DNA of 64,000 bases from Amphibalanus amphitrite (lineage: Eukaryota > Arthropoda > Thecostraca > Balanomorpha > Balanidae). The stretch spans positions 579,094 through 643,093 of the forward strand of contig NW_024881836.1 of NCBI RefSeq assembly GCF_019059575.1, written 5' to 3'. The notes beneath the pieces were generated by a model. It did not search any database and was not told where the DNA came from. It saw only the letters and a program-made list of their open reading frames with translations. This document shows, one piece after another, positions 1 to 64,000 of the stretch (position 1 is the stretch's first letter; the number at the start of each line of letters is the position of its first letter). A program made the translations under genes and the position numbers.

Positions 1-539
1 TCGACATTGCAAACTGCAAAGTCCGATTTTAAAAGAGTGCGCACCGCGCAGAGCACGGATAAATGATGCAAATAAGTTTGAAATATAAGGGCGCTTTAAA
101 AGCTGTCACCCACTCAAATGACTGTCAGTCGCAAACAATAAAAACAACAAATATATAAGTTCTCTTTTCGAATCAGAACAAAATATATGATCAATTCTGT
201 ATGCCGCTCTGCGGACTGTGCAGAGGAAAACAGAACCATACATTCACCTTGCGTGTGCCTTTTCATATCTCTCGTTGGCATCTCTGTTTCCCCGCGGTAG
301 ACTGCGTCTTTTGTCTTCGTTTCCGTACGGTGACACCGTCTATGTCCGTGTGTACCGGCGGTGCCTCACTCACTGTTTATGGCGTCCAGAGCGCGTGGAG
401 CCGTGGTGCGGCGGCCTGCCGTTGGACCTGCCGCCACCGCCGGCATTCTCTGAGGTGGAGCTGCGCGCGGATCCCCCCGCGCTGTCCATGGCTGCCCAGT
501 GACCGCCACCGCCGCCCTCAGAGCCGTGGAGCACGTCCA
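1..539. other. Non-coding flank, no gene recognised
   Basis: The first 200 bases are AT-rich. The rest is GC-richer, with short overlapping open frames on both strands but no recognisable domain and no clear splice-site pairs. I see no gene here. Confidence 0.5.
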
Positions 540-925
540 GCATTCAGACATGAGACGCCGCCGCCGCCGGCTGTGAACAGACAGACATACAAACAGTAAG
601 AAACGGCATGCTGTGAACATACAAACAGACGAGCATCCATACTGGGCCAGCCGCAGATAGACATACATTCAGACGGACAGACGAACGTTCAGACATGGGA
701 CACCGCCGCCGGCTGTGAACAAACAGACAGACAGTAAGAACGAGCCGCACACGGGCAGAGAGACAGACAGACAGACATTCAGACATGGGACGCCAGTGGT
801 GGGCAGACGGACTGACAGCAGACGAGCAGACAGCCAGACAGACACGGAGCGCCGCCACTGGCTGTGAACAGGCAAGGAGTCAGTCAGACAGACAGACAGA
901 CAGATAGGACAGACTGGCCGTATAC
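540..925. repeat. Degenerate GACA-rich minisatellite
   Basis: Imperfect copies of a unit of about 60-75 bp contain CAGACATGGGACGCC, GGCTGTGAACA and runs of GACAGACA. Copies can be followed near 545, 690, 785 and 850. Cys/Ser/Val-rich open frames on the minus strand here arise from the TGTC repeat and are not genes. Confidence 0.7.
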
Positions 926-3900
926 CGGCCCTCAGCGGGTTCGTTAGGACTGAGCCACTACCCACTACTCGGCCCAGACACAGATCAAAACCTGTTAGGC
1001 ACGTGGTCCAGACCAATATACCCTGGTCCAGACTCTCTGCTCCCGCTGCTCTCGCTCTCTCCCTGCCTCTCTCCGTTAGCCCCGCCCACATCCGGTGATC
1101 CGTAACTTTCCCGCTCCCCGCCTCTGGCCCGGCCCAGCCGGCGAGAGCATGTGCCAACGCCAGCGGTCATGGCGACCGTGCGATAAAAAGCGCAGCGCGT
1201 TCGCCGGCCTGTAATCGAAATGTGTCACGGTTCTGAGCGAAGTTCGCTGCAGCTTCAGCCGTCTGATCAAGATCGCAATATCGATAACGGTTTTTATAAG
1301 TTTGCTTTACATTCTGCACAATATCTACTGAGTGTGTTCAGCATAATATTTGCTTTGATTATACAGTTGGCTTTGTGAATTATTCAAACTGGCCACCAAG
1401 GAGACTTCATTCAACATCATCCATCGTTCACCACATCGCGTATTGCCGGAGTCCAGCGCCATTGATAGATAACTCGTCTCTTATTCCCCAGGACGAGTCA
1501 CGTCTCTGTCCAGCTGAGTCGCGTCTCTGTCCAACTTTATGAGAAGCGTCTAGAGGTCGCCGACCCGCGACCGCCAGCTGACACCTCACCACACCGCGGC
1601 GGCCTCGGAGACGCGGTGCGCGGCCCGGGGCGTTTTAACGCACAAATGATTCAGCCGAGCTACACCGGACACACGCTCATCAGCCGAGCCGGCTCACGGC
1701 GAGTGAGACGGCCTCGGCTGAAGGACGGAACGCCGGCCGGAAGGACGGTCTGACAGAGATCAGCGCAGAGCAGCTATCAGGCAGACAGGTCTGGCAGAAA
1801 GAGGGATGCGTCACCGGCACTCGCCAATGCATTTCAGTCAGGCTAGTGAGAACTGAACCATTTCACTCCCGCCGGCGGCGGTGACAAGGTTATTCACGGC
1901 TGGTGCTGTGTTCACTGGTCAGGGAGACTGGAAGATTTCGGCGGCTAAAGACGGACACGATCACGGCTGGGTCCGAGACACAGATTGGACAGCTTTTAGC
2001 GCCCCTGAGGACCGTTTCGACATGGGACAGACTCCCGGTAACGCCAGTAGGCTTTATCAATCAAAATTTGATATTTCATATTGATAACGTACATGGAGGG
2101 AGCTTGTAAAGGAGCTTTGTGTCGTTGTAAGCTACCTTATTTGCATGCTATCAGTTCATCGCATAATTGTCCAGATAGCACGATAAGCCTTATCATAAAT
2201 GCATGTAAAACGCCTACCTAGCTGAAAACGTAAAAAAAACGACAATTGAGAGAAACCGTGTACCTACCTATACTAAAACTGGCAGCAGCTTCATGAAAGA
2301 GAGGTTCCTATAATTTGGAGCACAAGATACCGCGAATGTATGAGAACGAATATGCCAAGATAAGAAAACAAAGCTCTCTATGAGCAAACACCATGCCTTC
2401 CTTCCTAACGATCTTGCAGCATAAACCTATCTACCTGATCAAATCAGGCATAACGCATTGGTGCACCTCTTTCCACACCTGAAATCTAAATGAAATACCT
2501 ATGCTAAGGGCCGTCTACATATTCAGGCGAAATATGCTAATCTATCTGCGGCTGGAACGTTCCGGAAACCATCCGAGAAAAACAGGTGATTAGTGAGTAG
2601 CTGGTGGGCCAATTAGTGTTGTTTGGCGGTGCGTGGTGTCAGTCAGCGGCGGCGCAGTGTGGGGAGGAGTGGTATCGGACGGGGATCGCCGGGATCGGAG
2701 GGCAGAGACACCGCGGGAACATTACGCCGATCGACAGACTAGCGGTACCTCAGCGGCGCATCGATCTGACAATCTGGATTAGGGCTAGGCAGCTTCACTG
2801 ACCGGAAACCATGAATGGTCCAGGTCGTGACAGTAGCAAATATTAACATCCCTTATGAATGAAGCGCAAACGAAGTTCTAAATAGGCCCAAACTTTATGT
2901 TCGAACTCAAACTTTAAGCGGTGCTACAGCAAAAGTGAAGACGGAAATAGATAAAAGGTGAGCATGCCGCTCAGCAATAGCCTTAAGAGAAAGACGTCAT
3001 GTCTGGCCAAAGCCAGACTCCAAACCGTATTAGGTCATTCCAGAGAGACATAAGCCTTGACAGAATGGACGGAGAAAACAGCCATGACGTGAATGCGCCC
3101 ATAGACCTGAGCCTGTCGTGGAATGAGTCTCTCGACAGCTGCGGTAGTAAACACGCCGCGCCATAACCGCCGCGCTGCGGCGCCGCAGACAAACACGGCG
3201 CGCCTATAAAGCCGCAGCGATGGCGTCGCGACGGTACGGCGTGGTGCCGAGGGTCGGGTCATTGCTCTCAGCGAGACTCGGTCCGACGGTTTACCGGGAG
3301 GGTGACCAAAGTGGCATGAAGTGTCGTGGTCCGATAGTGTCGTGTTCGATGCTGTGTAGCAATAATCTGATGTGCCATGTTTCTAGTTAGATTGGACTGT
3401 AAGGGAAAAGATGGCTGGAAGCGCCAGGTGCAGAGAACTTTGACGGAAGAAGGGCGAAATATGTTGCAGCATTCAACGTCCACTATAGGGTCGGGTGGGG
3501 GTTGGGGTGGGGGGCGATAGCGATTCACACGGAACCAGTCCCATGCCTCTAAAGCCAAAGTTCATGTGCAATATTTTTTTTCCATGGCAAGAACCATCTC
3601 GAAATTCCCGATACTTCGTACAACAACAGTTAACCATGAACGGAAATTGATTCAAATACCTACTGTTTGGAAATGCAAGCAGCAATGAAGAGCGGCGCAT
3701 GTTATAGCTGCAATGACACCTCACATTTCGCCTTATCATTCAAATATTTCGGTCATTCTAGTCAGCCATTATGACTGGTCATTCCAATGAGCCATTCCAC
3801 TGGTCATTCCAATCAGCGCGTTCACCGCAGCGCGGCCCGGCCCGGCTGCGGGGGAGGGAGGAATGCGGCCACGGCGGGGCGAAAACACCGGCCGGCGCAG

Positions 3901-4693
3901 CACGAGCGAGCCACCGCGAGACAATGACGAAAGCCCCTCCAGTCCACGACAGGGCGGTGTTCTGACTCACCCGTCAGTCCAGCCCAGCGCATGCACCCAC
4001 CAAACAGCCAGCGCGTCGACTGTTCGCTGCACTGGTTCGGAAGCGAACGCGAAGCAGCAGCGGCCTGCGGAAGTCGGTTGACGGTTGATGCCTGATGGAG
4101 GGGTGATTTTTCCACCGACTGCCTGAAGAGCGGCTGCATGACCTGCTGAGTGCGATACGGCCACTGGTTGAAGTAGACTGGGTCGCCCGGAGTTGTATCT
4201 ACCTGTTCGCTGGAACCGCTGTGTGGCTCTTCCATGTCCGCAAAGGCCTCTAAGTCCAAGTCCGCGCCCATGTCCTGCCCCTGTCCGTGTCAGTGTCAAG
4301 TCCATCAGCCTCTGCTGTATTTGAACCAGTCAGAAGCCGGCACCGCGGTCTCCCCACGCCATGCACGAGCGATCAGCGACCTTAGACGAGTCTCGGCGAG
4401 AACACCTACCGAGAACTCAACACTGAGAAACCATGCTGAGAGACTACTGCAGAGACAACATTGAGACACCGCTGAGACACCGCTGATATAGGTACGCTGA
4501 GGCGCCACTGGCCACATGGGCGTAGGAACGGCTGGAACATTGTGGGTGCATGGGTGCAGAAATCCAGCCAATGGTCGGTGAAGCGGGGGGGGGGGGGGGA
4601 GTAGGGAGCGACACCCGAGCGAAGGATCGTTACGAGCTTTGAGGGTGTACCATGTCGAAAAAAGGTACCGACCGATAAGTGCATTTGGAAGCA
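926..4693. other. Long non-coding stretch, no gene recognised
   Basis: No open frame exceeds 150 codons and none resembles a known family. Near 3772-3815 the phrase TGGTCATTCCAAT is repeated, and 4587-4600 is a run of G. A GTGGGTGCATGGGTGCA motif near 4543-4560 recurs inverted near 5794-5815, flanking the TTAA element that follows. Confidence 0.5.
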
Positions 4694-5522
4694 TTGACCC
4701 TCGCATGTGTAGGGGGTCGTTTTTTGTAGGGGGTGTAGTTTTACACCTACTCTGAAAATTTCATGACCCTGACCTAAAAGACCTTTGACCTGTGACCTGA
4801 TTCTCGAGACCATGTTCGGCCGGAATCGCGATTTGGCGTATGTCAGCCCACATTATCTACGCGTTTCCAGTCTTTTTGTGATTGTAGACGTCCAAACGTG
4901 TGAAATGATGTTCTTCCCATGCATCACGGTGGGTGTGAAGGTCACCTGAAGGTCAGGTCAGGTCATTGACCTTTGATGACCTCGGTTCACTTTTTCGAGT
5001 TTTACATGTTTCTAGGGTAGTTTATCGGGCTGATTTCGAATTTAGCATCCATTTGAACGTTTACGAAGTAGTTTTAGTGCCTTCGTAACATGCTACGACG
5101 CCGTCAGTGGTAGTTGACACTTACTTTACTATGGATAGCCGGTAGGACGCCTAATGGTTGACCTGACCTGACCTGACACGATCTGGCCTAAATGCATGAA
5201 GAAATCATCTGTGATCAAAACTTACATCAGATATTCGTGATCAGCACCCCGAAAAACCCGATAACAGCTTCACTTTACGCAGTTCTAGCAGGTCCCGATT
5301 TTCCCGACTTTTGGAATATTGACCTGACCTGGAAGGTCAACCAATGACCTAAGACCTTAAAATTGGGTATCATCGGCTTCTTCTCGTCACGGGCAACACC
5401 CTCGTTTTTTCCCCGAAGCTCTAGCCCGATCAGGGGCCGAACGGCAGGGGGGTCTGACCGACCTCCCGCCCCTCCCCCTACACATTAGAAGCTGGAAAAC
5501 GCCGCACACATGCGAGGGTTAA
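4694..5522. mobile_element. TTAA-type MITE, copy A (piggyBac/Kolobok-like)
   Basis: This 829-bp non-autonomous element is bounded by TTGA at the left (a degenerate TTAA) and TTAA at the right. It has perfect 13-bp terminal inverted repeats, CCCTCGCATGTGT. It has no coding capacity. Its interior aligns by eye with the elements at 12764-14173 and 19480-20394 in the same order and orientation, sharing TTTCATGACCCTGACC, GACCATGTTTGGCC-type and GGGTATCATCGGCTTC phrases. It holds many AGGTCA/TGACCT half-sites; TGACCT at 4786-4791 and 4793-4798 form a DR1. TTAA target duplication with CCC-initial termini fits piggyBac; Kolobok also uses TTAA, so the superfamily is not settled. Confidence 0.8.
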
Positions 5523-7087
5523 TATTGTCATTTTGTCAATATTGACTACCGCAAAAAGTAAAAGCGGCCAACTTAGCCATTTTCGAAGATATCGGGCTAA
5601 AAATTTTTGACAGTGGGTCTACAGTAGACCATCACAGTAGAAAATGCTTCGAAAGATGGATAGTAGGCAACTTATCCTGAATTTGCCGTGCTGCATGGGA
5701 AGTAGTGTTGATGAGAAAAGGGTTTTTTGGTTCAGATTATTGTGGGTGCAGAATACATTGTCTGCACCCACTGGAGAAATATTGTGGGTGCAGCTGCACC
5801 CTTGCACCCATGGTTCCTACGCTTATGACTGGCCACCTATAGTCTATACGGCGGTATACCCGGCACCGCTGCATTGCAACTATAGACATTTAACGAGTTG
5901 TGGAATAGACGAGTTTCAGTTATGGACACTACACAGACGACTCTTGTCCACGCAAAGCACCGCCACACTGAACTCCAATCACAAGTGTAACGATAGAGCT
6001 GTGCCGTATGGGGTAGCCGCAGCTGTTCCTTTGCTGTGGCCAAAGACCGTGCTTAGGCTGCGAGGCAGCTCAACCATAGTTCACGGAGTGATCATAGATG
6101 ACAAAACGCCGCAGCAGGACTGAGGTTTATCATTCGCCTTGTGTACTGTGTAGCGTACTGTTCATCTGTCAGCTTTGTTCACACCATATGGAAATCATTG
6201 CTAACCGGTTCTTGCTGTTCTCGCCTTTTGTGCTCTGTCAGCGATGACATATTGTTTTGGGTGCGGCTTGTTGGTGCAAGGTGTGGACGGTGTAGCTGCA
6301 GATACAGCGCTGTGCAGAGATCCGAAGAAGAGTGCATAAAAAGGTAAGCTATGTCATCCAAACAAGAGACGTGACAGGTTAGGTGCATTGGTGGCAGGCG
6401 ACCGTTTAGAGTCATTGCTTCGGGTTCTTGGTATGGATAGCGTTATGGCTCCGTGCTTTACAGTCACTTCGACAAGACTTGCTCTCCTATTCCGTACCTA
6501 GCTCAACCTTATGGAAATGGTAAAAGGAACTGTGATGTCTTTTTACCTTCGTCGGTTGGAGGTATAGAATCAAACGGCCAGAATAACATTCTCGAGAGAC
6601 GGCATATGACACAATATTCCGCACATTTGCCAACAAAATTCAACTGATAGTGCGCAAGCATCCTTGCCCCACCATTCCCAGTTATGGTCTCAGCTGTTGT
6701 GAGTATGCTCCTCCAGCATGCACTCTTGCTGGATGGTATTTCAGCCATCAGACATAGGTACCCATGAAATGCTGAATCCATCTGACGGCCACTGACCGAT
6801 GCATAAATTGCTGACTGGAAAGACTCTACATGGCGGACAGCGTCGCTGACAAGTTCTCTCACTTAACTAGAAGTCAGAGACCTCCCTCGATGCCAGAGAA
6901 CGCCCGGTCAACTCGTAGTCGAAGGTCAGGAAACGTTTCCCGGTGACCGCAGAATAATTGTCAGCCTGGCAACAGCGCAGCGCCTGCCAGAAACCCTAAT
7001 CCGGTAGTCGAACATTGACCATTGCAAGACATGTCGAACAGCTATACGGTGATAGCTGCCGAGCGTCTGACTCCGTGTGACATATGT
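5523..7087. other. Non-coding stretch with a small hairpin
   Basis: No gene recognised. A perfect hairpin lies at 5743-5770: stem TGGGTGCAGA with an 8-nt loop. Related GTGGGTGCA phrases follow at 5793-5810. Open frames reach at most 159 codons and show no family signature. Confidence 0.5.
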
Positions 7088-7322
7088 TGACCTTTGACCT
7101 TTACTAGCCCCTCCTGACCTACACATGACCTTTGCTTGTCACCTGAGTCCCACTTCAGCCGCCATATGATACATGCAGCTGAAATCAACCAAGCATCCTC
7201 AGACTTCATTGGTTGATACCTGACCTTCATTTGACTTCCACGGACCTTCGTATGGCCTAGGTTAGAGCTATCCTAACCTCCATCTGACCTCTTACTGACC
7301 TCTACTGACCCCTACTGACCCT
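7088..7322. promoter_or_regulatory. Cluster of TGACCT nuclear-receptor-type half-sites
   Basis: TGACCT or close variants recur through this stretch. A perfect DR1 is present (TGACCT at 7088-7093 and 7095-7100, one base between). Further copies lie near 7116, 7126, 7220, 7278 and 7289-7320. No TTAA element boundary was found around it. Whether it acts as a regulatory site is inference; it may be remnant repeat DNA. Confidence 0.35.
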
Positions 7323-7639
7323 GTCTCTTACCACGGCTGACAGTACGCGTGACGGTAAGCCGGTCAGCAGTGCAGCCGGGTGCATTCGGAATTCTTTCAT
7401 CTTGCCGCTATGCGGATGGCATGCCAAAAGTGCGTCGGACGGGTATTCGGAATGCCATCGTAAGCTGCTATGATCTGGCTAAATGTCGGGGGCTGTCTGC
7501 CGTTCCTGCACCCCGCCCCCGTTCGGCCCCGGGCGCTGCCGGTCCGGTCGGCCGGAGCTGTCCAATCAATAGAGGAAAGTCGACGCTGCGTCCGGCCGCT
7601 GCCGCGAGACAAAGACCTCCCACGATCAACTGCGCCCGG

Positions 7640-7691
7640 TGACGTCATCAGCTCACTCCGGTGACGTCACGGGTGCAGCGTGTGATGTCAT
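7640..7691. promoter_or_regulatory. Pair of consensus CRE palindromes plus a variant
   Basis: The 8-bp CRE/ATF palindrome TGACGTCA occurs perfectly at 7640-7647 and 7662-7669. TGATGTCA follows near 7683. They sit at the edge of a GC-rich stretch (about 7500-7660). No gene that they would serve is recognised nearby, so the promoter assignment is tentative. Confidence 0.35.
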
Positions 7692-7977
7692 AAGTGTCAT
7701 GTAGGTAGTTGTAAAAGTCGCATCACCAATCAGTCGAAATGTGGAGGCATTTACGAGCCCAACTCCGGCCGGTTATGCACTTGGATCGAGTGACCGATCT
7801 GAGCCAATCTGTATCGCGATTTAACGGTGTCACTCTTCAAGAGTTCGATTCTCCTCATCCCAACAGCAGCATATCACTATTCACTGTAATGACTTACAAA
7901 AGGCACCTCATCAATGCTGGTAACACCGCAGTCTTGGTGCTTCACTGTTCAGAGTCTAGGGATGGCTTTATGTCCAT

Positions 7978-8345
7978 GGTTGCAGTCTCCGCCTACCGAG
8001 CGTTGGTAACTGCATTGCTGCATTGTCAATAACACCAATTTGTACAGAAATCCTCGAGACAGCTGCCTTCTAGGCTCGCGTTGCAGTCTCCCTGAAAATT
8101 ACCTGGCTATGTATGCTGTACCGTCGTACTCGGAGACTGCGTTTTCGCATAAGCGGTAGCACCAGTTCAGCGGAACCTCACACAGGGTTAGCCTACAACT
8201 CTACCGTTGCAGTCTTTTCGGTATCCTGCCAGCCATGCTGTGTCGGCGTGCTTGTAGACCACATTTGTAGAGCAGCGTGCATTTTACGACACCCATCTCT
8301 GTGCAGTTGCCCTCAATTATACCGACGTTGCAGTCTCCGGCAGGT
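7978..8345. repeat. Degenerate tandem repeat marked by GTTGCAGTCT
   Basis: The phrase GTTGCAGTCT recurs near 7978, 8082, 8206 and 8330, with the last spacings about 124 bp. Sequence between the copies has diverged. It is followed (8435-8560) by a CACTGACCGGCGAC / GACCAATGACC simple-type repeat. Confidence 0.5.
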
Positions 8346-8560
8346 CGATACGGCTGCGCCCCTGGCAGGTAGGTACTCGTATGCTTTGCCGGAGTGCAGG
8401 GAGACTTCGTGTCGGACCTGTCGCTAGCCCCCGTCCCGACTGACCAATGACCAGTGACCAATAACCACTCTCCGTTGTCCACTGACCGGCGACTACTGAT
8501 CACTGACTCGCCCCCGATCACTCCTTGACCACTGACCGGCGACCACCCTGTCCGTCGGTG

Positions 8561-10137
8561 TCCCTGGACCGCTTGGCGTGCAGTGTGACTATAGCCGCCC
8601 GCCAAACTGTCCACAATGATTAACTGAGGCAGCCCAAAAGGAAAATCGGGACAGGCCAGCCGTCATTGCAAACAGACGGAAATGACACGGGCAGGAAGGC
8701 TGGAGTGAGAGTCGGTAACAACTGTCCGAATCGGTGGTATTTGGAGTGGACACATCGTGGGGCTGAAACAGGTGTTTTGCTCTTGTTACAAGTGACAGAC
8801 AGCTCCTTGGACTGCAACAGAAACGGGTTTACCGGTAAGCCTGATGTGATCAATGAGCAGCCCCATCACCAGAAATAAATGCTGATAAAAACAGCACCAA
8901 ATCAAATGTGAATCAGCTTCATTGAAGTCAAGTACAAAGTACAAAATCAACACCGACCACGCCATCCGTCTATCACACGCGTAAGCGTTCTGTGCTAACA
9001 AGGCGATCCATATATCTTCCTGCGAGCCACTTATTCAGGTTGATACAGTATCTGTATGTCAGCACTGTGTGGTAAAACCACCAGCCACCGATCAAGGCCA
9101 CACATCTCCAACAAACCGGTAATCAAAGCCGGCCGGCGCGTCGCCTTCACTCGTATCTCGTTCCGCATTACTGTCACATTCAGCAGAGGACCGCGGGGAG
9201 GTCGACCAGCGACACTGGACACAGGAGGTGCCAGGGCCACCGGGGCCGGCCCAGCCAGCCGCTGAAATATGAGCCTGTTTACACCGCTGAGCATTGAGAC
9301 GGCGGGACGCCGGTGGTAGCGGCGGCGACGGTTGGTCTGGCCAGGCGCGGACAATGCGGAGCTGTCAGGTATCCGTTTCTAAATGGTCGGGTTATGACGG
9401 AGTCGGTGAGCGCCCTTTGATTCGGTCGCACGCGCCGGAGGCTCTGTCTTGCTCCAGCGCTGGCCACCTGTCGGTTGCCGGCCGGAAAAGCTGCCGTTCG
9501 CAGACGGAGGGAGGCCCATCGGCCGGCAGGGAGGGTGTCGCGCGCCATGTCGCTACCCAGTACCCCGACCAGTAGAGAAACAATGCCGGCTGGCGCGCGC
9601 TCGCCGCGACAAGGGTAAGTTTTATCGCCGGACGACGCCTCCTAGCACGGATGCCGTGATAGCTCGGTACTTTTTCGGCGGTTCGGGTGTTGGTTTGTTC
9701 AGGTGGCAGTGTACAGGACCGGCTGGGGCGGCCGGCGTCGGACTGAAGCACGCTCTACACATCACTGAGTCTCCATGGCCGCCCGGCGGCCGACACAAAA
9801 ACAACGTGCAGTCTTATTGTTATTGTCACAATGGCACAGCGATACTATCTCGGTGCCAATGCGAAAGACACGGCTTACCATGCACGGCAAGTACACATTA
9901 ATTGGATGAAAAACGCTGTCCCGCCAGTCGAAATTCTTGAATTGGAATAATAACAATACATCCGTGCATAATGGCACTAAACGTTCAAGAAAGACATCGA
10001 AGAGAACAGGTGTTACATTGACTAAATGAGTCATTCAGGTGGACAGTCATTGACGGAGTTAAGATTACAGTGTAGCCGAGCCGATGTCATTAATTCCCGA
10101 CTCTGCGCGACGGATGTTAATGCCAGGCCTGACTTAA
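8561..10137. other. Non-coding stretch, no gene recognised
   Basis: The 9120-9760 part is GC-rich, with open frames of up to 150 codons on both strands. None has recognisable domains or convincing splice structure, and they overlap one another antisense. I see no gene. Confidence 0.5.
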
Positions 10138-11162
10138 TAGGGGAGAGCGGGGCCAGTTGAAACACGGGGTCAGATGAAACATGGCTTTATTTTCAACAGT
10201 ATGCAACATATGGCGTTGCCGACACCACTGCGCATCCGCGCTCGACCACTTCCTTTGTCAACGGCGTTTGGGCGGCAAACGGACGGTAATTTTGATTTGA
10301 CACTTGTTTTTGTGTTTTTGAGGGGCGTTTGGGAGAAATCGTTTTAATGAATATTTTTTGATATCTCATATACCTTTGTTTGCTGAAAGAAGAACTCCTA
10401 GCTCCGGAATAACACCTTATTTGGCCCTTCATTCAGCATGATGCCGTTCCTCCAACTCGTTTGACATGTGCTTTACGGCGCGTGCGAGATGGCGGAAGCG
10501 GATGGGGTCAATTGAAACGCTTTTCTGAGGGTCAGTTGAAACAGGGCCACAGGCCGTTTCAATGGACCCCGGTGACCTTTGCAATGGTTATTGTTCAGGG
10601 GCTGTAAACATTAAAGGAAATAGTCCACCTTTGAAATGAGCTTTTAAACTGAAATAGTAGTTTAATAGAGCTCAATTTTTGACCCCTTTTTCTCCAGCCT
10701 TTTGCTTGAAAGCACACTATAGCCTGAGATATTTCTCATTTTCCTCATCCGCCCATTTTACCATAGTCTATGTACTTTATGTCACGTATTATGAGGAACT
10801 TTGCACTTTTAGCTTTCCAACGACCTATTGAATGTAGCATTTGGAAAAGTAAACCGGACAAAATATCTCCTTAAGAAAGTGGCCTTAAAGAGGAAAACAT
10901 TCCATTGTTAAGAATAGGTGCAATTGACCCCATAGGCTGGTTCAATTGACCCTCGCATCGGGGTCATTTGAAACGGGCGTAAAGCTGTTTTATAAGCATG
11001 CGTTTGGCAGCAAAATATGTTTGAAACATAATTTTACATATCTTAAAATAAAGCCAAAAGAGCATATTTTTCATGGCATTGTGCATTTTTCGATATGCCA
11101 ACTAGATCTCGCTGTGCATGTCAATATATAAAAAGTGGTTCAACTGGCCCCGCTCTCCCCTA
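10138..11162. mobile_element. TA-flanked MITE with GGGGAGAGCGGGGCC termini
   Basis: Inverted termini are GGGGAGAGCGGGGCCAGTTG at 10140 and its reverse complement ending at 11160. TA dinucleotides lie immediately outside (10138-10139 and 11161-11162). The 1,021-bp body has no long open frame. Inside, a GGGTCAATTGAAAC / GGTCAGTTGAAAC-type phrase recurs near both ends (10507, 10540, 10918, 10944, 10963). A TA target duplication suggests a Tc1/mariner-type element. A TTAAAGGAAATAGTCCAC at 10611 resembles the end of the MITE at 13485, so a decayed insertion may lie inside. Confidence 0.8.
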
Positions 11163-11922
11163 CCCAGCTAATCACCGTAAACCCCTTGTTCGTCCACCTA
11201 TCAACTATGGGAGGCTCTGAATTCCAATCAAAGACGAACTTATTGTGACGGTAGGGGTCACCGAAATACGTGGACGGCTGACAGCGGACATAGACCTAAA
11301 ATGTTCGAAACTTTTCACCTATACCTAAACTATGATAGTGGCAGCGGAGCCGGAGACCTTGCCAGACTGCAGTTGAAAAAAGACAGTACCTACACACCTA
11401 CCTACAGTAGAAGCGCGGCATGCAGAATCAGCACAGCAGGCAGAATCAGCACAGAACAAATACTGGGCGATGGGGCTGGAATGGAGATCGTGCAGAGTTC
11501 AACGCACCCTTCCGAATGACACCCAACAGGCGTAATGCATCATGTGTAGGCAATATTAACATACTCCTCATTAGAATTAGGGGCCAACGCTCGCATTACA
11601 ATTACACAACTTAGGATAATGATCAGTCATTACATGTTAAAGCGACTCATCCAATGAATAATATGCGCTTGTTCTGTCCACTGGATGCCTGCATAAGCTG
11701 TCTTTCAGCACGTAGTGAGCAGACACACAGCTGCAGTGGCGGATTTGAACCAGCCGACTGGGCACACCCGGTCATCAGGCGGTGCCCGGGGCCGCACCCA
11801 CGCGCGCGGGCCGCCGCTCGGTACGGCGCTGCACTTCTATAAATAATACCGGCGAGGCACGGCCCGACAGCCGGCCGGCGGCCGATGCACTGTGGGGACT
11901 TTGCCCCTCCTAGCACGACTTT
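11163..11922. other. Non-coding stretch, no gene recognised
   Basis: No recognisable coding region. A CCTACCTACC-type simple stretch lies near 11393-11404, and GC content is high at 11760-11900. Confidence 0.5.
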
Positions 11923-12310
11923 ACTCCTGCGGCGGTACGCCACAGTCAGCTGACCGCCGCGGCGCCGGGCAGCGCGGCGGAGCGCTGGGAGCCACGCGAC
12001 ATCTTCTGCTTTGATGTCTTGTAATAGCTGTTTGGGCGACGAAATTGAGCAAAAGATAAGAGTTTATTCCAATGCAGAATTTATGGGAGAATATTTTGAT
12101 ATATGTTTCCACACGTAACTCCTGCGGCGGTACGCCGCAATCAGCTGACCGCCGCGGCGCCGGGCAACGCGGCGGAGCGCTGAGAGCCGCGCGACATCTT
12201 CTGCTTTGATGTCTCGTAGTAGCTTTTGGGGCAAAATTGGGCAAAAGATAAGAATTGATTTCAATGCAGAATTTATGGGAGAAGATTTTGATATATGTTT
12301 CCACACGTAC
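11923..12310. repeat. Tandem duplication, 2 x 195 bp
   Basis: Two head-to-tail copies begin with ACTCCTGCGGCGGTACGCC at 11923 and 12118. Each ends with GATATATGTTTCCACACGTA near 12117 and 12309. They differ by scattered substitutions and small indels. The minus-strand open frames here simply read the duplication twice. Confidence 0.9.
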
Positions 12311-12763
12311 CACCGCGTATCAAACTTTGTAAGGCGGCTGTGATTTACCGAGTCAAATCTCCGAGACAAGTGGCATATTAACATTTTTCGTATTTCATTC
12401 AAAAATCATACCTTCAGATTATTTTTCGAACTTTTCATGCATATGCCTATATTCCTCATTAAATACAAAATTATAAAAACATGTCGCAACATAGAATTGG
12501 TGCTTGAATACACGAGTGAGCAGCGTTTCGTTGTCATGTAATTTTTCGCCTTATCCTAGGAGCACGGTGCTAGTCAGCGCAACCCTTCACTTTGTGACGT
12601 ATTTTGATGCATAGGTCATCATTTTTAAACAGGGGCGTAATCACTCCTTAAAAAATGGGCTGGAAATGTCTCCCTCCGGGGGCGGCATCAAATGCGAAGG
12701 GAAGGGCGGCACTTATATTTTGGGAGCCAGAGGTGAGTGTTTGAGGGCCGATGTGTTTGTGTA
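12311..12763. other. Non-coding stretch, no gene recognised
   Basis: AT-rich to about 12540, then mixed composition up to the TTAA of the next element. No gene or structured repeat was seen. Confidence 0.5.
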
Positions 12764-14173
12764 TTAACCTCGCCCGTATCGGGGGGGGGGGATCGAACGG
12801 ACCACCCCTCGGTTTTTCGCGGATAACTCGCGTAAAAAGCGGCCGATCGCGACGAAACTTTCAGTACCCTCGCGTTAATCAAGTTTACACCTGCCCTGAA
12901 AATTTCATGACCCTGACCCCAATGACCTTTGACCCACTTTTCGACACCATGTTTGGCAGGAATGGCGATTCGGCGTATGTCGGCTCGCATAAGCCGCGCG
13001 TTTGCGGTCTTTTCGTGGTTTCATGCGTTCAGACATGGGATATGATGGTGCTCCCATGCATAAGGGTGGGTGTCAAGGTCATCGGAAGGTCAGGTCAGGT
13101 CATTGACCTTTGATGACCTCGGTTCACTTTTTCGAGCTTTACATGTTTCTTGGTTAGTTTTTGGAGCTAAATTCCAATTTAGCAGCCATTTGAACATTTA
13201 CGAAGTAGTTTTGGTGCCTTCGAAACATGTTACGAAGCTGTCAGAGGCGGTTGCCACCCATTACGAATACCCGACAAAACCCTTACTGGTTGACCTGACC
13301 TGACCTGACCCGACCTGGCCAAAGACATGAAGACATCATCTATGATTATATTTAACGTAATATGCGTGATCAGCACCCCGAAAACTCCATAGCAGCCACC
13401 CTTTACGACGTTCTAACAGGTCCCGATTTTCCCGACATTTGGGTCATTGACCTGACCTGGAAGGTCAGCCGATGACCTAAGACCTTAAAGGAAATAGTTC
13501 ACTTTCACGAAATTATTTTTTTTTGCAATGGATTTGTGATTTTTTATGTTCAAAATGATCAGCAAAGAAAATAAAACCTTTTTACAGCAAAAGATTATTT
13601 TCTATATTTTTGATATAGGAAGAACTTTTCAGTTTCTGTAAGGCACACGCGATCCAGTATGAAAAGAGCATGGGTCCCGAAAATTCTTGGAAACTAGAGA
13701 AATTATCGCGGCCACCGGCATTTGGGCGATCTGCTCGTGCTTTTGTTACTGGAGCGCCTCACTGGAGCGAATTTCTCTAGAGTTCTCGTAGATAATTTCT
13801 CTAGTTTCTGAAGAATTTTCGGGACCCATGCTCGTTTCATACTGGATGCGAATATATGCAAGGCACACATCCTCAACGCAAGACACATTTTTCGGGACGA
13901 GAAATAGAATATCTTTGCCTAGGGTGATCGTTGGGCTGTAAAAGCTCCTGATTTATGCTCGTCTCAGCCCAAGCTACGGAACTGCTATTCCAGTTCAAAA
14001 CCCATGTTAAAATGTGAACTATTTCCTTTAAAATTGGGTATCATCGGCTTCTTCTCGTCACGGGCAACACGGTCGTTTCTCCGCGAAGCTCTAGCTCGAT
14101 CAGGGGCCAAACGGCAAGGTCCCCCCTATACGTTCGCGGCTGAAAAAAAAACACCAATACGGGCGAGGGTTAA
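12764..14173. mobile_element. TTAA-type MITE, copy B, split by a younger MITE
   Basis: Bounded by TTAA at 12764-12767 and 14170-14173. Termini are CCTCGCCCGTATCG and its partner CCAATACGGGCGAGGG. The interior matches copies A and C. Without the insertion at 13485-14031 it is about 860 bp. It holds TGACCT arrays, for example at 13085-13120 and 13290-13315. A GC-rich run of G (12781-12790) follows the left terminus, as in other members. It has no coding capacity. Confidence 0.85.
13485..14031. mobile_element. TTAA MITE with AGGAAATAGTTCAC ends, nested in copy B
   Basis: TTAA at 13485-13488 and 14028-14031 flanks inverted termini AGGAAATAGTTCAC. Copy A shows the empty site: there GACCTTAAAATTGGG is continuous, while here the element sits exactly at that TTAA. 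The element also contains an inner foldback: about 59-bp arms at 13649-13707 and 13791-13850 are near-perfect reverse complements, with an 83-bp spacer. An AAGGCACAC phrase lies on both sides of the foldback, which may mark yet another insertion. Confidence 0.9.
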
Positions 14174-15499
14174 TATACTTTCGCTTTGGGAAATTAAAGC
14201 AATAATGAGCAGTCAACTGACTACACGTTATAAGGGGCAGACGTAGATAACCCGCCAAGGCTCTGGTGTATGAGATATTGATACTTTATGAGGTAGATAT
14301 GCATGCGTAAGATGGGCGGTCAGCCCGTTGCTAGCAGTTTGACTTTGCCCTACTACGCACCGGATTGATAAATGATAGGTACACTCTTAAATAGTTCACT
14401 TCATTCAGGGTAGTTCAATTGCAATGGGATCTGAGTTCTGACTGGTTGGCGTCAAACCTAGCCGGCAATTTTAGGGCAGCCACAGGAAGTAAGCTATCCT
14501 GGTTAAAAGTTTACATAACAGAAAGCGGCGTATTTAGAAAATCGCGAAGGGGGGCAAGGGTTAGGAGGGCGCCACCTCACCCAAGGAGGGCGCTATACGG
14601 TGACGAGATAGAAATCCGTAACGATCGCTCAGGAGGGGGGGGGGGCGTTTTTACCACGCCACCAGTTTTTTTTTGCGTGTGTAAGGAAAGCTGCGACGCA
14701 CAGTGCTGCGAAACTTGATAGGTATTGGGTTAATCTCACAGTGGCAAAAAGGTTGCAAGTGATTGGCACATGCACTAAGTTCCTATTGCCAAAGTGTTCT
14801 TGAAATGCTGCGCCGAGGGTTTTCGAAAAAAAAACAAACACTTTCTCCGCTTCTTAAGCACATCTGATTTGTTCTCTGTTCAAAGCTCTTCTCACTCTTT
14901 TAGCAAAGTTGGTGGGGCAAAAATAAAGGTTGGTGGGACCTGCCACACCAACTGTGCAGGAAGCTCCGTCCATGGGTGACGGTGTAGAAAAAGTTAATTG
15001 GTGGCGGCATCCACACCATATTACCGTATCGGATTGATACCGGAGCACGAGATGCGTTAGTACAGGCTCACAACAAGAAGCAGCAGCGCAGCAACAAGCA
15101 TCAGAAACATAAACCGAAACAGGACTGCTCCTCATGAGAGCGGGTTAGCCTCTTCGGGCTTCTCACCTAAATTACCTCAGACCAGCCCCTATAGCCTTCT
15201 AGTTCTCACAGACCCATGCAGTGCTTAGCACATAACACATAACCAATTTCAATCGCCGAAATTTCAAATGCTTGTTGTTGCGGCCGTGCCCATTAACTTC
15301 TTTATCATACCTAATCCCTGTACCTAAATGTCATAATTGTAAGATCAATCTGCTAAGACCAAGCCGGGTTTCATGCATATGTAGAGCGTAGAGTTTTGGT
15401 TTACTTCATTCATTGTGCTGAATGCACGCTCATCTGTGGCAGTTTCGACAGGCAAGGCATCAAATATGTGAAAGAGAGCGGCACGCTGGGAAACGTAGA
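14174..15499. other. Non-coding stretch, no gene recognised
   Basis: Contains a G run at 14635-14645 and only short open frames. No family was recognised. Confidence 0.5.
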
Positions 15500-16725
15500 T
15501 AAATGAAGGGCAGCGATCAACAGCGGTCGCCAATAGGTAGAAGGGCTGCGATCGACAGGAAGGCACCAATGACTGAGAGGGCGGCGATCATCAGGTCCAG
15601 GAGAGCGCCAAATAGGAGGACCCCGATCAGCATTAAACAGGAAGGCGCCAAAAGACAGGAGAGCCCTGATAGACATTTGACAGGAGAGCACCAATAGGTA
15701 GGCTAGTGGCAAGCAGCAGCAGGGTGCCAATGGGTAGAAAGGCGGCAATTAACAGGAGGGCGCCAATAGGAAGGAGGGCCCCGGCCAACATTCACCTGGA
15801 AGGCGCCAGTAGGTGGGGGAGCACCGAAAAACAGAAGAATGTTAATTATCTGGAGGGCGGTGATCAGCAAGAGGGCACCAATGAGTAGGATGATGGCAAT
15901 CAACAAAAGGTCACGAATGGGTAGAAGGGCGGCGATCAACAGGAGGGCGCCAAAAGGTAGGAGGGCGGCGATTAACAGGAGTTCACCAATGGGTAGAAGG
16001 GCGGCGATCAACAGGAGGGCGCCAATAGGACGGAGGGGCCCGATCGACAATCAACAGGAGAGTGCCACCAGGCAAGAGGGCGGCGAGGAACAGGAGAGCG
16101 CCAATAGATAGGAAGGTGGCGATCAACAAGAGGTCGCCAATAGGCAGAATGACTGCAATCAACAGCAGGTCGTCAATAGGTAGGAGGGCGATCATTAACA
16201 GGAAGTCGCCAATGGGCGCAAGGTTGACGATCAACAGGAGGGCGGCAATGGTGAGGAGGGCGTCTTCGCCCAAGAGGGTGACATTGAACAGGAGGGCGCC
16301 TGCATGAGTAGGGCTGCGATCAACAGGAAGGTACCAGTGGGTAGGATGGCGCGGTGATCAACAGAAGGGCGCCAGTGGGTAGGAGGGAACACGAGGGTGC
16401 CAAAAGGAAGGAGGGTTCCGATCAACACTCAACAAGAGGGAGCCACGGAGGGCGCCACATGGGTAGGAGGGCGGCGATCAACAAGAGGATGCCAGAACGG
16501 AGGACGGCGGCAATCAAAATTCTACAGGAGGGCGCAGTAGGTAGGAAGGTGCCGACCAGCCGAAAGGCGCCAACGGATAGCGGGGCGGCGACCTACAGGA
16601 GGGCGCCTTTGGGTAAGGGCGCCGATTTATAGGAGGCCGCCAATAGGTAGGAGTATTCCGATCAAAATGAGGGCGCCAATAGGTAGGACGGCTGCGATCA
16701 ACAGGCTTAAATTGGCGACTACCAC
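15500..16725. repeat. 36-bp minisatellite array
   Basis: More than 30 diverged units read roughly AACAGGAGGGCGCCAATAGG followed by TAGGAGGGCGGCGATC. Because 36 is a multiple of 3, all frames translate as 12-residue repeats: basic Asn-Arg-Arg-Ala-Pro type on the plus strand, hydrophobic Leu-Leu-Ile-Ala type on the minus strand. Frames are repeatedly broken by stops, so these are not read as genes. Confidence 0.9.
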
Positions 16726-16960
16726 TACGATTAGAGCGCTACAGCCTACAAAGCGGTTGGAGGGAGCCGGAGGGCGCCCTCCAACCGCATTTTCCCTGTA
16801 AACATATTCGCGATTGGAGGGCGCCTTCAATCGCAAATGGTGCTGGGCATGGTCCAGTGGCCCCCCTGTCTACGCCCCTGGATAATAGATAGGTACGTAC
16901 GTGAAATAATACAGCGTTATAGGGAGGGACGGATCATATTGGGAGGGCGGCGCCGACTGC
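16726..16960. other. Short non-coding gap with small inverted repeats
   Basis: CGGTTGGAGGG near 16752 pairs with CCCTCCAACCG ending near 16785. A similar GCGATTGGAGG / CTTCAATCGC pair follows near 16810-16834. GGAGGGCGGCGCC at 16941-16953 continues the minisatellite theme up to the mariner end. Confidence 0.5.
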
Positions 16961-19479
16961 TACAGGGTGTTTCACAATTACCGTTACAAGAGTTCCCACT
17001 CAATTTTGGTGCACTTAAAGGTGGTTTTTCTGAAAACACGACTATACACCATTGGAAAGAGCACATAATTCTGGTCCTGGTTAATTGCATTTTGAATGCC
17101 CTTTGGACAGATAATTGGTGTAGCAGATGAAAGACTGATCCAAATGAGGTCCGAGTCTGCGATTGTCTCGAATATCAGGATTAGAGCCTGTGTGATAAGC
17201 TTGTTGCTCGCGGACCTGTTTGAAGACGGCTGTACATGGCTGCGTGGTGTAGTCAACAGGTATCTATTACGCACCTCCTGTATGAATTTCAAGTCTTCAA
17301 CGCACAGGCTTCAATGGCAATGACGTCATTTCCTACCTCGTGTCAGAAAGGTGACTTGCGTGCCGGCCGGCGAGCCGACCTGGCGGCTGGGATGTGTGGG
17401 TGGATTAACGCGTGCCCCCTGCGGCCCGCCGCGATGCGGATCGGGGCACTAGTGCATGAAACTCCGCAACAGCTGTCGGTCGCCAGGGGGCACACACATT
17501 CCGGGTCTTCCGGACTTCCGAGTCTTCCGGACTCAGAAACCCGCTTCAGTGATGGTCTGGGCGGCCGTCAGCCAGGCCAGCAAGTCGCCGTTGGTTTTTG
17601 TGCCCGAGGGCGTAAAAATCAACAAAGAAACCTACATCGAGACCATCCTTGAACAGACGCTGAAGCCGTGGGCCAAGAAGACGTACGGAGACAAGGGCTG
17701 GACTTTTCAGCAGGACGGCGCAACAAGCCACACCGCGCGCGTCACCCAACAGTGGTGCGAAGACAACTGCCCAGGCTTCATCACCAAGGACCAGTGGCCC
17801 CCATCATCTCCAGATCTGAATCCGATGGATTACACGATGTGGTCCGTGCTCGAGAAGGAAGCCTGCTCCAACACTGAAAGAAAAAAATACCACCCTAGTT
17901 AGTTTTTGGGTGGTGGTCATATTTTGAACAGCCTTTTACTTATGGTAAACCAGTTTACGATCCAAATACTAGGCCCAATATCAAAGGAATACTATGCAAC
18001 TACCAATGCTCATCAAAATACCATGGTCTTAGTACGGTAATATTTTTTCATCATACTACCTTGAAACTAAAGCATAACTAAGAAGAAACCAAAGCTCTAC
18101 TAACGCTAGTATTATCCTGGTACCGCCTACTAAGAAAAATACCACCCTAGTTAGTTTTCGAGTGGTGGTCATATTTTGAACAGCCTCTTACCTATGGTAA
18201 ACTAACTTACGACCCAAATACTAGGCCTAATATGAATGTAAAACCATGTGAATACCAATGCCAGTAAAAATTACCATGGTATTAACACGGTAACTATATG
18301 TCGTCATACCATGCCCAAAAACCCACGTGATACTAGCACGAAACTAGGACTTTACTATCGTTAGCTACTCCCTGGTAATGCTTACTAATGACTTATCATG
18401 GTAAAACCATCCTTTTGTCATCTGGATACCAGCTTTGCTTTGCTGGCCAACCATCGTAAAACAATAGTTTACTATGTGACATTTATTGTGATATTACCAG
18501 TCGGTTAACAGGATCTTACTAGTCATCAACCAGCATGCTTCATATGCTGTGCTTTAGCCTATCCATGCCAAATTTGTTTATCATTACGACAGCCACTTAC
18601 TGATGCACAACAGCATGCATGACAGTATCTACCTAGCAGTCGACAAAGCAGCTCTTCACTTTTCCAAAGCATCTACCTAGTAACCTACATGAAATATTTC
18701 ACACATAAAAAGCATTTGGCCACAAACAAAGTTACGTCTGCACATAACCAAACAACGCGCATGAACAACAATTATTACAGTTCACTTTATCATCACAATG
18801 CAATCGGTCTCTTTTCACACAATCGTTGAATGTCGCCCTTCCAGCGATTTATCACGCAACACCTTCTCCAAGGGCATTGGTAGCCATATACCGAAGGTTC
18901 GAACTTCGAAAGCCAGCTCTGGAAAAGAGCAGGCATTGATATAAGATAAACCAATGGAAAGATTGATTGTGTGTGCTGCAGTGACACTCTATCTCCTACC
19001 CCTCCCACCTTGACTCGCAGTGTCCCGTGACCTAGCTCCCAGTTTGATGAAACAAGGATTTAAGATAAGTTGTTTTAAAAAAATGGCAGCATCTAATAGA
19101 ACAGGGGATTTGTAGGGTGAGGAATTTAGCAAATTTGGGACATCAGGCCAGAGGCTGGTTCAGGTAAAATGCCCTATAATGAATTAATTGCCATGAGGTG
19201 CAGTGTTGAGTGTTGGCAATAATTCAAAAATTCTACTCTTAACCAGCGCCCCACTGGGGTATGTTCTGTAACGCACTCCACTGGGGGAGGCGGGGGCTAT
19301 TTATAGAACCCCCCCCCCCCCCCGCTCCAACTCCGAAACTACTGGGCCGATTGTCAAAACTGAAACGGCGTCTGATAGCCCTGGAAAAACTGTCGAGCAA
19401 AACCTAATTTTATTGACCTCGAGATCACCGTTGACGTCACAGGTCAGATCAAAATAAAAATTAGCAACGTTTTGGCTTG

Positions 19480-20394
19480 TTAACCCTCCCCCGTATAGGG
19501 GGGGGGTCGAACGGACTCCCCCTCGGTTTTTCGCGAATACCTCGCGTAAAAAGCGGCCGACCGCAACGAAGCTTTCAGTACCCTCGAGTTATAATCAATT
19601 TTACACCTACCCTAAAAAATGTAATGGCCCTGACTAATGACCTTTGACCTGTGACCTACTTTTCGAGACCATGTTTGGCCGGAATCGCGATTCGGCGTAT
19701 GTCGGCTCGCATTTGCCGCGCGTTTGCAGTCCTTTCGTGGTTTCAAGCGTTCAAACATGGGATATGATGCTGCTCCCATGCATTAGGGTGGATGTCAAGG
19801 TCACCAGAAGGTCAGGTCAGTTCATTGACCTTTGATGACCTCGGTTTACTTTTTCGAGTTTTATCAGCATCTTTCTAGGCTAGTTTTTTTAGCTGATTTC
19901 GAATTTAACAACCATATATGAACATTTACGAAGTAGTTTTGGTGCCTTCGTAACATGTTACGAAGCTGTCAGAGGCGGTTGCCACCTAGTGCACCTACTA
20001 CGAATACCCGGCAAAACCCTTACTGGTTGACCTGACCTGACCTGACCCGACCTGGCCTAAATGCATGAAGACATCATCTATGATCATAGCTAACATGATA
20101 TTCGTGATCAGTTCCCTAAAAAACCCAATAGCAGCCACGTTTTACGACGTTCTAACAGGTCCCAGTTTTCCCCACTTTTGGGTCATTGACCTGACCTGGA
20201 AGGTCAACCGATGACCTAGGACCGACGACCTAGGATAAAATTGGGTACCATCGGCTTTCTCTCGTCACGGGCAGCACGCTCGTTTTTTCCGCGAAGCTCT
20301 AGCTCAATCAGGGGCGAAACGGCAAGGAGGGGGTTCAACGGACCCCCCCTTAAACGTTCGTGGCTGGAAAAACACCAATACGGGCGAGGGTTAA
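19480..20394. mobile_element. TTAA-type MITE, copy C
   Basis: This 915-bp element is bounded by TTAA on both sides. It starts CCCTCCCCCGTATAGG and ends CCAATACGGGCGAGGG. It matches copies A and B along its length. Three TGACCT half-sites separated by single bases lie at 19638-19657, the densest DR1 cluster in the family. More half-sites occur at 19797-19845, 20028-20055 and 20185-20215. It lies within the long-inverted-repeat TTAA element. Confidence 0.9.
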
Positions 20395-20644
20395 CCCCCA
20401 CCCTACTGTGGGGAGGGCTATTCATAGCCCCTCTCGTGTTTACGCAATATCTTTAAAACCGCTGGACGTATCAAAACAAAGCTTTTAGGACCTTCGGCTG
20501 CATCAATTTATTTGACACCTTGTGCACTAATAAAATTTTCGTAGCTACTATAGATCGGCCGGAAATGACGCCAGAGTGACATCATGTTCGGCCGATTTTG
20601 ATGCAAAGCATTGAACAACGGTAATCGCTCTCAAGATCTGAGTT

Positions 20645-21820
20645 TTAACCCGGCAAGCGGTGGGCCTCCCGGCTACCTTCCGCGCGGTGGGAGGGGGGGG
20701 GGGGGATTTTTGACCCCCCCCCCGAATCTCCGAAGCTACTATGACGGATCGTTAAAATTTAAATGGCGTTCGATAGCCTTGTTAAATTTGTCGAGGGAAC
20801 TTCAATTTCATTGACCTCGGGGTCACCGATGACATCACAGGCCAAGTCAAAGATAAAATGTTTCACCGTTCACGGGTCTTTTAAGGAATGCGCTGCAACA
20901 TCGAGTAAAGGGCATTTTGTCAAAAATCAGCGATAGGGCGTGAGTTGCCTATTATACGAGCATATGTTGCTATTGGAGGTCACTGATAATACCAGGTCCG
21001 ATCACCAAGGGTCAGCACATGAACCTATCTTTACTAAGTAGGGTTGTGCGATGCATGTTTTATGGCCAATTTTTCATATTCGCCTCAATGGTGTTGGTTA
21101 TAAGACCATCAGGGACGGTTTTTTTGGTCACTTTCTGGTGGAGGTCAGGTCAATGTCAGGTCAAAAAGGTCAAATTTCAGGTCAAAGTTGATAGTTTCGC
21201 ATAAAATTGGTATTGATTCGATGCCACTCGTCACGGCGAGTCTAATGGTGGTCTTTGTTTTGCGCTTTGTGGTCTAGAATTGCCAAAATCGAGTTTGAAA
21301 ATTTGACGTCATTAATTTTGAACAGTTTTTTTTTGTTATAACTTGGCAAAAAGGAGTTATCGATCTAATACTTGGAATGTGAATAGAAGTCCATAGTGGC
21401 TATTACATATATTCCGTTTGTTTCGAAAATCGAAAAACTTTTGGGATTTTTTGGCTATTATATCTATTTCTTTTTATTTTTGGGGTCAACTTCAAAAACA
21501 AAATCGAGAGAACAGTATAGTAGCCCTGGTAATTCTACACATTTCATGTCTTGAACATTTTTATGCATAATCAAATTTATAGACCTGACAGCTCTTCCCG
21601 CGAAGCTTTTTTTTTTGGTCGACAATGGCAGAAATGACGTCACTCCGACGTAGCGGCCAACTTATCATAGCCTTTGGAAAAAAAAAATTGGTCACAATGT
21701 GCAAAAGGGTACTGAAAGTTTGGTGAAGATCGGCGCAGCGGTTCTGGAGATATATCGAAAAAAAAAACTAAAGATGGATGCAAAAAATGCCCCCCCCCCC
21801 CCCACCGCCTTGAGGGTTAA
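20645..21820. mobile_element. TTAA-type element, second family, nested copy
   Basis: TTAA at 20645-20648 and 21817-21820. Termini are imperfect: CCCGGCAAGCGGTGGG against CCCTCAAGGCGGTGGG. Long G/C runs lie just inside both ends. The interior matches the element at 25511-26713, with shared phrases such as GTTCACGGGTCTT, GATTCGATGC and TCTGGAGATATATCGAAAA. It is non-coding. Confidence 0.8.
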
Positions 21821-21985
21821 GCTAGATCCTTTTTTTGCATGGGTGGACTCTACAGGGCTACCAAACTGATTTCGGACTTTCGAAATGTTGAATATTTTGA
21901 AAATTATAAATATAAAAACTCAGAAATTGTATTTTTTATTTTTTTACATATACGTTTCTGAATGAAAAAAAGCAGAATATGACCA

Positions 21986-22188
21986 CGTTTCCATGGGCAT
22001 CACTGATCCGGATCAGTAAAAATGGATTAGCTAATCCAGTATAGTTAGACAATATATGAAAATGAAAATAAGGGATTAACTGATTATATAAGCCTAATCC
22101 ACTTGGAATTATATCATGTAACGAAGAGTTCGAGAAATATAATACGATTTAAGTTTGCTGATCCGGATCAGTGATGCCCATGGAAACG
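21986..22188. mobile_element. Palindrome-ended small MITE
   Basis: Perfect 31-bp inverted repeats occupy 21986-22016 and 22158-22188. They begin CGTTTCCATGGGCATCAC and contain the palindrome TGATCCGGATCA. Similarity extends a few bases further out (GACC/GGTC). The interior is AT-rich with further inverted GGATTAG/CTAATCC motifs. Total length is about 210 bp and there is no coding potential. I could not fix the target-site duplication. Confidence 0.75.
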
Positions 22189-23906
22189 GGGTCTATGTGT
22201 GTTTGAACACATATGCGTTGAATATATGTGAACTTCATCTGACAAACACCTTTTTTGTTGAAAAATGTCAACTTCAAAATTTGACCATTTTTGACCTAAA
22301 GTGACCTGACCTGACCTCAGCTATATTCAGCTAAAATGGCCTAAACTGACACATACAACACTGATTTCGATATATATGGCCTACATGAACCATAAAACAT
22401 GTCTCACGTCACCGATGCACGATATAAAGCTTTCGTGACCTGGGATGAGATGGCCTTGACCTGAAAAATTCGAAGTACAAGTTCGGTACCCTCAGGTTAT
22501 GTTACGCATATATTCACGAGTGTGCAAACAAAAAATGAGCCTGATCTGATTTGTTGGCCGGCGCCCAGAGTGCCAAGACGCTGATATTTTTACTTTGACC
22601 TGACCTGTGACGTCATCGATGACCTCGAGGTCAATGACATTAAGCTTCGCTCAACAATATTTCCAGGGCTACCAGGGGCCGTTTGAATTTTGACAATCGG
22701 CCCAGTAGTTTCGGAGTTAGGAGCCCCCCCCCCCCCACTGTAACGTGCTGTAACGTGCTGTGGGGCGCGTTAGAGCACATACCCCAGTGAGGCGTGGGTT
22801 AACAAATAAAAAAACACGTTGATTTCCGACGCTGGGAAATGCCCGCAATGATACCCACCCCACCACCCTCCCCCTACCCGGTCCAACAGGGTCTCAAGGA
22901 AATTCAACAACATGAACCGAAACAAAGGCTGCGATCTTTGCTGGAAATGGCACTCGTGAGATAAGTATTATTATGCTGAAGATACAACGACTTACTTGTT
23001 ATTTCCGAGTATCCTCCACCGTCAGCTACGCTAACCACCCACACAATCACCGTTCAAATATTTAAAACCACGGAGCACCTTCACAACGCCGGCGCGCGGC
23101 CGGAACTGACATGGCGGCGCCGCTGCAGCAGAGTCAGACGCACGTGGATTGTTAGTAAGGGTGTAGTGTTGTCATGGTGTTGCCATGGTATACCTTACCA
23201 TAGCAGCAGAAGCACACCCAGGGAACTGTTGCAAGAAATTTCTGGCCTTTCGTCCATAAAACTATTAATTGCTCAGGGTCTCAGCTAGTCCTTGGATGAC
23301 GCTCCTTCCAACATATCAAAAATTGGCAAACACCTCTATGGAAAGGAGGAGACTTGATCGCCGAATTCACCTGCTGGATCCGCCCGTGGAAAGGTTGATT
23401 TTACTATGGTAGGGAATATTAGCTTACGAGGGTATCTACTAGCCTCAGGTGGTTACCACCTTGTAAACTGGGGTACAAAACCACCCCTGATAAACGTAAC
23501 CATGGTAATATCAACATGTCAAGGCAGGATAGTATTCAGCACCATAGTAGGCTGGTAGAAATATGATGGTAGGCTGATGGTAAAATTTACCAAAGCTAGT
23601 AACTTAGTAAATTGATGGTAAAAACTTTTTTCAGTGAAACCGCACAAGAAGATCGACGATCTCAAGCGATCTCTGATCAGCGCCTGGCAGACGATCCCCG
23701 ACGCGGTTGTGCGTGCCGCAGTCCGTGACTTCAGGAGACGGTTGGCTGCCGCTGTGAAGGCTGGAGGCGGCCACTTCGAGTAGGACTTAAGGATGTTGGC
23801 CTCTGTGGTTTTGGGTGCATATGGTGCAATTTTGGCGCAAATAAAGTCATTATGCCCAGAGATATTGAGCTTTGATCTTGTAACGTTAATTGTGAAACAC
23901 CCTGTA

Positions 23907-25510
23907 GATAGAGCATTGTGGGGAGGGGCGGCTTATTGAGGGCGGCGGGAAGTTGTGGCGAGGGCAGCACATAGAGAGCGCCGAGGTACTCTGGGGAGGG
24001 GCGGCAAGTCATCTGGGGAGGGTGGCACAGACGGCGATAGAGCATTGTGCGGAAGGGCGGCACATTGAGGACGGTGGGGTTCTGTAAGGGGCGGCACAGA
24101 GAGCTCCGAGGAAATTGAGGGAGAGTCGGTGCGAAGGGGCGGCAGGGCATCTGGGAGGGGCGCCATGTACGAGTATAGAGGTTAGGTATTTTAGTGAGGA
24201 ACGGCACGTTGAGGTCAGGCGTATAGTGGACCGAGCAGTGCCGTTTCTTTTGTTTCGTTTTGAAGTCCCTAAACTAAATCCCCCAATTGCAGACTTCCTC
24301 TACCAGGGGCGGCATTTCAGCATCCCAAAAACGGGCTGGAATTTCCAGCGTTCCAGCGCGGTGGTTACGCCCATGTAATTTTAAAGCGATTTAAGGTCGG
24401 ATTCGGATACACTGGACAATTCTGCGTAGAAAGGATATAAAGAAAGTGGAAATCAAAATACTCGTATTTGTCACTTATGTCGTGCTAGGATCGCAAAAGT
24501 CCCCACGGTGCGATGGCGGCGGCGGGCGGGGTGCAGACAAACGGCAAACGGCGGGCAGGGCGCGGTCTGAGAGTGGAGTTATCGGCCGGCAAATAGTCTG
24601 AGAGGCGACGACAGCATACCTTAGCATCTGCTCCGGAGGAGCGCAATGCACTTGGCAATGACCAAGTATTGCAGACGTTCTATTTGTTTATTAGGGTCTT
24701 TATACACCCCGCCAACCGCTGAGATCCTGTCATTGTGCTAACTAAGCAGTCAGCTGTAGCATCTTCGCACAAGCCTCGTTCTGTCGCCTCGTTATTCCAC
24801 ATGCCATGTCACGTTTCCTCGTCACATCAGATCAGCGGACAGCAGATGAAAGCCACCGCGCGCCACCGCTCCCGTTCCATTGACGTTCAAACGGCTCCTG
24901 ACGCTGCATCAATCCTCGATAATCCATCTAATCCATCCCAGTTCGATCCGCACCACCACTGCCACCGCGTCCTGTCGACCAATTTGTCCGCGCCGGTGTG
25001 CAATTGGCGGCCTTTGATCCGGCGGCGTCGGGGCGCGGTGGGAAGATGGGAGACTGCGGTCGGTGGGCGCCGCGCCGCTCCCACCACCCGAACACAGCAG
25101 TGCAGCCCTCCGCCGGCCAATGGTCGGCGATTAGCGCCGCTCGAGGAGGCGGCGAACCTGCAGTGGGCGAGGCCGCCGGACGGACGCAGCCCCGGGCGGT
25201 GGGGTGCAGGTTCTGACGGACAAGGGCAGAACTGGGAGCTCCAACGACCTCGGTGCTTCTGGGAAGCAGCTGTGTGCAGTGGGCTTTACGCACGGATGGC
25301 ACGGAAGATCCGGCAGAGGCCGAGCTAGTGGAAGGGAGGGACCGCGCAGCTGTGAAAAGAGGAAACCTCCCTCCCTTACTCTTTAGTGCATGCATGTGAA
25401 GCAAGTAACACTGGCCAAGTCTTCCCATTTTTTTTTAACAACCCAAACACATGAGTCCATCGGTGGCAGCCATCCAAATAATGCAGCACTACAATGTGTC
25501 AGTGTGCACC
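23907..25510. other. Non-coding, GC-rich repeats, no gene recognised
   Basis: 23907-24170 holds degenerate GGGGAGGGGCGGCA-type units, probably related to the minisatellite on the other side of the mariner insertion. 24500-25330 is GC-rich, with an open frame of 197 codons starting at 24735. It has no recognisable domain and a strong overlapping antisense frame. I do not call a gene. Confidence 0.45.
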
Positions 25511-26713
25511 TTAACCCGCGCCCTGGTGGGGTCTGTTTATAACGCGACCTGGTGGGGGGGGGGGCTATTTTTTGCCCCCCCCCTCGTATCTCCGAAACTA
25601 CTGGACGGATCCGCAAAAAAAATTCAAACGGCGTTCGAAAAGCCTGTCAAATTTGTCGAAGAAAACCAAATTTTATTGACCTCAGGGTCACCGATGACGT
25701 CACAGGTCAGGTCAAAGATGAAATGTTTCACCGTTCACGGGTCTTCTAGGGAATGCGCTATAACACCGAGGAAAACGCATTTTGTCGAGAATCAGCGATA
25801 GGGCGTCAGTTGCCTAGTAGATATGTTGCTGTTAGAGGTCACTGGTCATACCAGGTCAGGTCACAGGTCAGGTCACCGAAGGTCACCAAGGGTCACCACA
25901 TGAACCCAACTTTACTAAGGTTGTGCGATGCATGTTTTATGGCCAGTTTTTCATTTCCAACTCAATGGTGTTGGTTATTAGACCATCAGGTACGGTTTAG
26001 GTCACTTTCTGGTGGAGGTCAGGTCAAGGTCAGGTCAAAAAAGGTCAAATTTCAAAGTTGATATTTTTGCATAAAATGGGTATTGATTCGATGCAGCTCG
26101 TCACGGGGAGTCTAATGGTGGTCTTTGTTTTGCGCTACGAGGTCTAGAATTGCTGAAAATTGAGTTTGAAAATTTGACGTCATCAATTTTGAACAGTTTT
26201 TTCGCTATAACCTGGCCAAAAAAAAGAGGTATCGATCTCAAATTTGGTATGTAGATAGAAGGCGGTAGGGACTATCACATATATTCCGTTTTTTTGAAAT
26301 TCAAAAAACTTTTTTGATTTTTCGGCTATTATATTCAAAAAATTTATTTTTTGATTTTTGGGGGTCAAAATCCAAAAGTTTAAAAAATTCGAGATAGCAG
26401 TTTTGTAGCCCTGTCCATTTTACAGCTTTTATGTCTGTATCATTTTTCTGTATTTGCAAAGCTATAGGCCTGACAGCTCTTCCCGCGAAACCCTTTTTTG
26501 GGTCGAAAACGGCAGAACACGACGTCACTCTGACGTCATTTCCAGCCAACCTATCATAGCCTTTGGAAAAATTTTTGGTCACAATGTGTAAAATTGATGT
26601 CCGGGAGGGTACTGAAAGTTTGGTGACGATCGGCGCAGTGGTTCTGGAGATATATCGAAAAGTCTTGAGGGGGGGCAAAAAATAGCCCCCCCCCCCACCA
26701 GGTCGCGGGTTAA
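25511..26713. mobile_element. TTAA-type element, second family, intact copy
   Basis: This 1,203-bp element has TTAA on both sides and termini CCCGCGCCCTGGTGGGG / CCCGCGACCTGGTGGGG. GGGGGGG...GCCCCCC tracts lie near both ends around a CTATTTTTTGC phrase. It contains clustered half-sites, notably AGGTCAGGTCACAGGTCAGG near 25851-25872, and again at 26015-26045. It is related internally to 20645-21820, and by its left arm to the long-inverted-repeat element at 19239. No transposase. Confidence 0.85.
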
Positions 26714-29437
26714 CAAACGACCTCAATACATTATTTGCATTGGCCCGTCATCTCATGGTCATGAAAAAGGAATTGGAAAGGCCGATTGCTCGATTGACGG
26801 ACCACGAATGTCACTGATTGATCGATTAAGCATTTTAAAGCACCATCCTCTACGTGTGAATCATACGGCGCTGATCATGAATCTTTTGAAACCGGCAATA
26901 GCGTTCTATTCGGATCATGCTGTTAGTGGCGGCGAATTCCGCACAAATATGGGTCTAATCCCAGTCCGCACGATGATTGGCAAACAACACGCGATCGGCC
27001 AATACAATCCACTAATGTCAGATATTAGACAGACGCTCAGTGTTCCAGACGAGTGATTGACGCGTATCTCACTGCGTGGTTTCGGTGGGTTTTCCAGCGT
27101 TGATGGTGCACGCTGGACCCGGTCCTTAGCCATGCATGACTGGATCTCGACGAGAATAGCTGGGAGCCATTCGCTGCAGAGGATACCGTCCTCTGGTTGC
27201 AGCCGTTTATAACACACATCGCCTCTTTGGATGATAATGCTAGAATTTCTGTGGCTAACTATACCAATGAAGTGGTTACCAGAGCCTATACACCCATGCT
27301 GCACCCATGAATATGCACATGGATTAGGTACCTATCATTATGAACTACCAGTAAAGCCCTTCAACACTCTCCTCGTGGCTCGATGTGTAGCGTCTACAAT
27401 GTGTAGATTAGGCAATAGGTATGGCACCAAATGTTCAGTCTTCTCGATTTCACTGCTTCAGAGACCCTCCGCATATCAGTCGTTCATTGAAGCCCCCATC
27501 TTGCGGACCGCCGAGAGCTGTTCGGCAGATAACTGAGTCACGTCTCTCCCCTCCGTAAGGGTGTAACAGAAGCCGCCGGCCGCCCCGCCGGGATGACTCG
27601 GCACGATTTAACGAGGTGACGGGGCGCGGTGCAGCGGAAGGCAATACCTGCTTTGTGCCTACCTTATACCTACCTCCCGTCTGCCGCCCCGGCCCCGTGC
27701 TCTGTGATCTCTGTGCAGGGCGCAGGGATCATCATCAAAGAGAGGCCGCCGACCTAAAGGGACCTAATCTGGCGTAAGGGTTGACCGGCGAAGGGAGACG
27801 TAAACGGTGGAGGGAATATGGGCCGCGTGGAGGCAGAGCTGGAGGGCCGGGGAACTGGTCGAGTTTCCAGAAAGAAGGGGAATTCCGAAACACTGCTTTC
27901 AGGTGTATGTGCTGTATGCTACAGCTACGGCATCAGCTGAACTTGAGCAAGAAGACCAGAGTGGTTTCCTTTTGGGGAAGAAAAGGCACAACGAATGTAA
28001 CATTAGCACCTATCGTGTACTTAGTAATTGATAAGCACGTGTAAGTTTTTTATCGTGGATACGCGGAACCGAAGGTTCAGCTACTGATTCCGTAAGCATT
28101 ACGAATTAAAAACCACGTCCTGCAGTACGGCGGCCGGCTAATTTGGGCCCATGCTAGAGTACCTACTCATCGAGCCTCCCAGTGAAGTGCCACCGAGCCC
28201 GTCTCCTTACAGCGCTGCCCCGTCCGCCGCACCGCTCAGAGAGGCCGGTGATAATACCTCGGAGGATTACGCCAGCACAGCTTCCGTGCAACGTGTAATC
28301 TTGTGACAATGGGCGACTGAGTGGCGTAGAAAGTTGTCATTTAGCGCCGTAGAAGAAGCAGCTCCTGTTTTTTATTCGTGTGGTATTAAACGCACGCCTT
28401 GATTGGTTCAAGCATAGACCTCTACAGGTATGTAGAGGTCTATGGTTCAAGTATTCAACATCGTATTCCCATATTATCGAATATCACTAACCTAGCACCA
28501 AGTAATTTATTGTAGTGGCTAAATTTAAAAAAAATGATACGGGAAAATCGCAAACAAGGCATTTATTACATTCAAACATGTGCACTATACAGATGTCGCT
28601 CGAAACGACAGCAACGGTATTTTGGCAAATTAATTCAAACGGACCACAGTGCAGACTGTCCCAATAATGCACGACCTCAAAAGTCATGACAAGCGGTGCT
28701 CGGTGACGCGAACGTGACAAACTTTCATAGTTCATGGAGTCGAAAATGCGATAAGACAATCACCGGAACACCACATCAAAGTGAACTTATTCAATGGCAG
28801 TGGAAAGGGAAAATCTCATAAATATCCCCAAGGATATTCCACATTTTACGAAGCTTTACAATGTTCTACGAGGTCTACATTTCATGAAGGCGATGACTAA
28901 CGCATAACCAAGGCAGACATCTTACAACGATGCCACAGAATGCCCGACGCAGCGTAAAACTATCTACACGCATTCACATGTTATTATGCCGAGATACCAT
29001 TGACAAAGGCACACGATGAAACTTTGAAGGGGAACAGCATCCAGTTCGAGACACCAGAATGAAGGTTAGTCCTAAGAACCTGCGCTAGAATGCCAGACAC
29101 GTATATTGGAAGCAGATCCTTGTTATTTGCATAAGTGTAGGCGGCACCCATAGAAACTGTACAGTTAAATGCAACGGGCCATGTGCTATCAGTCCTCAGC
29201 ATTTCAGATTCGTTAACACAACGAAACACATCTGACGCGTACACAATACAGCATGGAGCTCAATCCTCGCAATGCGCCAAACAAAGGAGAGCTGGCGCCG
29301 AACACCGGGGCAGAAATGGCGCCCGTTACTAAAGCCACGCCACGCGCCGAAGCTGGCTGCTGGGGCGCCAAACACATCCCTGCGCACCACAGTCCTCTCA
29401 CACACGGCTCTGAGCCGCGGCCGGCGCGACACCGCCG
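26714..29437. other. Non-coding stretch, no gene recognised
   Basis: Open frames are at most 129 codons, with no recognised family. A TTTATT (AATAAA on the minus strand) at about 28371 could serve the CENP-N-like gene upstream on that strand, about 1 kb away, but this is speculative. Confidence 0.45.
28413..28444. repeat. 32-bp perfect foldback flanked by a direct repeat
   Basis: CATAGACCTCTACA is followed by a 4-nt spacer and its exact reverse complement. GTTCAAG (extending to TGGTTCAAG if one end is shared) directly flanks both sides. This resembles a target duplication of 7-9 bp around a maximally deleted transposon. Confidence 0.7.
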
Positions 29438-30163
29438 CTACATTTCCAGCGGATACTCATCTGCCGGTAGCTCGCAGTCGTGGAACCTGCGGCTCTTCTT
29501 CGCCGTGAACATGAGTCGCATGGTGGAGAGTTTGCGGCCCGACAGCGGGTACGGGCGCGCCTCGCTGAACCCGAGGCCGGCGCTGACTGCCGCCAGCAGG
29601 CGACCTGCCGGCTTCGGTCGGCTGCAGTAGAGCGCCGGCTCGCCGGGGTACCAGACCAGCGCCGTGGCCGTGACGGGCGTGTGCCGGCGCGCGCTCTTGA
29701 GCCCCTGCAGCTGGTGCCGGCTGAAGAGCACCACCCAGACGGCCTCCTGCAGGCGGTCCACCAGTGCGTCGGCCGTGCCGTCCAGCGCGTGCTCGATGTG
29801 GCGCGCGATCTTGCGCCGTCCGCGCGGCGATGTCACCACCGCCTGGCCGTGCAGAGCGAACGTGTACCAGGAGGCGCGCTCGCTGGCGGCGCGCAGCTGG
29901 CAGAACATGGCCTCCTTCAGCAGCTGGATCATACGCTCCGTATCCATGGTATTCACCTTGTCCATGACGGCGCGGCCCATGTCGCGCATGTCCAGGTGTT
30001 TGGGCACGCGCAGCTCGGCGCGCGTCAGGAACTCGCGCTGCAGCGGCGAGGAGAGCACCCGTTTGATGAGCCGCTCCAGACGGATGGTGAGAAGGCCGGT
30101 GCTGAGGATACGCTCCTCGGCATCCGAATGCACGCTGGCGTCCTCAGCCTCGTCAGAGGACAT
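29438..30163 (-). CDS. CENP-N-like kinetochore protein
   Basis: Single-exon frame of 241 residues. The start is well supported: the minus-strand context GCCGCCATGT is a near-ideal Kozak site. Early residues are acidic. A helical N-terminal part contains LIKRVL and MIQLLKEAMFCQLR, resembling the N-terminal domain of CENP-N. The best match is the middle: an Ala-Leu pair, 13 residues, then AVWVVLF, followed by VTATALVWYPGEPALYCS. This parallels the CENP-N core in which AVW begins a beta-strand and the next strand ends in a Tyr-Ser step. CENP-N/Chl4 binds the CENP-A nucleosome and CENP-L within the inner kinetochore. The protein is shorter than the vertebrate form (about 340 residues), lacking much of the C-terminus; a downstream exon was not found. 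The assignment is by eye and tentative; no other family fits better. Confidence 0.55.
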   Translation of the reverse strand: MSSDEAEDASVHSDAEERILSTGLLTIRLERLIKRVLSSPLQREFLTRAELRVPKHLDMRDMGRAVMDKVNTMDTERMIQLLKEAMFCQLRAASERASWYTFALHGQAVVTSPRGRRKIARHIEHALDGTADALVDRLQEAVWVVLFSRHQLQGLKSARRHTPVTATALVWYPGEPALYCSRPKPAGRLLAAVSAGLGFSEARPYPLSGRKLSTMRLMFTAKKSRRFHDCELPADEYPLEM

Positions 30164-30170
30164 GGCGGCG

Positions 30171-30440
30171 ACGTTGACTGGGGGGTCGTCTCAGCTAGCA
30201 ACGCTGACTGGGGGGTCGTCTCAGCTAGCGCCCCTGACCGGTGATTCTCCTTAGCTAGCGCCGTACGGCAGTGAACTTTCGAACACCACCACCCAGCGGA
30301 GTCTTCTCAGCTACCACCGCACGGCAGTCTCGCGAATACCGCCGTCTCCCGGACAATCTTCCTAGCTACGCCGTACGGCAGTCACCTGTCCGGAGAATCT
30401 TCTCGGCTAGCGCCGCACAGCAGTCACCTGTTGAACATTG
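30171..30440. repeat. Degenerate minisatellite 5' of the CENP-N-like gene
   Basis: Starts with two perfect 30-bp units (ACGCTGACTGGGGGGTCGTC plus TCAGCTAGC, near 30171-30230). It continues as units of 43-55 bp marked by CTTCTCAGCTA and GCCGTACGGCAGTC phrases. It begins 8 bp upstream of the CENP-N-like start codon, so it would form its 5' UTR or promoter. Confidence 0.7.
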
Positions 30441-33400
30441 CCACTCAGAACACCACATGGAACAGGGACGATCGGGCCGCTGGGTAGGTAGGAACTAAAA
30501 GGAATACTAACCCTTCACTGATAATATATCCCTGTAACATTCCTTCTCACCAACCTGTTTGATAATCCTGTTTTAGATTCAAGGTCCATAATGGGAGGGT
30601 AAAAACTAACGGTCTTGAAATGTGTTCATGAAAATATGATGTATGTAAGTTCTTTTTCATGGTCGCAGCATCTTTTTCTTTTCTTTAACTTTCGGTTCTT
30701 TTTAATGCAAAAATAAATATTTTGGTCCCCTTTCCTTTGTTCGGTAACGCCCTTGGTAAATGTTGTCCACTACTTTTCCACAGCAACGGCGTGTAACCGG
30801 CCTTTTGGTTAGGTAAAGTGTCGGAATGTCAAACACTTTATAACAGTGTACAGGGTGTTGCACGAAATGAAAAAGTTGCATGTATGAAAAAGTTTTTAGG
30901 CGCAGTTAACATCAGGTATATGTATCTCAGTTGTATGGTTAAAACGTTTCAGTCGTGTCCGACTTGTGCTAATGATCCTTCACAGAAGATCGGTATCGGC
31001 ATGACCAATACGACCTTCGGAGATTAAAAATGAATTGCCCCAGCCTACAGGCACCACCGGTAATATACCTACTTCGATGTCTAGCCTACCTCCACTACTA
31101 TAACTCCGCAATAACGACACTGTTCCCATGGAGCCAGCGACAGTCCTCGTGATAGCCGATCTACATTTGCTCGCTTCTGCAGAACTCCACCAGTTCCACC
31201 GCCGAGAAACCTGTCCGTCGGAAAAAGTCACCGGTCGATGTCACCCGGCTCCCGTGTTCTCCAGTCACGGTGCTGGCAAAACGTGTGTTCGCCGATGGAG
31301 GGTGCGCCGGCGGACACTCCGATCTCAGCAGACAGTGGTGGGAGTCGGAGCCTACGCCTAGAGGCACTCAGCGGGGCGGAGACACAGTGAGACACAGAGA
31401 GACAGCGAGACAGCGAGACAGCAAGAAAGCGAGACAGCGGAGCCCTTGTGGACGAGGCGGGCGGCCGTTGGGGAACTCGGCGTATCGTTTGAGAGTCGGC
31501 GCTCGCCACGGGAGGGTGACGCCTGACCTTGTGACCCGACAGAAAGAACTGTGACCCCGGCTGCGACGACCGACAGACCTGTGACCCTATGACCTCACAG
31601 GCAAAGCAGTGACCACCGACAGAGCCGTTCGCCCGGCTGTGACGGTTGTTTGACCCGCGACACCGATGACCTGCCCGCCGGCTCTTGACTCCACCAGTCG
31701 TTCGCCAGCCAATGGTAGACGATCGAAAGTCGAAACCCACCGACACAGCTGCCGCACCTCACGGTGTGCTGTGGCCTTTAATTGTAACGTCACGACCCTT
31801 CCAACATGTGGCATGACACGTAAGATAAGGATAACGAGACGGCGATAACAACGCCATGGAGGGCCAGAATCAGATAAACCGGTCGAACCAAACTGTTTTC
31901 AAATCATTCAGATTTTCAACAGCTTTTAGTCTAAAGGTTCCTGGAAAGTCAGATCCAATAGCCTAACGTAGGGAGCGAAACTTCGTTCGAAGTTGGCAGC
32001 GGCGTCCGTTCATGCCGATTGACGGTAAAACCATACACCGGTATTAATCCTCAAGATACGACGGCCAAAGCGAACAGACAACGCCAGACCGATGACAATC
32101 GTCTCCCGGCGCCACGCAGCAGCCGAGAGGAGCGCTGTTCGCTGCCGTGCTGAGCGCCAGGTGCTCCCCGCTCTCGGCGTACACGTCACTGTGCGAGCGG
32201 CGCGGAGTCACGCTGGGTACCGGCCGGCCCGCGGGAGCAGCCGTGGTACGCCCGAGGGGGAGTCCGTGGGAGCAGCAGTGGCCGACGCAAGGGGGAGAGG
32301 GCGAGAGCCGAGAGAGGAGAGAGGGCTGTGGGCGTACTAGGGGCGCCTTTGGACAGTACCTGGCAGCGGTGATATGGCGGCCTCCGGAGGCGTCCTTCCT
32401 CGCTCCCCTCGATAGCAAAATCGGCAGACGAAACTTTCACAACTTTGAACCACGAGTGACGGGCACCACTCCACCGGTCCAAGCTCGCATCGACACCACC
32501 GGCCACCGGCACCAATCTAGTGGTGAAACACCACACACCTGCACCACAGCTCACCTACGATCCCCTCTTGGCACCACGCTCGACTCGTTTGCGCGGCCTC
32601 AAGACGCCGGCCGACGACGCCTGCCGCCAGCGCCCCTAGCGGCAGCCGGTGAAAGCAGGCGCGGCTGTCGACTGGACAGGCCCGCTGTGAAGACAGCAGC
32701 GGCAGCGGCGGGCCCGGCGGCCGGTGTCAGTAACCTTGACTGGTTCAAATGAGCGCGGCCGGCGCGAGTCGTGCCGTGCGTGGGATCAGGTAGCCGGCGT
32801 CCCGTCCCGGCCGGTCGGACTGGGGTCGGTCGGTCGGTCGGACCGCACCCCTGTCTTTACAGTCGATGATTCATCGGTCAGCCTGCGGTAGGCTGACCGC
32901 CAACGCCCATGGCTGCTGTTCAGCAATCGCGCTTTCTTGCCAGACGTTTGGTCGACACCAACAGGCACTAGATGAAAACGATGTGATTATCGTCTTTTTG
33001 ATATATCTACATTTTCCCGTGATTTTAAGTGATGGGCTGGGTTCGAGTCGCTCCGGCGCTCGATATCAGACTTCTGGCGGGGACGGTCTGCGGTTGATGG
33101 GGGGGGGGGGGGCAGCTGCGGCCAGCTGCTGTTAGTGAGTGCTTGGCTTTGTGGGTACACTTATTATTGGCATCTGAATTTCCTGGCTTCCATAATTTAT
33201 GGATCGGCCAGGAATCCGCGGGGCAGCTCTGCCCTACAAGCGCAGCTCAGCACGACTACAGCATCGCCAGTCCGTCCATTCAAACGTCCGAACTAAATTT
33301 ATGTCAACAACGCAAGCTCGAACCAAGAAAACATCTTGTATCTTATGTCTTATGTGTGGTAATCTAAACAACGCCAAGTGACTGCTATGGATTCAGGCTC

Positions 33401-35840
33401 TTAAGTAGCATATGGAGCATGGATCATTTCGTGTTTCGGTTAGATTATAGACTAACGACACCAAAGCGCGGGTTAATTAGACCTCATGAACTTAACCCGC
33501 GCCCTCGTCGGAGTCTCGGCAAACTTCGCCGTGGTGATGGGAAATGGCCACAACAATTACCTCAGAAATTTAGGAAGACGCGACAAAACGTTCGATGACT
33601 CATGCCGAGTACTTTCGAAAGTATCGACGTCAAATGCTCGCTCAGGTCAATACCGAAGTCAATGTAGACCGTCTAATCAACATTCACGGCTTAGCAATGG
33701 TAGCCAACAATGTTCGATGCCGTTGTTCGTGAAAAAAAACTACAAAAGTGCAGAAAGGAAACCGATCGATCATTGCTCATTCAGGATAATGCCGAAAGAG
33801 CTGACTTCAGGTTGATAACTTTGTATACAGACGGCAAATAAGAAAAAATATTGACCTGGTGACCTGAACTGAGGGCTGAAGTGACCTTGAGCCAAAATGT
33901 TATCAATGAATACGGGGTTTGTCTTTTAACCCGCGCCCGGCTGAGGCTCCTGGATTTCCACGCCCACCGGGGGGGGGGGGGGGAGTGAGTGTTTAAACCC
34001 AAACCCCACTCCTGTGCAGCATATGTCATGATTATCCATTGAGGGGAAATCACCCAGCCCAACCATATCTGACCCAACCCAGTCTTTATTAGGCATTAAG
34101 TAGGTGTAGGGTTGAGTTAGGTCAGGTTAGGTGGGGCTTAGTTGTGTTAGATCCAGTAATTTCAGTATTACCAAAAAAAACCTACTTAACAACTAAATCA
34201 GTTTTAACACCTAATATCTACAGAGGTACTTTACTAGGGGATGACTTTCAATGAGAGACTGCTACTGCCACTGACTGCTACTGCAAGATCACCAGTCCTC
34301 TCAATAGCCAATAGTCAATAGTGATAACAAGTTATTGGTACCTGTTGAAACCCCCCCTCCCAAAAAAACTCACCAATTAGATGCTGAAAGTGCAAGGAAG
34401 CTGATAGCATGCTGATCCAAAATAGCAAATGAACAGTAGGTACATTGAAGTTATGACTTTTATGTTTTTATGTCTAACATTCATCCCAATCCAAGATTTG
34501 TTTATTGTTCTAAGCGGTCAAATAATAAGGGAGCTAGAATATCATGATCAAAGACCAGTGAAGCAGCAAATTTCTTTCAAACGATACTCACAATATTAAT
34601 GATGCAGAGAGGATAAAATCAAAAAGAAATATGACAATACATAGGACAAGCACCCTACACAAGCTGGCATTATGATTAGTAGCGGTGCAAACTGTTGGGC
34701 ATCAGTAAAGCTGGCATCACCATTGGCAGTAGGCATAAGCAAACTCCAGTTTGAACTGTTGTTTATGTAAAACAAAGATAATTGAAAATAGAGGAGAATA
34801 TTTCGAAATGGGATTCAAGATACCAGGTTACTAATTACCTGAAAAAAAAACAATTTTCAAACAAACAATGTAAAAAATATGGACTCCAAGCTCAAACTAA
34901 GGAGAAATCACATCTCAATCTCGATCTATAGGTACTGTTGAGACAAACCAGATAGCAGGTACGTGGTAATTTTTATGTATTTGCTCAGTTTGAAGAAGCC
35001 ACAGCGCAGAGGAACTAATACTGGAAGCTGGCCCACAGGTCAGCTGGATGATTCATCTGCTGTACAGGATGAGAGTGCAGGCAGAAATCAGTGAAGCAGC
35101 AGGACATCCTTAAGCCCATCCTTCTATGACCATCCCTCGATTTTCTGGCTCCTGTGACGTAGTGTTAAAGTGTGACTGATGAAAGGCTAAGCATTGCATC
35201 CACTGGATGGAGCCGACCACACAAGAAGAAGCTAATCAGTTTGAAGAGTTGAAGTAACGAAAACATTCAGTTGCCAAACAATTCAAATTGCTATTTTCTC
35301 GATCATATACCAATAAAATCCGACAAAGCCACTTACCATCCGCGTAAAGTTGGCGGCGTCACATTTGAAGTGAATGTCGCTATTGCGTCTTATTTGTAGC
35401 TTCTGTATAGCTGAAGGATTTTCTTTAAAAATAAAAATATTTTGTGCTGAATGTTCTGTCAGATAGCTTTGAACCTTAAATAGAAAATTTGATTCAAGAA
35501 AAAAACGTAGCATTTAAGATTTAAAAATATCATTTTGATAGTCTATCAAAAAATGATTTTTTAAACGATCTTCTAAAAGCTTTTTCTTCAAAAAGTAGAA
35601 GAAATTCTTGATGTGGTAGCTGAAATTAGGCATGCTTATATGGCAGCCTTCACTTGTTTTGATGCTGTGGGTGTCATTCTTCACTTGCTTCACGATAGAT
35701 AGGTATAAACGTTATTTGCTTGTGTTTTTGTTTGTGATTCTGAAAGTTTGGGGTTTGTCATTTGTTTACCAACAATTTCAAATTGTCATCATCATCAACA
35801 TATGTCTAATGAAGTTTAAACACCTTTGAAAGGTCAATAA
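30441..35840. other. Long non-coding stretch, no gene recognised
   Basis: Contains a GAGACAGC simple repeat (31380-31440), a GC-rich stretch (32090-32760) with overlapping open frames of up to 201 codons and no known domain, and G runs at 33099-33111 and 33970-33983. Terminal fragments of TTAA elements begin or end at 33473, 33492 and 33926. AT-rich from 34080. No gene is supported. Confidence 0.45.
33460..33515. mobile_element. Back-to-back fragments of TTAA-element termini
   Basis: AAGCGCGGGTTAA (ending 33476) is a right end, and TTAACCCGCGCCC (from 33492) is a left end, as in the element at 25511. A further left-type end, TTAACCCGCGCCCGG, begins at 33926 and is followed by a G run. No complete element could be bounded. 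Confidence 0.5.
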
Positions 35841-37365
35841 CAGTAGGCGGAACTATGGTCAAGCGTACCCATTTTCGGGAACGCATTTTCGTTCCCATGT
35901 TTGGGAACGATAAACCCAAATATGGGAACGCCATGTAGGCATTATTTAAAACAAGAAAAAGAACTGTTAAATGACGTCCAAAAAATATAAAACGATCGTG
36001 AACCGCCTGATAGTTGTCTCAATATTGTTGGGAAAGAGTTTGATATTGTAAGGCCCATCGTAGTTTCAAATCGTTCCCCTATTTCTAAAGCAGTCCATCA
36101 CCCGGGCCGCGAGCCCAAATTTGGGAACGCTCTCGTACACTGGCGCTGCAAGCGTTCCTTATTATGGGAACGGCGTACCCAAAATTGGGAACGATTTCAC
36201 CGACGCCTTTCAGGGGCTCTTTTCATTAACAAGCATCACGTCCAACGCCGCAAATTATTGTTAACGCAACAATCATCAGATGACCTTTCCGGCAAGACCG
36301 TTGCATGTTTCGCCCGGTCTTCTGCGCTTTTATTCCCGTCGATCTCGCAGCGGGCACGCCCCCCTCTGCAGGATTACGTAATCCACAACGCTCAGCGATG
36401 TTCAACAAGGTCTTCCATACCTATATCCACCGTCCGCGCCGAGGGTGGAGACATGTCAAGCACCTGTCTGCTAATCACCGAGAGTTGACGAGCACAAGAA
36501 GTATCCAAAAATGGGAACGCTGAATATGTTACACCCTCAAAACACCTAGTCCCAATGAAAATCTAGTTTTTTCCTTTCTTAATGAGTGTAAGTGGCAAAA
36601 GGCCTGGTAGGATGGGCACGAGGTATGATCGAAATCAGCATAAAAATTATAAATAAGCCACACAGAGCGACCTATATCAGAGAAATTCCCCCCAAACGAT
36701 CATGCTTAGAAACGCCGAAGACAAAAACCACGCTCATGACGCTGCTTATAAAACAACGCTAAACAGCTAGCATCCAAATAAAATATGTCTTTCAGGGCTG
36801 ATAAAATACAGCTGAATGATTTTAAACCACTGAAACTGAGTTTACAACAGTAGTTCGGTAAAATCACTGACGTTCCACGCGGTCGATCGCCCCGACACCA
36901 AAAGTCAACAATATTACCTCGGGACTGCCCGCGTGTTCGCTTGCATATGTCAGCATCTGGTGTCGCTAGAATGAAACTTCATAACCAGGCGAAAATTATT
37001 ATACTTGACCTCAAAATGTAAAAAATGCTTCATTTTCCTTAAAATTGCATGTTAAATGTCGTATAACCCATATTTCCACCATTCTGTCATTTTTAAAAAA
37101 TCATTAAAAATATCATTCCACGGTCAATTTCCTTGTTCCACGGTCAGATTAAAGATAACTTTATGGAGATTTAGTAGATACTTAAATCAGCGTGCACTTT
37201 TTTGAGACGTGATGCACTTTTGAGTTTTAGTGGGCGAACGGCCGAAAAATTGCCTTCCGTTCTCATAAATGGGAACGCCCGTTCCCATATTTGGGAACTC
37301 CGTTCCCAAAAATGGGAACGTTCCTATATTTGGGTACTCATGACCATAGCTCCGCCTACTGATAA
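35837..37365. mobile_element. Transposon-like element with CAGTAGGCGGA ends
   Basis: Inverted termini start at 35841 (CAGTAGGCGGAACTATGGTC) and end at 37361 (reverse complement of CAGTAGGCGGAGCTATGGTC). ATAA flanks both sides (35837-35840 and 37362-37365), a 4-bp target duplication. Subterminal regions are filled with palindromes of the form CGTTCCCAnnnTTGGGAACG. Single half-palindromes TGGGAACG recur inside (36125, 36166, 36183, 36514). The body is 1,521 bp and has no transposase. The superfamily is not assigned. Confidence 0.8.
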
Positions 37366-38761
37366 TGGATAAAAATTGAATCTTTAGGCCAGATGTGCCA
37401 GAGTTGCGTTTCATGATTGCATTGCATTGCATGATTTGTATTTCGATTTTCTGTAACTTCGACCTTATATTTCAAAACCTTGCATGTAAAAATGGGTGGA
37501 ATCTGCAAACTGCAAACATGGCCCCTGAGGCGATTTAATCAAGGATCTTGAAATTTGCTTGACCTGATCACGTTAGCCTGTTAAAGGCACCCAGAAGGGG
37601 AGAATATCCCAATAATTGTTTATCTTTTCAGATTCCATGCCCTGTTTTCAGATTCCACCTAAAAATGGATCCTGATCCATACCTACAGAACTTTGCAAAT
37701 CTACCATCTTAAGCACAAATACCTTTATTAAATCATTAAACTGCAACCTGCTACTCAACCCTTTATCTAACTTAGTTCAAGTTGTCCCACAAAAGTATAG
37801 TTGGGTATTGTTGCAATAGCCAAATCCTGAACTTTAATGAATCACTTTATTCACTTGGGTGTAGATTGCATTTTGCTCTGGGGTGCAGGTTTTGGTAGTG
37901 CTGGCTTACACCATATCCATTGGCACCATGGTTCAATATTATATTTATTCTGGTGCTTTAGTGAGGCAGCACATATGTTGGTCTGAAATTTGCAGAATTT
38001 GATTTTGTACTGTCATACCTGGTACCTACCTCTGATAAGTGTTCATCCTGCTCTGTCATGATTCTCCTGCAGATTGGGACTAAACCTGGTTATATAGCTG
38101 TAGGAACTGTGTGTTTGTGTTTACAAGTGTTTGTGAAAGGTACATGGAGACATAAGCCAGTTATATTTTTAAATGTTCTTTTAGCAAATATGTAGTTTGC
38201 CAAAACCCCAAAACCCAACATGAATACCAACTCAAGAACATCATACAGTGGCTGTGGCATAAGAATAACTAGCAACTTCTTCACCAAATTTTGCTGATAT
38301 TATGATGATTAAGCAATGAAAGCATAACCCTGAGTCACTTTTTGACCATAGTCTTAGTGTAACATTACCATGGTTTTCATCCAGTCAGCAGTAGGTATTT
38401 ATATGATTACAGTCCAAAGTTTTATATTATATTAAAATAACCAGTAAACCAAAATTCAAAATCTGTAGAAGCTCAGACAAGCTTCTAAATTTTTTATTGA
38501 CTAGTGGGCACTAGGCTTTGATCATTTGATGTTAACAGTCAGGTATCAATAACTATGGAATCATTGGATAAAGTGTGAATATTAGTATTACAGCTCATGT
38601 TATGAAAACTTGATGACTTTGCAACACCTTCTTTAGAATATCTTGAACCCATGATTTTCTGGCTACTGTGATGGTCATCCCTGCTCATATCAGAACAATG
38701 AGTACATTTCATGTATGGGTTTTATAACAAGGTCTCCTTTCCAGAGTTGCTACCAGCCACG
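37366..38761. other. Non-coding region 5' of the AtuA gene
   Basis: AT-rich with no gene recognised. A pyrimidine-rich GGTCTCCTTTCCAG ends at 38744, 17 bases before the AtuA start codon. It looks like a 3' splice site, implying an upstream non-coding first exon that I could not locate. Confidence 0.5.
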
Positions 38762-40651
38762 ATGGCTGCCTCTGTGGGCTGTTTGAGGTCGGCCGGGCTC
38801 CGGCTGGCGTCGCTCAGTCGTCCCATGTCGACAGCGGCGGCCGGCAGTGACGGGCGCCGGGTCCGTATCGGTTGCGCCAGTGGCTTCTGGGGTGACACCT
38901 CCGTGTCGGCGCCGCAGCTGATCCGCCACGGCCAGCTCGACTTCCTCGTGTTCGACTACCTCTCTGAGATCACCATGTCACTGCTGACAGCGGTGCGCGC
39001 GCGTCAGCCCGAGCTCGGCTACGCGCCCGACTTCATCGAGGCCGGTGTCGGCGGCCAGCTGGCGCAGCTGAAGCAGCGTGGTATCCGAGTGGTCAGTAAC
39101 GCGGGCGGCATCAACCCGCAGGCGTGCGCGGCGCGGCTGCGCGAGCTGGCCGCTAAACAGGGCGTGGAGTTGAAGATCGCCGTGGTGAGCGGAGACGACC
39201 TCTCCAAGAGAGACCTGAGCGGACTGACGGAGATGTTCACCGGCCAGCCGCTGCCGCAGAGGCTGAACAGTGTGCACGCGTACCTGGGCGCCGGCGCGAT
39301 CCGCGCGGCGCTCGACGCCGGGGCGGAGCTGGTGGTGACGGGCCGGTGTGCGGACAGCGCGCTGGCGCTCGGACCGCTGGCGCACGCGTTCGACTGGCGC
39401 TGGGACGACTGGGACCGACTGGCGGCCGGCAGTCTGGCCGGTCACCTGCTCGAGTGTGGAGCTCAGAGCACCGGCGGAATCAGCACCGACTGGCGCCGCG
39501 TGCCCGACTGGCATCGTATCGGCTTCCCGATTGCCGACTGCGGCGCCGACGGCGATTTGGTGCTGACCAAGCCACCGGGCACGGGTGGCCTGGTGTCGGT
39601 CGGTACTGTGGCCGAGCAGCTGGTGTACGAGCTTGGTGACCCGCGCCGCTACCTGCTGCCTGACGTGGCGTGCGATTTCAGCCGGGTGCAGCTGGCGGCC
39701 GCCTCTGACGGTGTGGCAGTGAGCGGCGCGCGCGGCCGACCGCCCACCGACTCCTACAAGGTGTGTAGCACACACCTCGACGGCTACAGCGCCACGGCCG
39801 TCTGCCCCGTGATCGGCCCGGCGGCGGCAGAGAAGGCGCACCGCACCGCCGAGGCCATTCTAGCGCGCTGCCGGGACATCTTCGCCGAGCTGAAACTGAC
39901 CGACTTCAGTCGGACGCACGTGCAGGTGCTGGGGGCTGAGGAGACGTACCCAGACGGGCCGGCGCCGCCGCGGCGAGAGGCCGTGCTCTGGCTAGCTGTC
40001 AGCCACACGGACAAGCGCGCTCTACAGGTGTTTGGCCGCGAGGTGGCGCCGGCCGGCACGGGAATGGCTCCAGGCCTGACGGGGCTCGTCGGCGGCCGGC
40101 CCAAACCGACGCCCGTGCTGCGGCTCGTGTCATTCCTCGTCCCTAAACGTGATGTGGACGTTTCGGTGGACGTGGATGGCGTCGACGTACCGTTCACGGT
40201 GGCTGAGACCGCTGCAGACGCGTCTACCCCTACCGATGGGCCTGCCGAGGCTCCCCCCGCCGCTACCGAGCCGCCGGGAGCGTTCACCTACCGTCTGGAG
40301 CGCTTGGCCCTCACTCGCAGCGGCGACAAGGGTGACTCGTGTAACATCGGAGTGGTGGCGCGCAGCCCGGCCCTCTACCCGCACCTCTGTCGAGAGCTGA
40401 CCGCAGAGCGGGTGGCCGCCTACTTCACCCGCCTGCTGCCCGCCGGGGTCGACCCGACCTCGCTGGTGGACCGGTACGAGCTCCCCGGGGTGCACGCGCT
40501 CAACTTTGTGCTACGCCAGTCACTGGGAGGCGGAGGGATTGCCTCACTGCGGCCTGACCCGCAGGGGAAGGGGTACGGACAGATGTTGCTCGATATGAAA
40601 CTGTCCGGAATGCCAGAGGTACCTGAGCTGGACAGAGAAGCGGAGAAATGA
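38762..40651 (+). CDS. AtuA-domain (DUF1446) protein, probably mitochondrial
   Basis: 629 residues, single coding exon. I start at the ATG at 38762 (context CCACGATGG) and not the in-frame ATG at 38711, because a probable splice acceptor (TTTCCAG, ending 38744) lies between. Residues 1-33 are rich in Arg, Ser, Ala and Leu without acids, like a mitochondrial presequence. RVRIGCASGFWGDT and LDFLVFDYLSEITM open the large AtuA-type domain, which runs to about residue 475. An Ala/Pro/Thr-rich linker follows. The C-terminal small AtuA-like domain has GDKGDSCNIG at about 521-530. Bacterial AtuA belongs to the acyclic terpene (citronellol/geraniol) utilisation cluster; its exact reaction is unsettled, so the substrate here is unknown. 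There are no pathway neighbours. Identification of the family is firm; localisation is inferred. Confidence 0.9.
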   Translation: MAASVGCLRSAGLRLASLSRPMSTAAAGSDGRRVRIGCASGFWGDTSVSAPQLIRHGQLDFLVFDYLSEITMSLLTAVRARQPELGYAPDFIEAGVGGQLAQLKQRGIRVVSNAGGINPQACAARLRELAAKQGVELKIAVVSGDDLSKRDLSGLTEMFTGQPLPQRLNSVHAYLGAGAIRAALDAGAELVVTGRCADSALALGPLAHAFDWRWDDWDRLAAGSLAGHLLECGAQSTGGISTDWRRVPDWHRIGFPIADCGADGDLVLTKPPGTGGLVSVGTVAEQLVYELGDPRRYLLPDVACDFSRVQLAAASDGVAVSGARGRPPTDSYKVCSTHLDGYSATAVCPVIGPAAAEKAHRTAEAILARCRDIFAELKLTDFSRTHVQVLGAEETYPDGPAPPRREAVLWLAVSHTDKRALQVFGREVAPAGTGMAPGLTGLVGGRPKPTPVLRLVSFLVPKRDVDVSVDVDGVDVPFTVAETAADASTPTDGPAEAPPAATEPPGAFTYRLERLALTRSGDKGDSCNIGVVARSPALYPHLCRELTAERVAAYFTRLLPAGVDPTSLVDRYELPGVHALNFVLRQSLGGGGIASLRPDPQGKGYGQMLLDMKLSGMPEVPELDREAEK

Positions 40652-41496
40652 GGGAGAGTGGTGGGAGCGGGACAATGATTAATGGGTGGGCTTGGCGTTT
40701 GGAAATGTGCCTGCGGGAGTTTGTCGGAGACAGCTGTGGAAATGATATATTTGTGATATAGGTGATGTGCGCGTAATGTCTGTCTACCAAGGCGTTGGAG
40801 CCTGCTTTTTCATGCGTACCAGACATTTGTTAGCAAAGTGATGTTGTGTAAGCTCTGTTAAGTAATTTGTCGATATATTTCTGGTCGGACGTCTCCATAG
40901 CCCGTAAAACGTCAATGCGATGCTGTGTTAGGTGCAAAGTGAATTACGATTTACGACTCTGTATCGACTATTGAGGTAAAGTAGATGAGTCATGGTTGTT
41001 CAGGTGTTTACCAGTGTGCAGTAGAGTAATGTCATATTTAAATGCCTTCAGCTGTCTGGTTTACCGCAGCTTCGAACCTATCAATGCAATGATAATGTGA
41101 TTGCTAGTTTGGTATATCTTTCAGAATGCCGAATATACTTTGTACTCCCTTGTAATGCTTTATTTGGCATTGGATATGGTTTACATCGATATGTTACTTG
41201 GTGTGGGTGTATCAGTCATATTTCACGTGGGTGGTGTATTTTTCACATGATTCTGAAAAGAAAAGAAAATAGACTCATTAGGAACGCCAGTAAAAAAACA
41301 CATGGTTGACACCATACATGGTATGATTTAAGTGAGCGTCTTCATTCATAAGTGGGCTACGATAAATATGTATTTGCCGAGCGTGAAGGGTTGTGTGAGG
41401 AAACCATCTGATGTAGCCGATACTGTAGGTAGGACAGCCTCGCGAGGAGCCGTGTAGCACCACCTGGTCCGGTCCGCGAAGGCTCCTGTCCCGTCC
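40652..41496. other. Intergenic region between AtuA and tetraspanin genes
   Basis: AT-rich with no AATAAA seen close to the AtuA stop. No gene or structured repeat was recognised. The last 80 bp, upstream of the tetraspanin ATG, are GC-richer and may be 5' UTR. Confidence 0.5.
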
Positions 41497-42837
41497 ATGT
41501 CCGAGTTCCGGGAGGGTGTCGGCCTGCCGCCGCTGCGCCTCTCGGAGCGCGGCCGGCAGACGGTGGCCTTCCTGTCGGCGCTGCTGGGTCTGACCGCCGG
41601 CCAGCTGGGTCTGCTGGCCGCTCTGACGCCACTGGCGGAGCTGGAGCCGGCGCTGCGGCTCGGCGGGGCGCCGGCGATAGATCACGAGCCACTGCTGAGG
41701 TACTGGCCGGACGGCAGCACCGTGTCGTTCGCCGGCGGCGCCACCGTCCTGCCGATGCAGAGCGCTGCACACGAGGTGGCCGCCATCGGCGCGGCCGCCA
41801 CAGCCGCCAGCGCGCTCGGCGTGATATTCGCCGTGCTGTCGCGCTCCCACGAGCGCGCCCGCCGGCGCCGCGCCCTGCTCGCCGGCTACCTGTACGTGCT
41901 GGCGGAGCTGGCCGCCGCCGGCCTGGTGGCCGCCAGGGCTGCCCGCGGGCCCCAGCTTGCCGGCGGACCCGACCTAGAGCGTCAGTACCACACGGCATTC
42001 GCCAACGCCATGTGGGACTACCTGTACGATCCGCAACTGAAGGTGTATCTCGACACGGTGCAGCAAGAGCTGAGCTGCTGCGGCGCCGGCGGGTTCACCG
42101 ACTGGTTCCTGACAGACTGGTTGCGGCCGGGCGTCTACAAGGAGCGCTATTACATGAACCTACTCGGACGTCTGATGGTTGGCCTTAAACCCAATGAGTC
42201 CTACTACTCACTAGCCAAGTACGGCTCTATCGAAGCTCAGAACGCACTCGTCCCGCAGCTCGGAAACTCGGAGCTCACAGCGCCAAAAGAGAACGAGCTC
42301 TTCTTCAATGAAGTGCCCTTCAGCTGCTGTGACCCCGAGTCGCCCATCTACTGCCGGCAGCAGTTCGCTAACCGGGTCATGTTTGCGTACGACCCAGCCA
42401 ACAACCTGACCGTGTTTGACCGCGGCTGCGCGAGCGCCGTGGCAGAGGCGGTAGCCAGCGATGCCAGCTCGACGGTGGCGCCGCTCTGGTGGCTGTTTGG
42501 TGTGAAACTGGCGGCGCTGATGGCGTACCGGCTGGTGCAGACGTCCCAGGCGTGCGCGCTGAGCGCGGGCCGCCATCTCTCCCCGGCCAGGGGCTGGGTG
42601 ATACTTCTGTGGCCGAGCCGCGGTGGAGGCGGTCCGTCCGAGACCGACCCAGAGCGTCAGCCGCTGGTGGAGGGTGGGGAGAGCACTGAGGGAACGGGAG
42701 AGAGTACTGAGGGCACAGGAGACACGGAAACCACCGGGGAGAGCGAAGGAACGGCGGAGGGAGAGGCAGAGGACGGAGGGACAGAGGACACGGAGGAGGC
42801 TGACAACATCCCGCCGCCGCCGCCCATGGACGACTGA
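41497..42837 (+). CDS. Peripherin/RDS-like tetraspanin
   Basis: 446 residues, single coding exon. Four hydrophobic segments lie at about 22-44, 92-114, 125-147 and 326-348, with a large second extracellular loop (about 148-325). The loop has the tetraspanin CCG motif at 194-196 and the peripherin-type spacing: CCGAGGFTDWF, then VPFSCCDPESP with a second Cys pair at 277-278, and further Cys at 286 and 311. NNLT near 302 could be glycosylated. Vertebrate peripherin-2/ROM1 shape photoreceptor disc rims; arthropod relatives are less well characterised. The cytoplasmic tail is long and unusual: Glu/Gly/Thr-rich TEGTGEST-type repeats, then PPPPPMDD at the C-terminus. It is convergent with the zinc-finger gene. 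An AATAAA at about 43800 is a candidate poly(A) signal. Family firm, function inferred. Confidence 0.85.
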   Translation: MSEFREGVGLPPLRLSERGRQTVAFLSALLGLTAGQLGLLAALTPLAELEPALRLGGAPAIDHEPLLRYWPDGSTVSFAGGATVLPMQSAAHEVAAIGAAATAASALGVIFAVLSRSHERARRRRALLAGYLYVLAELAAAGLVAARAARGPQLAGGPDLERQYHTAFANAMWDYLYDPQLKVYLDTVQQELSCCGAGGFTDWFLTDWLRPGVYKERYYMNLLGRLMVGLKPNESYYSLAKYGSIEAQNALVPQLGNSELTAPKENELFFNEVPFSCCDPESPIYCRQQFANRVMFAYDPANNLTVFDRGCASAVAEAVASDASSTVAPLWWLFGVKLAALMAYRLVQTSQACALSAGRHLSPARGWVILLWPSRGGGGPSETDPERQPLVEGGESTEGTGESTEGTGDTETTGESEGTAEGEAEDGGTEDTEEADNIPPPPPMDD

Positions 42838-43856
42838 TGAAGTGGACTGGAGCACCTGTCCGTTCCCCAAGGACTGGTACTGGACTGGAACATAATATGT
42901 CTGCTGCTCATGGGCTGTTGTTGACTGGAACACCCGGCCAGTCACCTGCCTTAAATTGCTACTGAAGGGAATACATGTCCCTCCGCCCATGGACTGCCCA
43001 CTGATGAGGACTGGAACAGCCAGTGTCACCGGCCAGTTTTGGACTGAAACTGGACTGAAACAGATGCTGTTCGCCGAATGGTACTAAACTGGGGCACATG
43101 TTCTATCCCCAGACCCGTGAACTTAGGATGGAAGGGCAGGCCCCGAATGAAACAGAAAGGGAATGAAAATGTGAAAATATTGCTGTCGTAGGCGGTCGAT
43201 GAATGTCTACAGCACGCCTGTATTGTGAATTTGTCCTCAAGTTTTTGGTTCGTTGTTCATTCCACAGTGCACGCGTCAGTAGATCATTTATGACAAAATT
43301 TGTCCGACGCGAGATCATGTCCGTCAGCTTGTACTGTCCCATATGTGATTGGCAGATACATGTGTGACGCGTTATGTTACGCGATGTAAAACCACGCCGG
43401 TCTACTGAACGGACAAAAACGTTCAAAAATGTTGCAAAGCGCACTCTTGTATTTCCGTTGGGCGCCAACACTGTCAGTTGAAAATGTAATGCATTGTTAT
43501 AAACGGCGTTCCGCCTCATAATACGGACAATCAGTGTGGCGTGACTCCTGAGGTAGACGAGAAAGCCCAGCAGCATCACGCTACAGTACAGCGCCGGACT
43601 TCCAGCCCGGCTCCGTAAACCGCGCAGGGTCTGCAATGACGTCTGCTTTTTATGTCAGAACACTGGCCTGAACAGAAACCACGAGCGGATACGACTCCGA
43701 TCATACCTCAAAAGGCGACACAAAATATCACTGCCAACTGATTGGTATCCAGTTACACAGACTCAAATATTAATACACTGAGTACACACATCCAAGTCCA
43801 ATAAAGTATAACTGACTTATGATATTTCTTCATTCATACCGATCACAGCAATCTGG
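42838..43856. other. Intergenic region, likely tetraspanin 3' UTR
   Basis: The first 230 bp contain repeated GGACTGGAACA/GGACTGGAAC phrases (42846, 42879, 42922, 43008) derived from a short repeat. The rest has no recognised gene. AATAAA lies at 43800-43805 on the plus strand. Confidence 0.5.
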
Positions 43857-44113
43857 TCCGTACCGTCAACTGGCCAACACCTGTCATTGTCCGTCAACTG
43901 ACAAAACACCTCTTGTCGGTGTAACACAGCTCACAATCACCCGCTGGTAGTGTTCCTCAGCTGACAAACACCTGCTGCCGGTGTAACTTAGCTAACAAAC
44001 ACCTCCTATATCGGTGTCCCTCAGCTGCTCATAAAACACCAGCTGTTGGTGTATCTTAGCTGACAAACACTCTCTGTCGGTGTAACTCAGCTGACATACA
44101 CCTCCTGTCGGTG
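43857..44113. repeat. About 40-bp tandem repeat overlapping the zinc-finger 3' end
   Basis: Six or so diverged units contain CAGCTGACAAACACCT and GTCGGTGTAACT. Copies can be seen near 43900, 43955, 44000, 44055 and 44090. The array runs into the last coding exon of the zinc-finger gene and supplies its final codons and stop. Confidence 0.8.
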
Positions 44114-47100
44114 CATTAGCCTCATGTGCTGCTCCAAAGAGCGCTGAAGGCCGAACTTCTTTCCGCAGGTGGCGCACTTGAGCCGGTGCGACTGGTGACT
44201 TACCGCGTGGGCCTCCATGGCGAACTTGTGGGTGAACGTCATGCCTGGAGGTCACATGGAGAGGAACACACGTCAGACGTGTGTATACCGGTAGCGACGA
44301 GTTTTTCCTTCGTACAAACAATTTTTAGTTGAAATTCAAAGCCACAAGGAAATTATTTATAGGGCTATTCTACAAGATGGCTATTTTTCAACAGTGACAA
44401 AAGTGGATCATTTCATCCGTCATCGCACATAAAATATTTAGAAATACTCCGTAAGGAGTGGAGCTATACACGATCACCCAATGACCGTCATGGTATGGCG
44501 CCCCTATCCAGTCTGACGTACCGCAGTGAGCGCAGGTGTGCGGTTTCAGGCCGGTGTGTCGGAGTTTGTGCCGGCGCAGAATGCAGAGCGTTTTGAAGGT
44601 GCGCCGGCAGACATCACAGCTGAACGGCCGCTCGTCGCTGTGCTTGTAGATAGAGTGCAGTTGTAGGTCGTGCAGGGCGACGAACCTGGGTACGGGGGAG
44701 ACGGGAGGGCCGGGTTACTTTGTTGGCAAGCTGGGGAGGCAAACCATCACGAAATATTATATAGGACACTGCAGTAAGAAAAAAAAAACTAGACAGAAAT
44801 CCAGTCAGTACACACCGTCACGTACAAAGGTTACAAGAAAACAGCTGGTCCGAATAAATTTATCATTAGATACTACTACAAAACTAATAAATGAATATTC
44901 AGACGCAGGCCATACCAAACATCTCCAAAAAGTCCAGACAATGTCCAACTTTCTTCTGGCAGCCTCCTCACAAGTCACCCAACTCTCGCCGCCGCGTCAT
45001 TCCCGTAGTTCACCCACCTGCGCGGGCAGAGCGGGCAGACATGCCTCCTCTCCTCGTGCTGTTTGACGTGCTGCTTGAGACCGGCTTTGGTGGCAAACCG
45101 TTTGTCGCAGTGGCCACAGGGCATCAGCTGGTCGGCGTGCGCCTCATTCATGTGTCGGCTGAGCTCCTTCGTGGTGGCGCAGCGCTCGGCGCAGAAGACG
45201 CATTGGAAGCGCAGCAGCGGGTGGGTGCTGCGGTGACCTGTCAAAGGTCACAGAGGAGTCAGTGGAGGCGCTGAGTATAGTGGGATAATACCGGCGCTCC
45301 GGAAGCGAATAGTCGCCTGGCGCAGTCTGGTAAAGCACGCAACAATTCACAAGACCTCACAACAACTATGCATATCACTTTCGACATCAAAAACTAGGTC
45401 TTAACACAAGACCCGCTCAGATAAACAACAGTATCATCCACCACGTCCAACACACACTACGTACTAGCCAGCATTTCGGTGGATGTGAATGGTGCGTCAC
45501 AGACGTCGCAGAAGAACACACTCGGCGGTTGAACGGGCGGCTGTGGCGGTGGTGGCAGCGGTGGCGGCGGCGGGGGGTGACTGGAAACTGCTGGTGGTCG
45601 GTTGGACACCTCTGGCGGTCGGCTGGTGGCTGACGGAACTGGTCTGGCCACCTGGCGATATAGGAAACAGCACAGTCAAACAGGACGCTGTAGTGCGTGT
45701 GAAAAGATCAATAGGTCATGCAATAGGACGAATAATCTATCCAATATCCGTTAAGCACTTATGATAGCGGAAAGAACGCAGCAAAACATGTAACAGTGCA
45801 GACATTGACAGACAATTAAAAAGTCGTTGAATAACCTTGGAAATCGATTGGATATTCGCATTATTTGCCGAACATGACTAACTCATTGACCATTGTGCCG
45901 TTGTAAAATTCACAGTTTTTAAATCAGCTTTGCATCCAAAACGATTCCATCATAGCTCAAAAACGTTTGTCGCTAATAAATCGCTAATAAATCGCTACTC
46001 GCTAATAAATCAAATTTTGGTGAAACCCGCGTAGAGCGAGACGGATACGCACCGGTGGCTCGGCGGGCACCAGATCGTCCAGCAGACCGACCACGGGCGT
46101 CTCCTCCTCCTAAAACAGAACACATGACAGTCAGTCAGTGCGACGGATCAGCAGCGTCAGTGGATGGACCACAGTGGACGAAACCACTGATGGTCAGTCG
46201 ACGACATCACAAAGAGATAGTCGAAGCGAAAGATGCTTCCGGCGTTTGCAATCCGGTAAGAAAAAAGATAACGTCACCCGATTTTACCCCTCCGGTGACA
46301 AATATCCGTCAATTCACACAGAATATCGCTGTTTCCTCCGGACAACTGTTCTACTTGCCTCCCTGCTGGAGCTGGGTGACATCGCAGGGACTGACCTTGA
46401 ATATGATGATCTGCTGGTCTGAGTCCCCGTCCCATATGACTGCCGGAGAGCTGGGGCCCGGCGGTCGGCCCGCGTCTGAACGAAAAGAGAGGACACTGGT
46501 CATACCACCGTGCGCGCGCATCCACACACATACAAACAGACAACGCCAGGAGCTCGTGCCCGGCGGTTGGGCGGCGTTTGACAAAAGGAGGGAGGAGGGA
46601 TTAATCACACTGCTGCACACATAGGTGGACAGTAGTGGCTGGTAGGGCATCAGTCCATCCCGTAAGAATATTGGTCAAAACATCGGACACTCGGTAATTA
46701 GATACCCCGGGTTCAATCCTATTCCGGTGCTCGTCATTAGATTTTCGACGTGGATAGTCTGCGGTACTGGTGGGAACTGACATACTGACACATAAAACTG
46801 ACACCCGTGCAGTTGGAGTGCGCTAAAATCATTGATAGCGTACCTCCTGGCCCCGAGTCACCCTCCCAACCAGTCTGTAATAGACACACTGTCTGCCAGA
46901 ATAAGAAGACTATCGACAGTGCAACATACCGGAGTCGGCGTCCGGCTGGCTGTAGGTCACGGTGACCAATCCGGTGTCGTCTGCCGACACAATGACGTCA
47001 TCGGGCCCCGGCTCGAGCTCGGCATTGGCCGCGCTGCCCATCTGTGGCTCGCCGATTGGCTGGTCGTCGAACGGAGGCGGAGCAACGTCGTTCTTATCCT

Positions 47101-48364
47101 CCAACACGATGGGAAATGGCAGCTTGAATTTGAGTCGCACCTTGGCAAAAAAAAAAAAACAGATAAAGAAGAGGTGGAATTATGTGATTATGATGATCTT
47201 AGAATGGTGATTGTTGAAATATAATACAGCCTATTTGTAAGCGCAGGCTGTAGGACTGCACTATCTTCCACAGCAACTGATGCAGGTCATAGAAAGAAGA
47301 AAATTTATTTACCAAAGCATTGCAAACAAAGGATGGCATGTAGCATTTCATACGATTTACATTGTTTGCGCTACCTCACCTCATTCTCATAAGCCAGTAG
47401 TTTGCTTTCATGTTCATCCACAAGATCCAGAAGAGAGTGGCATGTTCCACAAACTTCTGCTGGAGGAACCTGCCAGAAACAAATGAAGCTCAAACTGTAT
47501 TACAGAGACAAATATGGTATTGGTATTTATCAGTGATCACCAGTCTGTCTACTTTTCATTTCATCTCCAGCCTAAATAGAAAATGAACCATTGAGGCAAT
47601 TTCCTCCTTTTGCACCCTTTCAAAACTGAATAAATTCATAGAACAAAAGCATGTATAGAAAGAAAACATCCTTCTAAGGTTATAAAGTCTAAACATCAAT
47701 ATTTATGAGACTTTTTAAACAATACATTCATAAGTCACACCCAACCACATGCTGTCAGCCGTCAGGTTAGATTAAGCTATGTTAAGTAAGGTTAGGCCAG
47801 GTTAGATTAGGTTTTGTTATTTCTGTTTGTAGTGGTGTACCTGATTTGTAGCATTATATGATTGCATGAACAGAGTTCTAGGATTATATGGTTTGTTACC
47901 TACAGGCTACAGCATGGTGTGGTTTTTATTCAAGTTTGAGCTCAGGACGCAAAAGAGATTTCACCACCATTGAAGCAAGTGCTTTCATTCTTTTATTCAA
48001 CTATTCAAGTGCTTTCTGGAGCTTTCCTCATGAACACTGAGACTTGCTTGCACGAGAAAACGCAACTGACAATCAACCACTTCAACTCGATGGGCAGATG
48101 TCTGCTGCTGCACCATCACTTCAATGTGCTGTTGCATCCTTGTTACAGTGGTAACAGCATCAACAACGGACTCACATATTCATATGGCCAGGGGCCCAGG
48201 GATTATAAACTTACCAGATGTGTCTCCAGTCTTTTGCGAACTATTTTTGAGAGCTTTGTTATCAAAGGGGTTTTTGTATACATAGTTTTCTCTTGATACA
48301 AGCTTTTCGAGTTGATCAGGTGGTTTTTGCAGATCAAGCAGGGTACAACTTGAAGGCCCTCCAT
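44087..48364 (-). CDS. ZAD-C2H2 zinc-finger protein, nine coding exons
   Basis: Exons on the minus strand, 5' to 3': 48364-48215, 47469-47380, 47140-46930, 46475-46396, 46109-46053, 45651-45465, 45237-45018, 44685-44522, 44244-44087. All introns are GT-AG, phases agree, and the total is 1,317 nt (438 residues). Exons 1-2 encode a ZAD: CLIC in exon 1, CGTC in exon 2, the paired-Cys dimerisation domain of arthropod zinc-finger factors. A Pro/Asp-rich linker follows, with a polyproline stretch in exon 6. Then come seven C2H2 fingers, spacing C-X2-C-X12-H-X3/4-H, with TGLKPH as a classical linker between fingers 5 and 6. Fingers 1, 4 and 6 are each split by an intron and become perfect only after splicing, which confirms the model. 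Likely a sequence-specific nuclear DNA-binding protein. TTTCAG just before the ATG suggests a 5' UTR intron. The last residues come from a tandem repeat. Confidence 0.88.
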
Positions 48365-49311
48365 CCTCTGAAACTTATGAAAAAACTGAAACATGCACCC
48401 TAGCATTTTATAAGTTTTATTTGAAAAACATACCGACAGATGCAGAATGAAATGCCTGTTCCAGTTCCTAGCACAACACAAACAAAAGCCCCGTTTACAT
48501 AGGAATTGTTGCAAGTTTGTAGCTCAGCTCCGCCCATTATGTTGCAAAATATGCCAATGGTACTTTAAAATTTACAAAAAATATCCCTTCTAAACATGCA
48601 AAGATCAATGCATCGGAATTATCGCAAAATAAATCAAAATGAACTAAAGCCTCGTCAAAAATGTTATGTAAACGAGACAAATTTACCACAGTATATCATG
48701 TCGATGTGCTGCCAACCAATAAGAATAACAAACGGGAGTAATACTAACACACTCCTGCGATGTTGTTCTATATACCCTGCCAGCAATAATCACGATAAAT
48801 AAATAACAGTCGCCTCCTCTATAAATTTTACTACCTTCGCGCCACCAGTCTACTACAACTACTTTGTTTACAATTAGAAACAGCTACAAAACCTGCGCAG
48901 TAACTACAATAAGGGAAATCCTTCATTTGAAATAGCTCTATAGCATAATTTTTCCCTTATTTTTGTTTGAAAAAATGATAAATGAAATAAGATGCTTTGA
49001 AGTTATTACTCTCCCTGAAGAAATGAAGAAACGGAATCATCGTTTCTTCTAAAAAAAAATCGGAAAAATTAATTCGTGAGAAAGTTTTATAGTTTCCTTC
49101 ATACAGAGGCAGAAATATGGAAGCACTCGTTCCAAATTTGAAATAACTCGTCGGCAGTTTGAGAAGATTTCGGTCGGGGTGAGGACGATGCTCTGCTAGA
49201 TATTTGACAATTTTGTTAATCGTGGTGAAGATGTGTTTCAATAAAGGGGCATAAAAGCTTTATGGTCGATTTGAGCGCTAATCTGCCTGGTGGCTTTAGT
49301 TAAACGAGAAT
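48365..49311. promoter_or_regulatory. Shared upstream region of two divergent genes
   Basis: The zinc-finger gene (minus) and CENP-E (plus) start 947 bp apart. The sequence is AT-rich with no coding frame recognised, and no TATA box can be singled out. It must hold both promoters unless distant 5' UTR exons exist. CTGAAACTTATG at 48368 reads as a splice acceptor on the minus strand, so the zinc-finger transcript may start further right. Confidence 0.5.
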
Positions 49312-52300
49312 ATGACCGATTGCAACATCAGTGTTTCGGTCCGTGTCCGAGAGCTCATCAAACGCGAGTTGAACGATGACCTCAAGAAACATTGGAAAAC
49401 AAGCGAAGATAAATCGTTGTTCCAGCTCGATCCTGGGACTGGTAATGCACTTTGTCAACCATATGTCTTCGACAAAGTATATAATGAAGCTGCAACAAAT
49501 GCAGACGTTTATTCAGGTGAGTTGATTTTTTTTTTGCTTCAGCTAGCATAGGCTCATGCTCATGGACAAAGGTATGCTCATAGCTGTCACTCTTGCACTC
49601 TATTTGTTTTAACTTTTAGGTGCATTTCAGGTAGTATTGATTATTGTTTGAACTCACTCAAATGTTGAGGCTCGAGATGTCAAAACTCTGATTTGCCATC
49701 GTTTGTTTCAGGCACTGTTGAAGAGCTGGTCAACTCTGCAATGGCCGGCTTCAACACTACGATATTCGCCTACGGTCAAACATCATCTGGTAAGGAACTC
49801 ACGGCGTTAGCGCCGACTGCCGTCCGGCAATCCCCGCCGCCTGCTGACGGAGTCTGGTGTATGATTTCACTCCCCCCCCTCCCCCACACTTCGTCAGACG
49901 TCGGGGACTCGGATTTCACCCTCCCAGCCCCACACCTCATCAGACGTCGGGGTGTTAGATTTCAGTCTCATAATTCTCCCCCCCCATCCCCCCAATCCCC
50001 ACCGTCGCTGCTCGACGGTGGTCGGACTCGGATCCTGGCTCCGCCCCCTTTATCCCCCTCGACGGAGAAACTTATGCCCCAGCTTCCGCGGTACGGCCGG
50101 TTCTGTCGTATCGGGTCGGGCCCGTCAGGTCATATGTAAATTGTAATCGATCTGTGGTTACGACCGTCACTGCTCGTTTCAATCGTCTATAGCCTCTAAC
50201 CAGGTAACTGACTCAGGTCGGCGCCGACCGCCACATTGATGACCGATCGACGGGACATACAAGACGCGGTTGGCTTGATGGTATTGCTGGATGCCGGATA
50301 CGTCAGTTCGGTTCCCTCCCAACATACCGACGTGACACAGGCTGTCTCCATCTGCTGGTCCCTTCTGGCGCTCCCGACGGAGGAACGGACACTGACAGCG
50401 TCCTCCGGTGACGTTCTGTCTATTTCAGGCTGTCTGGGTGCATGGTGTGTCCGGCTATGGCATCTGTCGCTCGAAAAACAACAGCATGATCCTTCCATTC
50501 GGCACAGTTCGAAGAGACTGTACTCACTGGTTATATGTATTCATTTGCGATCTTACTTAGGAAGTTGTCAACTTTAGTGTTTTTACTTATTTTGTTTTCA
50601 TTGATTCGTTGATAACGTATCTGATTTAATTGAGACATGTTGCGCATCTTGCAACGTTGCTTTCGTTCGGATATTCATTATGCAAAGGTTTCTAAAAAGT
50701 GAATGTGTTAAAGGATTGTGTATTTTTAGATATAATAACTCATTTTTATATAGATAGAGTGCGTGCATGATTACATGTGTGAGGCTGGTTCTGCGGTTCT
50801 TCCGGGGTAAAAATCGGTTTAGCGGTGGCCGTTGCTATGTCTGCTTGTTCTGATGAGTGTACTCGTTTTCAGCTTAACTCTCTAGACGGACTCGGACAGC
50901 AATGATGTGTTTTCGTTTTCCATCGCACCGCTGTCCTCTCCCTGGTAGTCCCACAGTAGCCAGATCGCCCCCTTGCCGTCAACTCAGTCGTTCCCAACCT
51001 GACTGTGTTCGGGCTGGCCGCTGCCGCAGGCAAAACGCACACCATGCTGGGCAACGACTCGGATCCGGGCACCATCCCGCGCGTGGTGCACCAGATGTTC
51101 GACTGTATCGAGCAGACGCCCGACCGCGAGTACCTGATCCGAGTCAGCTACATGGAAATCTACCGAGAGGTAAGTGACGTGCCCAGCGGGGGATGGGAGA
51201 TTCCGGCCCGGCCCTGGTAGAACTCGGCTGCAACAAGTGCGGAAGATGGTAAAATGTGCATTGATGGCAATTTTCGAATTCAGCGAACAGGAAAGTAAAG
51301 AAGCAGTGTGCATTGTGCAATGCTTTCTGCTATCCCGTATGTCTAAATTTTAACCATGTGCTCGATTGATTTAGTCTCTTATTTAGGAGTCAGTTGTAGT
51401 TGATGGCGCATTGGTTATGTGTTACGAAGTTGTCTGCTCATCTAACGCTACGATCTAGTGAGCCGCTCGACAGAGCGCCGCCTGTGGCCACTACCGGCGG
51501 CGGGTGGTCTCAGGTATCCACAAACCGACAGGCGGCGCGTACACCAAACACACCGGCAGAACAGTCATATGCAGTGTCGTGGAACGTCTCATCGTCCCCT
51601 GATCGCTGCCTCCTCTGTCTTCTCAGGTGGTGGATGACCTGCTGTCTGAGGGACCGCGTACCTCCAAGGGACTCCGCATTCACGAGGATCCGCAGGGCCA
51701 GGTAAGATGCTGACTGCAGCAGCCTGCCGCTCCACTAGACTGTGGCGCCTGAGTGTAGGACCGGGGACAGATGGTATCACGTCAGCTGCCGCCAAACTCT
51801 GCATTTCTGTCCTTATTCACTGTATTTGTTACGAAATGTTAGCGCTTAGTGTTATATACGCTGTAAATTCGGCATATTTTGCCCAAAAAGATTATGTGAC
51901 ATTCAGCTGCAATATCGAGTGAACCAAAACAAAACATATTGCTGGGAAAGATCAAGCATTTGGGGGTCTCTGATCTATAATAGGCGAGAATATTCGATCC
52001 TGGCTCTATCACTAACTTTTTTATCTCAATTTGTAGTCGGTAACTGTCATTGCCACCGATGGGGCGCCGTCTCTTGGAGCGGGCTGCCCCTCAGTCCGCA
52101 CCCCCTCACCTCCCCCGCCCCTCCCCACCCCCAGGTGTACGTATCCGACCTTCGTGAGCAGTGTGTCAACACGCCTGAGATGCTGCTCAGCCTGATGCGC
52201 CGCGGCGAGAACTTTCGCCACTTTGGCGTCACCAACATGAACGATCGCAGCTCGCGCAGTCACACCATCTTCCGCATCATCATCGAGTCGCGCGTGCGTG

Positions 52301-55300
52301 ATGAGGACGGAGATGAGGACGCCGTGGTGGTGTCCCACCTGAACCTGGTCGACCTGGCCGGCTCGGAGCGCGCGCGGCAGACCGGAGCCACCGGAGACAG
52401 GTGAGGACGGGGGAGGTGGAACGGGTAGACTCAGACTGACTTATGTGTGTTGGTGGCAGACTGGTGAGTGGGGCTGATAGAACAGTCAATCTGTGTTATG
52501 TGACGTTTGTATCGACTTACGCGAAGTCTGCTCGTCTCTTTTGAAGCACTTAATGCCCGTACTGGGCGCAAAATGACCTTGTTGTCGGCGCGCCCTTAAG
52601 CCCCAATAAACAAATGACCTATGATTTATCTTTACCCTGACCTCCAGGTTCCGCGAGGGTTGTGCCATCAACTCGTCTCTGTTCGAGCTGGGGAACGTCA
52701 TCAGCAAACTCAGCGAGGGCGCCCCCTTCATCAACTACCGCAACAGCAAGCTGACGCGCATCCTGCAGACGTCGCTCGGAGGCAATGCCAAGGTCAGGAC
52801 AGGTCAAGGGTCCTGGTAGTCCTGGGTCAAAGGTCAAAACGGGTCACTATGTGGTAGGCCTTGGTTAGAGGTCAGGCCGGGTCAATGTGCTGCCGAGCTC
52901 TTGGTCGTAGGTCAGGCTTGGTCACTACGTGGGATCCTTGGTCTCCAGTTACAAGTCCGATAACGGACGTGTGATGCCATTAGTCAGAGGTCACAGGTCA
53001 GGTCACACTGGATCGCTCTTGGTCAGATGTCACAGCTTAGATTAAGTCACGTTGGGATACCAATTACTATCGATCGTGGGTGTGCGAATAAACGTGTTCT
53101 CGCCATGTGACATTAATTCAGTCCCATTTCGTGTTGCATTCGCCACACCGTCTGGAATCTCATAACCCCCCCCCCCCCCTGCTTCCCCCTATCCCCTCAG
53201 ACGGCCATCATCTGCACTGTGACTCCGGCCGCCATCGAGGAGACCCACTCCACGCTGCGTTTCGCCAGCCGAGCCAAGACAATCAAGAACAAACCGCATA
53301 TTAACGAGGTAAGCTGGTCGCTCTGACCAGACTTCTGCAGAACGAATAACAGAGTTGAATTGGGGAAGCTTTTCAAATTATCGGGGCAATGCTGTGACGG
53401 GAACGTGTGTCCCAGAGCAGCGAGCTGTGGTAATTTAATGGGCTGCGGATGCGTTTCTCCTTATGACCTATGTGTAAAGCTGCTGCTTCCTTTGCATCAA
53501 TATTACCAGACATGGCTTGCTTCATTGGGTACTTATCATTTCGTAAGCTTCATAATGCCGTGATAATCAATGAAGTTGAATCATCCGGCTCATAGTCAAG
53601 TCATAGTCAAGATTTGGCTACTGTAATATTCGCACGCTATCTATTGGGTATCTCCGTGTGCGAGAGCTCGTCTCCGCCTATATGGTCGAGTCCCTGCCCC
53701 GCTGCTCTCTCCGAAGTCTCACCCCGTTCCCCACCCTGTCTGACCCCGCTCTGTCGTCCGCAGGTGATGTCCGACTCGGCTCACCTGAAGCGACTCAAGC
53801 GCGAGATCCACGGACTGCGGGCTGAACTGCAGCAGGCCAAACAGACCAACCGCGCCACGGAGGTGGAGGAGATGCAAATCGCCCTGGCGGAGGAGAGCAA
53901 GCGCAACACAGAGCTGCAGGAGCGGCTGCGACAGCTCACCGAGAAGTTGGTCGTCAGCTCGGCTCCCAGCGAGAAACCGCAGCTGCTGGCCGCGTGAGTG
54001 CGGGGCGGGGAGACATCGGTGGGCCTTGGTTCGTCGGCTGATGTTGTACACTGCATGTGCTGCTTACCGGGCACGGCGGTATTGTAATTAACATGACCTT
54101 CAGTGTGGCTAGTCAGCTGAATCTTGCAACGCATGTGTCCAATGTGCTAATGCATGAGTTTTTGTTTTTTGTTTGTTTGTTTTGTTTTGTTGGGTTAGGC
54201 CCTTTCGGTCTGACAAGACCATTGCAGAGCCGGAAGGATTATAGGAATTAGGGGGAGACATTGGTCTGGGCAGGCACCCTAGTGAGTCGCCGGGGCTGAG
54301 CTCGTCCAGAGGACAGGCTACCCAGCCCCAAGGCACTCACTGCACCCGGCTACGGGGTGCGCTCCCTCGGGAGCAGCGGTGCCGCTCCAAGGGAGCAGCC
54401 CGCATGAGATAAAGTTGCCTGTCCAGCCCGGAAGGGGGTTACGGCGTGGAGGAGAAGGACTTCAGTATCCTGAGGATAGAAGCACGGAACGGTGGTCTAT
54501 GCTTTGTTTGTTTTGTTGGGTTAGGCCCTTTCGGTCGACAAGACCATTGCAGAGCCGGAAGGATAATAGGAATTAGGGGGAAACATTGGTCTGGGCAGGC
54601 ACCCTAGTGAGTCGCCGGGGCTGAGCCCGTCCAGAGGACAGGCCACCCAGCCCCAAGGCACTCACTGCACCCGGCTACGGGGTGCGCTCCCTCAGGAGCA
54701 GCAGTGCCGCTCCAAGGGAGCAGCCCGCATGAGATAAAGTTGCCTGTCCAGCCCGGAGGGGGTCGCGGCTTGAAGGAGAAGGATTTCAGTATCCTGAGGA
54801 TAGAAGCACGGATAGGTGTGGTCTATGCATGAGCATCGGGCATGTCTTACATAACCATTTTGATCATGCTTGATCGCGTGTCCTCGAGCTGAAAGCTTAC
54901 ATTATCGCGTGGTAGGTTGAAGGTGGTGCTTGTCTTGTGATCTTTACTCCCGGCGCTCCCCAGGTCCCAGAGGAAGAAGCGGCGGATGACGTGGTGCGGC
55001 TTACAGCGCAGCCGCCAGAGCCTGGCACCGTTCCAGCGGCCGCTGCTGCTGCCACCTGTGGCCGAGCGGTCGGACTCGCAGTTCGCCGAGCCGCCGCCAG
55101 ACGTGAGTGGCGCGGGGAGACCGGCATCGCGAGCGCAAAACGCTCAGCTGTGATTATGGTTAAACTTTTATGGTATGAGTGAAAACCTCTCTTATTGTCC
55201 TCACTTTCACCATTCCTATCCTCCTGCTTTCCGACAGGAGGCGGCCGGCTCTGTGTTCGTCGCGGACGGGGCCGGGCCCGCGCCGCCGCCGGTCAGCCGC

Positions 55301-58300
55301 GTCACGTGTAGGAAGCGGCGCGCAACCAGTATGGACGCGGCGCCGCAGCACTCGCCACCCATCAGCGTGGACGCGGCGACGCAGACGGTGGAGCTGCCCC
55401 CGCCCCCTCCGCCGCCGCTGCCAATCGACCAGGTAAAGGGGAGAGGGAGAGATCACACAGACTGGTGCCCCCCCCCCCCCCCTCCCCCAGTAACGGAGAA
55501 AGGGTGAGAGACATGGACAGCGCCTCGAGCACACGGCACTTCATACTGTCGGATAGCTATGGTACCTAGTCTGGTACCTACCAGGTAGATGTGAAGGCGT
55601 TTGGAACACGTGATACGATGTTGTGTTCCGTACGGCTCGCTCCGAGTTAATTCCCAAATTGCTCACCCCGTTGATGCGTTGTGCAGCTGCTAGGTGAGCC
55701 GCCGGCCGGCGTGACCCAACGCACAAATGATCCGACCGTGTCCGTGTCACGATTTAGAAGTTGTGTCCACGGCCCGTGTTACGACTAACAGCCCGTGTCC
55801 GTTCTGTTCACAGGAGGGTCGTCACCGCAAGAGGCGTCGCGCCGGCCTCCACCTGGCTGGATCCGAGAACCGGCTAGCGCCGCTGGACGACATAGCAGAG
55901 GAGGGACAGACGGCTGCGGCAGGTGGGTGCGGTCACATCATATTAGCAAGGTTGCTCGCAACAGTAAATTTATTTAAAAAAAATATATCCAGCTGTCCAA
56001 TTAGAGTCACCGCATCACTTTTTATGCATTTTTTCCTACCTCGTTTTCCAATGCGTTCTCAGTGATCCCTGCAGCAGCTGTCGTATTATCTTAATTGGCT
56101 GAGACTTCTCCCGCAGTGTCAGCAGCCGCGGCTCGGTTGCTGAGCGGAGGGTGCCGTCAGGCGATCCTGAGGCTCTTGTCTGGCCGTGTCTGTTCGATTG
56201 TCGCGCGAAGAGCGTTGCTGGATGTTTGACCCGGGCTTCATATTCTGACGGTGGTCTCTTCTCTCCACAGACGAGGGCGGCGAGGTCGAGCTGCTGCGGA
56301 AGGAGGTGGAGCAGCTACGTCAGGAGCGTCAGGAGGCCGCCAGCGCTGTCAGTCGCCTGGAGCAGGAGCTGACAGCGTCGTCTGACACCGTTTGCCGTCT
56401 AGAACAGGAACTGACAGCCTCCAAGGAGGAAGTTCAGCGGCTGTCTTCTGCCACTGAACTGGCTGACACCGTCTGCCGTCTAGAGCAGGAGCTGACAGCC
56501 TCGTCTGATATGGTCTGCCGTCTAGAGCAGGAGCTGACAGCCTCCAAGGAGGAAGTCCAGCGGCTGTCTTCTGCCACTGAACTAACGGACACTGTCGCCC
56601 GTCTAGAGCAGGAGCTGACAGCCTCGTCTGATATGGTCTGCCGTCTAGAGCAGGAGCTGACAGCCTCCAAGGAGGAGGTTCAGCGGCTGTCTTCTGCCAC
56701 TGAACTAACGGACACTGTCGCCCGTCTAGAGCAGGAGCTGACAGCCTCCAAGGAGGAAGTCCAGCGGCTGTCTTCTGCCACGGAACCTACCGAAACTGTC
56801 GCCCGTCTAGAGCAGGAACTGACAGCCTCCAAGGAGGAAGTCCAGCGGCTGTCTTCTGCCACTGAACTAACGGACACTGTCGCCCGTCTAGAGCAGGAGC
56901 TGACAGCCTCGTCTGACATGGTCTGCCGTCTAGAGCAGGAGCTGACAGCCTCCAAGGAGGAAGTCCAGCGGCTGTCTTCTGCCACGGAACCTACCGAAAC
57001 TGTCGCCCGTTTAGAGCAAGAGCTGACAGCTTCGTCTAACATGGTCTGCCGTCTAGAGCAGGAGCTGACAGCCTCCAAGGTGGAATTCCAGCGACTGTCT
57101 TCTGCCACGGAACTTGCCGAAACGATCTCCCGTCTAGAGCAGGAACTGACAGCCTCCAAGGAGGAAGTCCAGCGGCTGTCTTCTGCCACTGAACTTGCAG
57201 ACACTGTAACCCGTCTAGAGCAGGAGCTGACAGCCTCGTCTGACATGGTCTGCCGTCTAGAGCAAGAGCTGACGGCCTCCAAGGAGGAAGTCCAGCGGCT
57301 GTCTTCTACTACGGAACTTGCCGAAACGGTCGCCCGTTTAGAGCAGGAGCTGACAGCCTCGTCTGACATGGTCTGCCGTCTAGAGCAGGAACTGACAGCC
57401 TCCAAGGAGGAAGTCCAGCGGCTGTCTTCTGCCACTGAACTAACGGACACTGTCGCCCGTCTAGAGCAGGAGCTGACAGCCTCGTCTGACACGGTCGCCC
57501 GTCTAGAGCAGGAGCTGACAGCCTCCAAGGAGGAAATCCAGCGGCTGTCTTCTGCCACTGATCTTACGGACATCGTAACCCGTCTAGAGCAGGAGCTGAC
57601 AGCGTCGTCTGACACCGTCTACCGTCTAGAGCAGGAGCTGACAGCCTCCAAGGAGGAAGTACAGCGGCTGTCTGCTACGTCGGATAGCTCAGAGCATGAC
57701 CGATCTTTGGCTGAAACTGTTCGTCGTTTGGAGGAAGAGCTGGCTGCCTCTAGGGCGGAGAACGAACGTCTGGCGTCCGCACTCGAGGTGCAGGCGGAAC
57801 AACAGACAACCGCCTCGGCCTGCGGCACGCATGAGCCGCAGAGTGGGATGCCGGCTGGCGAGGAGCAGTCCGCCCTCGCCCTGCGACTAGAGGAGCAGGA
57901 CCGCACGCTGCAAGCGGCCGCTGCAGACAGAGACAGACTAGCCGACACAGTGCAGCGTCTGGAAACGGAGCTGGCCGCGGCCAGGGAGGAAGGCCGTCAG
58001 CTGGTCTCTGCGTCTGAGGCTGCCGAGCTGAAAAATACCATCGAGCGACTCCAGTCGGAGCTGGCCGCCGCCAAAGACCAGCCACGGCCTCTTGACTCGA
58101 CGTCGTCAGACGAGAAGATGGAGACCGATGACAATCTGGTGGCTAACCTACGCGAAATCATCGTCTGTCTGCAACGGCAGTTGGCTGACGCTAAGGAAGT
58201 AACTCAGCGCGAGGCTTCCACGAGTCCCGAGACGTCCGTGCCGGCCACGGCTGAGGTACAGAAAACCATCGCCCGTCTGCAGCAGCAGCTAGCGGCAGCT

Positions 58301-61300
58301 GAGGAGAGACAGCGGCTAGCGGGTGCCATCGGAGCTCAGAAAATGGACGTCGGAGCCGAGGAAACAGAGGCCGGAGCTCAGGAGGCGGACGCGTTAGCTC
58401 AGGATGCGGCTTCCGGAGCTCAGGAGACGACTGTTGGAGTTGAGGAGGCGACTATGGGAGTTGAAGAGACGGACGCTGTAGCTCAGGAGACGGATACTGG
58501 AGCTAAGGAGACGGATACAGGAGCCGATGCGACGGCTGTCGGAGCTCAGATGACCGCTGGCGCTGAGGCGACGGATACTGGAGCTGAGGAGACGGACGCT
58601 GTAGCTCAGGAGATGGCCGTCGGAGCTGATGAGACTGATATTGGAGCTGAGGAGACGATTGCCGGAGCTCAGGAGACGGACGCTGCAGCTCAGGAGACGG
58701 CTGCCGGAGCCCAGGAGACGGACGCTGTAGCTCAGGAGACCGACGTCGCTCGGTTGCAGGAGACCATCGTCAGCCTCCGACGGGAGCTGGCGGCTGCTCG
58801 GGCCGAAACGGAGCAGCTGATGGTGACTACCGATTTGCAAAGGGAGAATGACGACGCCGTGGCAATGGAGACGATCGACAATCTCCGCCGCGAGCTGGAG
58901 ACGGCCAGGGAGCAGGCGGAGCAGCTGCTGACGGCAGCGACGGACGAGTCGCTGGAGGCGCTCAACGATGTGCGCCGAGAGATGGTCATTGAACGCGACC
59001 GACAGAACGAGGAGCGGAACCTGATGCGCCACGAGCTGCAGATGGCCAGACAGGAGGTGGCGGAGGGCGCCGCTGAGGAGCTGCAGGAGGCGGAGCAGGA
59101 GCTGGAGACCGCGCGTCAGGAGATCGAACGCCTGACGGAGGCCGCTGAGGAAGCTGAACGAGCGCGCGTTGCGCAGGCAGAGGCCTTTGCCGCGGAGAGG
59201 GCCGAACTCGAGAGAGGTTTTGGCGTGGTACAACGCAAAGTGGAGGAAATGGAGAGGTCCGTCGCCGAACAGACTGAGCTTATCCTTCACCTGCAAGCTA
59301 GGTGCGCCGCCCCGCCGGCCGCCGATGGCCAGCCGGAGCCGACTGTAGAGGAACACGCGCCGCCAGAAGACTGGCCAGAATCCAACTCCGACTCCGAGCC
59401 TTCCGAGATCGACGACTCCGAGCCTTCCGAGGTCGACGACTCCGAGCCTCCCGAGGCCGCGCGAGAGATGGATGCTGAGGTGACGACGGCGACACAGCGC
59501 CAGGAGGATGAGATCGCAACTCTACGCCGGCGTATAGAGAAGCTGCACGGGGAGCTGTCCGCGGCTATCTCCGAGGAGAAGTTCCAGGCAGCGGTGGACG
59601 AGCGGCTGCGCGGCGTTGCTGAGGGAAAACTGCATGAGGAGCTAGAGGATCGCCGAAAAACGCTGGCAGGCAGAGAAGGCCGGTCTTCAGGTGCAGCTAG
59701 AGACGGCCAGAAGTGAAAACCAGGCGCTCGCGGTTCGCCTGAAGGCGGAGGCGGAGCAGGCGACCGAGCTGGCGCAGGCGGAGGTGTCGCGCCTGCAGCG
59801 TCAGCTCGAGGCGTCCCGGGCGGAGCTGCGTGTGCAGGTGGAGCAGACGCAGCGGCAGGCTGAACTGGAGCGCGCCGGTCTGCACAGGAAGCTGGACAAG
59901 GCGTGCGCTGAGCTGGCCGCCCTGCAGGCGCAGCTGGTTACAGAGGCGGAGGCGGCCGCGCAGCGGTCCGCCGCCGAACAGGCGACCGCTGAGGAGGCGC
60001 GGCGCCGTGCACTGACCGAGGACCCGCGCCAGCCGGCGCCGGCGCTCGGCTCTCCCAGCCTGATGCCGCCGCCGCCGCCGCCGCCCGGGCCGGCGGACGC
60101 GGCCGACGCATCCATGATGGACATGTCGCTAGATGTGACTGTCTCAGGACTGTCCCTGTCGGCGCTCCGTCCGCCAGCGCCGCCCGCCGGCGAGGCCGTC
60201 TCGCTGTTCGACGAGCTGCAGTCGCTGCGCCGACGCTCGGCCGCGCCCACGCCCGCCCCCGCCGCCGCCCCGGGAACACCTGGCTGTAACGCGTCCCAGC
60301 TGCTTAGTGAGAGTATCGAAATGGACGAGTCATTGGCGGCGGGCTCGCCGGCTGGTGACCGCTCGGTCTCGGCCGGCCGCTCGGCTCTGGCCAACCAATC
60401 GTCGCTGAGTGAGGTGTCCGTGCTGACCCCCGGCGTGACGCTGGACCGCAGCCTGTTGGCGGCCGACGTGGCGGCTGTGTACGAGGAGCTGCGGCGCCTG
60501 CAGCAGCAACTGACAGCCGGCGGTGACTCGCCCGAGCAGCGGGTTCGCCAGCTGCAGGCGGAGCTCGAGCAGCGGGACGAACAGCTGCGGCAGCTGCAGG
60601 CACAGCTGGATCAGCTGCAGCGGCCAGCGGAGTCGGAGGAACGAGCCGAGAACGAGTCTGCTCTGTCGGTACCTGATTTGTCACAGCTGAACGATCACTC
60701 AACAGCCGGTATGAGTCTGACTTTGGAAGATGATGGTGAGGAGGGTCCTGCGGAGCGGAGCGGAGAGGACGAGAAGCCTGCCGACGCAGAGTTGTCTCAG
60801 GAGGCTCCTGACACCGCGGACCGGGCCGAAGTGTCACCAGACTTGGCCTCGGAAGTGGCCAAGGCGCGCTCGCTGCTTGCCGAGCTGGCTGGCCTGCCGG
60901 CGGATGGTGGCGCATCTTTGCTGGAGCTTATCCGAGCGCTGCCCCGTACTGACACCGCCGCCGAGTCAGACGCCGGCGTAGACCCGAACGTCACCTGCAG
61001 CGGGCCGGAGCCGGCGGAAATGACGTGCGTGGTACAGGCGGCCGATCTCGACCTGACGTGCGCGGACCGACCGCAGTCGGACCCAGAGCCGAGTCCCATG
61101 GAGCTGACCTGCGTGATGCAGGCCTCCCAGCTGGACCTGACGGCGGCGACCGGCTCTGACGAGAGCGCCGCGCCGCTCGAGATCAGCGTTATGGACAGCG
61201 GCGAGCAGCAGGCACCCGAGGAGGTGACGGTTCAGTTCGGCGACGCCACGCTGGCTGATCTGTCCCTCGCGCCTCAGCCCGAGCGGCCGGAGCCGGGGAC

Positions 61301-64000
61301 GGCTCTGCGGCAGTCGCGTCAGGAGACGGACGACGTCAGGAGGCAGCTGTTACAGCTGACGGAGGAGCACCAGAACGTGCAGACGCAGCTGGCAGGACTG
61401 ACGGCGGAGAAGCGGGCGTTGGAGACGCAGCTGGAGACGGCTTCGGCGGAGAAGCAGACGCTGGAGTCTCAACTGGAGGTGGCTTCGACGCAACAGCAGA
61501 CGCTCGAGACGCAGCTGGAGACGGCTTCGGCGCAGCAGCAGGCCAGTGACCAGGTGGCGGAGTTCCGGGCTCGCGTGGAGGAGCTGACCACCGAGAGGGA
61601 CCGGCTGGCGGCTGAGCGAGTGGCGCTCGAGCGCAGAGTCATGGTCTCTGAGGAGGACGCCAGTGAGGCCGAGTCGCGTCTCGCCACCGTCGAGGACAGC
61701 ACAAAGAAGATCGAGGCGAACGTGTGGAGTCTGCTGTCCCAGCGTGACGAGCTGTCCGCTCAGCTCGAGCAGGTGACCGTGGAGAAGGACAGCCTGGCCG
61801 TGGAGCTGGAGGCGGTGACGGAAGAGCGGGAGGACGTCTCGTCCCAGCTGAGGGAGGTCACTGCCGAGAAGAGGATGTCGGTGCGTCTGGAGCGCGTCTC
61901 CTCGGAGCAACGAGCTGCGGCTGAGCGGCTGAGCGCCGTGACTGCCGAGCGGGACGCCGCCGCTGCGCAGGTCACAGAGCTGACGGAGGGACACCAGGAG
62001 CTGCAGCGCCGTATCGAGGAGGCGCGCCAGCAGCAGGCTGAGATGGAGAAGCAGCAGCAGCAGCTGGCGGACCAGGACCCGGCCGCTGGCGAGACAGCCG
62101 ATCAGCTGCTGCGGCGCCTGGTGGCCGCGCGCGCCAGTCTGGCCAGCGCGCGCGCTCAGCAGGCTAATGAGCGAGACGTGGCCGCCGGCCTCCGTCAGCT
62201 CAACGAGCAGTGTCTGGCCGACAACGAGTCGCTGCGCGCGGCCACGGCGGCAGCCGAGCAGCGACTGGCTAAGCAGACGGCTCAGCTGACCGAGCTGCGC
62301 GCTCAGCTGGCCGGCCTGGATGAGCTGCGCGAACAGCAGCATCGCGACAGCCGCGAGTGCGAGCGGCTGCGGCGCACACTGCAGGAGGCTGAGGACACCG
62401 ACCGCGAGCTGACTGCGCTCTCCGCGCGGCTGGTGCGGGCAGAGGAGGCCGCCGCCGCCGCCCGGCGCGCGCACGAGATCGCCGAGCGGAGCGCCGCCGA
62501 CGCGGCTGCCGCGCTGGCCGCCGCCACCGCCGGCCAGGAGCAGCACGAGGCGCTTCTCTCCGCGGCTGAGCAGCGCGCCGAGCGGGCCGCCGCCGAGCTG
62601 GCTGAGGCCCGCGCTGAGGCCGCGGAGGCGCAGCAGCGTGCTGACGAGCTGGCGCCGCGCCTCTCGCGCGCCGAGGCAGAGCGGGACGAATGCCGCGCGC
62701 TGCTCTCTGAACTAGAGGAGCGCACCGCGCGCGAGACGGAACGGCTGGCGACGGCAGCGGCCGAGAGCAGCGGTGACTGCCGGCAGGCGAGCCGCGAAAT
62801 CAGTGACCTGCGCGAGATGCTAGCCAGTCGCCAGGAGGAGCTGCAGTCGCAGGCCGCCTGTCTACAGAAGGTCCGATCCAAGCGGCAGGAAGCCGAGAAA
62901 CTGGCCGAGACGCTGACCGGCGAGCGTGACGCGCTGGCCGCCGAGAAGGCCCGGCTCGAGTCGGAGCTGGCTGCACTGACTGCCGAACGGGACGAGCTGA
63001 CCGCCACCGGCGCCGCGCTGAGGGAGGAGCTGTCTACCGTGCGCCAGGCCGCCGACGACCTAAAGACTAAACTATCTGAGACGAGAGGGCGTCTGGAGCG
63101 ACTGCAGCACTCTGCGTCCGAGCGTCAGTCGCAGCTGCAGTTCGAGCTAGACGAGAGGGAGGTGGGCCTTCTGCACGTCCAGGAGGAGCACGAGCAGCTC
63201 CAGCAGCAGCACAAGCAGCTGCAGCAGCAGCACGAGAGCAGCAGCAACACAGAGCAGCTCACCCGGCAGGACGGGCAGGCGCAACAGCGCCTTATTCAGC
63301 TACAGGTCCACTGTTACTTTGCACGAGCTTCGTACTGCAGGTTACTATCGTATAGATCATTTTGAATCCTAGTTGTTAATGTATATTTAATATTTACCCG
63401 TGTGTGATAAATTACGTAGCAATGAGACTAGATGCACCAAAATGTATGTAGTACACTAAGTTTTATTCGAAGCGATGGTATTTGATATGCCTTATTCACC
63501 TGGGATCGATCTGATTCACACACTAAATTATCGCAGGCTTCGTGCTCCAATCGCAGTGTCCCTCCCGTGCTGACCGGAATGTCGGCGCCTGTGCCCTCCA
63601 GGGAAGCCTGGACCACATGACCGAGGTGCTCGCCTCCGTGAGGTCGGAGGCGGAGGCGCGGGTCGCCTCCCTGGCGGCTTCCCACGAGGCGCAGGTGGCG
63701 GCGCTCTCAACGGAACGGGACGAGCAGCTGGCAGCGGCTGCGGCTGAGCTAGAAAACCAGCGGACATCCGCCGCGGCTGAGTTAGAAAACCAGCGAGCGG
63801 CAGCCGCAGTTGAGCTAGAAAACCAGCGGAAATCTGCTGCGGCTGAACTAGAGAAACAGCGGACGGCGGCCGAGACCGAGCTAGAAAACCAGCGGACAGC
63901 AGCCGAAGCAGAACTAGAAAACCAGCGGACGCGGCCGCTGCAGAACTAGAAAAACAGTGCGCCGCAGCCGCGGCCGAGCTGGAGACTCTGCGGAAACAGC
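49312..64000 (+). CDS. CENPE: Kinesin-7 / CENP-E motor protein, 3' end outside the window
   Basis: Exons: 49312-49516, 49712-49789, 51030-51169, 51627-51701, 52135-52400, 52648-52792, 53201-53308, 53764-53993, 54964-55102, 55238-55432, 55814-55922, 56271-63305, 63602 onward. All introns are GT-AG, phases agree. Residues 1-339 are an N-terminal kinesin motor: P-loop GQTSSGKT (90-97, split by an intron), switch I NDRSSRSH (202-209), switch II DLAGSE (239-244). [12 protein letters not shown] is the CENP-E-type neck linker; KKRRMTWCG (about 420-428) matches the basic segment after the CENP-E neck coil. Plus-end-directed, it carries chromosomes to the metaphase plate and links kinetochores to microtubules. 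A Pro-rich spacer precedes a huge coiled-coil rod, over 3,000 residues in all, longer than human CENP-E. One extra base at about 59648 and one missing at about 63930 break the frame. Confidence 0.92.
49790..51029. other. CENP-E intron 2
   Basis: This 1,240-bp intron separates the two halves of the P-loop exon pair. 49795-50060 contains C-rich tracts and a TCAGACGTCGGGG phrase repeated near 49893 and 49940. No gene was recognised inside. Confidence 0.7.
51702..52134. other. CENP-E intron 4
   Basis: 433 bp ending in a C-rich polypyrimidine tract and CCCCCAG. Nothing else was recognised. Confidence 0.7.
52793..53200. repeat. CENP-E intron 6 with AGGTCA-rich degenerate repeats
   Basis: 52793-53040 holds diverged units with GGTCA phrases: AGGTCAGGCCGGGTCA, GTAGGTCAGGCTTGGTCAC and GGTCACAGGTCAGGTCA. 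A DR1-type pair, GGGTCA at 52824-52829 and AGGTCA at 52831-52836, lies within. The intron ends in a C run and CCCCTCAG. Confidence 0.6.
53309..53763. other. CENP-E intron 7
   Basis: 455 bp, unremarkable, ending TCGTCCGCAG. No gene or repeat was recognised. Confidence 0.7.
54172..54829 (-). mobile_element. SINE-like unit duplicated in tandem in CENP-E intron 8
   Basis: Two head-to-tail copies, period 326 bp: TGGGTTAGGCCCTTTCGGTC begins at 54191 and again at 54517. They are over 90 percent alike by eye across GTCGCCGGGGCTGAG, GGTGCGCTCCCTC and CAGTATCCTGAGGATAGAAG. Each copy is preceded by a TTTGTTTGTTTTGTT stretch. On the minus strand this is an A-rich CAAA tail at the 3' end, as in retroposed SINEs. 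No tRNA-like promoter boxes were identified, so the SINE label is inference. Confidence 0.6.
56357..57676 (+). repeat. Coding tandem repeats of 42 and 81 bp in CENP-E
   Basis: Residues about 593-1032. Two units share the start [23 protein letters not shown] (14 residues), and [19 protein letters not shown] followed by TELTDTVAR (27 residues). The order is ABABABBBABABBABABABAB, the last B partial: nine A and eleven full B. Each A is two exact heptads; B is one residue short of four heptads, so each B shifts the coiled-coil register. Near-identity of units indicates recent expansion or homogenisation. Confidence 0.93.
58352..58749 (+). repeat. 21-bp coding repeat (7-residue acidic unit) in CENP-E
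   Basis: About 19 diverged units of the form GAQETDA / VAQETDT / GAEETDA. Each is one heptad but lacks large hydrophobic residues, having Gly, Ala, Val and Thr instead. It is flanked by normal coiled coil ([10 protein letters not shown] before, [15 protein letters not shown] after). Confidence 0.9.
59390..59460 (+). repeat. 24-bp acidic repeat in CENP-E
   Basis: Three units of DSEPSE(I/V)D encode a short acidic, Pro-containing, probably flexible break in the rod. Confidence 0.8.
59643..59660 (+). other. Frame break in CENP-E exon 12
   Basis: Reading frame 2 gives good coiled coil up to GKLHEELE, then a poor [14 protein letters not shown] and a stop at 59714. The +1 frame is closed by a TAG at 59643-59645. 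From 59649 it reads [20 protein letters not shown] and continues as coiled coil for 1,200 codons. Omitting one base of GAGGATC near 59648 joins them. With that base removed, exons 1-12 total 8,724 nt, exactly 2,908 codons. Confidence 0.85.
61419..61544 (+). repeat. 42-bp coding repeat in CENP-E
   Basis: Three 14-residue units: [42 protein letters not shown]. Each is two heptads. Confidence 0.85.
63306..63601. other. CENP-E intron 12
   Basis: Inferred from RLIQLQ ending in CTACAG before GTCCAC at 63305/63306 and TGCCCTCCAG before GGAAGC at 63602, phase 0 on both sides. The donor is not a strong consensus. AT-rich interior; the upstream frame would otherwise stop at 63363. Confidence 0.7.
63746..64000 (+). 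repeat. 33-bp coding repeat (11-residue hendecads) in CENP-E
   Basis: Seven consecutive units of the form [11 protein letters not shown] and an eighth running off the window. The sixth unit is 32 nt: CGGACGCGGCC against CGGACGGCGGCC in unit 4, so one G is missing near 63930. The given sequence therefore stops at a TAG at 63947, while the next frame continues [18 protein letters not shown]. Confidence 0.9.

Follow-up and report, generated by a model that had tools for sequence, protein, structure and literature searches.

The window, by which we mean the whole 64-kb stretch of Amphibalanus amphitrite DNA analysed here, contains elements bounded by TTAA that are densely populated with the nuclear-receptor half-site AGGTCA (TGACCT on the opposite strand). 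A sequence-only reading of the same DNA had assigned these elements to a single TTAA family. There are instead two, family I (copies A, B and C) and family II (copies D, E and G), both belonging to a wider clan of TTAACC...GGTTAA elements. The clan is a mosaic: elements are partly similar and have modules in common in differing combinations (e.g. loci L066 and L075, or copy E and locus L080a), so clan elements are not fully independent of one another.

Copy A of family I (829 bp; 4694..5522, plus strand) has the left end TTGACCCTCGC and the right end GCGAGGGTTAA, and carries four clusters: A1 (4770..4798, three sites), A2 (4939..4982, six sites, with a perfect inverted repeat, AGGTCA-T-TGACCT, at 4960-4972), A3 (5159..5174, three overlapping sites) and A4 (5320..5350, four sites). 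Copy B (12764..14173, plus strand) includes clusters B2 (13076..13119, six sites, with a perfect inverted repeat at 13097-13109), B3 (13291..13306, three overlapping sites) and B4 (13448..13478, four sites); it is interrupted by a 547-bp insert (13485..14031), putatively Kolobok/T2-like, whose ends (TTAAAGGAAATAGTTCAC and GTGAACTATTTCCTTTAA) are unlike those of B and which contains zero copies of AGGTCA. In copy C (915 bp; 19480..20394, plus strand), measured from the left end, the cluster centres lie at 168, 340, 556 and 722 bp, and the cluster C1 (19638..19657, minus strand) is the triplet of TGACCT sequences with 1-bp gaps, at 19638, 19645 and 19652, that the sequence-only reading had described. 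Copy D of family II (1176 bp; 20645..21820, plus strand; clusters centred at 170, 335 and 518) is nested in the reverse-oriented copy G (20391..22802, minus strand), and F (19239..19479, plus strand) is the left fragment of a family II-like element. Copy E (1203 bp; 25511..26713, plus strand) has clusters centred at 185, 350 and 512; these three clusters (25677..26047, plus strand) hold 3, 6 and 6 sites, with 14 of the 15 sites reading AGGTCA on the plus strand. The right halves of D and E are without clusters. For sequence analyses, the flanks of three nested insertions were rejoined.

Half-site clusters had also been reported near 7088 and in a gene labelled CENP-E. The sites are there (seven at 7088..7301, minus strand, and the clusters at 52574..53005), and paired TTAA ends were not found around either group. 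Three further half-sites (33852..33887, minus strand) are flanked by TTAACCCGCGCCC ends (33492 and 33926), and are possibly a remnant of the same TTAA clan.

The elements resemble non-autonomous piggyBac-type elements and MITEs in their TTAA ends, CCC...GGG terminal inverted repeats and length of ~0.8-1.2 kb. TTAA is found at both ends, with the exception of copy A, whose left end is TTGA. Left ends read TTAACCC, with right ends alike in 9-14 of 14 bases for the listed pairs; B starts with TTAACCTCG and F with TTAACCAGC. For comparison, motifs at the 5' end of piggyBac include CCCTC and its relatives (PMC10813416). The window copies have no long ORF, and a Pfam search of eight window ORFs, all outside the elements, gave no transposase match. 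Among the IMG/VR matches listed, 34 stretches with AGGTCAGGTCAGGTCA and one other resemble the elements in the motif only. Unlike piggyBac-type MITEs, the window clan has regular RGGTCA clusters every ~168 bp.

Abundance, motif and conservation of the half-sites

Exact AGGTCA/TGACCT sequences number 79 in the 6.5 kb of elements versus 55 in the remaining 57.5 kb of the window. Copies A to E hold 16, 14 (insert excluded), 15, 7 and 15, respectively, against dinucleotide-shuffle means of 0.56, 0.33, 0.46, 0.35 and 0.53 (300 shuffles per element); the highest value in any one shuffle was 4. The window outside the elements is likewise enriched (55 sites versus a shuffle mean of 26.0 and a maximum of 36 in 100 shuffles). 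In an arbitrary 80 kb of the genome, AGGTCA ranks second among hexamers, behind CCCCCC, and leads the 120 CpG-free anagrams (201 occurrences versus a median of 35.5). The sequence-only reading had located half-sites throughout A to E and proposed that mobile DNA spreads them, staking the proposal on an excess over shuffled sequence and on conservation among copies. The element counts and genome hexamer rank support that proposal, and the sites are kept among diverged family I copies. Of the 349 AGGTCA sites in an arbitrary 160-kb genome sample, just 153 fall within elements recognised by paired ends.

Conservation was measured in 32 family I copies, comprising A, B, C and 29 copies from 27 loci. 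A single search gave 5608 candidate places, of which the best 40 were scored and 30 were made into loci; L036 (which is copy B), L037, L043 and the partial matches were then excluded. Because these are the best-scoring matches to a query that contained three half-site blocks, the set is biased towards well-kept copies. Excluding CpG, there are 0.0215 substitutions per base at site columns versus 0.0510 elsewhere, and one of 687 circular shifts was equally low. Isolated and inverted sites are conserved equally. Copy A has an identity to the 32-copy consensus of 0.851 overall and 0.988 at half-site columns. Conservation is weaker in family II, for which 27, 5 or 184 of 1084 shifts were as high, depending on the copy used to define the sites.

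DR1, to which the sequence-only reading had drawn attention, turns out to be a minority class and is ruled out as the organising unit by the spacing counts: the 32 family I copies contain 305 adjacent pairs lying within 12 bp of each other, of which 26 are DR1 and 152 overlap by one base (AGGTCAGGTCA), and the left block bearing the DR1 pair is missing from 11 of the 32. The fixed dimer spacing that marks a nuclear-receptor response element is thus not seen, and since half of the close pairs overlap, two receptors could hardly bind both sites of such a pair simultaneously. An inverted repeat with a 1-bp spacer, RGKTCA-N-TGAMCY, occurs in 30 of the 32 copies and is perfect in 16. Of the one-mismatch forms, GGGTCA shows the strongest enrichment in clusters (33 copies, 15.9x background), which fits the receptor half-site RGGTCA; AGTTCA, also a receptor half-site, is barely raised (1.8x), so the tolerated motif is RGGTCA rather than RGKTCA. 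ACGTCA (6.2x) and AGGTCG (5.0x) are likewise elevated. At E <= 0.001, zf-C4 matches in the genome number 77, and 16 of these cover model positions 2-69 or 2-70 of 70.

Spacing of the clusters at ~168 bp

The sequence-only reading overlooked the regular spacing of the clusters. In the arbitrary 160-kb sample of the genome, clusters of AGGTCA recur at ~168 bp, with peaks at 167.6, 331.4, 502.6 and 676.0 bp. Pair distances in 16 arbitrarily chosen 10-kb stretches (picked by contig number unseen, with no random draw, and all on contigs >400 kb) are on-phase 535 times and off-phase 46 times, a score of 10.6. By this measure the 150 commonest hexamers have a median of 1.00; the seven next-best scorers overlap AGGTCA. 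The on- and off-phase windows were fixed after inspection of stretches L066-L073. In the later-fetched stretches L074-L081 the ratio is 185:25, with the signal concentrated in few stretches (22:15 once L075 and L080 are removed). When families I and II are masked, the sequence flanking 29 family I loci gives 59:6.

The period extends to the element ends: the outermost clusters of most elements sit roughly one step in from TTAA (24 of 30 end intervals). Taking one element from each of four sequence groups defined with the motif masked, each represented by the member with most sites, 16 of 20 intervals (ends included) measure 140-200 bp, versus 3.5 +/- 1.7 under the null, with none of 4000 trials giving as many. 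Among non-redundant spacers, 18 of 24 fall within 140-200 bp (expected on average under two nulls, 2.2 and 4.4; 0/20000 each). The sets of 44 and 57 spacers used for the similarity and rhythm tests were preselected by a centre distance of 125-215 bp, and so are no proof of the period by themselves. The 44 spacers form 18 unrelated groups; the three similar pairs within 1.3 kb are all inverted, and no element contains a direct-repeat spacer pair, so the spacers are not tandem duplicates of one another.

The spacers also have a 10-bp rhythm in AA/TT/TA. Its power is 3.16 at 10.0 bp versus 1.36 in dinucleotide shuffles (z 6.3, 0/200), and 3.12 at 10.1 bp versus 1.38 in background (952 segments, 0/5000) or 1.40 in AT-matched background (354 segments, with 0/5000 reaching the spacer value). 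The rhythm is uneven among spacers (8 of 21 have a power >=3; median 2.0), and its phase shows no lock to spacer centres or edges. GC-type dinucleotides give a raw value of 1.30 at 10.0 bp. Terminal segments are weakly rhythmic (1.83; 11 non-redundant), and cluster-free interior parts are as rhythmic as the spacers (3.15; 11 non-redundant), so the rhythm is not tied to clusters.

Possible nucleosome chains and their alternatives

The period is near the nucleosome repeat length, taken as a general length that may not be the species' own. Since steps of ~168 bp are close to the DNA of one nucleosome, the elements may be chains of nucleosomes with a site in each gap. We tentatively favour this explanation, with confidence a little short of even: the elements would be non-autonomous TTAA transposons built as a succession of nucleosomes whose linkers contain the RGGTCA clusters. 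Units of nucleosome length bordered by clusters, with the type of AA/TT/TA rhythm that promotes wrapping around the histone core, would take up nucleosomes and leave the clusters in linkers. A host protein that recognises RGGTCA, most probably a nuclear receptor or several of them, could then bind the linkers without evicting nucleosomes, keep the array in register and bring in co-factors. The likely gain to the element would be regular, accessible chromatin in cells where it moves, with many ready-made binding arrays as a side effect for the host.

A second explanation, which we consider unlikely but worth weighing, is that the clusters bind the transposase of the elements themselves, having been multiplied to help synapsis of the ends and spaced by assembly of the transposase complex. 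The near-fixed distance of the outermost clusters from the TTAA ends would be expected, families I and II keep the motif though they have little else in common, and arrayed transposase sites occur in other transposons (PMC11707139). Nonetheless, the arrays extend through the interior, and D and E have none in their right halves. Moreover, the genome has 116 matches to the piggyBac transposase PF13843, and at none of the eight loci examined do the clan's ends surround the transposase or half-site arrays lie inside the transposase-bearing element. Five of the eight have a recognisable end pair, between which lie 0, 1, 2, 4 and 1 scattered half-sites; the remaining three loci have 0, 2 and 4 in 4.1 kb. 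Their ends (CCCATTA.., CCCAGAT.., CCCAGG..) are unlike the clan's.

It is distinctly improbable that the elements simply carry receptor response elements (DR1 or EcR-type inverted repeats) as ordinary enhancers, with cluster spacing of no chromatin meaning. The RGGTCA tolerance and the near-universal inverted repeat of family I agree with such a role, and Drosophila EcR-USP acts in a yeast assay through ER6, IR0, IR4, DR1, DR4 and DR5 (PMC5494300). By contrast, the preponderance of overlapping pairs over DR1 does not, and the ~168-bp period is not predicted. We regard as similarly improbable an ancestral origin of the period, in which the elements would be patchworks of ~165-bp modules that were shuffled, or would descend from an ancient tandem repeat, and the motif-rich borders alone would remain recognisable. 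Modules do recur in varied combinations and some central modules are inverted repeats, but the unrelated spacer groups without direct-repeat pairs, the greater conservation of motif columns than of their surroundings in family I, and the 10-bp rhythm, which such an ancestry would not predict, all speak against it.

Two further alternatives are extremely unlikely. Although the 13050-13489 segment of B, the one element folded, folds better than shuffles (z -3.97, 0/100 as good; other strand z -2.92, 1/100), maintenance of the blocks for DNA or RNA hairpins that pair AGGTCA with TGACCT is not a general cause, since the one-way sites of E (14 of 15) are unable to pair mutually. TCAGG is a beetle telomere unit, and half of the close pairs are in a 5-bp register, but AGGTCAGGTCA is not a mere (TCAGG)n telomere-like or low-complexity repeat, given that window runs never exceed three to four units, (TTAGG)2 is absent from the window, and isolated and inverted sites are conserved just as well.

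Alpha satellite with CENP-B boxes is a nucleosome-length satellite DNA, and likewise has a protein-binding box recurring near the nucleosome repeat length; the clan's units, unlike those of alpha satellite, are not repeats of each other and lie inside dispersed TTAA elements. Alu is likewise a mobile family that scatters nuclear-receptor half-sites over a genome, with DR2 receptor sites in AluS (PMC1785376) and HNF4alpha sites (PMC3252374). Alu is a retroelement with few sites, whereas most elements of the clan have 7-21 exact half-sites that are conserved and set in nucleosome-length steps. The zebrafish EnSpmN6_DR, which carries p53 sites (PMC3485254), is likewise a non-autonomous DNA transposon that spreads a transcription-factor site; the factor and superfamily are different, and the opening of the abstract does not mention a nucleosome-length layout. 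In searches of open-licence literature, which leaves out most subscription journals, no listed title or abstract mentioned a transposon with this spacing.

If the elements are nucleosome chains, it is possible, albeit doubtful, that the clan codes its own chromatin, each element being a preset series of nucleosomes with nuclear-receptor clusters in all its linkers and each insertion installing a phased, hormone-addressable nucleosome array, genome-wide. With 5608 candidate places for family I, the best 40 of them scored, the effect on the genome could be large. Such elements would offer natural tests, at many sites, of the joint control of nucleosome phasing by DNA sequence and a factor bound to the linker, and would represent a new route by which mobile DNA distributes regulatory arrays, nucleosome by nucleosome instead of one site at a time.

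Half-site-bearing elements of the window and the wider clan

The AGGTCA/TGACCT half-sites that the sequence-only reading had claimed for the elements of the window are real, conserved and mobile. The elements carry 79 exact half-sites in 6468 bp, the count in each of them being higher than in all 300 dinucleotide shuffles; the non-element part of the window is enriched too (55 in 57,532 bp, vs a shuffle mean of 26.0). At 29 further loci, the 26.9 kb of element-matching sequence holds 438 half-sites and the 72.8 kb of flank holds 90. The same reading had placed the elements in a single TTAA family; repeats, BLAST and end motifs instead split them into two, both with TTAACC(C)...GGTTAA ends. Family I comprises copies A (4694-5522), B (12764-14173) and C (19480-20394), and family II comprises copies D (20645-21820), E (25511-26713) and the reverse-oriented G (20391-22802), inside which D is nested, together with a left fragment, F (19239-19479). 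No ORF overlapping the copies exceeds 151 aa, counted from stop to stop. Families I and II have a 49-bp stretch in common, 84% alike and in inverted orientation, which lies in the left part of the former (12842-12890) and the right part of the latter (26586-26634). Copy B is split by a 547-bp TTAA insert (13485-14031), possibly Kolobok/T2-like, with ends TTAAAGGAAATAGTTCAC; a comparable end is present at 10611-10662. Searching the whole genome (807.55 Mb in 2644 contigs) with a family I query gave 5608 candidates at first look; 40 of these were scored, and all matched. One such locus (L051:600-2094) and its kin (L054, L056, L057, L058 and L059) combine the right part of family I, including three half-site blocks, with a different left part, which consists of a degenerate short tandem repeat.

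We also read 16 stretches of this genome, each 10 kb long and picked by contig number (L066-L081). AGGTCA tops its 120 CpG-free anagrams both in the initial 40 kb (105 vs a median of 17) and in 80 kb (201 vs 35.5), and many clusters fall inside further TTAACC...GGTTAA elements (among them L066:8354-9367, L068:394-1393, L068:5179-6375, L075:5557-6563 and L080:7144-8323). These clan elements are mosaics that have parts in common with one another and with both families of the window; at a coverage of 15%, 15 elements fall into four groups. The 160 kb contain 349 sites, of which 153 fall in the elements recognised by paired ends (13.9 kb) and 196 in the remaining 146.1 kb. Clan ends alone do not imply arrays, since two TTAACC...GGTTAA pairs (L067:4401-5002 and L075:2819-3695) lack half-sites. 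In two of the elements, a long inverted repeat (CTCGTCAATCCGCATCGAATGATAT...) surrounds the densest half-site cluster (L066:8960-9080 and L068:685-815).

Elsewhere in the window, an ORF at 38702-40648 encodes a full AtuA domain (E 4.8e-134) and an AtuA ferredoxin domain (E 2.4e-30); the AtuA family was described from terpene utilisation in bacteria. Long, coiled-coil-like open frames built from numerous tandem repeats of 42, 81 and 123 bp occupy 56249-63362, their similarity to the CENP-F leucine zipper being weak and below cut-off. At 15500-16700, a 36-bp minisatellite unit is repeated about 11 times, with a 259-bp higher-order unit, and inverted 41-bp repeats made of CGTTCCCAT...ATGGGAACG palindromes lie at 35890-35930 and 37280-37320.

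Conservation of the half-sites

For copies A, B and C, sites were set by one copy and identity was scored between the remaining pair: site columns are 0.933-0.987 identical and other columns 0.769-0.852, a level reached by 2-4 of 691 circular shifts; with CpG columns removed, the values are 0.943-0.987 vs 0.793-0.864 (2-5 of 583 shifts). The sites are likewise kept above their surroundings in 32 family I copies, with non-CpG substitutions amounting to 0.0215 per base in site columns vs 0.0510 in the others (1 of 687 shifts). Copy A matches the consensus of these copies at 0.988 in site columns and at 0.851 overall. For sites defined by copy A, diversity among the 31 other copies is 0.0365 vs 0.0766 elsewhere (2 of 605 shifts). 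Changes shared among the 32 copies are more strongly reduced at sites (0.0141 vs 0.0379, a ratio of 0.37; 11 of 687 shifts) than singletons are (0.0074 vs 0.0131, a ratio of 0.57; 4 of 687 shifts), suggesting that selection acts mainly on source elements and less on single copies after insertion. In family II, identity between E and G is 0.816 at D-defined sites and 0.566 outside them (27 of 1084 shifts equally high), and E-defined sites give 0.735 vs 0.522 (5 of 1084); the difference at G-defined sites, 0.906 vs 0.822, is not significant (184 of 1084).

Half-site arrangement, motif tolerance and transposase genes

DR1 spacing, which the earlier reading had emphasised, is present but is not the organising principle: among 305 close pairs (adjacent half-sites no more than 12 bp apart) in the 32 family I copies, 26 are DR1 and 152 overlap by one base, the remainder being ER3 (31), IR5 (27), DR5 (23), DR4 (20), IR1 (16) and others (10). 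Of the 32 copies, 30 contain RGKTCA-N-TGAMCY, an inverted repeat with a 1-bp gap, and 16 have it in perfect form; ecdysone receptor sites are usually described as inverted repeats with this gap.

In cluster regions, we counted forms one mismatch away from the motif, exact sites excluded, against background. GGGTCA is the most enriched (33, 15.9x), followed by ACGTCA (29, 6.2x; on reading, mostly from TGACGTCA), AGGTCG (11, 5.0x), AGATCA (7, 3.8x) and AGTTCA (5, 1.8x), with 0-8 of each remaining form (0-2.5x). Random decay would lift all transitions equally, whereas GGGTCA is in excess, which points to a putative binder that tolerates RGGTCA. Matches to the zf-C4 family number 77 in the genome.

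There are 116 matches to the piggyBac transposase domain PF13843, and since many score equally and occupy open frames roughly 570-610 aa long (604 or 569 aa), the piggyBac elements of this genome may have been active recently. Eight such loci were read; the five transposase-bearing elements with recognisable ends contain 0, 1, 2, 4 and 1 half-sites. At one locus (L086) the transposase-bearing element is nested in a clan element with arrays on both sides, and at another (L083) an AGGTCA array lies just past the right end of the transposase-bearing element.

Nucleosome-length layout of the clusters

Clusters of RGGTCA are laid out at nucleosome length across the transposon clan, which is a new result. 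Distances between half-site pairs peak near 168, 331, 503 and 676 bp, and on-phase pairs outnumber off-phase pairs by 535 to 46 in all 160 kb, where none of the other hexamers among the 150 commonest comes near the phase ratio of AGGTCA and the seven next-ranked overlap it. The period was recorded as an idea after L066-L069, and the counting windows were fixed after L066-L073; the ratio is 135:17 in L070-L073 and 185:25 in L074-L081. The signal comes from element-bearing stretches, because the latter ratio drops to 22:15 without L075 and L080. Consecutive clusters (at least two sites each, less than 600 bp apart) are separated by 140-200 bp in 23 of 29 steps in L070-L081 (mean 167.5, sd 13.0), and in 11 of 15 in L074-L081 alone. 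The same range holds 18 of 24 non-redundant spacers between clusters, 16 of 20 intervals when one element per group is taken and intervals to the TTAA ends are counted (null 3.5), and, in all 15 elements, 12 of 15 cluster-to-end intervals on the left and 12 of 15 on the right. The spacers are not tandem repeats: 44 of them, preselected at 125-215 bp, fall into 18 mutually dissimilar groups, and where similar spacers lie within 1.3 kb of each other (three pairs), they are inverted.

The spacers also have a nucleosome-like rhythm. In 21 non-redundant spacers (of 57), AA/TT/TA Fourier power at 10.0 bp is 3.16, vs 1.36 +/- 0.29 in shuffles (0 of 200 equally high), and is near null elsewhere between 5 and 20 bp, 9.5-10.6 excepted; the power of GC-type dinucleotides at 10.0 bp is 1.30. 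At 10.1 bp, the mean AA/TT/TA power is 3.12, vs 1.38 for 952 segments of background and 1.40 for 354 matched in AT content (0 of 5000 for each). The rhythm is uneven among spacers (power of at least 3 in 8 of 21, median 2.0), is seen in cluster-free interior segments too (3.15) and is weak in end segments (1.83); it is phase-locked to neither cluster nor centre. We predict that clan elements are likely to be wrapped in nucleosomes, with nuclear receptors the most likely, though not the sole, candidates for the putative binders of their RGGTCA clusters.
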